Assembly: GCF_036711975.1 (NCBI RefSeq)
Contig: NW_027248941.1
Location: 744,001-808,000 of the forward strand
Direction: 5' to 3'
DNA length: 64,000 nucleotides
Origin: Onthophagus taurus
Lineage: Eukaryota > Arthropoda > Insecta > Coleoptera > Scarabaeidae
Under the pieces are notes generated by a model. The model saw only the letters and a list, made by a program, of their open reading frames with translations, had not been told where the DNA came from and did no database searches. Of the stretch, positions 1-64,000 are shown piece by piece. The position numbers and the translations under genes are program-made. Position 1 is the stretch's first letter. The number at the start of each line of letters is the position of its first letter.

Positions 1-704
1 TTGACAGTTAAACAATGATTTAGAAACGTGGCTAAGTTCATTTCTGTCAGAAAAAAAGACGTAGAAACGAAGTGAGTGACGTTTCTAAATAATTGATAAA
101 TGTCAAAATTTTGTAACCTAAAAATTTTTGAGGTTATGAGATTTAAATTAAATTATCTAACAACGTCGCTCGCTTCGCTTCTCTCAAAGAAAGAGAGAGC
201 GAGAAGCGAAGCGAGCGACGTTGTTACATAATTTAATTTAAATTTAACCTCAAAAACAATTCTTTTAGGTTATAAAATTTTTACAGTTAAACAATGATTT
301 AGAAACGTGGCTAAGTTCATTTCTGTCAGAAAAAAAGACGTAGAAACGAAGTGACGTTTCTAAATAATTGATAAATGTCAAAATTTTGTAACCTAAAAAT
401 TTTTGAGGTTATAAGATTTAAATTAAATTATCTAACAACGTCGCTCGCTTCGCTTCTCTCAAAGAAAGAGAGAGCGAGAAGCGAAGCGAGCGACGTTGTT
501 AAATAATTTAATTTAAATTTAACCTCAAAAACAATTTTTTTAGGTTATAAAAATTTTGGCAGTTAAACAATGATTTAGAAACGTGGCTAAGTTCATTACT
601 GTGAAAAAAAAGACAGAAACGAAGTGAGTGACGTTTCTAAATCATTGATAAATGTCAAAATTTTATAACCTAAAAATTGTTGAGGTTATGAGATTTAAAT
701 TAAA
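1..704. repeat. Palindromic tandem array, block 1
   Basis: Two full units and a partial third, about 280 bp each. Each unit has two hairpins. One is a long near-perfect palindrome (centred near 190 and 470) with arms containing CGTCGCTCGCTTCGCTTCTC. The other is a looser stem whose arms contain GATTTAGAAACG and its complement. No reading frame is conserved between units. The same unit recurs at 2005-2640, 5345-5703 and 7676-8765. Here the second hairpin reads in the opposite orientation to those later blocks. The block probably lies in an intron of, or upstream of, Snr1. Confidence 0.85.
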
Positions 705-2004
705 GATGTCGGTGCTTATTGATAAATCACCATGTTAACGGTAGGGTTGAAAACTTTAAAAGAAAAAATTATTTTAGTTACAAAAAATATTCGTAAGCTT
801 TTCTGTCGATGGAATAAGAAATAAATCTTAAGTCTTTGACGCACGGCATAACCCCAAAATTTCTAGTTAGTTTTATTTTTAACTCGAAATGAGTTAATTT
901 TTTTCTAATGAAACGTCAAAAAATGACATTTGAAAAGGACGCATAGGAGTTAGCGCCATCTAGTGAAATTTAATAACATTATTTTTTTTAATAACTTTCT
1001 ATTAAATTTTTGCTATATTAACGCGTAATTAGGTCGAATTAACTTAATAAAGAAATAACAACAACCTAAACAAATTTCTCTTTAACAATCAAAATTATTA
1101 AAGTTTAAAAGTTTTTTTTTGTGATATTTTAGGTTGGTATAACATTTTGGTGTTTGACGCACGACATAACCTCAAAATTTCTAGTTTCAGTTTTATATCT
1201 AACTCAAAATGAGTTAAATAAAGCTTTTTTTAATGAAACGTCAAAAAACGTCACTTGAAGAAGACGCGCCATCTAGTGAAATTTGTTAGCATTAATTTTT
1301 TTAATAACTTTATTGAATTTTTGTTATATTAACGCGTAATTAAATCAAAAGTCGTCGTTTTTTTTTTAATTAGAAGAATAACACGTTTTAAACATCATTT
1401 ATACGAAATTAATGTCAGCTGGTGTGGTTAATATTTGACATTTAAAATTTTAACTGTCATTTTTATAGGTTATTTTGTAATAAGTGTACTTACTCTGTTT
1501 TAAAAACGGATCATTCAGCTTCTTTTAATGCGAAAATTGTTTAATATAATTATTATAAAACGTTTTTTTGATGATACAGGTGATTTTTCAAAGATGTCGG
1601 TGCTTATTGATAAATCACCATGGTAACGGCAGGGTTGAAAACTTTGAAACAAAAAATTATTTTAGTTACAAAGTATTCGTAGACTTTTTTGTCGATGGAA
1701 TAAGAAATAAAACTAATACTAGAAATTTTTTAATTAATTTTATTAAAGTTTAAAAGTTTTTTTTTGTGATATTTTAAGTTGGCATAACATTTTAGTGTTT
1801 GACGCACGGTGTAACCTAAAAAATTTGTAATTTTAGTTTTATTTCTAACTCAAAATGAGTTAATTTTTGTTTTAATGAAACGTCAGAAAATGTCATTTGA
1901 GAAAGACGCGTAGGAGCTGGCGCCATCTAGTGATTTACCGTTAGCAACGAAATTGTTTGGAGTCGGTATAAGCTCCTCCCATCTCTGTGACGTCAAGGCT
2001 TAGT
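705..2004. repeat. Interspersed repeat copies, no gene
   Basis: No convincing gene. A segment at about 705-830 recurs at about 1590-1720. A second module with TTTGACGCACG, AACTCAAAATGAGTTAA and GCGCCATCTAGTG occurs three times (about 838-1040, 1152-1345, 1796-1935). Related copies in reverse orientation lie in the protease intron at 34.2-34.7 kb. Short frames here are not conserved between the copies, so they are not called as genes. Confidence 0.7.
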
Positions 2005-2640
2005 TACGTTTTTAAATCATTTAAATGTCAACAATTCTATAACCTAAAATAATTTTTTTTGAGGTTAGATTTAAATTAAATTATCTAGCAACGTCGCTCG
2101 CTTCGCTTCTCTCAAAAAAAGAGAGAGCGAGAAGCGAAGCGAGCGACGTTGCTAGATAATTTAATTTAAATCTCATAACCTCAACAATTTTTAGGTTATA
2201 AAATTTTGACATTTATCAATGATTTAGAAACGTCACTCACTTCGTTTCTATATCTTTTTTTTCTGATAGATATGAATTTAGCCAGGTTTCTAAATCATTG
2301 TTTAAATGTCAACATTTTTATAACCTAAAAAAAATTGTTTTTGAGGTTAGATTTAAATTAAATTATCTAACAACGTCGCTCGCTTCGCTTCTCGCTCTCT
2401 CTTTTTTTGAGAGAAGCGAAGCGAGCGACGTTGCTAGATAATTTAATTTAAATCTAACCTCAACAATTTTTTTTTTGTTTAGGTTATAAAATTTTGACAT
2501 TTACCAATGATTTAGAAACGTCACTCACTTCGTTTCTACATCTTTATTTCTGACAGAAATGAATTTAGCCACGTTTCTAAATCATTGTTTAAATGTCAAC
2601 ATTTTTATAACCTAAAAAAATTGTTTTTGAATTAGGTTGT
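2005..2640. repeat. Palindromic tandem array, block 2
   Basis: Two more units of the double-palindrome repeat described at 1-704, with long palindromes centred near 2110 and 2400. The central loop at 2110 reads CTCAAAA..GAGAGAG, whereas at 2400 it is in the reverse orientation (GCTCTCTC..TTTTGAGAG). The arms stay the same. This suggests inversion of the centre between identical arms. Confidence 0.85.
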
Positions 2641-2758
2641 CAATTTAAAGGTCGATAAAGGTCATAAAAAAAATGGTAACCCTACATCAAAGCGCATCTT
2701 GTTTACTCTTTAATCTTTGGTAATGGTTAATTACAAATTATTTTGAGGTTAGGTTGAG

Positions 2759-3076
2759 TGGGATATGTCAGAAAAAGATAATAACCCAGAAATGTTTGCC
2801 GTAAAGCTTTGTGCGGAGCTTGGATTAGGTGGCGAATTTGTTACCGCGATTGCTTATTCGATTCGTGGGCAATTATCGTGGCATCAAAGAACGTATGCGT
2901 TTAGCGAGGCTCCTCTACCAACCGTTGAGGTTCCGTTTCGACCCCCGAGCGAAGCCGATCAGTGGGCCCCCTTTTTAGAGACTCTAACCGACGCGGAGAT
3001 GGAGAAAAAGATTCGCGATCAAGATCGCAACACCCGGCGAATTCGAAGATTGGCTAATACGACCCCCGGATGGTAA
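2759..3076 (+). CDS. Snr1: Snr1 / SMARCB1 (INI1) SWI/SNF subunit, last coding exon
   Basis: Terminal exon of the core BAF/Brahma chromatin-remodelling subunit SNF5/SNR1. The peptide ([18 protein letters not shown]... to ...RLANTTPGW, stop TAA at 3074) contains the second half of the SNF5 repeat region and the very conserved C-terminal helix rich in Arg and acidic residues ([20 protein letters not shown]). In the human protein that helix contacts the nucleosome acidic patch. The exon is placed after the AG at 2757-2758, because TGG-GAT directly before the ATG codon gives the WD that precedes MSEK in the family. So the ATG at 2765 is internal, not a start. The upstream exons, about two thirds of the protein, are not in the window; the 2.7 kb to the left is repeats. 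The gene converges on unc-119. Confidence 0.93.
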
Positions 3077-3206
3077 AATTTCCGGTTCTCCAACTCGATT
3101 AATTCTTTTTTAGATTGTGTTGACATGAATCTTGTTTTAGGGTGAACGCAAGACCCGTTTGAGTTGATTTCGCTTAATTTAATTAATCATGGATATTGGA
3201 TCGTTT

Positions 3207-3212
3207 AATAAA
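3207..3212 (+). terminator. Poly(A) signal of Snr1
   Basis: Canonical AATAAA about 130 nt after the Snr1 stop codon, just before the downstream tandem repeat begins. Inferred from position and hexamer only. Confidence 0.5.
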
Positions 3213-3249
3213 ACTAATTAATTCATTCTTATTTTTTGTTTTACGACGT

Positions 3250-4905
3250 AATAAAAGTCTTAAGTTCGTGAGTATCAAATGAAATAAGTTTTTGAATTAT
3301 AAACATTTACCTTGTCATTCCTGAAATTGATTTGCACCAAAATTTGAATTCACCGGGTTAAAAAGAATCAATTAAATAAAGTTTTTACAAATTTAAATCG
3401 CTACTTCAAGTAATTAGAACTGTCAATTAATGATAAAAACAAAACGTAGTTGTCTGACTTACCGACATCGATTTTTTCTTTTCATTTATTTGTTTTTAAA
3501 TTAAATATTGTTATAAATTATACTTAATTTAACATCCCCGGAATCGTTTCATAATAATTTATTTTACAACTTTATTTTTAACGGTTTTTTCGCTATTTCA
3601 ATCAAAGTTTGAACTGTCAATTAAGAATTGGGACTCAACGATATAGAAAATTATAGATCGACTTTTATTTTGGTAGATATTTTTGAGCGATTTTTTTTTT
3701 ATTTATTAATAATAACGGTTTCATTTGATTTGTTTAAATGTAAATTAATAACGGATGAATTAATTTTATAAATTTAAAAACGAATTAACGAGTTAATTTT
3801 TAAGTAATCCGTAAAATTTTATATCTATGTTCTTGAATGTCAAACGAAATAAGTTTTTAATTTGATTCTTTTAATCAAATTAGTTGAAACATTTACCTTG
3901 TCATTCCTGAAACCGATTTGCACCAAAATTTGGATTTGCCGGGTTAAAAAAAAATCAATAAAATGTTTTAACAAATTTAAATCGTAACTTCAAGTAATTA
4001 GAACTGTCAATTAATGACAACAACAAAACGTAGGTGTCTGACTTACCCACATCGATCTTTTCTTTTCATTTATTTGTTTATAAATTAAATATTGTTATAA
4101 ATTATACTTAATTTAACATCCCCGGAATCGTTTCATAAAAATTTATTTTACAACTTTATTTTTTCGCTATTTCAAGCAAAGTTTGAACTGTCAATTAAGA
4201 GTTGGGACTCAACGATATAGAAAATTATAGATCGATTTTTATTTTGGTAGATATTTTTGAGCGATTTTTTTTTATTTATTAATAATAACGGTTTTATTTG
4301 ATTTGGTTAAATATAAATTAATGACGGAAGAATTAATTTTATAAATTTAAAAACGAATTAACGAGTTAATTTTTTTAGTAATGCGTAAAATTTTATATCT
4401 ATGTCCTTAAGTGTCAAATGAAATAAGTTTTTTAATTATTTTAAGTCGATTTTTTTAATCAAATTAATTAAAATATTTACCTTGTCATTCCTGAAACCGA
4501 TTTGCTCCAAAATTTGGATTCGCCGGGTTAAAAAAAATCAATAAAAAGTTTTAACAACTTAAAATCGCAACTTGTAGTAATTAAAACGTCAATTAATGAC
4601 AACAAAATGTAGTTGTCTGACTTACCGACATCGATCTTTTCTTTTCATTTATTTGTTTTTAAATTAAATATTATTATAAATAATTGAATGCAATACTTAA
4701 TTTAACATCCCCGGAATCTTTTCATACAAATTTATTTTACAACTTTATTTTTTCGCCATTTCAAGCAAAGTTTGAACTGTCAATTAAGAATTGGGACTCA
4801 ACGATATAGAAAATTATAGATCGACTATTACTTTGGTAGACATTTAGGTAGCAATTTTTTTAAATTTATTAATAACAACGGTTTCAATTGATTTAAACAG
4901 TTTTT
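3250..4905. repeat. Three-copy tandem repeat, about 570 bp per unit
   Basis: Three successive copies starting near 3265, 3840 and 4405. They share the landmarks ATTTACCTTGTCATTCCTGA, a GTTTGAACTGTCAATTAAG block and TGGGACTCAACGATATAGAA. Copies differ by scattered substitutions and small indels. No shared reading frame. The array fills the gap between the convergent Snr1 and unc-119 genes. Confidence 0.85.
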
Positions 4906-5027
4906 TATTACTAAAACGGAATGTTTTTATAATAATAGTTTTATAAAAAAAATATCACACACAGAGACAATCGAGACAAAGCTGCTTTAACTTACGTGTT
5001 TTTGCATTTTTAACCTTTTTTTTTTTT

Positions 5028-5033
5028 TTTATT
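5028..5033 (-). terminator. Candidate poly(A) signal of unc-119
   Basis: TTTATT on the + strand (AATAAA on the - strand), about 190 nt downstream of the unc-119 stop. A second AATAAA overlaps the stop region at 5215-5220. The stretch 4920-5218 shows no other coding signal and is probably unc-119 3' UTR. Confidence 0.4.
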
Positions 5034-5218
5034 TGCTCTCTTTAACTATATCCAGCAAGAACGGTGCCTAAAAACGTTTTTTTCATCCATTTACATCGAC
5101 GAGACCTTAAAGGGTGTAAGGTGATGGTGTTTTTCGAGTGCGTCGATCGCTTTTTAAAACGATCGGAGACAAAAACGAACACAAAACTTTTTTTTATGCT
5201 TTTTTAACCCAATTTTTA

Positions 5219-8200
5219 TTACGCTTGCCCTCCGTTGTATGCATAATCAGCCTTGTTATGCATAATAAGGTGATCATCCACGAAATAAAATGAATCCGAA
5301 CGCGTTTCAAAAGGATTCGCTATCATTTCATTCACTAGAAAGAAAAAAATAATTTTTTTTAGGTTATTATTTTTATTGTGTTACCATTGAGATTTAGAAA
5401 CGTCACTCATTTCATTTCTAGATCCTTTTTAGTGACAGAAATGAAGTTAGCCACGTTTTTAAATCTTATAAATGTCAAAATTTTTATAACCAAAAAAATT
5501 TTTTTTTTAGGGTTAGATTTAAATGAAATTATCTAACAACGTCGCTCGCTTCGCTTCTCGCTCTCTCTCTTTTTGAGAGAAGCGAAGCGAGCGACGTTGC
5601 TAGATAATTTAATTTAAATCTAACCTCAACAATTTTTTTTTTTAGGTTATAAAAATTTTGACATTTAAACAATGTATTAGAAACGTCGCTTATTTCGCTT
5701 TTATACTCTATTTTTTAATTCGGAGGAGTGTTTTTAAATTGAAGCGTCAAAAGAAAGGAAAATTGGTCAGTTTTAAGCAAAAATTACACTAGGAAAATTC
5801 GAGATGTTGCTGGCCGCCTAGAAACTAAATCCGAATGATTCTAGTTCTAGGTCTAGTGTTAGTTCTAGTTTTAATTGAATAAGAATACACCATACAACTT
5901 TTCCATGTTGTATATGAGTTGTTAACAGTTTTAGATGTCGTTTTTGATACATTTAAACAACCTTTAGCCGTAATGAATCTGTCCCCAGTCATTTAGACAA
6001 GTTTTCAATAATTTTGAACAACTTATAATTGTTTTGGAGCAATTTTAAAACATTTAGACATGTTTAGGTTAATTACCAATTTGTTTTTAATCATTTTGAA
6101 CAACTTTAAATTTAGTTTTTAATCGTTTTGAACAATTTGATATGGTTATTAACCAATTCGCAATCGTTTAGACAAGTTTTCAATTAGTCCAAATTAGTTT
6201 TCAATAATTTTGAACAACTTATAATCGTTTTGGAACAATTTTAAAACATTTAGACATGTTTAGGTTGATTACTACTTTGTTTTTAATCATTTTGAACAAC
6301 TTGATATGGTTATTAACCAATTTGCAATCGTTTAGACAAGTTTTCAATTAGCCCAAATTAGTTTTCAATAATTTTGAACAACTTATAATCGTTTTGAAGC
6401 AATTTTAAAACATTTAGACATGTTTAGGTTGCTTGCCAATTTGTTTTTAATCATTTTGAACAACTTTAAATTTAGTTTTTAATCATTTTGAACAACTTGA
6501 TATGGTTATTAACCAATTCGCAATCGTTTAGACAAGTTTGCAATTAGACCAAATTAGATTTCAATAATTTTGAACAACTTATAATCGCTTTGGAGCAATT
6601 TTAAAACATTTAGACATGTTTAGGTTGATTGCCAATTTGTTTTTAAACATTTTGAACAACTTTTCTATTTTGTAAATGTGTTTTGAACAACTTTAAATTA
6701 AATTTTTAATCGTTTTGAACAACTTGATATGATTATTAAACAATTCGCAATCGTTTAGACATGTTTTTAATTAGCCCAAATTAGTTTTCAATAATTTTGA
6801 GCAACTTATAATCGTTTTGGAGCAATTTTAAAACATTTAGACAAGTTTTGAATCATTGCCAACGTGTTTTTAATCACTTTGAGCAACTTTTCCAAGATGT
6901 AAACGTGTTTTGAACAACTTGGAACTGTAATATACCAGTTTCCAATAAGTTAGACAAGTTTTTAATCATTACCTTTTGATTTTTAATCATTTTGAACAAC
7001 TTTTTCATCTTGTAAATGAATTTTAATCAATCTTAGATGCAGTTTTTAATTGTTTTGTACAACTTGGCACGGTAACGAACTATTTCTTAATCATTTAGAC
7101 AAGTTTTTAACAACACCAAATTAATTTTCAGCAATTTTGAACGACTTGTAATAACTTTGGAGCAATTTTAAAACATTTAGACAAGTTTTGAATCATTACC
7201 AACTTGTTTTTAATCACTTTGAGCAACTTTTCCAAGATGTAAACATGTTTTGAACAACTTTAGATGCAGTTTGAACAACTTGCAACAGTAATGTACCAGG
7301 TTACAACAAGTTAGACAAGTTTTTAATCATTACCAATTGGTTCTTAATCACTTTGAACAACTTTTTCATCTTGCAAATGAATTTTGATCAATCTTAGATA
7401 CAGTTTTTAATCGTTTTCTACAACTTTGAACGGTAACGAAGTAGTTTATAATCATTTAGACAAGTTTTCAATAACACCAAATTAGTTTTTAGTAATTTTG
7501 AACGACTTGTAATAGCTTTGGAGCAATTTTAAAACATTTAGACAAGTTTTGAATCATTACCAAAGCGGTCTTAATCATTTTGAGCAACTTTTCCAAGTTG
7601 TAAAGTTTTGAACAACTTTAGATGCAGCTTTTAATCGTTTTTGTTTTACTCCTTCGAATTAAAAAATAGAGTATAGACCTTTCTTTTTGACAGAAGTGAA
7701 GCTAGCCATGTTTTTAAATTATTGTTTAAATGTCAAAATTTTTATAATCTAAAATAAATTTTTTTCTTATATTTTTGTTATATTTTTTGACATTTAAACA
7801 ACGATTTAGAAACGTCATTCATTTCGATTATAGATATCTTTTTTTCTGACAGAAATGAACTTAGCCACGTTTCTAAACCATTCTTTAAATGTCAATATTT
7901 TTATAACCTAAAAAAATCGTTTTTGAGGTTAGATTTAAATTAAATTATCTAGCAACGTCGCTCGCTTCGCTTCTCTCAAAAAGAGAGAGAGCGAGAAGCG
8001 AAGCGAGCGACGTTGTTAGATAATTTAATTTAAATCTAACCCCAACAATTTCTTTTTTTAGGTTATAAAATTTTGACATTTATCAATGATTTAGAAACGT
8101 CACTCACTTCGTTTCTACATCTTTTTTCTGACTGAAGTAAAGTTAGCCGAATTTCTAAATCATTGCTTAAATGTCAACATTTTTATAACCTAAAAAAATC

Positions 8201-9371
8201 GTTTTTGAGGCTAGATTTAAATTAAATTATTTAACAACGTCGCTCGCTTCGCTTCTCGCTCTCTCTCTTTTTGAGAGAAGCGAAGCGAGCGACGTTGTTA
8301 GATAATTTAATTTAAATCTAACCCCAACAATTTTTTTTTTTAGGTTATAAAATTTTGACATTTATCAATGATTTAGAAACGTCACTCACTTCGTTTCTAC
8401 ATTTTTTTTTCTGACTGAAGTAAAGTTAGCTGAGTTTCTAAATCATTATTTAAATGTCAACATTTTTATAACCTAAAAAATGTTTTTTTGAGGTTAGATT
8501 TAAATTAAATTATCTAACAACGTCGCTCGCTTCGCTTCTCGCTCTCTCTCTTTTTGAGAGAAGCGAAGCGAGCGACGTTGCTAGATAATTTAATTTAAAT
8601 CTAACCTCAACAATTATTTTTTTAGGTTATAAAAATTTCGACATTTATCAATGATTTAGAAACGTCACTCACTTCGTTTCAACATCTTTTTTTCTAACAG
8701 AAGTGAAGTTAGCCGAGTTTCTAAATCATCATTTAAACGTCAAAATTTTATAACCTAAAAAAAAAAAATTTTCTTTTAAATTTACCTAAATCGGTGGGTA
8801 ACGTCGGAAATTCATAAATATGTTCACAAGTATTCCTTGAGTGAGGTATACAAAATCCAAATTCGAAATCGAACGTTTTTAAAAGTTTATCTCTGAAGAA
8901 ATGTTTCTCAATCATTCGGAACTTATTGACAGGTTTGCTCCCAACGGTAAATTCAACCCTATCAATTCATTACTACATTAATCATTTATTAATTTTAATT
9001 AATTCATTAACTTACGTAGCCCCGACCGTTTTTAATTTCAAAAATTGCGGGGTGAATTGGTACCTCACAAATCTCCCAGCATTGGGATCAACGGGCTCTT
9101 CATTTTCGCCTCGATTATCGACGCTTTCCTCCAAACTATCTATAATCGGTTTAGCAATCTCAAACAAAACGGCCCCGCTTTCCAAGTCGCGTATTTTAAA
9201 CCGAGTAAAATCGATGTCGTAAACGTTAGCGTCGGGCGAGCACAAATAACTATCGGCGATTGAGGTTAAACGCAAAACGTATTCGGGCGTTATTAAAGGT
9301 TTCGAATCGCTTTGTTGGAACGACGATGGTTTATTCGTGAAATTTTCGCGCTTTTCGCGTATTATACTCAT
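5219..9371 (-). CDS. unc-119: unc-119 lipid-binding trafficking chaperone, complete, three exons
   Basis: UNC119 binds N-myristoylated cargo and releases it under Arl control, delivering it to cilia, sensory and synaptic membranes. Exons on the - strand: 9371-9016, 8958-8786 and 5334-5219. Introns are GT-AG with phases that join cleanly (57 bp and 3451 bp), giving 214 residues. Exon 1 has [34 protein letters not shown] and [19 protein letters not shown]. Exon 2 has [35 protein letters not shown] and YEFPTLP. Exon 3 has [19 protein letters not shown] and [16 protein letters not shown] before the TAA. This is the full beta-sandwich family core with a short N-terminus. Start at 9371 is the only in-frame ATG upstream of the conserved region. 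The gene is divergent from the CCDC51 homologue and shares its promoter region. Confidence 0.95.
5345..5703. repeat. Palindromic array, block 3 (unc-119 intron 2)
   Basis: One unit of the double-palindrome repeat, long palindrome centred near 5570. Its right-hand hairpin is interrupted at 5704 by the inverted-repeat transposon; the missing part resumes at 7676. Confidence 0.85.
5704..7673. mobile_element. Non-autonomous DNA transposon with 26-28 bp inverted ends, TA-flanked
   Basis: The ends match as inverted repeats: TACTCTATTTTTTAATTC near 5704 and its complement ending at 7673, with about one mismatch in 28 when the flanking TA is included. TA lies on both sides. Removing the element and one TA restores a palindrome-repeat sequence like that at 5410-5425, so the insertion event can be read directly. 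TA target duplication and this end structure fit Tc1/mariner-type elements. There is no transposase frame. The interior (about 5930-7640) is an irregular minisatellite of GAACAACTT, TTTAGACAAGTTTT and GGAGCAATTTTAAAACATTT motifs. Confidence 0.8.
7676..8765. repeat. Palindromic array, block 4 (unc-119 intron 2)
   Basis: Continuation of block 3 after the transposon, with three long palindromes centred near 7985, 8265 and 8550. The first has its central loop in the orientation opposite to the other two. Units are about 280 bp. Confidence 0.85.
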
Positions 9372-9559
9372 TTTTCTTGAACGATTTCGACCAAAAACTT
9401 GTTATAATCAACTTTTTTTGTTTGTAACAAACTTTTTGACGTTTGACATTTGACATTAAACAGAGTGAATAGAGTTATTTAGATTTAGGGTACGTTCAGA
9501 TAAATCGATAACCTCACTGTTAAATGTCATTCCTTTTACAAAGATGAAACAAGATTAAA
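9372..9559. promoter_or_regulatory. Bidirectional promoter region, unc-119 / CCDC51 homologue
   Basis: Only 188 bp separate the two start codons of these divergent genes. It contains ATCGATA at 9504-9510, seven of eight bases of the DRE (TATCGATA) typical of insect housekeeping promoters. No TATA box is placed convincingly for either gene. Promoter function is inferred from the spacing. Confidence 0.6.
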
Positions 9560-10438
9560 ATGAGATTCCTTTCAACGAATATAGTAAAAACCTTCTCGAA
9601 CAATCTTAATTTAACCGTTTTAGACGCCCCAAAACTCGTTTCGCACTTCAAAGAGAAGATTATTTATAAGAAAGTTAATGATTTAAATTCTTGGTACACT
9701 CGAGTAATAGGGTTGGATGAAGTTAAGTTGTATCAGGATCGGGTCGTCGATTTGCAAGTAAATTAATTAATTTTTTAAAAATTAAGATTCGTTTTATAAC
9801 GAGAATTTTAGGATAAATTATTAACAGCCCAAGAACGTAGGCGAGAAATGGGTTTTGCTTTATCACTAATTAGAAAGAAATCGAACGAATTACAAGATAG
9901 ATTACACAAAGTTAAACGCCAAGATGATTTGCAATTATTCTTGGATTTAATGCGCGAAGAAACGGAGATTTTAAAGCAAGAGAGGGAGGTTCAAGACATG
10001 TTTGTGAATTACGATAGAGAGGAACGCGAGATTTTCACTGCTTTTGCAAACGCCATTCGAGATTCGCACGAAAAGCAAAGATCCCAAGTGGAATACACGA
10101 AATATTTAGGGTTAATTTTGAGCATTTTGGGGTCGTTTTTGGGTTTTGCTTATTCCAGCATACGGAAGGATGATTTAAAAAAATTTATTGAGGGCAAAAT
10201 TGAGGAAATCTCCTCAAAACAACTCCAAATCGAGGATGTAACAAGAAAAGGTGATCAGAATTATGCAAAGTTGGTGCAAAAATTGGATGAAAATACAAAT
10301 AGGATACAAAATGTTGAAAGAAATGATTTTAATGAGGAATTTAAGGACTTTGTGGATACTCTTCCTGATCAAAGTACAATTATTCGATATACTATTTATG
10401 CTTTAGTAGGATACACTATTTTAAGAATCATTATGTGA
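9560..10438 (+). CDS. Ccdc51: CCDC51 / MITOK-like mitochondrial potassium channel subunit
   Basis: Homologue of CCDC51 (MITOK), the pore-forming component of the mitochondrial ATP-sensitive potassium channel in the inner membrane. Exons 9560-9757 and 9812-10438, with a 54 bp phase-0 GT-AG intron, give 274 residues. The N-terminus is short, basic and hydroxylated (MRFLSTNIVKTFSNN), as expected of a mitochondrial presequence. Then come the family motif WYTRVIGLDEVK, a long charged coiled coil (about residues 60-160), the signature FANAIRDSHEKQRSQ, a first membrane helix (about 164-182, GLILSILGSFLGFAY) and a second helix at the extreme C-terminus (about 258-274). Two helices flanking a second coiled segment match the MITOK topology. 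The protein is shorter than the human one. Function is inferred from homology. Confidence 0.88.
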
Positions 10439-10526
10439 GAGTGAGAAAATTAAAATAAACATTAATATTATCAGAGTTGTTTTAATTTAAATATAAACCT
10501 TAAATCAATCATGAAATAAATTGATT

Positions 10527-11142
10527 GCGCTCTCTATTGGGCGAAAACTAAACTATGATTTAATACAGGAGATGCGATAATAGATGGCGCTAAATAAAAA
10601 ATTAATTTTAAAAATGCGCCATCTCTTAGTAAACAAGAAATCTATAATGATTGTTTGGTAAGATAATAAAAGATGGCGCTGTTTTAATTTTCGATTTTCA
10701 TGGAGAAATTTTTTAATTTATATTTTTATTTTTTTCTTGAACGAGATCTAATTGACCTTTAAGTAAATAAAATTGAAAATTTTGTTTGAAAATTTTTGAA
10801 TGTCTCCTTGAAGTCACCTTGAACGACCTCTAAATGACCTTCAAGTCATTGCAATTGAAAATTTTGTTCGAAAATTTTTGGATGTCTCCTTGAAGTCACC
10901 TTGAACGACCTCTAAACGACCTTCAAGTGATTGCAATTGAAAATTTTGGTCGAAAATTTTTGGATGTCTCCTTGAAGTCACCTTGAACGACCTCTAATTG
11001 ACCTTCAAGTATATAAAAGTGAAATATTTTGTTTGAAAAATTTTAGATGTCTTGACAAATTATTCAATTTAGCGCCATCTATTATCGAATTACCAAAGCT
11101 TTAGTAAAAAAAACTTAATCGTCCGCCCAATAGATGTCGCCC
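10527..11142. mobile_element. MITE-like element with inverted ends and inner 87-bp repeats
   Basis: The two ends are inverted copies: CTATTGGGCG and CGATAATAGATGGCGCTAAAT at about 10533-10594, and the complement at about 11069-11135. Inside are three copies of an 87 bp direct repeat (about 10755-11015) with GTCTCCTTGAAGTCACCTTG, and a smaller inverted pair of GCGCCATCT motifs at 10617-10680. No coding frame. No clear target duplication was identified. Confidence 0.65.
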
Positions 11143-11317
11143 TAACAATTTTTTTTTTTAATTTAAAATTTATTTCTGAATTGGTGGATTTAGGGTTAGA
11201 TTTAAATCAAAACAACTTGTATGGTACCAATATTGTTTATTTATATTATAAATACAATTTAATACAATTTTTTTTTAAATTTATTTTAAATTTAATCATT
11301 TCGATGAGATTAGAAAT

Positions 11318-11475
11318 GAAAAATCCTTTAAAATGAGTCCAAACTCGCCGGGGTTATTTACAAAAACAAATATTGCGTAGATGGCGCTCGTTGTAAATCC
11401 GCCATTTTGGAAAAATTATTTTTAAAGATAACCCCATCGAGTTTAGGCTCATTTTAAAGGATTTTCCAAATCCAA
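11318..11475. repeat. Solo foldback unit upstream of the 5'-nucleotidase gene
   Basis: A single copy of the palindromic module that forms the large array in intron 3. The head has TCCTTTAAAATGAG and CCAAACTCG, the centre has AGATGGCGC and CGCCATTTTGG, and the tail is the inverted head. The rest of 11143-11870 is AT-rich and shows no gene. Confidence 0.75.
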
Positions 11476-11895
11476 TTTAATAAAAACAATTATTTTTAAT
11501 TTTAACGATATTTTTAACAAAGATTTTAAATAAGAAAGCGAAAAATCAAATAGAAATCATTTTTTTCGATTATATAACATTAATTAATATTTCGCGGCTC
11601 ACTCAACCGTTAAATTATGCAAATTAAAACCAATAATCGGATTCAATCTTCGTTATACAATCGTTTTAATAGTTAAAAATGTATTACTAAGCCCAGTTTT
11701 TAAATAAACACCATCAAAACAAGTTACAAATAAATATATGATGTGATAAATGATGAATTATCAATAAATTGCACCCGATAAAATCAAAAAAAAAGTTTTA
11801 AATATCTTATAGAGATAAAACGGATTAAAAATCGAAACGTGCCGTCGTTTTTCATCGCCAAAAATTAATTCGTGGTGAGATTCCAACGAATTAAA

Positions 11896-14800
11896 ATGAT
11901 TTCTTTAACGAAAGGGTTAATAATAGTGGGCGTTATCGTGGTTATTGCGGTCGTTTCGAGTGTTACCGCGGTTTTATTGACCGGAAACGATGATTTGGAG
12001 GAAGAATACAATTTTCGATTATCAATAATACATCTAAACGATTTTCACGCCCGTTTTGAAGAAACTTCAACCGATTCGGGGTCGTGCAAATCAAACGAAT
12101 GCATTGGGGGTATTTCTAGAGTTTACACCGCCGTTAATCAGTTGAGAGAATCGCGAGTTAACCCGATTTTTTTAAACGCCGGGGACAATTTTCAAGGGAC
12201 TTTGTGGTATAATTTGTTTAAATGGAACGTTACCGCGCATTTTTGGAACATTTTAGAACCGAACGTTACGGTAAAACTTTAATTATTTCATTTTTAATTA
12301 ATTAATTAACGACGATTTTTAGACTCTGGGTAATCACGAATTTGATGACAAAATCGAAGGTTTGGTTCCGTTTCTGAACGCGCTCAATTCCCCGATTGTC
12401 GTTTCCAACATTGACGACTCCGAAGAACCCACAATGCAAGGGTTGTACGAAAAAAGTACCGTTTTGGAGGTGGATGGGAGAAAAATCGGCGTCGTTGGAG
12501 TCATTTTATCAACAACAAACGTAAAGTTAAATTGACATTTATTAAAATTGACGTTTAAAAAAAAAAAACGTTTAAAAATTAATTTCCCCCAGAAAAAAAA
12601 AGTTACTAAGTCACTTCATCAATAATAAACGTGAAGTAATTGACGTTTAAAAAAAAAACTTATAAAAATTAAATTCCCCCAGAAAAAAAAAAAAGTTACT
12701 AAGTCACTTTATCAATAACGTGAAGTAATTGACATTTAAAAAAAAAACTTATAAAAATTAAATTCCCCTAAAAAAAAAAATAACTACGTCATATTTTAAT
12801 TTGACGTTTTGAGGTTAAATTAAAATTTTGTTGTAGGAAATCGCTTCAACGGAGAAATTAAAATTTTTGGATGAATCCGAGAGCGTTAATAAAGAAGCGG
12901 AACGCCTTTTTAACGAGGAAGGTGTATTCACGGTGATTGTTTTGTCTCATTGTGGTTACGAAGTAGATCAAGAAATTGCCCGGAAAGCAATCCCCGGAAT
13001 CAGTGTGATCGTTGGGGCTCACTCCCACACTTTGTTATACAACGGTAAAGATAATTTAATAACAAAATTAAAGGTGTATTTAAGAATCATCAGTTCGCAT
13101 AAAAATCGAGATTTTTTTTTAATCGCTCAAGTAAGCCGTTGTTTGTATCAAATTTGATATGAAAAATCCTTTAAAATGAGCCCAAACTCGATGGGATTAT
13201 CTTTAAAAATAATATTTCCAAAATGGCGGATTCTCAACGAGCGCCATCTACATAATATTCATTTTTGAAAATAACCCTATCAAGTTTGGGCTCATTTTAA
13301 AGGATTTTTCATTTCTAATCTAATCAAAATAATTAAATTTAAAATAACTCGTCTTAATTATTAGCCATTTTAAAAATGTTGTAATTAATTTTTTTTTAAA
13401 TGCTTATTTTTATTAAATTTGATAAGAAAAATCCTTTAAAATGAGCCCAAACACGATGGGGTTATCTTTAAAAATAATATTTCCAAAATGGCGGATTCTC
13501 AACGAGCGCCATCTACAAAATATTCGTTTTTGAAAATAACCCCGTCGAGTTTGGACTCATTTTAAAGGATTTTTCATTTCTAATCTCATCAAATTAATTA
13601 AATTTAAAATATCCCGTCTTAATTATGAGTCATTTTGAAAATGTTGTAATTAATTTTTTTTTAAAATGCTTATTTTTATTAAATTTGATATGAAAAATCT
13701 TTTAAAATGAGCCCAAACACGATGGGGTTATCTTTAAAAATAATATTTTCAAAATGGCGGATTCTCAAAAAGCGCCATCTACAAAATATTCGTTTTTGAA
13801 AATAACCCCGTCGAGTTTGGACTCATTTTAAAGGATTTTTCATTTCCAATCCCATCAAAATGATTAAATTTAAAATAACTTGTCTTAATTATTAGTCATT
13901 TTAAAAATGTTATAATTAATTTTTTTTTAAAATGCTTATTTTTATTAAATTTGATATGAAAAATCCGTTAAAATGAGCCCAAACTCGATGGGGTTATCTT
14001 TAAAAATAATATTTCCAAAATGGCGGATTCTCAATGAGCGCCATCTACAAAATATTCGTTTTTAAAAATAACCCCATCGAGTTTGGACTCATTTCAAAGG
14101 ATTTTTCATTTCTAATCTCATCAAAATAATTAAATTTAAAATAATCCGTCTTAATTATTAGGAACTTTGAAAATGTTGTAATAAATTTTTTTTTAAATGC
14201 TTATTTTTATTAAATTTGATATGAAAAATTCTATAAAATGAGCCCAAACACGATGGGGTTATCTTTAAAAATAATATTTCCAAAATGGCGGATTCTCACG
14301 AGCGCCATCTACAAAATATTCGTTTTTGAAAATAACCCCGTCGAGTTTGGACTCATTTTAAAGGATTTTTCATTTCTAATCTAATCAAAATAATTAAATT
14401 TAAAATAACTCGTCTTAATTATTAGCTATTTTAAAAATGTTATAATTAATTTTTTTTTTAAAATGCTTATATTTATTAAATTTGATAAGAAAAATCCTTT
14501 AAAATGAGCCCAAACACGATGGGGTTATCTTTAAAGATAAATTTTTTCAAAATGGCGGATTATTAACGAGCGCCATCTATTAAATATCTGTTTTTAAAGG
14601 TAACCTCGTCGAGTTTGGACTCATTTTAAAGGATTTTTCATTTCCAATCCCATCAAAATGATTAAATTTAAAATAACTTGTCTTAATTATTAGTCATTTT
14701 AAAAATGTTATAATTAATTTTTTTTTAAAATGCTTATTTGTATTAAATTTGATATGAAAAATCCTTTAAAATGAGCCCAAACTCGATGGGGTTATCTTTA

Positions 14801-17800
14801 AAGATAGTTTTTCCAAAATGGCGGATACTCCACGAGCGCCATCTACAAAATATTCGTTTTTAAAAATAACCCCATCGAGTTTGGACTCATTTCAAAGGAT
14901 TTTTCATTTCTAATCTCATCAAATTAATTAAATCTAAAATAACCCGCTTTAAATATTAGCCATTTTGAAAACAATTTAATAAAATATTTTTAAAATAATC
15001 AATCTTATCAAATTTGATATGAAAAATCTTTTAAAATGTGCCTAAACTTGATGGGGTTATTTTTAAAAATATTTTTTCCAAAATGGCGGGTTCTCAACGA
15101 GCGCCATCTACAAAGTATTCGTTTTTGAAAATAACCCCGTCGAGTTTGGATTCATTTTAAAGGATTTTTCATTTCTAATTTCATTAAAACAATTAAATTT
15201 AAAACAATTATTAGTCATTTTTAAAATTATTAATAATTAAGCTTTCTTTAAATAAATTGTTAAAATTAAAAATAATTATTTCTGTTATATTGGGAATGAA
15301 AAATCCTTTAAAATGAGCCCAAACACGATGGGGTTATCTTTAAAGATAATTTTTCCAAAATGGCGGATATTCAACGAGCGCCATCTACGAAATGTTAGTT
15401 TTTAAAGGTAACCTTGTCGAGTTTGGACTCATTTTGGAGGATTTTTCATTTCTAATCTCATCAAAACAATTAAATTTAAAATAATTATGAGTCATTTTTA
15501 AAATGATAAATAATTAAGTTTTTCTTCAAATTATTAAAATTAAAAGTATATATTTCTGTTAAACAGGGAATGAAAAATCCTTTCAAATGAGCCCAAACTC
15601 GATGGGGTTATCTTTAAAGATAGTTTTTCCAAAATGGCGGATACTCCACGAGCGCCATCTACAAAATATTCGTTTTTGAAAATAACCCCGTCGAGTTTGG
15701 GCTCATTTTAAAGGATTTTTCATTTCTAATCTCATCAAATTAATTAAATTTAAAATATCCCGTCTTAATTATGAGTCATTTTGAAAATGTTGTAATTAAA
15801 TTTTTTGTTAATGCTTATTATTATTAAATTTGACATGAAAAATCCTTTAAAATGAGCCCAAACACGATGGGGTTATCTTTAAAAATAATATTTCCAAAAT
15901 GGCGGATTCTCAACGAGCGCCATCTACAAAATATTCATTTTTAAAAATAACCTAGTCGAGTTTGGACTCATTTTAAAGGATTTTTCATTTCTAATCTCAT
16001 CAAATTAATTAAATTTAAAATAACCCGCCTTAATTATTAGCCATTTTGAAAATGTTGCAATTAATTTTTTTTTTAAATAATTATTTTTATCAAAATTGGT
16101 ATGAAAAATCCTTTAAAATGAGCCCAAACTCGATGGGGTTATCTTTAAAAATAATATTTCCAAAATGGCGGATTCTCAACGAGCGCCATCTACAAAATAT
16201 TCGTTTTTAAAAATAACCCCGTCGAGTTTGGACTCATTTTAAAGGATTTTTCATTTTTAATTTCATCAAAACAATTAAATTTAAAATAATTATGAGTCAT
16301 TTTTAAAATTATTAATAATTAAGCTTTCTTTAAATAAATTATTAAAATTTAAAATAATTATTCCTGTTAAATTGGGAATGAAAAATCCTTTAAAATGAGC
16401 CCAAACTCGATGGGGCTATCTTTAAAAATAATATTTCCAAAATGGCGGATTCTCAAAAAGCGCCATCTACAAAATATTCGTTTTTGAAAATAACCCCATC
16501 AAGTTTGGACTCATTTTAAAGGATTTTTCATTTCTAATCTCATCAAATTAATTAAATTTAAAATAACTCGACTTAATTATTAGCCATTTTGAAAATGTTG
16601 TAATAAATTTTTTTTTTTAGATAATTATTTTTATCAAATTTGATATGAAAAATCCTTTAAAATGAGTCCAAACACGATGGGGTTATCTTTAAAAATAATA
16701 TTTCCAAGATGGCGGATTCTCAACGAGCGCCATCTACAAAATATTCATTTTTGAAAATAACCCCGTCGAGTTTGGACTCATTTTAAAGGATTTTTCATTT
16801 CTAATCTCATCAAAATGATTAAATTTAAAATATCTCGTCTTAATTATTAGCCATTGTAAAAATGTTGTAATTAATTTTTTTTTAAAATACTTATTTTTAT
16901 TAAATTTTATATGAAACATCCTTTAAAATGAGCCCAAACTCGATGGGGTTATCTTTAAAAATAATATTTCCAAAATGGCGGACTCTCAACGAGCGCCATC
17001 TACAAAATATTCGATTTTAAAAATAACCCCGTCGAGTTTGGACTCATTTTAAAGGATTTTTCATTCCTAATCTCATCAAAATGATTAAATTTAAAATAAT
17101 CTAACTTAACGACATGATGATTCTTAAATTTTTCCAAATTTAATTAAAAATAATTCAATTTTAAAGGAACCCCACCAAACGGAATCGCTTACGGCCCATA
17201 TCCCACATTAATCGAAAACGAGGAAGGACAACAAATTTTAATAGTACAAGCTTCTGCTTACACGAAATATTTGGGGGATTTAATCGTCGATTACGACGAA
17301 AACGGAAATGTGATTAATTACGAAGGGAGCCCCATTTATTTGGATCACACCGTCCAAAAAGGTTAGAGCACGAAGTGAATTTTACTTCAATTAGTACTGA
17401 TAATAATAATTTTAGATGAAATGATTGACGAATTACTCACTCCATGGAAAGAAGAAGTAGACGCATCCGGAAATCGACTTTTAGGCCACACCAACGTCCA
17501 TTTAGATCAATCATCCTGTAGAACCAGCGAATGCAACTTAGGAAACTTCATAACAGACGCGATGGTTGCTTATGTAAAATAAAATTCTTCCTGAAACAAT
17601 TTCAAAAAATTAATTTATTAACTTTTAGTTCGCCAATGAAGCAGAAGAGGGATCATGGACCGCAGCTCCAATCGCGATAATAAACGCGGGGGGAATACGA
17701 ACTTCAATAAATAAAGGAGGTTAATTTAAAATGATGAAAAAATGAATTAAATTAAAATTAAAACACTTTTAGATATATCATTCAACGATTTGGCAACGTC

Positions 17801-18251
17801 TCAACCTTTCGGAAACACCGTCGATACCGGAAAATTACAAGGAAAATATATTCGGGAATTAATGGAAAGCGCCGCAATGCCGTACAATTCAAAACGAGTC
17901 TACGCCGATGTCAATTTAATCCAAGTTTCGGGAATACGAGTCGTAATCGATGTCTCAAAACCACTCGGATCTAGAGTTACTTCATTAAAAGTTCGTTGTT
18001 CTAAATGCGATATTCCCCGATTCGAAGATATCGATAATGAAGAATTCTATAACATCGCTTTGGGCTCGTTTTTAGTGACCGGGGGAGATGGATTCAGCAT
18101 GATTACCGATAATATAGTCGATCATAAAGTTGGCCCAATCGACACCGATATCCTAATTGATTATATTAAACAACAAACTCCGATTATCACCGGATTAGAT
18201 GAAAGAATTACGATCGTTGGGGGATCCACTAAAGTTTTATTACATGATTAA
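11896..18251 (+). CDS. Ecto-5'-nucleotidase / apyrase family enzyme, seven exons
   Basis: Calcineurin-like metallophosphoesterase plus 5'-nucleotidase C-terminal domain; the family hydrolyses extracellular AMP or other nucleotides. Exons: 11896-12270, 12323-12520, 12837-13044, 17167-17361, 17416-17573, 17629-17719, 17773-18251. All junctions are GT-AG and frames join, giving 567 residues. An N-terminal hydrophobic stretch (about residues 9-31) acts as signal or signal-anchor. Metal and catalytic motifs are in order: IIHLNDFHARFE, NAGDNFQGT, TLGNHEFD, LSHCGYEVD and GAHSHT, then INAGGIR in the substrate-binding domain and FGNTV, TGGDGF near the end. Two in-frame GTG codons precede the ATG, which I take as the start. 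Nucleotidase versus apyrase specificity is not readable. No C-terminal hydrophobic GPI tail is seen, so membrane attachment is probably N-terminal. Intron 3 is 4.1 kb of foldback array. Confidence 0.93.
12535..12800. repeat. Short tandem repeat in 5'-nucleotidase intron 2
   Basis: Three imperfect copies, about 85 bp each, of a unit with AAAATTAATTCCCCCAG, an A-run, GTTACTAAGTCACTT and a TTGACGTTTAAAA segment. Confidence 0.65.
13157..17095. repeat. 15-copy foldback satellite array (5'-nucleotidase intron 3)
   Basis: Fifteen head-to-tail units, about 266 bp each, starting near 13157, 13421, 13687, 13955, 14218, 14486, 14751, 15019, 15294, 15569, 15834, 16101, 16377, 16644 and 16910. Each is a palindrome of about 155 bp plus an AT-rich spacer of about 110 bp. 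The arms carry GAAAAATCCTTTAAAATGAG, CCAAACTCGATGGGGTTATC and their complements. The centre carries CAAAATGGCGGA and GAGCGCCATCTAC. The centre is among the best-conserved parts of the unit. Confidence 0.9.
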
Positions 18252-18742
18252 ATTTTAAATAAAATTATTAAAACCCAAATAAATTTGTATACAACATTCT
18301 TTTCGCCATAATTACAATAATTAGTATCACAAAAACACATTTCAATAAAAGTTTCGTTTCCGTCGATCTCGATACACCCGATTCGTAATTTATTTCCAAT
18401 TTCGTCGTAAAATCCTGAACATCCACGATAACTAAGCCGATTACGACCATTTTTATAACTAACGGTTCGTTTTAAACACAAATTGATCATCTCTTTCGGA
18501 CATTGCACTCGTAATTGATCCAACTCCTCGTCATTTAAAGTGTCGAAAATGCCCGTTTCGCAAGTTGGAAATGTTTCGGCCCATTCTGCGACGCATTGAA
18601 AACATTTTAAGTTTTCTTTCGGTTTTTCCGGTAATAATGGGTTTTCCGATGATCCCGTTTTTGGCGGGGGCGAAGTTGATCGAATCAAATTGGAATTTAA
18701 TATTAATAAAATAACTTTAATGTTATATTTAAATATTAACAT
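18248..18742 (-). CDS. Ly6/uPAR three-finger domain protein, secreted or GPI-anchored
   Basis: Intronless 164-residue protein. It has an N-terminal hydrophobic signal (MLIFKYNIKVILLILNSNL), a Pro-rich linker, and a domain from about residue 46 with ten cysteines in the Ly6 pattern: LKCFQC, PTCET, VQCP, NLCLK, YRGCSG, RIGCIE, MCFCDTNYCN. A C-terminal hydrophobic tail (YKFIWVLIILF) follows, as in GPI-anchored members. Insect members act in septate junctions, sleep and channel regulation; which one this matches is not clear. The ATG at 18742 is directly followed by the signal peptide. It converges on the 5'-nucleotidase gene so closely that the stop codons overlap. A - strand AATAAA (18241-18236) lies inside the 5'-nucleotidase coding sequence. 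Confidence 0.8.
   Translation of the reverse strand: MLIFKYNIKVILLILNSNLIRSTSPPPKTGSSENPLLPEKPKENLKCFQCVAEWAETFPTCETGIFDTLNDEELDQLRVQCPKEMINLCLKRTVSYKNGRNRLSYRGCSGFYDEIGNKLRIGCIEIDGNETFIEMCFCDTNYCNYGEKNVVYKFIWVLIILFKI
18258..18263 (+). terminator. Poly(A) signal of the 5'-nucleotidase gene
   Basis: AATAAA seven nucleotides after the stop codon, inside the antisense Ly6 coding sequence. Alternative signals further on are not excluded. Confidence 0.45.
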
Positions 18743-19130
18743 GTTTTGATTTTATTATTATTTTGACGTTTATGACACAATGCTAAACATAACCTTAAAA
18801 TGATTTAAAACGTTTTTTTACTTACATTTTTACCTTTTTTCTTGATATGAACACATCGTAAAGTTGAAATTAAATTGTTTGATTGAATTTGATTAATAAT
18901 TAGTTAAGTTTAATTAAAAAATATAAAAAAATTAGTTTATAATCTCAAATTAACAAATTTATAGTTGACGTATAAATATGAGTGAAGTTTGCCGCATAAA
19001 CTGACATGAACGTGGCCATTACCTTGTGAGTGCGTTCTGGTAGTTTGACATTTGATACACAGGTGTCCCATATATGTATGTATAACAAATATTCACTGTA
19101 TTTTCAAAAAGTAAACGCAAATTCTTTCAA
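18743..19130. other. Intergenic, no gene seen
   Basis: AT-rich spacer upstream of the Ly6 gene. It probably contains that gene's promoter, but no clear TATA or initiator was placed. Confidence 0.5.
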
Positions 19131-19134
19131 AAGA

Positions 19135-22100
19135 CTCGATAGAAAAGACAAAGAACAAATCGACTGTTAAAAAACCTCAACGCAACGGTAAAAAAAGAAT
19201 TTGTGCGTCAGAACTGATTGCGCAGAATGAATGTTTACGGGATGCAGTGATAAAAGGCTGGAGAGACAAAAATTGGAATGGGCAGAAAGATGTAACACGA
19301 AAAATGATAGTGAAAGGAGACTGGAAATGTGAAAAGGAGATTGGGCAGAAAAGTGTAATACTAGAAACAGACTGGAAATAGAAGAAAGGCATTGAATAAA
19401 ATCTAAAAAGAGGATAAACAAGGAGGGCAGAAAGGTGGGCGACAAAAAACGACTGAAAAGACATTGGATAAGGGAAAAGGGGATTTGGCCGAAAGGTGTA
19501 ATACTAGAAACAGACTGGAAATACAATAATGGCATTAAAGAAAACCTAAAATGAGAAAAAAGAAGCTGGGCAGAAAGATGGAAAACTGCAAAAAAGCTAT
19601 AAAAACAAGAAAAAGGCTGGGAAGAGGTTGGAAAGACAAAAATTGGAATGGACAGATAAATGTAACACTAAAAAGAAGCTGAAAATATAAAAATGACATT
19701 AAAAGGACACTGGAAATGGGAAATGGAGGTTGGGCAGAAAGATGTAATACTAGAAACAGACTGGAAATAGAAGAAAGGCATTGAATAAAATCTAAAAAGA
19801 GGATAAACAAGCAGGGCAGAAAGATGGGCGACTGGAAAAAGGCAATAATGACAAAAAAGACTGAAAAGACATTGGATAAGGGAAAAGGGGATTTGGCCGA
19901 AAGGTGTAACACTAGAAACAGACTGGAAATACAATAACGGCATTAAAGAAAACCTAAAATGAGAAAAAAGAAGCTGGGCAGAAAGATGGAAAACTGCAAA
20001 AAAGCTATAAAAACAAGAAAAAGGCTGGGAAGAGGTTGGAAAGACAAAAATTGGAATGGACAGATAAATGTAACACTAAAAAGAAGCTGAAAATATAAAA
20101 ATGACATTAAAAGGACACTGGAAATGGGAAATGGAGGTTGGGCAGAAAGATGTAATACTAGAAACAGACTGGAAATAGAAGAGAGAGATTGAACAAAATC
20201 TAAAAAGAGGATAAACAAGCTTGGCAGAAAGGTGGGCGACAAAAAAAGATTGAAAAGAGGTTGGAAAAACAAGAATTGAACTGGGCAGAAAGTTGTAACA
20301 CTAAAAAGAAGCTATTAATGCAAAAATGACATTGAAAAAACATTGGAAATGGAAAAAGGGAGTTGGGCAAAAAGGTGTAATACTAAAAACAGACTGGAAA
20401 TACAATAAAGACATTGAACAAAACCTGAAATGAGGAAAAAGAAGCTAGAAAAAAAGGTGAAAGACTGCAAAGAAGCTATAAAAATAAGAAAAATACTGAA
20501 AAGAGGTTGGAAAGACGAAAATTGGATTAGGCAGAAAGATGTAACACTAAAAAGAAGCTATTAATGCAAAAATGACAGTGAAAAGAGACTGAAAATGAAA
20601 GAAGGAGGTTGGGCGGAAAGGTGTAATACTAAAAACAGATTGGAAACAGAAGAAAGACATTGAACAAAACTTGAAAAGAAGAAAAAGAAACTGGGCAGAA
20701 TGGTGGAAGATTGCAAGAACACTATAAAGGCAAGAAAAAAACTGGAAAGAGGTTGGATAGGCGAAAATTGGAATGGGCAGAAAGATGTAACACTAAAAAA
20801 AAAAGTTGGTAATGGCAAAATTATAGTGAAAAGAGACTGGAAATAGAAAAAGGAGGTTGGGCAGAAAGGTGCAAATCTAGAAAGAGCGTGGTAATAGAAG
20901 AAAGATATAGAACAAAACCTGAAATGAGGAAAAAGAAGCTGGGCAGAAAGTTGGGAGACTGCAAAAAGGCTATAAAAGATGAAAAGAGGCTGGATAGTCA
21001 AGAATTGAAAAAGACAGAAATATGTAACACTAAAAACAAGTTAGTAATGGCAAAATAATAATGACAAGAGACTAGAAATAGAAAAAGGAGGTTGGGCAGA
21101 AAGGCGTAATGCTAAAAAAAGCCTGGTAATAGAAGAAAGACATTGAAAAAACCTGAAAGGAGGAAAGAAAAGCTGAACAGAAAGGTGGGAGACTGCAAAA
21201 AGGTTAAAAAGACTGAAAAGAAGCTTAGAAAGACAAAAATTGGAATGGACAGAAAGATGTAACACTAAAAAGAAGTTGACAATGGAAATATGATAATAAA
21301 AAGAGATTAGAAACAGGAAAAGGAGCTTGAGCAGAAAGATGTATTACTAGAAACAGTCTGAAAATACAAGAGAAACGTCGAAAAAACCCTGAAATGAGGG
21401 AAAAGAAGCTGGGCAGATTGATGGGAGACTGCAAAAAAGGTATAAAGACGAGAAAAAGACTGAGAAGATGTAACACTAAAAAGAAGCAGATAATGCAAAA
21501 ATGATGGGGAAAGAGATTGGAAATAGAAAAAGGAAGTTGGGTAGAAGAGTGTAATGCTAGAAAGAGCCTGGAAATACAAGAAAGAAATTGTACAAAACCT
21601 GAAATGAGAGAAAAAAAGTTGGGTAGAAAGGTGGGAGACTGCAAAAAGACTATAATGACAAGAAAACAACAGAAAGGAGGCTAGAAAGACAAAAATTGAA
21701 ATGGACAGAAAAATGTAACACTAAAAAGAAGTTGGTAATGGGAAAAGGAGGTCAGGCAGAAAAGTGTAATACTAGAAACAAACTGGGAAAAAAGGTGGAA
21801 AACTGCAAAAAGACTATAAAGGCAAGAGAAAGACTATAAAAAAGCTGCAAAGACAAGAATTAGAATGGACAGAAAGATGGAACATTAAAAAATCATAAGA
21901 AAAGAAATGACATAAACAGTTTCAGCAAGGTTTTTGAACATTTCGGCATACAATAAATAGATGTTGTTATGTGGAAAGAAAGAATCTAAATTTATTTAGG
22001 TTACACTACAGACTTCAAAAGAGTCTAGATTTAGTTTAGCCAAATTTTAACATTAAAAAAATGATTGGAATTGTAAATTGACATATGAAATGAAACTGGA

Positions 22101-25100
22101 AATGGGAAAAGGAGGTTGGGCAGAAAGATGTAATACTAAAAACAGACTGGAAATAGAAGAAAGACATTGAACAAAATCTAAAAAGAGGATAAACAAGCTG
22201 GGCAGAAAGGTGAGCGACTGGAAAAAGGCTTATAATGACAAAAAAGACTGAAAAGAGGTTGGAAAGACAAGAATTGGAATGGACAGAAAGATGTTACACT
22301 AAAAAGAAGCTATTAATGCAAAAATGACATTGCAAAGACACTGGAAATGGGAAAAGGGGGTTGGGCAGAAAGATGTAATACTAGAAACAGACTAGAAATA
22401 GAAGAAAGACATTGAACAAAACGTGAAATGAGTAAAAAGAAGCTAGGAAGAAACGTGGGAGACTGCAAAGAAGCTATAAAAACAAAAAAAGACTGCAAAG
22501 AGGTTGGAAAGACGAAAATTCGAATGGCCAGAAAGATGTAACACTAAAAAGAAGCTATTAATGCAAAAATGACAGCAAACAGAGACTAGAAATGGGAAAA
22601 CGAGGTTGGGCAGAAAAGTGTAATACTAGAAATAGACTGGCAATACAAGAAAGAAATTGTACAAAACCTGAAATGACAAAAAAGAAGCTAGGTAGAAAGG
22701 TGGAAGGCGGCAAAAAGACTATAAAGGCAAGAAAAAAACTGAAAAGAGACTGGAAAGACAAAAATTGCAATAGACAGAAAGATGTAACACTAAAAAGAAG
22801 TTGACAATGGAAATATGATAGTGAAAAGACGAAGATGAAAGAGACTGGAAAAGAGAAGATATGATAGTGAATAGAAGAAAATATACAAGATATACAAGAA
22901 AAACATTGAAAAAAACCTGAAATGAGAGAAAAGAAGCTGGGCAGATTGGTAGGAGACTACAAAAAGGCTATAAAGACGAGAAAAAGACTGAGAAGAGGTT
23001 GGAAAGACAAAAATTGGAATGGGCAGAAAGATATAACACTAAAAAGAAGCAGGTAATGGAAAAATAATAGGAAAAAGAGACTGGAAATAGAAAAAGGTGG
23101 TTGGACAGAGAGGTGTAATGTTAGAAAGAGAATGGCAATAGAAGAAAAAGGCAAAAAAAGATGGACAGAAAAGTGAGAGGCTGCAAAAAGGCTATAAAGA
23201 CTGAAAAGAGGCTGGAGAGGCAAGAATTGGAATGTACAGAAAGATGTAACATTAAAAAGAAGCTGATAATGGAAATATAATAGTGAAAACAGACTAGAAA
23301 TGGAAAAAAGAGGTTGGGCAGAAAGGTGTATTACAAGAAACAGACTGGAAATACAAGAAAAACATTGAAAAAAACCTGAAATGACGGAAAAGAAGTTGGG
23401 CAGATTACAAAAAGGCTATAAAGACGAGAAAAAGACTGAAAAGAGGCTGGAAAGACAAAAATTGGAATGAGCAGAAAGATGTAACACTAAAAAGAAGCTA
23501 TTAATGCAAAAATGACATTAAAAAAACACTAGAAATGCGAAAAAGAGGTTGGGCAAAAAGGTGTAATGCTTGAAAGAGTCTGGTAATAAAAGAAAGACAT
23601 TGAACAAAGCTTGAAATGAGAAAAAAGAAGGTGGCCAGAACCACACTCTAAATAAAAAGTTGCAAAAATTAACATTATTATAAAAATACAAATAATTATA
23701 ACAAACCTAAGTGCAAGGACCAACAGCTTACAAAAAATATGCTGGGTATTCCCAAGAGGTCACTCGAGTCTGGTGTCACAAACCAATCTGGAAAACCACA
23801 TCAAAACCAGACTCGAAGGATCCTCACAAATTTACATCCCTACCTAAATTCAAATAAACGATAACACAAACTTTATGTTTCACTATAAAGACAAAAAAAA
23901 GACGGGAAAAGAAACTGGACAAATGGTGGAAGATTGCAAAAAGACTATAAAGGCAAGGAAACAAATTGAAAAGAGGCTGGAAAGACAAAAATTGGAATGG
24001 GCAGAAAGATGTAACACTAAAAATAAGCTGGTAATGGCAAAATGATAGTGAAAAGAGACAGAAAATAGGAAAAGGAAGTTGGGCAGAAATGTGTAATGCT
24101 AGAAAGAGCCTGGTAATGGAAGGAAGACATTGAACAAAACCTGATATCAGGAAAAAGAAGCTGGACAGAAAGGCTATAAAGACTGAAAAGAGGCTGGAGA
24201 GGCAAGAATTGGAATGTACAGAAAGATGTAACACTAAAAATAAGCTGGTAATGGCAAAATGATAGTGAAAAGAGACAGAAAATAGGAAAAGGAAGTTGGG
24301 CAGAAAGGTGCAATGCTAGAAAGAGCCTGGTAATGGAAGAAAGACATTGAACAAAACCTGATATGAGGAAAAAGAAGCTGGACAGAAAGGCTATAAAGAC
24401 TGAAAAGAGGCTGGAGAGGCAAGAATTTGAATGTACAGAAAGATGTAACACGAAAAATAAGCTGGTAATGGAAAAATGATAGTGAAAAGAGACAGAAAAT
24501 AGGAAAAGGAAGTTGGGCAGAAAGGTGTAATGCTAGAAAGAGCCTGGTAATGGAAGGAAGACATTGAACAAAACCTGATATGAGGAAAAAGAAGCTGGAC
24601 AGAAAGGCTATAAAGACTGAAAAGAGGCTGGGGAGCAAGAATTGGAATGTACAGAAAGATGTAACACTAAAAAGAAGCTGACAATGCAAAAATGACATTA
24701 AAAAAAACACTAGAAATGGGAAAAGGAGGTTGGGTAAAAAGGTGTAATGCTTGAAAGAGTTTGGTAATAGAAGAAAGACATTGAACAAAACCTGAAATGA
24801 GGAAAACGAAGCTAGGTGGAATGGTGGAAAATTACAAAAAGACTATAAAGGCAATAAAAAATCTGGAAAGACAAAAATTGGAATGTACAGAAAGATGTAA
24901 CGCTAAAAACAAACTGGTCATGGCAAAATGATTGTGAAAAGAAACTGGAAATAGGAAAAGGAGGTTGGGCAAAAAGGTGTAATACTTGAAAGAGCCTAAT
25001 AATAAAAGATAGACATTGAAAAAAGCCTGAAATGAGAAAAAAGAAGCTGGGCAGAAAGTTGGGACACTGCAAAAAGGCTATAAAGACTGAAAAAACATTG

Positions 25101-25135
25101 CAATGACATAAGAAAGTAAATGACATAAACCGTAA
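19135..25135. repeat. 6-kb purine-rich minisatellite
   Basis: About 25 degenerate units of about 240 bp. Landmarks are GAAAGATGTAACACTAAAAA, AGGAGGTTGGGCAGAAAGGT, GTAATACTAGAAACAGACTGG and TTGAACAAAACCTGAAATGAG. The + strand is strikingly purine-rich, so the - strand reads as many long Phe/Ser/Leu-rich frames in overlapping phases. These start and stop at arbitrary points of the unit and are not genes. A near-identical 408-bp higher-order repeat is visible (19513 and 19921). Unrelated sequence interrupts it at about 21880-22075 and 23640-23875. Confidence 0.9.
23690..23775 (-). other. Possible fragment related to the 3' part of 5S rRNA
   Basis: On the - strand, GTGACCTCTTGGGAATACC resembles the conserved box C region of 5S rRNA (GTGACCGCTTGGGAATACC in many animals). 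It is followed by a poor match to the 3' terminal stem. Only about 45-50 bases look similar, so this is not an intact gene. It may be a pseudogene piece or a 5S-derived SINE. It lies in the non-satellite interruption of the minisatellite. Confidence 0.3.
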
Positions 25136-25189
25136 TTTCTATTTTAACAGCTTCAGCAAGGTTTTTGAACATTAAAAAAATGTTTGGAA

Positions 25190-25440
25190 TTGTAAATTGA
25201 CACATGTCATATTGTTAAATTAAGTCTGGAACTACAACAACCAGGCACCATAAAGCAAAAGTGTTTTGCCTTGATTTAGCCAAAGTCCAAACTTTAAGAA
25301 AACGTTTGGAACTGTAAATTAACACTTCAGATATTGTTAATTTAAGTCTAGAACTACAATATCCAGACACCATAAAGCAAAAATGTTTAGACTTAATTTA
25401 AACAGTGTCCAAACATCAAAAAAATTTCTGGAACGACACC
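25190..25440. repeat. Two-copy 125-bp repeat at the satellite edge
   Basis: Two adjacent copies share TGTAAATT, ATTGTTAA, AACTACAA and CCATAAAGCAAAA. They lie between the minisatellite and the promoter region of the Tequila-like gene. Nothing else is evident up to 25624. Confidence 0.6.
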
Positions 25441-25624
25441 AAAATAAAAAAAAATTAATACAATATTTACCAACAGCAAAACGAAAGTGTTTATCGCTCC
25501 AAGAACTAAATGTCTTGACCCTCGATCATTTTTACACACAATTAGATTAGATAAGCGACAAATCCATCGTTATAACTACGATTTAAGCCACTTCATAAAC
25601 ATAGTAAGTTCAACTTGACGAAAA

Positions 25625-28600
25625 ATGAATATATTTCGATTTTTAATTTGGTTTTCTTCGTTTATTTTCATCAACACAGTAAGTAATCTTTTAGATTATA
25701 TTTATTTATTTATTAATCATTTCCGTTTAAGATTTACATCCCTAACAGCGAAAAATTAAACACTTTCGGAATCAAATCTTTGGATTGGCAAGAAAATTCA
25801 TACATTCAAATGCACCACAATTACAGCAAAGTTAATCAATTTAATTCAAATCAACAAAAAAATGTGGATTTAAAAATTAATAACAAATTAGAAGATTTCT
25901 CTCAAGATAATCAAGTTTATAAATCGTGCCCAAAAGACGCAACTGGATCGTTTATTTACGAAGATTCTTGCTCGCAATTTTTGAATTGTTGGAAAGGGCG
26001 AGGATTCGTTCAAAATTGCGCCCCAGGAACTTTATTTAACCCAAAAACTTTAGAATGCGATTATCAGGAGAAAGTTGAGTGCGTTTTAAATAATCGATTT
26101 TCCCGCCAAATTCTCATCAACACTTTGCATCAAAACCAAATTAAACAACCAAGATGTCCCCAAGGCTTTTCCGGGTTAATACCCCACTACGAAATTTGCT
26201 CCAAATACATCCAATGCAATCGAGGAAACGAAATCGTCATGGAGTGCCCGGCAGGAACCAATTTTGACTCAAAATCGAACCGATGCGATTTTCCCTATAA
26301 ATCGGAGTGCTTTAATGAGGGGGCGAATCAAAAGAAGAAGAAAAAGGTGGTTGTTAGGAAGTATTTTGATGATGGGGGGTTTGAATTTGATGGGGTTAGG
26401 AATGATTTGGGGATTTCTGGGGTTGATTCGAGGGGGAAGAAGTATTTTGTTGGTGGGGTTAAGGTTAATGATCATTTGGGGGAGTTTCAAAATCAAAATT
26501 TGCATTACAACCTTAATCAGAACCAAAATCAGCATCACAACCTTAATCAGAACCAAAATGTGCATCAGAACTTAAATCAGAATCAGTATCAGAATCAAAA
26601 TCTGCATCATAACCTTAATCATAAGATTAATCAGAACACAAATCAGAATCACAACTTTAATCAGAACCTAAATCAGCGCCACAACCTTAATCAGGACCAA
26701 AATTTGCTTAATCAGAACCAAAATATGCATCACAACCTTAATCAGGACCAAAATTTGCTTAATCAGAACCAAAATATGTATCACAACCTTAATCAGGACC
26801 AAAATTTGCTTAATCAGAACCAAAATATGCATCAGAATTTAGATCAAAATCAGTATCAGAGCCAAAATCTGCATCACAACCTTAATCAGAACCAAAATGT
26901 GCATCAGAAGTTAGATCAGAATCAATATCACAACCAAAATCTGCATCACAACCTTAATCAGAATCAAATTGTGCATCACAACGTTAATCAGAATCAAAAT
27001 TTACATCAAAACTTAGGTCAGAATGAGTATCAGAACCAAAATCAGCATCACAACTTTAATCAGAACCTAAATCAGCATCAAAATTTGTATCAGAACCTAA
27101 ATCAGAATCAAAATTATCATCATCAGAATCAAAATCAATATCAGAATGTAAATCGTGTTGTAAAATGTCCTGATGGTCAATCTGGTTTATTTCCACATCC
27201 ATATGATTGTCAAAAATTTTTGAATTGTGATCATGGAAGAACGTTTATTCAAGAATGCGGTCCAGGAACGGTTTTTAATCCAAAAATTAAAGTTTGTGAT
27301 TGGCCCTACAACGTTCAATGCAATCAGAATCAAAGAAATGATGATCAAAGAACCGGAAAATTGATTGGAAATGATCAAAATCAATTGGAGATTCAAACTG
27401 TTTATGGAATCGATTCTGACACTTTCTGTTTGGCAAGAAATGGATTTTTTGAGAACTTTAGGAACTGCTCTGTATTTTTTAATTGCAAAAATGGAAAGTT
27501 TTCCATCGGAATTTGCCATAAAGGAGCTCAATTTAATCCGAAAACGAATGATTGCGACGATTTTTATCGTTGTGCGGGTCAAGGTAATCGAGGAAATTTT
27601 AATTATTTGGATTTGAATCAAAAATTAAGTCAAAATTGGAATCAAAATGAAAATTTGGGTCAAAATTTGAATCAGAATCGAAATTTTGATCAAAAATTAA
27701 GTCAAAATTGGAATCAGAATGAAAATTTCGGTCAAAATTTGAATCAGAATCAAAATTTTGATCAAAATTTGAATCAGAATCAAAATTTTGATCAAAATTT
27801 GAATCAGAATCAAAATTTTGATCAAAAATTAAGTCAAAATTGGAATCAAAATGAAAATTGGAACCAAAATTTGAATCAGAATCAAAATTTGGATCAAAAA
27901 TTAAGTCAAAATTGGAATCAAAATGAAAATTTGAATCAGAATCAAAATTTAGATCAAAAATTAAGTCAAAATTGGAATCAAAATATTGATCAAAACCAAA
28001 TAAACTACGAAGATGAATCAACCTCATCAAAATCAATTTTAACAACCGACACAAACGCAGATTACATCTTTGAAATTGATGATTTAGTTGAAGTTCCTCC
28101 ATCCGACCACATAATCATCAAAAAAATCAAAGATTGTTCACTAGACGACTCAAATTGCTCCAAAAACTTACTAAACGAATTCAAAAAAATCGAAAAATCC
28201 AAAATGGCAATCAAAGAAATCTCAAAATACTCAAACACATCGCTTAATTTCTGCGCTAAAAAATGCCTCGAAGAAAACCACCAAAACAATCCGAACAAAA
28301 AATCAAACTCAAAGTGTAAATCGTTTAATTACCGCAAAAACGACGGGATGTGTTTCATTTTGGACACGAATTTAGGCGAAACGGGAAGTTTATTTATCCT
28401 CCCCAATTACGATTATTACGAGTACAAAAACTTTTCGATGGATTGTGCCGAAAAATTTATCTGTAGTAATCGCAAATGTATCGAAAAACATAAAATGTGC
28501 GATGGAAAATTCGATTGTGTTGATAAAGAGGATGAAAAGAATTGTGATCGGGAAAAAATCGGGTATTCGATTCAACTAATCGGGTCGAATAAGACCAACG

Positions 28601-31600
28601 AAGGTGCGGTTCATGTTAAAGCTTTTAATAAAGTCGGGTTTGTTTGTGACGATCAATTCGGGTTAAAAGACGCGGACGTCGTTTGTAAAGAAATCGGGTT
28701 CGAAGGTGCTTTAGAAATAAAAAGTAACGGATTTTATACAATTCCCGACGAATACAAAGACGATGGGTATTTAATGGATGACGTGCAATGTTCGGGGAAT
28801 GAAACCAGTCTTAAAGATTGCGATTTTAACGGCTGGGGGAACCATAATTGTCGCGCGAAAGAAATCGTGGGGGTTGTTTGCAAATCTAGCGAAGAATTCG
28901 ATTGCCCCCTTGATAAGTGGAAGTGCGAAACATCCAAGGAATGCATCCCCTTGGATTTTTTATGCGATAATGTCGATGATTGCAGTGATAACTCAGATGA
29001 GGCAGCTCAATATTGCGAGGTAAGAATAATAATTAATAAATTTAAAAAAACTTACCCATTGAGGGTTTACTTGAATTCACAAAAACAGCTCCTGTTAATT
29101 AAAAAAAGATTTGATTAGAAAAAATGATAAACATCCAAATCTCACCTTACTTTAACCACAAAATCAATTAACACCAAACAATAACACAAGAATGTTTCTT
29201 AAATTAAAAGAAATTCATTTCAAACAAACTTTTGAGGTTAAAACGAAACCGCAACGTTATTATTGTTGGGGTCTCGTCGGTTGCCATGGAGATTTTGAGT
29301 GGTCGGTAAGGAAGAGAAATTTAAAAAAACAATCAAAAGCGCCATCTATTGAGATTTCTAAGAAATCTTTAAAAATTGTAATAATTAATTTAAAAAAAAC
29401 TTACCGAAATTTTAATCCAGCGCGGGTTTCTTGAACTCGAAACGATCTTTAATGCGTCGTAATAATTACAAATTCACAAATACAGCTCCTGTTAATTAAA
29501 AAAAGATTTTATTAGAAAAAATGATAAATACCCAAATGTCACTTTAATTTAACCACAAAATCTCATCAAAATCAATTAACACAAAAGAATAACACAAGAA
29601 TTTTTCTTAAAAGTAATAATTAAAAGAATCTTTAAGCATCTTTGCTTAATTTTTATCAATCTTTTGAGGTTAAAACGAAACCGCAACGTTATTATTGTTG
29701 GAGTCTCGTCGGTTGCCATGGAGATTTTGAGTGGTCGGTAAGGAAGAAAAATTAAAAAAAAAAAACAATTGCGCCATCTATTGAGATTTCTAAGAAATCT
29801 TTAAAAATTGTAATAATTAATTTAAAAAAACTTACCGAAATTTTAATCCATCGCGGGTTTCTTGAACTCGAAACGATCTTTAATGCGTCGTAATAATTAC
29901 AGATTCACAAACACAGCTCCTGTTAATTAAAAAAAGATTTTATTAGAAAAAATGATAAATACCCAAATGTCACTTTAATTTAACCACAAAATCTCATCAA
30001 AATCAATTAACACAAAAGAATAACACAAGAATTTTTCTTAAAAGTAATAATTAAAAGAATCTTTAAGCATTTTTGCTTAATTTTTATCAATCTTTTGAGG
30101 TTACAACGAAATCGCAACTTTATTATCATACTATTATATAATAACTAACTTCACGTTTAAAATGTCAACCTCAATTTTGACATATTTGTAATCTTCATTA
30201 AAAATCCTTTAAAATGAGTACAAACACGACATATTTATCTTCAATATTAATGAAGTTATGGTCAACTTCCGGTTAGAAATGTCAACGTCAATTTTGACAT
30301 ATTTGTAATCGTCGTGAAAAATCCTTTAAAATGAGCCCAAACATGATACGTTTAATTCCAATATTACTCGAGATATAAGCAACTTCCGGTTTGAAATGTC
30401 AATGTCATTTTGACAAATTCTTAATTTTTATAAAATTTATCACTAAAACAAAAATACAATAAAAAAATTTAAAAATTTAGGTTGGTATTAATATTTAAGA
30501 ATTAAATTGCTATCTCCATTGTTGCTAACTTCGGGTTAAACGTTTTTTTATTCAAACTTTTTTGTTTTTTGAGATAAGTGCGTCATGTTTGGACTCATTT
30601 AAAAGGTTTTTTAATAAAGAATACATCATGAAAGAACACCATGAAGTTGTCCATTTGTTTATTATATGATAACTGACTTCAGGTTTAAAATGTCAACCTC
30701 AATTTTGACATATTTGTAATCTTCATTAAAAATCCTTTAAAATGAGTACAAACACGACATATTTATTTTCAATATTAATGAAGTTATGATCAACTTCCGG
30801 TTAGAAATGTCAACGTCAATTTTGACATATTTGTAATTGTCTTGAAAAATCCATTAAAATGAACCCAAACATGATACGTTTAATTGCAATATTAGTCGAG
30901 ATATAAGCAACTTCCGGTTTGAAATGTCAATGTCATTTTGACAAATTCTTAATTTTTATAAAATGTCTTAAAATTTATCACAAAAACAAAAATACAATAA
31001 AAAAAATTAAAAATTTAGGTTGGTATTAATATTTAATAATTAAATTGCTATCTTCATTGTTGCTAACTTCGGGTTTAACGTTTTTTATTCAAACTTTTTT
31101 TGTTTTTTGAGATAAATACATCATATTTGGACTCATTTTACATCATGAAAGAACACCATGAAGTTGTCCATTTGTTTATTATATGATAACTAACTTCAGG
31201 TTTAAAATGTCAACCTCAATTTTGACATATTTGTAATCTTCATTAAAAATCTTTTAAAATGAGTACAAACACAACATATTTATCTTCAATATTAATGAAG
31301 TTATGATCAACTTCCGGTTAGAAATGTCAACGTTAATTTTGACATATTTGTAATTGTCGTGAAAGATCCATTAAAATGAGCCCAAACATGATACGTTTAA
31401 TTCTAATATTAGTCGAGATATAAGCAACTTCCGGTTTGAAATGTCAATGTCATTTTGACAAATTCTTAATTTTTATAAAATGTCTTAAGAAATTAAATTA
31501 ATTTGAGCCCAAACTCGATGGGGTTATCTCAAAAAATGCGATTTGAGCGTAAATAGATATAGATAACCGCCATTTTGGAAATAAAATTATGATTTAAATC

Positions 31601-34600
31601 ATGTTTTCTTGTAAAAAATTAAAAATGATTTAATTTGAGCCCAAACTCGATGGGGTTATCTAAAAAAATCCGATTTAAACCTAAATAGATATAGATAACC
31701 GCCATTTTGGATATAAAATTATGATTTAAATAATGTTTTCTTGTAAGATATAAAAAATGGTTTAATTTGAGCCCAAACTCGATGGGGTTATCTCTAAAAA
31801 TGTGATTTCAACATAAAATAGATATAGATAACCTGCCATTTTGGAAATAAAATTATGATTTAAATGATGTTTTCTTATAAAATATAAAAAATGGTTTAAT
31901 TTGAGCCCAAACTCGATGGGGTTATCTCAAAAAATGCGATTTGAGCGTAAATAGATATAGATAACCGCCATTTTAGAAATAAAATTATGATTTAAATCAT
32001 GTTTTCTTGTAAAAAATTAAAAATGATTTAATTTGAGCCCAAACTCGATGGGGTTATCTAAAAAAATCCGATTTAAACCTAAATAGATATAGATAACCGC
32101 CATTTTGGATATAAAATTATGATTTAAATAATTTTTTCTTGTAAGATATAAAAAATGGTTTAATTTGAGCCCAAACTCGATGGGGTTATCTCTAAAAATG
32201 TGATTTCAACATAAAATAGATATAGATAACCGCCATTTTGGAAATAAAATTATGATTTAAATGATGTTTTCTTATAAAATATAAAAAATGGTTTAATTTG
32301 AGCCCAAACTCGATGGGGTTATCTCAAAAAATATGGTTTGAGCGTAAATAGATATAGATAATCGCCATTTTGGAAATAAAATTATGATTTAAATAAGCAA
32401 CTTCCGGTTTGAAATGTCAATGTCATTTTGGCAAATTCTTAATTTTTATAAAATGTCTTAAAATTTATCACAAAAACAAAAATACAATAAAAAAAATTAA
32501 AAATTAAGGTTGGTATTAATATTTAATAATTAAATTGCTATATTCATTGTTGCTAACTTCGGGTTTAACGTTTTTTTATTCAAACTTTTTTGTTTTTTGA
32601 GATAAGTGCGTCATGTTTGGACTCATTTTAAAGGTTTTTTGATGAAGATGACAAATATGTCAAAATTGACGTTGACGTTTCCAACCGGAAGTGATTGTAT
32701 CTCCATTAATATTAAAGTTAAATATGTCGAGTTTGGACTCATTTTAAAGGATTTTTTATGAAGTTGACAAATATGTCAAAATTAAAAGTTGATAGTTCCT
32801 TCACTGGTACCTTGGTAAAAAGAGACTCAACATCGAAACTTACCAAAATATGCCGTGTTCCCTGTAAAAGGAGACAGAATCTTTGCGAAATATTTGGCCA
32901 ACTGGTATGCTAGGAAGTTGATGGCACTGACGATAGGGCGGAGGGGGACGTCTGGTTTATGAATCTTCGGTAGTCTATAAATTCTTGATAGTACCGGAGC
33001 CTGCACAAACAATCCTTTCTTAGTTCTGCTGGAATTCCTGTGGATTTTATCAGGTCCTTCATTTTCTTTCTTTCGATGCGTCGTAGATAAACACAGAAAT
33101 TCACAAACACAGGTCCTGTTAATTAAAGAAAGATTTTATTAGAAAAAATGATAAATACCCAAATCTCACCTTAATCTAACCACCAAAATCAATGGGGTCA
33201 TACACGATTTTTTTTTTATTATATTTTCTGAAAGTTTATATAAAAATATAGTTACCGTTATTTTTCTTTTTTTTATTTTCGAACAAAGTCATTGTTAAAA
33301 AAATTATTGAAAATTTATATACCCATTTGCGCTTTTAAAATTCCCGCGTTGATGACGTACGATTCTCGCTTTTGCGTCCCCTGCTCCCCGCTCAAATGCG
33401 AGAAAGAGATGAACGTCATTTAGGTTGTATTGAAAAGAGATAGAGTGTTTGTAGGTTATGTTTATTATGTTTTGTTCATGGATGTAATAGAGACACTCTA
33501 TTACATCCATGGTTTTATTTTGACACTGTCACACCGCAAGCGCTATCTAACGGATAATTTAACTTGTTTTAGGCAGTGCGGTTCCTACGTCACAGAAAAG
33601 CCGCGAAATTATTTCGTTTGAATATTTGCTATTTTTCACTTCAAATTACGCAAAATATAAAATTAATCAAAATATTTCTATTACTTTGTGTTCATGCATA
33701 TACTTGCATATATCGTTTGACATAAAAATTTTCTCTAAATTTAATAAGTGTGTATGACCCCATTTACACGACAAAATAACACAAATATTTCTCTTAAAAG
33801 CAATAATTAAAAGAATCTTTAAACATCACCAAATTTTGAGGTTAAAACGAAATCGCAACGTTATACTTGTTGCGATCGTCGGTTACCATGGTTACCGTGG
33901 AGAATTTGAGTGGTTGGTAACGAAGAAAATAAAAAGGCCGCCATCTATTGAGATTTAAAAAAAAAACGATATTTTTAGTGTAAAAATCAATATTATTATA
34001 AAACATTACACACATTTTACCTTAATTATTAATTAATATCACTTTTTTAATTAAACCATCAATAAAATTTATGTCATTTTTTGTGCGTCATTGCGAAAAA
34101 AAGTGAGGTTATAACGAAATCACCTAAAATCATCAAATTATCCAAAACTATTCGGATTAATCTTAAACGATCTTAAAGTACGTTGTATCTTGAAATGTGA
34201 TGAACGTATTTTTTAAGTTATCTTTTCAAGTGACATTTTTTGACGTTTCATTAAAAAAAATTTTATAACTCATTTTGTGTTAGAAATAAAACTAAAACTA
34301 GAAAATTAATTTAAAATTGGGTCAAATAATTACAATATTGATTTTTATTAATTAATAATAATTATTAAATTAAAAAAAAATAATGAATCGAAATTGCTTT
34401 AACACCGCCATCTATTGGACGATAATTTAATTTTGTACGATTATCTAACTTCATTTCATAATGTCAAGTTGTAAAAGCGTCACAACAAACTTTTTGATTA
34501 TATCTCGCTTAATTAAGCCGTATTTTAAGTTATTTTCAAAAATATCAACGATTTACGTAAGTTTTACTTTAATTGTTTGCATTAATCGCCATATCCTATG

Positions 34601-36330
34601 CGTCTTTTTCAAGTGACTTTTTTGACGTTTCACTAAAAAAAATTTTATTTAACTCATTTTGTGTTAGAAATAAAACTAAAACTAGAAATTTTCGGGTTAT
34701 TATTTATTATTATAAATTTCTAGTTTTAGTTTTATTTCTTATTACATCGGCAAAATATTTTAATTTAGATTTGACACTCGTGTTAAAGCGCCATCTTTTG
34801 ATTTTAATCAGTACTACATTTGACTTTAATTCGGTAATTAATTTAAAAAAAAATAATTAATTTAAAATTGGGTCAAAATCAAATTAAAATTGGTAATAAT
34901 AATTACAAAATTGATTTTTATTAATTAATAATAATTATTAAATTTAAAAAGAATAATACTTTAACACCGCCATCTATTGAACGATTATCTAACTAACTTC
35001 AGCTGATAATGTCAATTTACATAACCTCAAAAAAAATTTTTTTTAGTCCCCAACCGAAATTCGATTATCAAACGGAAATCGTCCATCGCAAGGCCGTTTA
35101 GAAATTAAATACCACGGAACTTGGGGTACAGTTTGCGACGATGATTTCAACGACGACGCCGCAAAAGTGGTTTGCCGTTACCTCGGATTTAAAGGATCCG
35201 CAACTTCGCATAAAAACGGCGTTTACGGACCGGGGAAAGGCCCGATTTGGTTAGACCAAGTCTTTTGCCAAGGAAACGAGACCACTTTGCAAGAATGTGA
35301 CCGTTGGGATTGGGGAAAACACAATTGCGACCATTCCGAAGACGTCGGAATCGATTGTGATGACCACGAAAACGTGAAATCAACCCCGAGGAATAGTCAA
35401 AATTACCGAATTAAGCCCCTAAAACAAATTTTACCCATAACATGTGGATTAAGGAGTGATAATATATTTTCGGTACAAGATGATGTTCATTTTAGGGTTG
35501 TTAAAGGGTTGGTGGCGGAGAAAGGGATGTATCCTTGGCAAGCTAGTGTAAGGGTGAAAGGACAATCGAGTCAAGAACATTGGTGTGGGGCCGTTATTGT
35601 GTCAGAGAAGTTTGTTTTAACAGCCGGACATTGTTTAAATGGATATCAAAAAGGTGGTTTTGTTATTGTCGCTGGGGATTATGATAGAAATGAAAATGAA
35701 GGTACTGAACAAGTGGTGAATATTGAGGAGTTTTATGTACATAACGAATTTCGGAAAGGGACAAAAATGAATAACGATTTAGCACTGATTAAATTAAAAG
35801 GGGATGGATTCCGATTTGATGACCACATTCGAGCGATTTGTTTACCTCCGATTCATTTACAAGAAGAAGGTTTAAATTGTAGCATCTCAGGTTTTGGGAG
35901 TGTTAAATCAGGAAGAGCAGGTTTTATTTCTACCTTAATTAAAAAAAAAATGTATTAATTTTTTTATTTTAGTCGCATCAAGAGAATTAAGAGCCGGATT
36001 TATTCCAATTCAATCCCGCGAAGTTTGCAAAATGCCCCATATTTATGGAGAAGCCTTAACTGAGGGGATGATTTGCGCCGGGAATTTAGGCGGAGGGGTC
36101 GATGCTTGCGACGGGGATAGCGGGGGACCTTTAGCGTGCCTCAATGACGGTAATTTCATTAAAAAAAGTGGTTAAATAAGGTTAATTTTATTTTTGTAGG
36201 CGTTTTTACCTTGGTTGGGTTGACATCGTGGGGACAACATTGCGGGCATGCGAATAAACCGGGAGTTTACGTCAAGATATCGCACTATAGGAATTGGCTG
36301 GATGAGATGATGAGGAAGCACTCGGATTAA
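25625..36330 (+). CDS. Teq: Tequila / neurotrypsin-like modular serine protease
   Basis: Secreted modular trypsin-like protease, about 1507 residues. Exons: 25625-25678 (signal peptide MNIFRFLIWFSSFIFINT), 25732-29019, 35047-35920, 35973-36149, 36200-36330, all GT-AG and in frame. Domain order: two CBM14 chitin-binding domains (about 84-135 and 160-211), Asn/Gln/His-rich repeat (270-491), two more CBM14 (497-549, 580-633), second Asn/Gln/Trp-rich repeat (641-775), PAN/apple-like module (819-923), LDLa (924-957), SRCR (961-1068), LDLa (1075-1114), SRCR (1117-1219), trypsin domain from RVVKG (about 1265). The triad is visible: His in TAGHC, Asp in NNDLALI, Ser in CDGDSGGPL. Asp six residues before the Ser gives trypsin specificity. 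In Drosophila Tequila acts in memory and metabolism. Intron 2 is 6.0 kb of repeats. Confidence 0.93.
26487..27150 (+). repeat. Coding Asn/Gln/His-rich repeat in the Tequila-like protein
   Basis: In-frame DNA repeat of about 30-36 bp units built from CAGAACCAAAAT and CATCACAACCTTAAT, giving NQNQNLHHNLNQ-type protein repeats. Cysteine-free, between CBM14 domains 2 and 3. It looks like an unstructured, prion-like, His-rich linker. Confidence 0.9.
27598..28000 (+). repeat. Coding Asn/Gln/Trp-rich repeat in the Tequila-like protein
   Basis: Second in-frame repeat with units LSQNWNQNENL, GQNLNQNQNFD and variants. It lies between CBM14 domain 4 and the PAN-like module. Different composition from the first block (Trp and Phe instead of His), so it expanded independently. 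The antisense 167-codon open frame here is a by-product of the repeat. Confidence 0.9.
29020..30140. repeat. Tandem repeat, about 425 bp, protease intron 2
   Basis: About two and a half copies with CAGCTCCTGTTAATTAAA, AGATTTTATTAGAAAAAATG, GTCGGTTGCCATGGAGATTT and GCGCCATCTATTGAGATTT. Related pieces lie at 33108-33195, 33780-33960 and throughout 36331-38925. Confidence 0.8.
30142..31490. repeat. Tandem repeat, about 523 bp, protease intron 2
   Basis: Copies start near 30142, 30671 and 31188. Landmarks are AACTTCCGGTT, AATGTCAACGTCAATTTTG and AAAATCCTTTAAAATGAG, the last being the head module shared with other arrays. Confidence 0.8.
31493..32395. repeat. Seven-copy tandem repeat, about 133 bp, protease intron 2
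   Basis: Seven units starting near 31498, 31631, 31763, 31897, 32031, 32161 and 32294. Each has GAGCCCAAACTCGATGGGG, ATAGATATAGATAACCG and CCATTTTGGAAATAAAATT. It shares the CCAAACTCGATGGGGTTATC head with the 5'-nucleotidase intron array, but with half the period. Nothing else notable follows up to 32785 apart from a further partial copy of the 523-bp repeat. Confidence 0.85.
32788..33072 (-). pseudogene. Penelope-like element reverse transcriptase fragment
   Basis: On the - strand the peptide has the reverse-transcriptase signature YRLPKIHKPDVPLRPIVSA, then LAKILSPFTGN, then in another frame VSFDVESLFTKVPVKE, which is motif A with its catalytic Asp. Upstream, KMKDLIKSTGIPAELRKD is in a third phase. 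The LPKIHKP and FDVESLFT combination is typical of Penelope-like elements. At least two frameshifts and truncation at both ends show it is a dead relic of about 285 bp. It is inserted in the protease intron and flanked by the CTCCTGTTAATTAA-type repeat. Confidence 0.75.
33194..33761. mobile_element. 568-bp MITE with GGGGTCATACAC inverted ends
   Basis: Left end GGGGTCATACAC (33194-33205) and right end GTGTATGACCCC (33750-33761) are perfect 12-bp inverted repeats. The flanks AAAATCAAT and ATTTACACGACAAAATAAC together match an uninterrupted copy of the host repeat (for example near 29575), confirming insertion. A 2-bp AT duplication is possible. No transposase. It contains a perfect 16-bp-arm hairpin (33477-33511). 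Confidence 0.75.
33780..35046. repeat. Interspersed repeats at the end of protease intron 2
   Basis: No exon found. Two copies of an element with CGCCATCTATTG, GATTATCTAAC, AATTTAAAATTGGGTCAAA and AATTAATAATAATTATTAAA (about 34290-34490 and 34850-35010). Two copies of the AGAAATAAAACTAAAACTAGAA module also found inverted at 0.8-1.9 kb. An inverted relative lies at 56.4-56.8 kb. Confidence 0.65.
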
Positions 36331-38925
36331 ATAAAAATTAATTTATATAATTGAGGTTAAAACGAAACTCAAATTTTAATTTAAGCGGTCGGTAATGTAG
36401 GAAACGTTGCCGCCATCTATTGAGATTTTTTTTTGTATTGAATAAAAATAAGTTAAAAATTATTGTTATTATGAAATTAATTATTGAATTATTAATTATT
36501 ACAAAAATTTTAATTAATAATGTGTCATTTTTGTTCCGAAACGTCATTGTGGAAAATGTGAGGTAAAGAAGAAAATAATAAAGGCGCCATCTATTGAGAT
36601 TTCTAAGAAATTTTTAAACTAAAAATAAATTTTAAAAAAACTTACCGAAATTTTAATCCAACTTGAGGGCGACTTATACGTTGTAGATAAAGAGAGATTC
36701 ACAAACGCAGCTCCTATTAATTAAAGAAAGATTTTATTAGGAAAAATGATAAAATCCAAATCTCACCTTAACGTGGTTAAAAACACATCAAAATCAATTA
36801 ATATTGATTGCGGAAATGCGATTATAAACCAGGAGTTATTGGATCGATGACTTGGATTAAATAAAAATTAATTTGATACTTAATAAAGAAATTAATTAAT
36901 TTTTCGATTTTTTGAGGTTAAAACGAAACTGTCAAATTTTAATTTTAAGTGGTCGGTAACGTAGAAAAACTTGGCGCCATCTATTGAGATTTTTTTATAT
37001 TATATAACAATAAATTAATAATTATTTTTTAACGTAAAAATTAATATTATTATAAAATAACCCAGATTATTTTAAAAATTACAATAATTTTAATTAATAA
37101 TCCTTTTTTGGTTAAATTAAATCATCAATAATATTTTGCGTCATTTTTGTACCGAAATGTCATTGTGGAAAAAGTGAGGTTACAACGAAATTAAGCAAAT
37201 TTATTCGTATTAGTCTAAAATGGTCTCAACGTACGTTGTATCTTGTATATTTTAACTTTAATGCACGTGTTATTAACGGTATAAATACAAAAATAAGTTT
37301 AACTAACCTTATTTGTCGAGGAAACTAAACACTTTGGAAGAATTAGGATTGCGGAAATTCGATCATAAACTAGGAGTTAATGGATCGATTTGAAATCACT
37401 TGGATTAAATAAAAATTAATTTATTTATTGATTAAAGCGATTAATTAATTTTTCCACTTTTTGTGGTTAAAACGAAACTGTCAAATTTTAATTTTAAGCG
37501 GTCGGTAACGTAGAGAACATTGGCGCCATCTATTGACATTTTTTTAAATTATATAAGAATAAATTAATAATTAATTTTTAACGTAAAAATTAATATTATT
37601 ATAAAATAACCCAGATTATTTTAAAAATTGCAAAAATTTTAATTAATAATCCTTTTTTTGTTAAATTAAATCATCAAATTTGTATTTTTGTACCGAAATG
37701 TCATTGTGAAAAATGAGGTTATATCGAAATTACCATAAATTATGCAATCTATTCGTATTAATCTTATATGGTCTCGATGTATGTTGTATCTTCTACATTT
37801 GAACTTTAATACACGTGTTATTAACAGTATAAATACAAAAATAAGTTTAACTAACCTTATTTGTCAAGGAAACTAAACACTTTGGAAGAATTAAGATTGC
37901 GGAAATTCGATTACAAACCAGGAGTTATTGGATCGATGAGAAATCACTTGGATTAAATAAAAATTAATTTATTTATTGATACTTTATAAAGAAATTAATT
38001 AATTTTTCGATTTTTTGAGGTTAAAACGAAACTGTCAAATTTTAATTTTAAGTGGTCGGTAACGTAGAAAACATTGGCGCCATCTATTGAGATTTTTCTT
38101 TGTATTGAATAAGAATAAATTAATTTTTAACGTAAACATTAATATTATTACAAAATACCTCAGATTATATCAAATATTATAAAAATTTTAATTAATAATC
38201 CTTTTCTGGTTAAATTAAATCATCAAATTTGTATTTTTGTACCGAAATGTCATTGTGAAAAATGAGGTTATAACGAAATTACCTTAAATTATACGAAACT
38301 ATTCGTATTAATCTTAAACGGTCTCAACGTACGTTGTATCTTGTATATTTTAATTTTAATACACGTGTTATTAACGGTATAAATACAAAAATAAGTTTAA
38401 CAAACCTTATTTGTCAAAGAAACTAAACACTGCAAGAATTTGGATTGCGGAAATGCGATTATAAACCAGGAGTTATTGGATCGATGAGAAATCACTTGTA
38501 TTAAATAAAAATTAATTTATTTGTTGATTAAAGCGATTAATTTTTCCACTTTTTGGGGTTAAAACGAAACTGTCAAATTCTAACTGGTCGGTAACGTAGA
38601 AAACATTAGCGCCATCTATTGAATTTTTTTTGTATTAAATAAGAATAAATTAATTTTTAACGTAAAAATTAATATTATTATAAAATAACCCAAATTATTT
38701 TAAAAATTATAAAAATTTTAATTAATAATCCTTTTTTGGTTAAATTAAATCATCAATATTTTGCGTCATTTTTGTACCGAAACGTCATTGTGGAAAAAGT
38801 GAGGTTATAACAAATTTTTTTGAAGAATTAGGATTGCGGAAATTGTGATCATAAACAAGGAGTTATTCGATTATTAGGATTAAATAAAAATCCTTTTTTA
38901 ATTTATACATCGTTACATAATAAAC
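36331..38925. repeat. Five-unit array carrying decayed copies of the protease terminal exon
   Basis: Five units of about 400-560 bp. Each holds a segment like the end of the protease gene: TGCGGAAATGCGAT, AAACCAGGAGTTATTGGATC and GGATTAAATAAAAATTAATT (near 36808, 37346, 37890, 38440, 38826). Then follows the same 3' flank (AAAACGAAACTGTCAAATTT, GGCGCCATCTATTGAGATTT). The genuine exon at 36200-36330 has the matching landmarks ATTGCGGGCATGCGAATAAA, CCGGGAGTT and the identical GGATTAAATAAAAATTAATT tail. Three units also contain a TATAAATAC sequence (near 37278, 37826, 38376). Confidence 0.75.
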
Positions 38926-38933
38926 CCGTTAAG

Positions 38934-39564
38934 TTAAAACTTATAATTATTAGTGGCAACTTCAGATTGTCGCTCGGCGGCGATTCGAGCATGTTCCTCC
39001 GCAATCTTTTGATAAAGATCGTTGTGTTTTTGGGCAACGTTTAAATAAGCTTGGGTTTGCCCCGGAATCGGGACATTCCCCGTTTGATGGGCGTACGCTA
39101 TGTTATTAAAATCTTGTAAATGTTTTTGTTTTGCGTAAGCCACAGCTTGGGTGTCTTCAGCACCCGCGAAATTGGAGTTGGGATGAAAGCCGTGCTCATC
39201 AGCGACATAATTAACCGTGCGTATTTTGTAGTTTGGGTCAACATAGGAAAACGAACCTTTTAAACAAATTTCTTTTTAAATATTTTCTTTTTTAAAGATT
39301 AAAACTTACCTTGTACCGTGTTACCATCACTAATTTCGGAATGAGTTCTGTCAATATGACCTGGATAACGCCCAGCGGCGTAACCGAACGCGTAGGGTGT
39401 TTTTGGAGCTTCATTCTCTTTTAAAGGTGGTAATAATTCGGAGATATCGCAGCTTATTGAAGAGATTGAACCGAAAATTAATACCTGGGAATATAAAAAT
39501 TAATTATTTAGTTTTAATTAATAATTATTTATATTTAACTCACCAAAAATATTAATTTAGCCAT
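38934..39564 (-). CDS. Cuticular protein, Rebers-Riddiford (chitin_bind_4) family
   Basis: Structural cuticle protein, predicted to be secreted and to bind chitin. Exons on the - strand: 39564-39544, 39484-39310, 39256-38934; GT-AG junctions join in frame to give 172 residues. Signal peptide MAKLIFLVLIFGSISSISC spans exons 1 and 2, the usual short first exon of this family. The RR motif runs from YAFGYAAGRYPGHIDRTHSE through GNTVQGSFSYVDPN to IRTVNYVADEHGFHP, with the conserved YVADEHGF core. After it comes an Ala/Gln/His-rich C-terminal half (AYAKQKHLQDFNNIAYAHQT, HARIAAERQ) unlike short RR-1 proteins. RR-1 versus RR-2 is not settled. It converges on the Tequila-like gene. Confidence 0.9.
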
Positions 39565-40320
39565 TTTAAATCAAACTTTACTTCGTTTAGTTGATAGTAA
39601 AAGGAGATTTAAACAGGTTTTTTCTTTAACGTGGAAGTCGTTTCAAGTGAAAGTGGTTTCTTGTGTGTCACGAATTTCAGCTCTTTCCTCTACAAGAAAC
39701 GTGCGAAGACTTGGATATTATTCGGGGAAACTAGGATTAAATCATACAAAAATGAATAAAAAAACCGGTTCTTAATGATGACAAAAGCATTTAAGCAAAT
39801 AAAAGCTTTAAGAATGAAATTATATACTATTAAGACCCAATAAAATAATTTTTATTATCTTTAATAATAAAATATTGATTTTTTTGTTGTTGTGGAACAT
39901 CCTTAAACGTCGTTTTATTAAAAAAAATGTAAAAACGTGATGAGTCGCGCGTTCAAGGATATGAAAAAATCTTACATCATCAGGTTTTATTTAAATCTTT
40001 TTCACCACAATTAACTCTAACGTTATAAACAGCAATTTTAACCAATAAAATTAAATTAATACCTTTTTGTAACATCCAAGAACCTTATTTTAACTAAAAA
40101 TTATTAATAAAATGGCTAGAACAAGAATACTTACAGTAAAAATTCGTTTTCATTAAAGAATTTTTAATTAACCTTATTCCATTAAGTACTAATTTGGAAG
40201 GAATTCATAGGAAATGTTTTTCATGGATTACATATTTGGAATTTTCAAGTTTTAGTGTGTAATAAACAAATCAATTGATCAAAAACAACTTTTTAATCAA
40301 AATAACACTCCAAATTAAAT
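39565..40320. other. Intergenic between cuticular protein and RpL22
   Basis: AT-rich, no open frame with family signal and no tandem array. The cuticular protein promoter should lie at the left side; a TTTAAA box at 39608-39613 is about 45 bp upstream of the start codon but not convincing. Confidence 0.5.
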
Positions 40321-41015
40321 TTATTCGTTATCATCTTCATCATCATCCTCTTGATTATTGATTTGGAAGTAACGCAACTCGTAGCTATCCTTTCCATTGG
40401 CAACAACGCGCAACCAATCCCTCAAATTTTGTTTCTTCAAGTACTTTTTCGTTAAATACTTCAAATAACGCTTCGAAAATGGTATTTCAGAGTTCAAAAC
40501 TAACTTGGTTTGCTTCTCCCTCGATAAAGAGACTGCATTTCCCAAGTTTCCGGTCTTTCCACTCACCTTGATCCTTTCAAGGAGATATTTTTCCTAAAAC
40601 AATCAAGTTTTATTAAAGAATTAACTAAAATTATTTCATTCTTACAAAATTTGCGACATCCAAGATGTTATCTTCAACCGGATGAGTGCAATCCACCATA
40701 AATTTAAGCGCTACCTTCTTCTTTTTGATCCCTTTTCCGCGGATATGTTGCTTCCTTGCTTGGGGCTTCGCCGCGGGGGCCGCTTTCGTCTGGAATCCAC
40801 AAGATTTTTAACTTGTGTTTCAACCAGACTCAACAAAATTTTTTTTGGAGGTTAGGTCAACGATCGGTTAAAATCGCGATCATCATTTCACAAATTTTTA
40901 AAGATTTGGGTTCATTTTAAAGGGAATTTGTTTATTTATACGATTTTAACGCTATTTCTTATTTATTTATTGTTTAATTAACGATTTTTAATGTTTTTTT
41001 ACTTACCACTGCCAT
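40321..41015 (-). CDS. RpL22: Ribosomal protein eL22 (RpL22)
   Basis: 60S subunit protein that binds 28S rRNA near the exit tunnel. Exons on the - strand: 41015-41007 (only MAV), 40789-40646, 40593-40321; introns of 217 and 52 bp are GT-AG, phase 0. The product is 141 residues. Family motifs are [62 protein letters not shown] and [11 protein letters not shown], then the acidic tail EDDDEDDNE. The Lys/Ala-rich N-terminus ([14 protein letters not shown]) is short: the long histone-H1-like extension of Drosophila RpL22 is absent. An intron right after the start is usual for insect ribosomal protein genes. Confidence 0.96.
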
Positions 41016-41645
41016 TTTGACGTTGACACAATAGAGAATTGTGGGTAAATGAGGATGATGGTAGTTGTGTTATCGACCAACTTGAAGTTGGCGCTATCTG
41101 TTTTAGTTAAGTTTGATTTTTATTTATAATTAATAAAAATTAAATTATATTTGAGAATCAAACTTAATAATGATTAGTGTTAATAATTATTATTAAAATG
41201 ATTAAGATAAATTAAAAATAATTCACAAAAAAAAAATAATAAAGAATGAAATAAGCGCCATCTGTTGTTGAGAGGGTAATATTAATAAATAGAACTGTCA
41301 TTTGAATTAAAATGTCATAATTGAACGAATTATTTTTATTAATTCTAACTAAATGACTAAAATGGGGTTAAAAACGACTGAATTAATTATAATTATAAGG
41401 TGCGGCGATAATTATTTAAGCGTTGTTGATAAGAATTGTGGAACAGGAAATGGTGTAGATTAGAAAAACATTTTCACGCTTGCGCCACCTAAAATCGATC
41501 CGATTTCAAGGTAAAACTCAACTATTTACCATTCCGTTAACGAATTGAGATGAAAATTCGTTGAAAAAGAAGCGGGACCTTAAAAACCAATAAGAACGCG
41601 CGAAAATACCCAAAAGGAGTGAAAAAAAGTTACTAACCAAAAAAA
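41016..41645. promoter_or_regulatory. Shared upstream region of RpL22 and the SGSM gene
   Basis: 630 bp between divergent start codons. A pyrimidine tract (TTCTCTATT on the - strand) about 20-30 nt upstream of the RpL22 ATG could be the TOP-type start. One GCGCCATCT motif lies at about 41258. No coding signal. Confidence 0.4.
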
Positions 41646-44600
41646 ATGGGTTCAAAATCAGGTTAAAAACAAATTTGTTATTAATTTAATCCGAATCATT
41701 GTTTTTGTAGATGAAAATTTCAAAGCTAAACTAATAGCGAATGTCAAAAAAGAGGTTAAACAAGTCATGGAAGAATCGGTAACGAGAAAATTCGTTCACG
41801 AAGAATCAGGATCGGTAACAGCTTTATGTGGGGCTGTTGAAGCTTGTTTATCTCAAGGTAATTTCAATAAAAATAAATCAAAATGCGTCGAGGTTATGTT
41901 TAAATCTAACCTCATTATTTTGACAGCTGTCAATTTGAAATATAGGTTATGTTTGGATTAATTTTTTTCTTTTAAGGTTTACGAAGACGTGCTTTAGGCC
42001 TATTTAAAACATCCTCAACGACCGCTTTACTCCATAAAATAGCAAAACACAGCCCGGAAGCGGCGATAATCTCGAAAAAACTCCAACAAATTGAAAATTC
42101 CGACCCAAATCGGCGATCATCGAGCAGTAGCGATAGCTTAACGAAACCGACGTTAAAGAAAAACGCTTCGTTTCATGGTCTCGCAACGACGCAACCTAAA
42201 CATTTATGGATCCGTTTGGCGCTATTTGAAAGGAACCTCCCGAAAGTGATCGATTTTTTGGTTCAAAACGCGTCGAAGTATTACGAAAGAGATAGTTTGG
42301 TTGCCGATGCGGATTACGGATCGATTTTGAGTTCGCTTTTGGTGGGACCTTGCGCTTTGGATTACTCAAAAACGAGGAATCAAAGTTTTTGGAGCGATCC
42401 CCCGGCTGATGAGCTCGTTCAACGACATCGAATTTCTTCCTCTGCGTCGACACCCCCATCGGTTAGGCGGCCTATTTTAAACTTTAAACGCTCCTTAAAC
42501 GCAAGTTCGGAGGATTCGGGGGGGTTGAGAGGTTCGAGTCAGCTTTTTGCTAAAGATTACGTCGAGTCGTTGCATCAAAACGCGAAGGAGTCGCTAATTT
42601 TCGGCAAAAACAACGTTTTGATTTCGCCCCAAAAGGCGGGAAATTCAAATTTAATCCCGGGGTATTTAAGTTTACATCAAAACGTTGACGGGTTAACATT
42701 AAAATGGACCCCGAATCAACTTATAAACGGATTTAAAGACGATGAAGAATGTTTAAAGAATGTAAACGATAAAAGTGTTTATTGGGATTACGCCTTAACG
42801 GTGAGGTTGGATGAAATCGTTTATGTGCATTGTCATCGCGAAAATGATACGGGGGGGACGATTATTTTGGTGGGACAAGACGGGGTTCAACGACCCCCGA
42901 TTCATTTTCCTAAAGGGGGGCACATGTTGGCGTTTTTATCGTGTGTCGAAACCGGGTTGTTACCCAGAGGGCGTTTAGACCCACCCTTGTGGTCCCAAAG
43001 GAATAATAATAACAAAAAAAGGAGGCCTTTAGCGACTTTGGGGGAAAAAAACGAAGAAAACGATGGGGATGAGACATTCTTGGTTAAAAAGAAGGAGGAT
43101 TTGGTGTTTCGAATCATCGATCACCGCGAAATTGGACTCAAACGAAATCAATTAATGGACACCCACGTCCAATTCCCCTCCTCGAAATCAATCAAAACAA
43201 ATTCAAGCACAAGCTCAGAAAGCTCAACGAAAAGCTTAAGCATCGATCAATCCGTTATTAATATTAATAACATCACAGTTCAAGACGGTTATTCCCCGCC
43301 GAGTATCCAAGCAGTTTGCGATTCGATGAAACGTCAAATCATTTCGAGGGCCTTTTACGGCTGGTTAGCTTACTGCCGCCATCTATCGACCGTTAGGCGC
43401 CACTTAACCGGATTAGTTAACTCAAAAATAATCAACGACGAAGTCGGCGCTAAAGATGGCGTCACCATCGAAAAATGGCGCGAAATTTGCAACGAAGGCG
43501 TCATTACCGACCGAGGCGAATTATACAAATTAGTTTATTTCGGCGGAATCCACCACGATTTAAGAAAAGAAATTTGGCCCTACTTACTAGGACATTACAA
43601 GTTTGGAAGTAACATAGACGAAAGGGTTAAATTAAGCGAAGAAACAAAACAAGCGTACGAAAATACAATGTCGGAGTGGTTAGCCGTTGAGGCAATAGTG
43701 AGACAACGCGATAAAGAAAGTCAAGCTAACGCGATTGCTAAATTAAGCAGCGATAGTATCAGCGGGAACGAAGTCCCTAAACAGATTCAACGAGATTTAA
43801 GTAATGATGTTTTTGAAGATTTTTCTAGTTTTTCCGATGAGGATGATCCCAAAATCATCACGCATCCACAAAACGACGATGAAAATGATGTTTTATCGAA
43901 GGAGAATGTAACGCAACACGATTTAGATTGCTTAAAAAAGGAGAGACTCCTCAAGGAGTACTCAACCACCTCATCGACGAAAGCGCAAATTTCGGAATTT
44001 TCGAGTATTGATACTGAGTATTCAAGTAAAGAGACTGAAAGTTCCGAAGTGACCGAAATACAAGATATGGAGAAGTGTCTAAATGTTAATGAGGGGAAGT
44101 TTGTTACCCCGGAAATGACGACGGAGGATTTTGATGTTAATAACGTGATCGTAACGACGGCTAGTGTTGATTTGAATCAACCGGAAGTGTCGGTAAAAAC
44201 GTTTGAGAGTTTAACGGCCGTTAAGGAGGAAAATAGTTTGGATACGTTGGATTGTATTGATTCGCATGGGTTGGTGAGTCCTTCCGTGTCGGCGTGTGTT
44301 TCCCCGGCGAGTTCTAATGGGGGAGTTTATACGGTAAAAAAATTATGTTTAATAAAAATTGATAAAAAATTTTGTTTTGTAGCAAGAACTTTTAGAATCG
44401 TTCGGGCAAAACTTGCATAGAATCGATAAGGATGTTCAAAGGTGTGATAGGAATTATTGGTACTTTACGAACGAAAATTTAGAGAAGTTGAGGAATGTAA
44501 TGTGCACGTAAGTCAATTTTACTTCAATTAATCAAAATTGACGCAATGTAATTATCAAGATATTAATGTATTTTAGATGACGTATGTTTCCAATTTGAAG

Positions 44601-47600
44601 TTAATGTTATTATTTTTATTAATACTTCAACTAAACGATACTACACAAATAGATTTAATCATAGCTGTAATCAGTTGAGGACATTTAAACACACTTGGAA
44701 GCAGTTAAGGACAATTGAAATCATTTGGGGATGTTTAGACACATATTTAAACACATTTGTAATCACTTTTGTTGATTTTGACATACTTGGTATCAGTTGG
44801 ACACACTTGAAATCATTCGGGGATATATAAACGCAAATTTAGACATATTTAAAACCATTTGGAGATGTTTAGACACACAATTCAACACACTAGACATCAC
44901 TTAGGAACATTTAGACACATTTAGACGTACTTGAAATTATTTAACGATGATTAAACATACATTTAGATATATTTGAAAACATTTTGGGGTGTTTAGACAC
45001 ACTTAAAATCATTTGGGAATGTTTAGACACACATTTAAACACACTAGAAATCACTTGGGAACATTTAGACATATCTGAACACACTTGATATCATTTCATT
45101 CATATCATTTTGGTATGTTTAGACACACCTTTAGACGCATTTGACATACTTGAAATCAGTTGGATACATTTGGACACACTTGAAATCCTTTAATGGTGTT
45201 TAAACACATCTTTAGACATATTAGAAATGATTTGGGGGTGTTTAGACATACTTGAAATCACTTGATGACATTTAGACATATTTGGACAGACTTGCACTCA
45301 TTTAATGATGTTTAAACACACATTTGGATACATTTGAAATCATTTTGGTATGTTTAGACACACTTGAAACCATTCGGGGATGTATAAACACACATTTAGA
45401 CATATTTGAAATCATTTGGGGATGTTTAGACAAACATTTAGACATATTTGAAATCACTTTGGGGTGTTTAGACACACATTTCGACACACTTGTAAACAAT
45501 TGGGTTCACTTGGACATATTTGGGCATAATTGTAATCATCTAATGGTGTATAAACACACATTTAGATATAATGGAAATCATTTCGGTATGTTTAGACACA
45601 TTTAAAATGATTCGGTTATGTTTAAACACACATTTGGATATATTTGAAATGATATGGGAAAGTTTAGATACACATTTAAACACACTTGAAATCACTTTTG
45701 CAGATTTAGACATACTTGGTATCAGTTGGACACATTTGAACACACTTGAAATCATTTAATGGTGTTTCAACACACATTTAGACATATTTGAAATGATTTG
45801 GGGATGTTTAGACACACATTCAAATACACTAGAAATCACTTGGGAACATTTAGACGTATTTGGACACACTTGAAATCATTTAATGGTGGTTAAACACACA
45901 TTTAGATACATTTCAAATCATTTAGACATGTTTAGGCACACTTTTAGACGTACTTGAAATCACTTTTGCAGATTTAGACATACTTAGAGTCAGTTGGACA
46001 CATTTGGACACACTTGAAATCATTTAATGGTGTTTAAACACACATTTAGATATATTAGAAATCATTTGGGGATGTTTAGATATATTTGAAATCATTTGGG
46101 AACATGTAGACATATTTGGATAGACTTGATATCATTTAATGGTATTTAAACACCCAATTAGATATATTTAAAATCATTTTGGTATGTTTAGACACACATT
46201 TAGACATATTAGAAATCGTTTGGGGATGTTTAGCCACACTTGATATCACATGGGAACATTTAGACATATTTGGACACACTTGAAATCATTTAATCGTGTT
46301 GAAACACACATTTAGATACATTTAATATCATTTTGGTATGTTTAGACACACATTTAGACACACTTCAAATCACTTGGGAACATTTAAACATATTTGGATA
46401 CACTTGCAATCATTTAATGGTGTTTAAACACACAATTAGATATATTTAAAATCATTTTGGTATGTTTAGACACACATTTAGACATATTAGAAATCATTTG
46501 AGGATGGTTAGACACACTTGATATCACTTGGGAACATTTAGACATATTTGGAAACACTGGAAATCATTTAATGGTGTTTAAACACACATTTAGATACATT
46601 TAAAATCATTTTGGTATGTTTAGACACACATTTAGACACACTTGAAATAATTTGGAAATATTTAGACATATTTGGACAAACTTGAAATCATTTAATGGTG
46701 TCTAAACACACATTTAGATACATTTCAAATCATTTAGACATGTTTAGACACACTTTTAGACGCACTTGATATCACTTGTGCAGATTTAGACACACTTGAA
46801 ATCAGTTGAACACATTTAGACACACTTGAAATGGTTTGGAGATGTTTAGAGACACATTTAGACATACTTGAAATCACTTGGGGGCATTTAGACACACTTC
46901 GAATCATTTGGGAATGTTTAGACACACATTTAGACACACTTGAAAACATTTGGGGATATTTAGACACACATTTAGACATACTTGAAATCAATTGGGGACA
47001 TTTCTTGTCCCTGTCTTTGCTTGTCACTGCATCTCACCACTTATTTACAAAAATATTGCCGTCTTGTTGCCTTTGGAGTTGCAAAAATAGCAGTAAGAAG
47101 GGCTTTCGACTCTTAAGAGTACCACGAGAAAAAAAGAAAGGAATTTTGGCGCAATAGTTTTAAATTTCCCGCTTGACTTTTGAGCCAAAATGGCGGCAAA
47201 CCGCGGTACTTTGTAAATCTAGGGACTTTAGTTACAAAAAGTCAAACGCGCCATCTATTATCTAAAAGCTGTACTACACTATATCTAATATCAAATATTT
47301 CTAACACTCGGTCATTTTAATCAAGTTGACTTTCTTTGAACTGTCAAATTTAACATTTTTGTCAACTTGTTGTCGATGCAACCGCCATATTGGCTATAAT
47401 TAACATGACATCGTGCGAACTGTCAATTTGTCAATATGACGTTACTTTATTTTCTAAGAACTGTCAAAAGTGACATATTTGGCTGTTGGAAAATTAATTT
47501 TGACAGCTGTCAACGTTATTATAAATAAACTTTTTGATTTTTTTTCCAGTTACGTTTGGGAACATCTCGAAATCGGTTACATGCAAGGAATGTGCGATTT

Positions 47601-48150
47601 GGTAGCGCCGCTTCTCGTCATTTTCAACGACGAAAGCTTAACGTACGCCTGTTTTTGCCGCCTGATGGAGCGCATGGTCGAAAATTTTCCAAGCGGAAAC
47701 GCCATGGACTGTCACTTTGCGAATATGCGCTCGCTAATCCAAATTCTCGACGCCGAAATCTACGAATTAATGCAATCTCACGGCGATTACACCCACTTTT
47801 ACTTCTGCTACCGATGGTTTTTGTTGGATTTTAAGCGCGAGATGGTTTACGACGACGTTTACGCGACGTGGGAGACGATTTGGGCGGCTAGGGAAGTCGC
47901 TTCCGGCCAATTTGTGTTGTTTTTAGCGTTGGCTTTGTTGGAGACTTATCGGGATATTATTTTGAGTAATGGGATGGATTTTACTGATATAATTAAGTTT
48001 TTTAACGGTTTGGGGGATTTTTTTGGATTAATTTTAAGTTGGTAATCTTGTTGTGTTTTAGAAATGGCGGAACGTCACGACGCGTCAGCTGTTTTGAGGT
48101 TAGCCAGGGACTTGGTGTTGCAATTACAATTATTGATTGAGAATAAATAA
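41646..48150 (+). CDS. Sgsm: SGSM1/2-type RUN-TBC Rab GTPase-activating protein
   Basis: Small G protein signalling modulator; mammalian homologues interact with Rap and act as GAPs on Rabs. Exons: 41646-41661, 41711-41857, 41977-44333, 44383-44507, 47550-48007, 48062-48150. All GT-AG with matching phases, 1063 residues. Order: RUN domain ([73 protein letters not shown]), an Rab/Rap-binding PH-like region ([39 protein letters not shown]), then the TBC domain from about [21 protein letters not shown]. The TBC domain is split by a Ser/Glu-rich insert and carries both catalytic signatures, IDKDVQR (IxxDxxR) and GYMQG (YxQ). It ends [17 protein letters not shown]. Start chosen at ATG 41646 because the split codon joins in frame. 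Intron 4 (3.0 kb) is minisatellite. Confidence 0.94.
44640..47010. repeat. Minisatellite in SGSM intron 4
   Basis: About 2.4 kb of irregular repeats made of TTTAGACACACTTGAAATCA, TTTGGGGATGTTTAGACACA and AATGGTGTTTAAACACACAT, submotifs 20-60 bp, higher-order spacing about 130-145 bp. It reads through as Ser/Lys/Val or Leu/Asp/Thr repeat peptides on both strands, which is a by-product. Only 47011-47549 is single-copy intron, with one GCGCCATCTATTATC motif near 47248. Confidence 0.85.
48142..48147 (+). terminator. Candidate poly(A) signal overlapping the SGSM stop
   Basis: AATAAA inside the last codons (GAG AAT AAA TAA). Whether it is used, rather than a later hexamer, is not readable. 48151-48640 is AT-rich and shows no gene. 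Confidence 0.3.
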
Positions 48151-48644
48151 TGAGATTGGCTCAAAATGAGGAATTTGTGCCAAAAATTAACATTTTCGAT
48201 GTGTAATTAAGATAAATTAAAGAAAAACATGGAGGAAGTATTTTTTAATTAATGCAAATCTACCTGAAGTATAAAACGCACTTTATACATGATTATATTG
48301 TGATCTATTCTACTAAAGATAGCGTTCTAATTAAATTAAATTCAAAGGTCGAAATAAGAGTGTATTTTAATATTTTATGTTTAAAGAGAATGCATAAAAA
48401 AAATTTATCCGATTTTATATTTTTAAATGTGCCTTTTTCAGATGAAATATATTTAAAGTAACTAAAACTATATTGTAAGTACGTTCAAGAAGTTATAACC
48501 TCAAAGAAATTATTGTAATTGATTAAAAAAAAGTTGTACATATCAAAAAATTAAACGAAAAAATTATTATTATTACTAAACAAATTAATATTAAATGTTG
48601 TTTTTAGATTTAAGTCAAAAAATAAAAAAAAATAAACAAAAAAG

Positions 48645-48840
48645 GAATTTTTTAATCTAATTAACCCAATTACTAAATTTTTTTTAATAAATCCCGTTAG
48701 AATCTAAAAGATCGTTTTAAAAACTTGTTTTTCTTTCTTAAATCCGAGTTATTTACATCTTTAAAGGTTATTTACCTTGTTCACGGTGACATTGACCCTG
48801 ACAACACGAGAATCACGTTGAAAAATGATGAAGATGAATG
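48645..48840. repeat. Direct repeat, left copy, flanking the 48.8-51.3 kb array
   Basis: About 190 bp repeated at about 51310-51530. Best conserved part: GGTGACATTGACCCTGACAA, then CACGAGAATCACGTTGAAAA. Also shared: AACCCAATTACTAAA, AATCCCGTTA.AATCTAAAAG and ATCGTTTTAAAAACTTGTTT. Confidence 0.8.
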
Positions 48841-51310
48841 TTTGGGTTAAAAAATAAAAAAGTTAGGTTAAAAACTGTCAAATGTCAAATTAAATATAAC
48901 GATTTCTTGATAAATGTTGAAATGACATTAATAAGAATCAAAAATGCTTTAATTTGATACCAAACACAATATATTTGGGTTAAAAAATAAAAAAGTTTGG
49001 TTATAAACTGTCAAATGTCAAAATTAAAAGTAACGATTTTTTTTAAATATTGATATGTTCTTAATAAGAATCAAAAATGCTTTAATTTGATACCAAACAC
49101 GATATATTTGGGTTCAAAAATAAAAAAGTTAGGCAAGAAACTGTCAAATGTCAAAATTAAATGTAACGCTTTTTGAAAAATATCGAGATGATCTTAATGG
49201 GAATCAAAAATGCTTTCATTTGATACCAAACATGACGTATTTAGGTTAAAAAATAAAAAACTTGGGTTATAAACTGTCAAATAATCGCCATTTTTTTTTT
49301 GGTAAAAATTAAAATATCTCGATAACGGTTAGAGATAAATAAGTCGAGTTTGGGTTCATTTTAAAGCATTTTTAATTTTCTACCCGTTTACGTTAAAAAA
49401 AGAACACCTTTATAACCAAAATTTTTGTTGTATTTAATTTTGACATTTAACAGTTTATAACCTAACCTTTCCATTTTTAACCCAAATATATCATGTTTGG
49501 TATCAAATGAAAGCAATTTTGACGGTTTTTACAATGATTGTCAGCAGAAATAAAAAAAAAAGCTAGGTTATAAACTGTCAAATAGCAAAATTAAATGAAA
49601 CTATTTTTTTTTAAATATTGAAATGATCTTAATAAGAATCAAAAATTCCTTAATTTGATACCAAACACGATATATTTGGGTTAAAAAATAAAAAAGTTAG
49701 GTTATAAACTGTCAAATGTCAAAATTAAATGTAACGATTTTTTGAAAAATACCGAAATGATCTTAATGTGATTCAAAAATGCTTTAATTTGATACCAAAC
49801 ACGATATATTTGGGTTCAAAAATAAAAAAGTTAGGTTATAAACTATCAAATGTCAAAATTAAATGAAACTATTTTTTTTTAAATATTGAAATGATCTTAA
49901 TAGGATTCAAAAATGCTTTCCTGTGATACTAAACATGATATATTTGGGTTGAAAAATAAAAAAGTTAGGTTATAAACTGTCAAATGTCAAAATTAAATGA
50001 AACTATTTTTTTTTAAATATTGAAATGATCTTAATAAGAATCAAAAATGTTTTAATTTGATACCAAACATGATATATTTGGGTTAAAAAATAAAAAAGTT
50101 AGGTTAGAAACTGCCAAATGTCAAAATTAAATATAATGATTTTTGATAAATGTTGAAACGATCTTAATAAGAATCAAAAACGCTTTGATTTGATACCAAA
50201 CACGATATGTTTGAGTTAAAAAATAAAAAAGTTAGGTTAGAAACTGTCAAATGTCAAAACTAAATATAACGATTTTTTGATAAATATTAAAATGATCTTA
50301 ATAAGAATCAAAAAAGATTTAATTTGATACCAAACACGATTTACTTGGTTCAAAAACTAAAAAAGTTAGGTTAATAACTGTCAAATGTCAAAATTAAATA
50401 TAACCATTTTTTGATAAACATTTAAATAATCTTAATAACAACCAAAAATGCTTTCATTTGATACCAAACACGATACATTTGGGTAAAAGTTAGGTTATAA
50501 ACTGTCAAATGTCAAAATTAAATATAACGATTTTTGATAAATATTGAAACGATCTTAATAAGAATCAAAAATGCTTTAATTTGATATCAAACACGATATA
50601 TTTGGGTTAAAAAATAAAAAAGGTGGGTTATAAACTGTCAAATAATCGCCATTTTTTTTTTGGTCAAAATTAAAATATCTCGATAACGGTTAGAGATAAA
50701 TAAGTCGTGTTTGGGTTCATTTTAAAGCACTTTTAATTTTCTACTCATTTATGTTAAAAAAAGAACACCTTTATAACCAAATTTTTTTTTCGTTATATTG
50801 AATTTTGACATTTGACAGTTTATAACCTAACCTTTCTATTTTTTAACCCAAATATATCATGTTTGGTATCAAATGAAAGCAATTTTGACGGGTTTTACGA
50901 TGATTGTTAGCAAAAATAATATTAAAACTAGAAACTTGGAGGTTATGCCGCGCGTCGAGACGTCAAGTTTCTAATTTTAATTTTATTTCTAACGTTCATA
51001 GAGTTGTATAACAAATTTGGGTTAAAAAATAAAAAAGTTAGGTTAGAAACTGTCAAATGTCAAAATTTAAATAAAACGATTTTTTGATAAATATTGAAAT
51101 CATCTTAATAAGAACCAAAAATGCTTTAGTTTGATACCAAACATGATATATTTGGGTTAAAACTAAAAAAGTTAGGTTAGAAACTGTCAAATGTCAAATA
51201 ACCGCCATTTTTTTTAATAAAAATTAAGATATCTCGATAACGATTAGAGATAAATAGATCGAGTTTGGGTTCATTTTAAATCATTTTTAATTTTCGATCC
51301 ATTAATAAAT
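48840..51310. repeat. Tandem array, about 130 bp, upstream of the chitinase gene
   Basis: About 17 units. Core: AAAAAAGTTAGGTTATAAAC, TGTCAAATGTCAAAATTAAA, TTTTTTGATAAATATTGAAA, TGATCTTAATAAGAATCAAA, AATGCTTTAATTTGATACCA, AACA.GATATATTTGGGTTA. Orientation switches at about 49370-49530 and 50720-50900, where reverse-complement pieces occur. Similar to the array in chitinase intron 2. Confidence 0.85.
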
Positions 51311-51530
51311 CTTTTAATGAACTTAACCCAATTACTAAAACGATTTTTTTCATAAATCCCGTTACAATCTAAAAGATCGTTTTAAAAACTTGTTTTTTTT
51401 TCTTAAAACCCAGCTATTTACATCTTATTTACATTTTTTCTACATCTTTCAAGGTGGTTATTCACCTTGTTCGCGGTGACATTGACCCTGACAACACGAG
51501 AATCACGTTGAAAAATGATAAAGAAGAAGA
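51310..51530. repeat. Direct repeat, right copy
   Basis: Second copy of the 48645-48840 segment, immediately upstream of the chitinase promoter region. It contains three TGAC repeats at 6-bp spacing (51477-51494), the same as 48787-48804. 51531-51780 is the chitinase upstream region, with a weak TATAAG at about 51724. Confidence 0.8.
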
Positions 51531-51780
51531 AACAAACCAGAAATTGCATTCGAATATCCTCTCATAAATAATTTATCACTTAAAACGTTTTTCTTGGTCT
51601 CTTTTTAGGTTCGAGTCATTTCTTAAGGACGCGGTTCGCGTTGCATATTAAATCGGGTTGATGGCTTTTGTGCCATCCCAAAACGATATGTTATAATGTT
51701 TCTTTTTAAAGTGGGGGGAAATGTATAAGAAACCGAGTTTGTTTGTTGTGGGACGTTAATTTCCAAGGAACCATCACGTC

Positions 51781-54700
51781 ATGATGAAAATTGGATTCAT
51801 TTTGGTTGCATTCAGTGCTTTCTTCTTCAAAGGAGGTAAAATTAATTAATTTATTCCAAATCAAACCTAATTTTTTTAATTTTAGAGGCTTCGCCATCAC
51901 GAACGGTTTGTTACTTCAGTAATTGGGCGATTTATCGCCCAGATGTCGGTAGATACACCCAAGATGATATCCCGATAGAGCTTTGCACCCACTTAATTTA
52001 CTCGTTTATTGGGGTGGATGATAAATCTTGGTCTGTTTTGGTGATTGACCCTGAATTAGACACCGATCAAAACGGATTTAGGAATTTCACCGGGTTAAAA
52101 CAAAAAAATCCTTCGCTTAAACTTCAAGTTGCCGTTGGGGGTTGGGCTGAGGGGGGCGAAAAATACTCGGCTATGGTTGCCCAAAAATCAAGAAGGGATT
52201 CTTTCATTTCCTCAGTGGTTAATTTTATGAAAAAGTATGATTTTGATGGGTTCGATTTGGATTGGGAGTACCCCGGAGCTGCTGATAGAGGAGGAAGCTT
52301 CTCCGATAAAGATCGATTCTTTTATTTCGTTGAAGAATTAAGACGGGCGTTCGATAAGGAGGGGAAAGGGTGGGAAATCACCATGGCGGTTCCCGTTGCG
52401 AAATTTAGATTGCAAGAAGGATATCACGTCCCAGAATTATGCGAGTAAGTCATTTATGTTAACACTAGACTTAGAAAACTGATGCATTTTTCGAAAAATA
52501 TTGAAATGATCTTAATAAGAATCAAAAATGCTTTCATTTGATACCAAACATGATATGTTTGGGTTAAAAAATAAAAAAGTTACGTTCGAAACTGTCAAAT
52601 GTCAAAATTAAATGTAACGATTTTTGGATAAATATTGAATTGATCTTAATAAGAACCAAAATTGCTTTAATTTGATACCAAACATGATATATTTGGATTA
52701 AAAGCTGTCAAATGTCAAAATTAAATGTAACGATTTTTTGATAAATGTTAAAATGATCTTAATAAGACTCAAAAATGCTTTAATTTGATACCAAACATGA
52801 CGTATTTGGGTTAAAAAATAAAAAGTCAGGTTATAAACTGTCAAATGTCAAAATTAAATGTAACGATTTTTTGATAAATATTGATATCATCTTAATAAGA
52901 ACTAAAAATGCTTTAATTTGATACCAAACATGATATATTTGGCTCAAAAAATAAAAAAGTAAGGTTATAAACTGTCAAATAATCGCCATTTTTTTTGGTA
53001 AAAATTAAGATATTTCGCTAACGGTTAGAGATAAATATGTCGAGTTTGGGTTCATTTTAAAGCATTATTAATTTTCTACCCATTTATATTAAAAAAAACA
53101 TTTATAGAGTTGCATAATATGATACAGCAGAATACATATCAATTTTGACATTTGACAGTTCTAACATAATTTTTTTATACTCGGATCAAAAACATGACAG
53201 GTCAAACATGACATATTAATACGTCATCTTATATTTGTAATATTTCTAATTTGACAAGTGACATTTGTGAAGTGACACATTCAATGTCATTTTTTATTAA
53301 CATATATTTACCATTCCTGCGATGACATGTAACATACATGCTTTCATTTGATACCAAACATGATACCCTTGGGTTAAAAAGTATAAAGTTGGTAAATAAC
53401 TGTCAAATGTCAAAAACGATTTTTTGATAAATACTGATATGATCTTAATAAGAATCAAAAATGCTTTCATTTGATACCAAACATGATATGTTTGGGTGAA
53501 AAAATAAAAAAGTTAGGTTAGAAACTGTCAAATGTCAAAATTAAATGTAACGACTTTTTGATAAATATTGAACTGATCTTAATAAGAATCAAAAATGCTT
53601 TCATTTGATACCAAACATGATATATTTGGATTAAAAAATGAAAAAGTTACGTTCGAAGCTGTCAAATGTCAAAATTAAATGTAACGATTTTTTGATAAAT
53701 GTTAAAATGATCTTAATAAGACTCAAAAATGCTTTAATTTGATACCAAACATGACGTATTTAGGTTAAAAAATAAAAAGTTAGGTTATAAACTGTCAAAT
53801 GTCAAAATTAAATGTAACGATTTTTTAATAAATATTGATATTATCTTAATAAGAATCAAAAATGCTTTAATTTGATACAAAACATGACGCATTTGGCTCA
53901 AAAAATAAAAAAGTTAGGTTATAAACTGTCAAATAATCGCCATTTTTTTTTGGTAAAAAATAGGATATCTCGATAATGGTTAGAGATAAATATATCGAGT
54001 TTGGGTTCATTTTAAAGCATTTTTAATTTTCTGCCCATTTATATTAAAAAAAAACATTTATAGAGTTGCATAATATAATACAGCAGAATACATATCAATT
54101 TTGACATTTGACAGTTCTAAGATAATTTTTTTATACTCGGATCCAAAAACATGCCAGGTCAAACATGACATATTAAAACGTCATCTCGCTTATATTTGTA
54201 ATATTTCTAATTTGACAAGTGACATTTGTGAAGTGACACATTCAATGTCATTTTTTATTAACATATTTTTATCATTCCTGCGATGACATTTAACATACAT
54301 GCTTTCATTTGATACCAAACATGATACCCTTGGGTTAAAAAGTAAAAAAGTTGGTAAATAACTGTCAAATGTCAAAAACGATTTTTTGATAAATATTGAT
54401 ATGATCTTAATAAGAATCAAAAATGCTTTCATTTGATATCAAACATGATATGTTTGGGTGAAGAAATAAAAAAGTTAGGCTAGAAACTGTCAAATGTCAA
54501 AATTAAATTAACGATTTTTTGATAAATAATAAAGTGATGTTGATAAAAATCGAAAATGCTTTAATTTGATACCAAACATGATATATTTGGGTTAAAAAAT
54601 AAAAAAGTTAGGTTAACAACTGTCAAATGTCAAAATTAAAAGTAACGATTTTTTTAAAAATATTGAAATGATCTTAATAAGATTCAAAAATGCTTTCATT

Positions 54701-56307
54701 TGATACCAAACATGACGTATTTGGGTTAAAAAATAAAAAGTTAGGTTATAAACTGTCAAATGTCAAAATTAAATTAACGTTTTTTTGATAAATATTGAAA
54801 TGATCTTAATAAGAATCAAAAATGCTTTAATTTAATACCAAACACGATATGTTTATGTTAAAATATAAAAAAATTAGGTTATAAACTGTCAAATGTCAAA
54901 CATACGCCATTTTTTTTTTGCTAAGAATAAAGATATTTCGATAACGGCTTGAGATAAATAAGTCGAGTTTGGGTTCATTTTAAAAGATTTTTAATTTTCT
55001 ATCCATTAACGTTAAAAAAAGGGCACCTTGATAACCAAAAAATTTTACGACTTTATCCGAGTCATCAAAAAATTTATTTCTTTTCAAGATTATTAGACGC
55101 TATCCACGTAATGTCCTACGACCTCCGCGGAAATTGGGCCGGATTCGCAGACACCCACAGCCCCCTTTATAAGCGCCCCCACGATCAATGGGCTTACGAA
55201 AAATTAAACGTGGTAAGTAATAAATTACAACACAAAACAAATTCGTTCAAAAATTTCTAAATTAGAACGACGGATTACAATTATGGGTCGATTACGGATG
55301 CTCACCAAAAAAACTCATCGTCGGGATCCCCTTTTATGGAAGAACCTTCACTTTAAGCAATAGCAACAAAAATTATAACCTAGGAACTTACATTAATAAA
55401 GAAGCAGGAGGAGGTGAACCTGGGAAATACACAAACGCTTCTGGATTCTTAGCTTATTATGAAGTAAGCTTATTTTTTTTAATTAACTTAATAAATTAAT
55501 TCATTTAAATTTTTTAGATTTGTGCTGAGGTTCAAAATAAAGAATCTGGGTGGGTGGTTCAATGGGATGATTATGGAAAAGTTCCCTTTGCTTACAAAGG
55601 TAACCAATGGGTTGGTTATGAAGACCCTAAAAGTGTCCAAATCAAAATGGATTTTATAAAAGAGAAAGGTTATGGAGGTGCTATGACGTGGGCTATTGAT
55701 ATGGATGATTTCCATGGGTTATGTGGACCACAAAACGTTTTAATGCACATTTTATATGCTAATATGAAAGGATATAATGTTCCAGAACCAACTTTAACAA
55801 CAACACCAAGGGTACTAATTATAATTAATTAATCAATTAAGGAATCAATTAAGTAATAATTAAATTAATTTTTTTAAGCCTGAATGGGCAAGACCTCCAA
55901 GTACTTCCTCTGATGGAACTGTTACCACCACAACAGGAAGTTGGCAATCACCCCAAAGTAGTACCACGCCATCCACAACACAAAAGATAACCTCACCAAC
56001 ACCAACAACTGAAAAAATAACAACCGAAAATATTAATAAACCCGGAAATGAGGTTATAAACGGAAACGAAATTAATTGCGACGGAAAAGATTTTGTCCCC
56101 GATAAAGATTGTACCATAGTAAGTTTATTTCTTAATCAAAATAATTAATAATAAGTACTAACCTTTTTATCTTTGTAGTATTACCGATGCGTTCATGGAA
56201 AACCAACATTCTTCCAATGCAGAGACGGATTAGTTTTTCACACGCAAAGTTTCATATGCGATTGGCCTAGTAATGCAGATAGAGAATATTGTAAGAACTT
56301 AGCGTAA
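51781..56307 (+). CDS. Cht: Family 18 chitinase with C-terminal CBM14 domain
   Basis: Secreted endochitinase of the insect gut/cuticle group, probably the single-catalytic-domain group IV type. Exons: 51781-51835, 51886-52444, 55089-55212, 55266-55463, 55518-55811, 55879-56118, 56179-56307; all GT-AG and in frame, 532 residues. Signal peptide [18 protein letters not shown], then the GH18 motifs: [25 protein letters not shown], the catalytic [11 protein letters not shown] with its proton-donor Glu, [27 protein letters not shown] and [12 protein letters not shown]. All four GH18 signature regions are intact, so it should be active. A Thr/Ser/Pro linker (exon 6) leads to a CBM14 chitin-binding domain ([24 protein letters not shown]). 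Intron 2 is 2.6 kb of tandem repeat. Which paralogue it is cannot be decided from sequence alone. Confidence 0.95.
52455..55065. repeat. Tandem array in chitinase intron 2
   Basis: Same 130-bp family as 48840-51310. It contains a larger, about 960-bp, duplication: 53100-53410 and 54050-54370 match closely, including a non-array insert with GTGACATTTGTGAAGTGACA and ATTCCTGCGATGACAT. Confidence 0.85.
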
Positions 56308-57289
56308 TAATTTGAACATTAATAAAAAATAAATTTGTTGATAAAAAACATAACCTCAATTTTCACAAAAGTTTAAATATTTTCTAATTAACTTAAATAT
56401 GTACGTGATATGAAAGTAAAACTTACGTAAATCGTTGATATTACTTCAAATAACTCAAAATATGGCTTAATTAAGCGAAAAAACGAAATATATTACGAAA
56501 AAATTTGTAATGACATTTTTCGTAAAATGACACTATGAAGTGAAGTTAGGTAACTATAAAAAATTAAATTATTTCTTTTAATTAATAATTATTAAAAACA
56601 ATTAATGTAATAATTATTATTATTATTATTATTTCCAATTTCAATTCGATTTTGACCCCAATTTTAAATTAATTAATTTTTTTTTAATTAATTACCGAAA
56701 TATGATGAAACTAGAATAGTATTGATTAAAACCAAAAGATGGCGCCTTAATACAAGTGTCAAAAATAAATTAAAATTTAAATAATTTTTAACTAAATTAT
56801 GTATTTAATCAAATAAATCTTTTCATAGGAAGTACCTTGTTAACTTAATTAAATTAAACCGAGGTTTTGTTTTAAAACTAAAAAATAAATTGAGGTTATA
56901 TCTCCTTTTATCTTAATAAAGCTCGAATTTGACCAATAAAGGATCGCTTACCATAATATGATTAGTACAAATAACTTAATAAATATTAACTCAAAGTTTG
57001 ACCCATAATTGGCAAATTACAACTCCATTAATCGATCGTAATGACCTAAAAAGGTACCTCATTACGTCAAATTCTTCAAGTTCTTCTTAATATCCAACAC
57101 AACTTTATTCAATTCATCCTCAAAATCATTTATGATATCCTATCGATGCTCACCAATACTTTCCAAAAAACTTACTCCTCTCAGCTCTCTGTAAAAGTAA
57201 TTAATACTTTATAATCGAAATTTACACCAATAACAATACAAATATTATCCAATAATTGATTTTAATCGTAGCTGCTTACTTAAACGAGT
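56308..57289. repeat. Interspersed repeat and spacer, no gene
   Basis: About 56400-56770 is an inverted relative of the element at 34.3-35.0 kb (GGCTTAATTAAGCG, TTACGTAAATCGTTGATATT, AAAAGATGGCGCC). A chitinase AATAAA lies near 56322. The remainder is AT-rich; a short - strand frame at about 57050-57130 has no support. Confidence 0.6.
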
Positions 57290-59800
57290 GATTTAAACAC
57301 CTTTGTAGAACTTAAATGACGTTTGTTTACAAACAAATAAGTTGAGGTTATGTTTATGAAGAAATTTATTTTATACCTCCTAAATTAAGTAAATATGATT
57401 TTTATAAACGTTTTGCGATGATTTCAATTAAATAAGCGATTAATATCAGCAAAAATTCATTAATTATAAAAATTTTATTGCAAAACAGACTTGTAATAAT
57501 ACAAAATTAAACCACGAGACGGCGCACTTTGATAATCAATAAAACTAATTTTTAAATTTAAAGTAATTAAAAATTAATTTATAACTTGATTTTGATTTTA
57601 ATTATTTACTTAATTGAAAGATTTTAGACTTACTTTTGATGTTGGATATCTATTTTAAAAGTAATCGATGTTTTCTTCATCAAAAAAGATTGGGGTTATG
57701 TCCTAACCAACTTATTATCCACGAAAACACTTAAATTACTTTTTGTGACACTTTTAAACGATAAAGTTAAAGAATAAGGGACATAACAAACGTTTTGTGG
57801 TTATTTCTTCGGTGATTAAAACACTTTTTGAAGCAAAATTAATAAATTATAAGTTGTGTACAGAAAACATACAACAATACTAAACGTCATCTAAGAGATG
57901 GCGCCACTTTAAAATCGTAACAATTAGAATTATTTAATTTTAAAAATCATTAAAAATTGTTTTTGATTTTAATTATTTACTTAATTGAAAGGTTTTAGAC
58001 TTACTTTTGATGTTGGATATCTTTTTTAATTGTAATCGATGTTTTCTTCATCAAAAAAGATTGGGGTTATGTCCCAACCAACTTATTATCCACGAAAACA
58101 CTTAAATTACGTTTTGTGACACTTTTAAACGATAAAGTTAAAGAACAAGGAGTATAACAAACGTTTTGTGGTTATTTCTTCGGCGATTAAAACACTTTTT
58201 GAAGCAAAATTAATAAATTATAAGTTGTGTACAGAAAACATACAACAATACTAAACGTCATCTAAGAGATGGCGCCACTTTAAAATCGTAACAATTAGAA
58301 TTATTTAATTTTAAAAATCATTAAAAATTGTTTTTGATTTTAATTATTTACTTAATTGAAAGGTTTTAGACTTACTTTTGATGTTGGATATCATTTTTAA
58401 ACGTAATCGATGTTTTCTTCATCAAAAAAGATTGGGGTTATGTCCCAACCAACTTATTATCCACGAAAACACTTAAATTACTTTTTGTGACACTTTTAAA
58501 CGATAAAGTTAAAGAATAAGGGATATAACAAACGTTTTGTGGTTATTTCTTCGGCGATTAAGACACTTTTTGAAGCAAAATTAATAAATTATAAGTTGTG
58601 TACAGAAAACATGCAAGAATACTAAAGGTCATCTAAGAGATGGCGCCACCTTAAAATCGTAACAATTAGAATTATTTAATTTTAAAATCATTAAAAATTG
58701 TTTTTGATTTTAATTATTTACTTGATTGAAAGGTTTTAGGCTTACTTTTGATGTTCGATACCTTTTTTAAACGTAATCGATGTTTTCTTCATCAAAAAAG
58801 AGTAAGGTTATATCCCAACCAAGGTATTTTCCAAGAAAACACTTAAATTAATTTTTCGTGGCACTTTTAAACGATAAAGTTAAAGAATAAGGGGTATAAC
58901 AAACATTTTGTGGTTATTTCTTCGGCGATTAAGACACTTTTTGAAGCAAAATTAATAAATTATAAGTTGTGTACAGAAAACATGCAAGAATACTAAACGT
59001 CATCTAAGAGATGGCGCCACCTTAAAATCGTAACAATTAGAATTATTTAATTTTAAAATCATTAAAAATTGTTTTTGATTTTAATTATTTACTTAATTGA
59101 AAGGTTTTAGGCTTACTTTTGATGTTCGATACCTTTTTTAAACGTAATCGATGTTTTCTTCATCAAAAAAGAGTAAGGTTATATCCCAACCAACTTATTT
59201 TCCAAGAAAACACTTAAATTAATTTGTCGTGACACTTTTAAACGATAAAGTTAAAGAATAAAGAGTATAACAAACGTTTTGTGGTTATTTCTTCAGCGAT
59301 TAAAACACTTTTTGAAGCAAAATGAATAAATTATAAGTTGTGTACAGAAAGCATGCAAGAATACTAAACGTCATCTAAGAGATGGCGCCACTTTGAAACC
59401 GCAACAATTACAATTATTTAATTTTAAAATCATTAAAAATTGTTTTTGATCTTAATAGTTTACTTAATTGGGAGATTTTGACTTACTTTTGATGTTGGAT
59501 ATCTTTCTTCCACGTAATTGATGTTTTTTTCATCAAAAAAGATTGAGGTTATGTCCCAACACAGTTTATTATCTGCAAAAAAATTTAAAATGAATTTCTG
59601 TGACACTTTTAAACGCTAAAATTAAGAATTAAGAGTTGCAACAAACGTTTTGTGAGTTTCTTTTACTCACAATGAATAAATTTTATGCTCAATACAAAAA
59701 AGATTGCAGATTACTAAATAGCAACTAAGAGATGGCGCCACTTTAGGCCGTCAAAATTAAAATAATTTAATTTAACAATAAATAATTTAAAAATTTAATT
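57290..59800. repeat. Seven-copy tandem array, about 370 bp
   Basis: Six good units and one decayed, anchored by AGAGATGGCGCCAC near 57897, 58267, 58639, 59009, 59382 and 59731. Other landmarks: AACAAACGTTTTGTGGTTAT, TTATAAGTTGTGTACAGAAA and CGTAATCGATGTTTTCTTCA. Ends about 190 bp before the receptor gene. No conserved frame. Confidence 0.9.
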
Positions 59801-59938
59801 ATAAATAATCACTTCACTTAGAAATGATCATTATTGATTTAATAATGAAATTTCAAAATTACATCTCTCCTAAAATCTTACATCAACATAATCATCATTT
59901 ATTATTTAAAAATGTAATTTTGATTACCTTTCTTTTAG

Positions 59939-59972
59939 TATAAAAACGTATAATTTGAAGTAAATCCTCATT
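59939..59972 (+). promoter_or_regulatory. TATA plus initiator of the gustatory receptor gene
   Basis: TATAAAA at 59939-59945 and an initiator-like TCATTT with its A at 59970, 31 bp downstream, the standard insect spacing. It predicts a 5' UTR of about 23 nt before ATG 59993. Inferred from sequence only. Confidence 0.5.
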
Positions 59973-59992
59973 TGAATACAAATAGTGTCAAA

Positions 59993-61366
59993 ATGACCAT
60001 AAAAAAGAACGTAACTGTTAAACCAATCGACGATACAATAAACACAACAAATAAACAAAAATCGATTTTACCACAACAAAATCGTTTGTGTTTGTGCAAA
60101 GTTTTAAGCCCAACGTTTAATTTGTTGCGAATTTTCGGCTTATTCCCGATAATTTCGAAACACCCAAAGAAAATCGAAGAGAATAATCAAAAAGAAACCG
60201 GCGACATCTTTCGGTGCAAATTCGAATTATCACCGCCATTATTAATTTATTCGTTTTTAATTGTCATTTTAATGTCAATCGAATTAATTTTCACCACAGA
60301 AATATTAAACATCTTCAAAATTTACAAAGGAAAATCATTACACGCAGTTTTAAACGCCATAAACGACATTTTATACTCGATTTTTATCGTATTATTAAAT
60401 TTCGTCAACATAATCCGATTTCCGAGATTCATAAAAACGCTAAATAAATTGGTTTCGATGCGAAACGAAAACGATTTATTGTGTCAAAGCGCTTTAATTG
60501 GAATCTTTAAAGTGCAATATTTAACGATAATCGTGTTTTTTGGTGTGTTAATGACGCAATATGTCATTATTTTTTGGTTAGATTCCGCCGAAAATTATTT
60601 GACACATTTCATTGATTACAAGTTTTATTTGAACCAATTCACGATTAATTTATTTTTTGGGTTACACATAATCTTTATTAATTTAACGTCGATCATCGTT
60701 GGAATGTCGGGGTGTTTTTTAAAGATCACATCGACCTCGTTAAATTTTGAACCTCAAAATCCCCTAAAAGATGTCGATGAGTCATCGAAGGAAGCCGAAT
60801 TTTTCGGGTTTTTTCGATACAAAATTTGCAACGAACACCATGGGGCGCCAAAAAGTATTAATAAATTTACAATCGCCGAAATAATCGAGTATTTGAGGTG
60901 TTTACACGAAGATATTAGCTTGTTAAGTTACGAAATTAATGATTGTTTGGATCCGCAGTTCTTATTACACATCATTTTGGAGTTATCGGCGTTGATTATT
61001 AATTGGTACGCGGTTATTTTGTATTTGGTTTACGATTTTACTTCGGAAATCGCTAAAACGATCAATATTTTAAACATTATTTTCGTAACAGTACACACAA
61101 TTGGGTTATTAACCTTCTTAAAGCACGCCCAACAACTCCAAAACGTCGTTAAAAACTTAATCGATTTCTTATTGGAGTTTGCCACGAAGATTACCACACC
61201 TGAGGAGCACCAACAAATCCGAATTTTCGTGCATAAATTAAAAATTCATCGCCCGTTAACGGCTAGTGGCGTTTTTAACATCGATTTGGGAATCGCCGGC
61301 CCGGTTTTCGCGAATATTTTAACTTATGTATTAGTCGCGCTTCAATTTGATGTCGCAAAAGACTAA
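59993..61366 (+). CDS. Gustatory receptor (7tm_7 family), intronless
   Basis: Seven-helix insect chemoreceptor of the Gr family, a ligand-gated cation channel subunit with an inverted (inside N-terminus) topology. 457 residues in a single exon. Hydrophobic helices start near SPPLLIYSFLIVILM, AINDILYSIFIVLLNF, YLTIIVFFGVLMTQYVIIFW, LFFGLHIIFINLTSIIVG, LLHIILELSALIINWYAVI and INILNIIFVTVHTIG. The C-terminal signature is GVFNIDLGIAGPVFANILTY followed by VLVALQF, that is, the TYhhhhhQF motif of insect Grs. An in-frame TTG lies upstream, but ATG 59993 is the start. No sugar or CO2 subfamily hallmark is recognisable; probably a bitter/other lineage receptor. The stop codon abuts the downstream tandem array. 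Confidence 0.9.
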   Translation: MTIKKNVTVKPIDDTINTTNKQKSILPQQNRLCLCKVLSPTFNLLRIFGLFPIISKHPKKIEENNQKETGDIFRCKFELSPPLLIYSFLIVILMSIELIFTTEILNIFKIYKGKSLHAVLNAINDILYSIFIVLLNFVNIIRFPRFIKTLNKLVSMRNENDLLCQSALIGIFKVQYLTIIVFFGVLMTQYVIIFWLDSAENYLTHFIDYKFYLNQFTINLFFGLHIIFINLTSIIVGMSGCFLKITSTSLNFEPQNPLKDVDESSKEAEFFGFFRYKICNEHHGAPKSINKFTIAEIIEYLRCLHEDISLLSYEINDCLDPQFLLHIILELSALIINWYAVILYLVYDFTSEIAKTINILNIIFVTVHTIGLLTFLKHAQQLQNVVKNLIDFLLEFATKITTPEEHQQIRIFVHKLKIHRPLTASGVFNIDLGIAGPVFANILTYVLVALQFDVAKD

Positions 61367-63800
61367 AAAATTAGAATCCTCGCGAAAAATCCTTTAAAAC
61401 GACACCAAACTCGATGGGGTTACCTCCAAAAACAACGGAGATATCGCCGATTTCGTTACCAAACATAACCTAAAAATTGAAACGTCACCTGTCAAAATTA
61501 ATTTAACTTTTTTGTTTTTTAAAGTGGATATATCGTGTTTGGTGTTGTTATAAAGGATTTTTTGAGCCGATTACGATTATTTTTTTGTTAAAAATTGTTT
61601 TGTTCTAATAATAAAAAAAATTTTTTTTTATTAAAAAATTAGAATCCTTGCGAAAAATCCTTTAAAACGATACCAAACTCGACGGGGTTACCCCCAAAAA
61701 CAACGGAGATATCGCCTATTTCGTTACCAAACATAACCTAAAAATCGAAACGTCGCCTGTCAAAATTAATTTAATTTTTTTGTTTTTTAAAGTGAATATG
61801 TCGTGTTTGGTGTTGTTTTAAAGGATTTTTTGAGCCGATTACGATTATGTTTGTTAAAAATTGTTTTGGTTTAATAATAAAAAATTTTATAATAAAAAAA
61901 AATTTTTTTTTAGTAAAAAATTAGAATCCTCGCGAATTATTCTTCAAAACGACACCAAACTCGATGGGGTTACCCCCAAAAACAACGAAGATATCGCCGA
62001 TTTCGTTACCAAACATAACCTAAAAATCGAAACGTCACCTGTCAAAATTAATTTAATTTCTTTGTTTTTTAAAGTGGATATGTCGTGTTTGGTGTCGTTT
62101 TAAAGGATTTTTTGTGCCGATTACGATTATCTTTGTTAAAAATTGTTTTGGTTTAATAATAAAAAATTTTATTATAAAAAAAAATTTCTTTTTATTAAAA
62201 AATTAGAATCCTCGTGAAGAATCCTTCAAAACGACACCAAACTCGACGGGGTTACCCCCAAAAACAACGAAGATATCGCCGATTTCGTTACCAAACATAA
62301 CCTAAAAATCGAAACGTCACCTGTCAAAATTAATTTAATTTCTTTGTTTTTTAAAGTGGATATGTCGTGTTTGGTGTCGTTTTAAAGGATTTTTTGTGAC
62401 GATTACGATTATGTTTGTTAAAAATTGGTTTGGTTTAATAATAAAAAAATATTATAATAAAAATTTTTTTTATTAAAAAATTAGAATCCTCGCGAAGAAT
62501 CCTTTAAAATGACACCAAACTCGACGGGGTTACCCCCAAAAACAACGGAGATATCGCCGATTTCGTTACCAAACATAACCTAAAAGTCGAAACGTCACCT
62601 GTCAAAATTAATTTAACTTTTTTGTTTTTTAAAGTGGATATGTCGTGTTTGGTGTCGTTTTAACGGATTTTTTGAGCCGATTACGATTATGTTTGTTAAA
62701 AATTGTTTTGTTCTAATAATAAAAAAAATTTTTTTTATTAAAAAATTAGAATCCTTGCGAAAAATCCTTTAAAACGACACCAAACTCGATGGGGTTACCT
62801 CGAAAAACAACGGAGATATCGCCGATTTTGTTACCAAACATAACCTAAAAATCGAAACGTCACCTGTCAAAATTAATTTAACTTTTTTGTCTTTTAAAGT
62901 GGATATGTCGTGTTTGGTGTCGTTTTAAAGGATTTTTTGTGCCGATTACGATTATGTTTGTTAAAAATTGTTTTGGTGTAATAATAAAAAACTTTTTTTT
63001 TATTAAAAAATTAGAATCCTCGCGAAGTATTCTTTAAAACGACACCAAACTCGACGGGGTTAAGCCCAAAAACAACGGAGATATCGCCGATTTCGTTACC
63101 AAACATAACCTAAAAATCGAAACGTCACCTGTCAAAATTAATTTAACTTTTTTGTTTTTTAAAGTGAATATGTCGTGTTTGGTGTTGTTTTAAAGGATTT
63201 TTTGAGCCGATTACGATTATGTTTGTTAAAAATTGTTTTGTTCTAATAATAAAAAAAATTTTTTTTTTATTAAAAAATTAGAATCCTCGCGAAGAATCCT
63301 TTAAAACGACCCCAAACTCGACGGGGTTACCTCCAAAAACAACGGAGATATCGCCGATTTCGTTACCCAACATAACCTAAAAATCGAAACGTCACCTGTC
63401 AAAATTAATTTAACTTTTTTGCTTTTTAAAGTGGATATGTCGTGTTTGGTGTCGTTTTAAAGGATTTTTTGTGCCGATTACGATTATGTTTGTTAAAAAT
63501 TGTTTTGGTTTAATAATAAAAAAATTTTTTTTTTTATTAAAAAATTAGAATCCTCGCGAATTATTCTTCAAAACGACACCAAACTCGATGGGGTTACCCC
63601 CAAAAACAACGGAGATATCGCCGATTTCGTTGCCAAACATAACCTAAAAATCGAAACGTCACCTGTCAAAATTAATTTAACTTTTTTGTTTTTTAAAGTG
63701 GATATATCGTGTTTGGTGTCGTTTTAAAGGATTTTTTGTGCCGATTACGATTATGTTTGTTAAAAATTGCTTTGGTTTAATAATAAAAAATTTTAATTAT
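61367..63800. repeat. Nine-copy foldback tandem array downstream of the receptor gene
   Basis: Nine units of about 265-285 bp starting near 61367, 61631, 61915, 62196, 62477, 62739, 63005, 63272 and 63537. Each opens TTAGAATCCTCGCG, then CCTTTAAAACGACACCAAAC and TCGATGGGGTTACC. It closes with the inverted counterpart GTGTTTGGTGTCGTTTTAAA, then ATAATAAAAAA. Short + strand open frames repeated in two units are by-products. The first AATAAA (61610-61615) probably serves as the receptor poly(A) signal. Confidence 0.9.
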
Positions 63801-63979
63801 ATAAAAAAAAAAATTTTTTTCTTAAAAATCGTTAAAAATAACTTTGAAACTGAAACATCTGTAAAACTCATTAAAGCCGTCATCCGGGGACACTTGTTGC
63901 TCTCGAAAACGTAAATCCGGGCCGTTTCGGTATTTAACACCAACCAAGAGGCTTCGTAATACACAAGATTTCGTCGCAT
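63797..63979 (-). CDS. Possible exon of an unrecognised gene
   Basis: Low confidence. A less AT-rich stretch (about 63850-63980) is open on the - strand from ATG 63979: MRRNLVYYEASWLVLNTETA..., containing RIYVFESNKCPRMTALMSF. Its composition stands out from the array on its left, where the frame runs into repeat sequence and stops. It could be a first exon with an unseen donor, an internal exon, or a decayed fragment. No family recognised. Confidence 0.3.
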   Translation of the reverse strand: MRRNLVYYEASWLVLNTETARIYVFESNKCPRMTALMSFTDVSVSKLFLTIFKKKIFFFI

Positions 63980-64000
63980 AACAAAATTACAATTAACTAA

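Follow-up and report, generated by a model that had tools for sequence, protein, structure and literature searches.

How does one short palindromic sequence come to be shared by tandem arrays of very different period? The question is raised by a stretch of 64,000 nucleotides from the beetle Onthophagus taurus (contig NW_027248941.1, positions 744,001–808,000; hereafter the window), for which an original prediction had proposed that a palindromic head module, often with its inverted copy, recurs in arrays whose units are otherwise unrelated, that many of these lie in introns, and that they go back to a mobile foldback ancestor. Few test systems address how new satellites are born and why unlike ones come to share short motifs. 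In this genome a single motif is present in thousands of copies and in many sequence contexts, as solos and in arrays up to long ones, and the regions concerned are assembled and bear genes.

A profile HMM built from 254 arms on other contigs, with the window and the loci L029–L035 of contig C16 excluded, recovers a ~76-nt arm 98 times in the window at E<=1e-3, in every array and in a solo palindrome and nowhere else (Table 1); the claim of a palindromic module common to arrays of many periods therefore holds. Window arms score roughly 18–67 bits. The controls were run with the first version of the profile, which included window arms: neither the reversed sequences of all loci nor 20 dinucleotide shuffles of the window gave a match at E<=1e-3, and the 38 and 14 weak matches that they respectively gave at E<10 reached at best 7.2 and 9.4 bits. 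A 35-nt head query gave 65 matches at up to 11 mismatches. What is shared is, however, an arm with a bipartite core, TTTAAAATGA-N2-CCAAAC-N-CGA-N5-TTATC, rather than the head first described, and the constant part (TTTAAAATGA..CCAAAC.CGA.....TTA, 84–100% conserved between arrays) lies elsewhere than the GGGG stretch, which belongs to the variable part (52–68%). Far from being absent outside the arrays of the window, the core has 7,254 copies at up to 2 mismatches on many contigs of the 290.8-Mb genome (control 0); two other genome-wide pattern searches returned 727 and 1,769 copies, and their reversed-pattern controls 0.

Table 1. Arrays, solo palindrome and flanking duplications in the window. 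Array limits are from Tandem Repeats Finder (TRF), for which the 523-bp array needed longer permitted periods; arm counts are HMM matches.
Feature	Position	Strand	Description	Arms (+/-)
Solo palindrome	11308-11476		arms 11308-11384 (+) and 11401-11476 (-); HMM E 9e-16 and 1.2e-16	1/1
Array A (266 bp)	13142-17099	+	TRF 266 bp x14.8; 15 complete palindromes	15/15
Array B (523 bp)	30132-31488	+	517/523-bp higher-order unit, 517 bp x2.6; tandem 117-bp arm repeats inside	7/2
Array C (133 bp)	31498-32396	+	132 bp x6.8; same-direction arms only	6/0
B2, second part of B (32.4-32.8 kb)	32397-32798	-	inverted arms 32581-32655 and 32697-32771 close the block	0/2
Array D1	48841-51298	+	~133-bp same-direction arm units (TRF 48841-50643, 134 bp); inverted arms 49314-49384, 50675-50740, 50834-50900, 51228-51298	11/5
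Array D2	52486-55003	+	~113-134-bp arm units (TRF: several rows within 52486-54900, periods 113-267 bp); inverted arms 53009-53075, 53963-54032, 54933-55003	12/3
Array E (270 bp)	61364-63790	+	265-282-bp units, 9 palindromes; TRF 267-282 bp x8.9	9/9
Direct duplication around D1	48646-48838 (left), 51308-51528 (right)	+ (left)	80% over 221 columns, E 4e-59	
Direct duplication around B/C block	29883-29993 (left), 33076-33190 (right)	+ (left)	90% over 115 columns	

The arrays lie close to where they had been placed, B2 being an addition to the original list, and the solo copy, claimed at 11318–11475, is present with nearly those limits. Inverted pairing is complete in A and E, where every unit is a full palindrome (+ arm, then - arm). 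Most arms of B, C and D point the same way; B and D have inverted arms in places and where blocks end, and C has none. By eye, another inverted unit piece is visible in D1 near 49460–49520, and C sits between two parts of B with ~66 bp of B on each side. The left copy of the duplication flanking the B/C block falls inside a 431-bp repeat at 29225–30126; as a control for the D1 duplication, mis-paired flank comparisons gave 33 matches at E<=1e-3 in 211. The solo palindrome, of the A type and in the opposite orientation to array A, is 94% alike to the typed A palindrome, and its match to an A unit covers the palindrome and runs on for about 20 and 38 bp past the arms; that it is a full unit with spacer was rejected, the remaining spacer likeness being matched by 438 of 1000 shuffles. 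As to introns, A, near a Metallophos exon at 11869–12282, apparently lies in one of a calcineurin-like/5'-nucleotidase-type gene (placement read by eye), and D2 apparently in one of a glycosyl hydrolase 18 (chitinase-like) gene, with a Glyco_hydro_18 exon at 51846–52448 near it and a further exon downstream read by eye; E instead directly follows, on the downstream side, the reading frame of a 7tm_7 chemosensory receptor. TCAST satellite-like elements are said to occur near genes in Tribolium euchromatin, and the association of satellite-like repeats with genes in beetle euchromatin is alike by description only.

Across the genome, loci were sampled by an exact 20-mer that takes in part of the core, by likeness to the array A palindrome, or by a right-arm 30-mer. 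L001–L008, which overlap other loci, were omitted from all array work; L028 and L048, near-duplicates of L047, were omitted from the flank-repeat, arm-likeness, spacing, clustering and flank-duplication tests and still counted in the block-edge and fixed-offset duplication tests; blocks near locus ends were left out of edge counts. Inward-facing arms (+ first, - last) bound 46 of the 47 uncut blocks, three of the 47 being near-identical copies of one C8 locus, and neighbouring arms follow one another as +- 288 times, -+ 232, ++ 60 and -- 30. The sampled blocks thus consist, for the most part, of whole palindromes in a row, the pattern that seeding of arrays by palindromes predicts, and these inverted ~76-nt arms are candidate element ends, although family B may have further outer ends, TTCGGGTTTAG..., beyond them. 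A foldback layout, in which a middle is flanked by inverted repeats that themselves consist of tandem sub-repeats, is confined to family B: the arms run ++ then --(-) in L049, L050 and L030, and in L049 and L050, which were aligned with a window piece, two 117-bp arm repeats face inverted ones. Families A and E have one palindrome per unit, and solo palindromes occur on several contigs.

Taken pair by pair, the units are for the most part unrelated outside the shared module, as claimed: arms exceed the shuffle threshold in 483 and 467 of 485 between-locus pairs, interiors in 49 and spacers in 18, so that interiors and spacers are mostly unlike while arms are alike. In chains, however, single linkage of interiors or spacers gathers 52 blocks into 6 groups (34, 12, 3, 1, 1, 1), which argues against that many independent families; a first clustering, which merged nearly all blocks because arm sequence was included, was replaced by this one. 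A spacer common to array A and to L029 and L035 elsewhere on contig C16 indicates that certain arrays arose by copying from others instead of by insertions of their own. Likeness between paired arms found no support (identity 0.698 within a palindrome versus 0.687 across, p 0.067).

The evidence that separates constraint from shared ancestry is the rate of change within arrays. It was obtained from 28 of 32 palindromic arrays (at least 3 long-matching unit copies; 177 unit copies), with core columns defined each time from other loci and with positions up to 3 bases from an alignment gap dropped, as also in the trinucleotide and conversion tests. Within-array variation amounts to 2.1% in the core (243/11,656), 6.5% in variable arm columns (522/8,024) and 4.9% outside the arms (1,341/27,189). 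The core lies below the non-arm rate in 27 of the 28 arrays (p 4e-7), the ratio of core to rest is 0.44 after trinucleotide matching (bootstrap 0.35–0.56), and over 80 columns between-array conservation and within-array variation are related by a Spearman coefficient of -0.73. A coarser test made before this, which set arms against interior and spacer together, put variation at 3.9 versus 5.2%, arms being lower in 19 of 28 arrays. Outside the 28 arrays, the core of sets B, C and D varies by 5.4, 1.0 and 5.5% versus 11.1, 5.8 and 10.4% for non-arm sequence, the core of set D standing only slightly under its variable arm columns (6.9%). Among columns whose two arms agree, those variable between arrays vary by 5.9% and core ones by 1.6%, so arm-to-arm conversion does not explain the slow core. 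Choosing loci by a core-containing 20-mer, A-palindrome likeness or a 30-mer can lower apparent variation; GGGG, inside the selecting 20-mer, is among the fastest stretches (6.7–9.5%), and AAAATGA, outside it, is slow (0–3.8%). The C of CGA is 94% conserved yet varies by 6.2%. The motif, then, is shared by otherwise unlike satellites and is slower within them, as in satellites with a conserved motif box; since the core changes at under half the rate of the remainder, it is probably kept because something recognises it, and common descent alone does not explain a constraint so specific to position, which was unexpected and does not figure in the original prediction.

These patterns suggest, with a probability that we put at roughly 0.55, satellite-forming palindromes, foldback- or MITE-like in shape, that were dispersed and then amplified and whose constrained core is recognised by a protein. 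Transposition, or the reintegration of excised or circular copies, would have dispersed the palindromes; tandem amplification would have acted on some of them, with adjoining DNA becoming spacer; and the arrays would later have swapped units through the head, inside which bodies of two families are joined in L034. The core may have been kept by protein recognition, most likely by a transposase or a transposase-derived DNA-binding protein, the copies with an intact core being those that were spread or retained, and it offers a concrete bait for the protein involved. The mobile foldback ancestor is thereby partly supported, by the shared palindrome, the solos and the strings of whole palindromes. 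Target duplications, a check that the original prediction had proposed, gave no clear case at fixed offsets of 0–60 bp in 52 blocks, where old copies and indels could hide them: the best offset pair reached 7 blocks (k=4) and 5 (k=5) versus control maxima of 6 and 4, and k=6–10 did not exceed the largest control. The longest direct flank repeats were no different, at 6.92 nt versus 6.82 in mis-paired controls (50 blocks). Among the 40 of 111 candidates scored for an empty site of the duplicated C8 locus (L047 copy), no joined-flank match crosses the junction; the joined flanks matched many C8 loci as separate pieces only. L047 holds a Tc5/DDE_1-type fragment, seen in the single reading frame outside the window that was scanned. 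The flank test for descent of arrays from solo insertions gave a mixed result. Of 32 arrays examined, 23 had two visible edges, and in 6 of these the summed extension of the spacer into both flanks reaches the spacer length, so that a solo insertion simply amplified in place is not a general origin.

A more tentative proposal, possible but clearly less probable, would make the core the site of a transposase-derived or transposon-encoded protein that pairs the two inverted sites of a palindrome at helical steps and thereby brings about excision, copying and the growth of arrays. Such a protein would continually make new satellites with different bodies around one site, the core being a selfish amplification site for euchromatic satellites. 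The cores of facing arms are usually 93–137 bp apart and fall into classes about 10.4 bp from one another (93–95, 102–107, 113–117, 123–127 and 130–137, with a few outside; 241 palindromes); the raw histogram is striking, and R is 0.69 over 53 blocks. With linked families counted once the spacing is not significant (p 0.10–0.38); distances between palindromes also give a best-period signal (R 0.59 at 11.0 bp), and length changes within blocks include 3, 4 and 6 bp. Helical phasing is only a lead. A parallel might be struck with Galileo, which is reported to have long terminal inverted repeats with repeated THAP binding sites (PMC3688188); repeated binding sites in long inverted repeats would likewise give constrained cores in tandem units.

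It is rather doubtful that the arrays are a pure relic, in which an old MITE or foldback family seeded them and the shared head reflects descent alone and serves nothing today. Non-autonomous elements that depend on a single transposase typically have arms in common and interiors that differ, as the present arrays do, and whole palindromes stand at array ends. A precedent is Tetris of Drosophila virilis, whose terminal inverted repeats of tandem sub-repeats grow into the TIR-220 satellite; the study reports no autonomous partner and target duplications of 8–10 bp in complete copies (PMC4079207). The layout of family B, 2 x 117 bp facing inverted copies, is alike, whereas target duplications were not found in the 52 blocks here, and many mostly unlike arrays share the arm, against the one satellite described as arising from Tetris. 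Ancestry, moreover, does not slow conserved columns within arrays, as the column correlation and the matched ratio require, and neither the fixed-offset nor the flank-repeat test found target duplications. Helentron-carried satellite-like arrays in molluscs (PMC5139131) are similar in being short arrays dispersed in the genome; here, unlike there, no single carrier common to the families appears among the 70 best flank-to-flank matches, which are short, within related families, or local duplications.

It is unlikely that the core is a host-protein site serving the host independently of transposons, in a CENP-B-box-like, chromatin or intronic gene-regulatory role. A short bipartite core, often inverted, is indeed constrained in otherwise unlike satellites, and the distance classes given above would suit such a site, subject to the same weakness of the helical spacing and the same periodicity between palindromes. 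The core is, however, not a CENP-B box: the motif that we take to define that box (TTCGNNNNANNCGGG / nTTCGnnnnAnnCGGGn) has 8 window matches at up to 1 mismatch against 7.07 expected, and none in the head arrays. Organism-level selection on each of thousands of scattered copies also seems unlikely. Satellites with shared motifs are already known in nematodes: the Meloidogyne study describes a CENP-B-box-like Box 1 and a Box 2, of low variability, in highly divergent satellites whose bodies are joined at the conserved motifs (PMC3694981). Sharing of a motif by unlike satellites and joining of bodies at it recur here, the latter at a head junction in L034; the present core differs in being ~32 nt long, bipartite, usually an inverted pair per unit and not a CENP-B box, and in occurring in many short arrays and solos.

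Less probable still is that unequal exchange and illegitimate recombination alone are at work, the head being a short recombinogenic word that swaps bodies without transposition or a binding protein. The head junction of L034 lies within the shared AAAAATCCTTTAAAATGA, with a 266-type flank on one side of it and a 117-type body on the other, in at least 3 copies of a periodic array and thus probably through one event; the B-to-C junction of the window falls, by eye, in an apparent degenerate arm, and the C-to-B junction, at 32395, lies outside the head. At columns with unlike arms, 257 of 478 substitutions are to the base found in the opposite arm, which suggests that arms probably exchange sequence. 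Exchange leaves the solo palindromes on several contigs unexplained, however, and the core is slow even at columns where it would leave no trace. An artefact of AT-rich or simple sequence is ruled out by the empty controls, even though the window is ~70% AT.

As regards minor observations, Rfam gave 0 matches in the window at the gathering threshold. A 20-letter pattern has single matches in 7 prokaryote and 2 viral stretches, by a rough estimate about the chance level for 257 billion bases. The telomere pattern TYAGG x6 occurs as one TTAGG run, inside contig C3 only, and is uninformative. In favour of the satellite-forming palindromes proposed above, hairpin potential reaches z -14.8 in L018 and z -13.3 (-13.25) in the first unit of array A.

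The palindromic head module described in the original prediction as shared by tandem arrays of very different period is confirmed. It consists of arms of about 76 nt, a + and a − arm facing inward making one palindrome, and Tandem Repeats Finder places the arrays close to their predicted positions. A 35-nt head query gives 65 matches at up to 11 mismatches. To guard against circularity, an independent arm profile was built from 254 arms on other contigs, excluding the window and the loci L029–L035 of the same contig; it recovers 98 window arms in the predicted arrays, the array B remainder at 32.4–32.8 kb and the solo copy, and none elsewhere in the window. Simple AT-rich sequence is ruled out as the source of this likeness, since reversed loci and 20 dinucleotide shuffles of the window gave no match at E ≤ 1e-3 to a first profile that included the window arms (best scores at E < 10, 7.2 and 9.4 bits, respectively). 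The module also extends well beyond these arrays: in the 290.8-Mb assembly of 33 contigs, where the window spans positions 744001–808000 of contig C16, CCAAACWCGAYGGGGTTAYC occurs 727 times and a right-arm 30-mer 1,769 times at ≤1 mismatch, and the bipartite core of constant letters 7,254 times at ≤2 mismatches, with 0 for each reversed control.

Features of the window, with positions in nucleotides
Feature	Position	Period (bp)	Observation
Solo palindrome	11308-11476		
Array A	13142-17099	266	
Array B	30132-31488, remainder 32397-32798		
Array C	31498-32396		
Array D1	48841-51298		
Array D2	52486-55003		
Array E	61364-63790		
Separate tandem family	1-704, 2006-2630, 7785-8763	275-283	own common word ACGTTTCTAAA and complement
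Large purine-rich array	19441-25085	82/217-246/408	GC skew to ~0.48, AT skew to ~0.51
Tandem array	44962-46998	30/42/154	
Tandem array	57579-59654	371 (x5.6)	
Open frame	25717-29118		1,133 codons; CBM_14, PAN, LDL, SRCR domains; long Asn/Gln-rich repeats
SRCR/trypsin exon	35047		

Beyond the window, the analysis covered 40 stretches, eight search loci and two 1-kb stretches, picked for the motif or for adjoining the window; the window and loci L009–L050 hold 678 arms, and the arm consensus is ATTCGTAATCTACATTAAAAATCCTTTAAAATGAGCCCAAACTCGATGGGGTTATCTTAAAAAATAACCGAGATATC. Neighbouring arms are oriented +− in 288 cases, −+ in 232, ++ in 60 and −− in 30, and 46 of the 47 runs of at least two arms lying away from locus ends begin with a + arm and end with a − arm (three of the 47 are near-identical copies on contig C8); thus, a block is for the most part a series of complete palindromes. 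Fold z is −14.8 for a solo copy (L018) and −13.3 for the first unit of array A. Unlike the palindromic families, families B, C and D repeat their arms mostly in the same direction, and family B has a foldback layout, with a pair of 117-bp arm repeats opposite inverted ones. Possible outer ends of family B, TTCGGGTTTAG..CTAAACCCGA, lie beyond the arm repeats (L026 at ~1690 and ~2417, L010 at ~5011, L030 at ~7647) and may be true terminal inverted repeats of the element.

When array consensuses were compared between loci, likeness rose above the shuffle threshold in 483 of 485 pairs for the left arm and 467 for the right, against 49 for interiors (between the arms) and 18 for spacers (between palindromes). 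The claim that the rest of each unit is unrelated therefore holds for most pairs, but not for array A, L029 and L035, all on one contig, which are alike throughout, spacer included, so units have also been copied together with their spacers. Further, single linkage of interiors or spacers joins 52 blocks into 6 groups (largest n = 34); hence, pairwise unlikeness does not equal independence.

The core was also compared with its surroundings within 28 palindromic arrays (177 unit copies, located by whole-unit BLAST without the arm profile), core columns being those whose conservation across the other loci reaches 90%. Core columns vary by 2.1% (243/11,656), variable arm columns by 6.5% (522/8,024) and non-arm sequence by 4.9% (1,341/27,189), the core lying below non-arm in 27 of the 28 arrays (p 4e-7); across 80 columns, between-array conservation and within-array variation correlate at −0.73. 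Relative to non-arm trinucleotide rates, observed/expected is 0.44 for the core (bootstrap 0.35–0.56) and rises to 0.82 in intermediate columns and 1.09 in variable ones. Outside the 28 arrays, core and non-arm vary by 5.4 vs 11.1% in B (34 units), 1.0 vs 5.8% in C (6 units) and 5.5 vs 10.4% in D (22 units), the core of D being only slightly below its variable arm columns. The constant letters are TTTAAAATGA, CCAAAC, CGA and TTA, not all of which are slow, the C of CGA varying by 6.2% within arrays; the GGGG of the predicted motif belongs to the variable part. Conversion between arms should slow every column at which the arms agree, core or variable; at such columns, however, variable positions still vary by 5.9% and core positions by 1.6%, so conversion does not account for core slowness. 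Sequence is probably exchanged between arms all the same, because 257 of 478 substitutions at columns where the arms differ yield the base of the opposite arm; arm-to-arm identity within and across palindromes is 0.698 vs 0.687 (58 palindromes; p 0.067, not significant). The overall pattern is what a recognition site, rather than shared ancestry alone, would predict.

The proposal of a mobile foldback ancestor seeding satellites is partly supported. The palindrome is dispersed in the genome, being present on several contigs both singly and in arrays, and transposition may have spread it, but tests for target-site duplications at blocks gave nothing clear. Long direct duplications of 221 and 115 columns bound two window blocks, whereas those made by transposons are short. 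Growth in place from one insertion would leave the spacer recoverable from the two flanks; the stretches found there add up to a whole spacer in 6 arrays of 23 and fall short in the remainder. The head is, at least sometimes, a site of exchange: in the 826-bp units of L034 a flank of the 266 type runs into a body of the 117 type within the shared AAAAATCCTTTAAAATGA. Read by eye, array B also gives way to C at 31.49 kb in what seems to be a degenerate arm, whereas the return from C to B at 32.39 kb lies outside any arm. Most likely, then, these sequences form a superfamily of foldback-like palindromes that give rise to satellites and whose recognition core is under constraint. Separately, one locus (L047 1–6001) is present many times on C8 (13.3–14.2 and 18.0–18.3 Mb): all three copies read (L028, L047, L048) carry the head palindrome, other copies have a similar-sized gap between flank matches, and L047 holds a Tc5/DDE_1-type transposase fragment. 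Its joined flanks, used as a query, gave only separate-piece matches (40 of 111 candidates scored).

Of the published systems compared, the closest in kind are Meloidogyne satellites, with common boxes at which bodies are joined (PMC3694981), and Drosophila foldback elements, whose tandem sub-repeats within inverted repeats turn into satellites (PMC4079207), along with Galileo and its binding sites (PMC3688188). The present core differs in length and paired arrangement, and the present case in array number and in its rate test. A literature search by subject, mostly among papers outside subscription journals, did not find the present case.

Core-to-core distances in 241 palindromes fall mostly at 93–95, 102–107, 113–117, 123–127 and 130–137, in classes ~10.4 bp apart, and the L013, L009 and L027 arrays mix units 9–10 bp apart in length. 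This periodicity is a lead: it is not significant with each family counted once, many families being linked, and between-palindrome distances also give a best-period signal. The remaining tandem arrays of the table (the 275–283-bp family, the purine-rich array and the two others) have no head-arm match by profile. As for genes, the window encodes a chemosensory 7tm_7 receptor, CBM_14/SRCR/LDL/trypsin exons, a glycosyl hydrolase 18 and a RUN and Rab-binding domain protein, a set that points to an insect and perhaps a beetle; the long open frame and the SRCR/trypsin exon together look like a Tequila-type protease gene.
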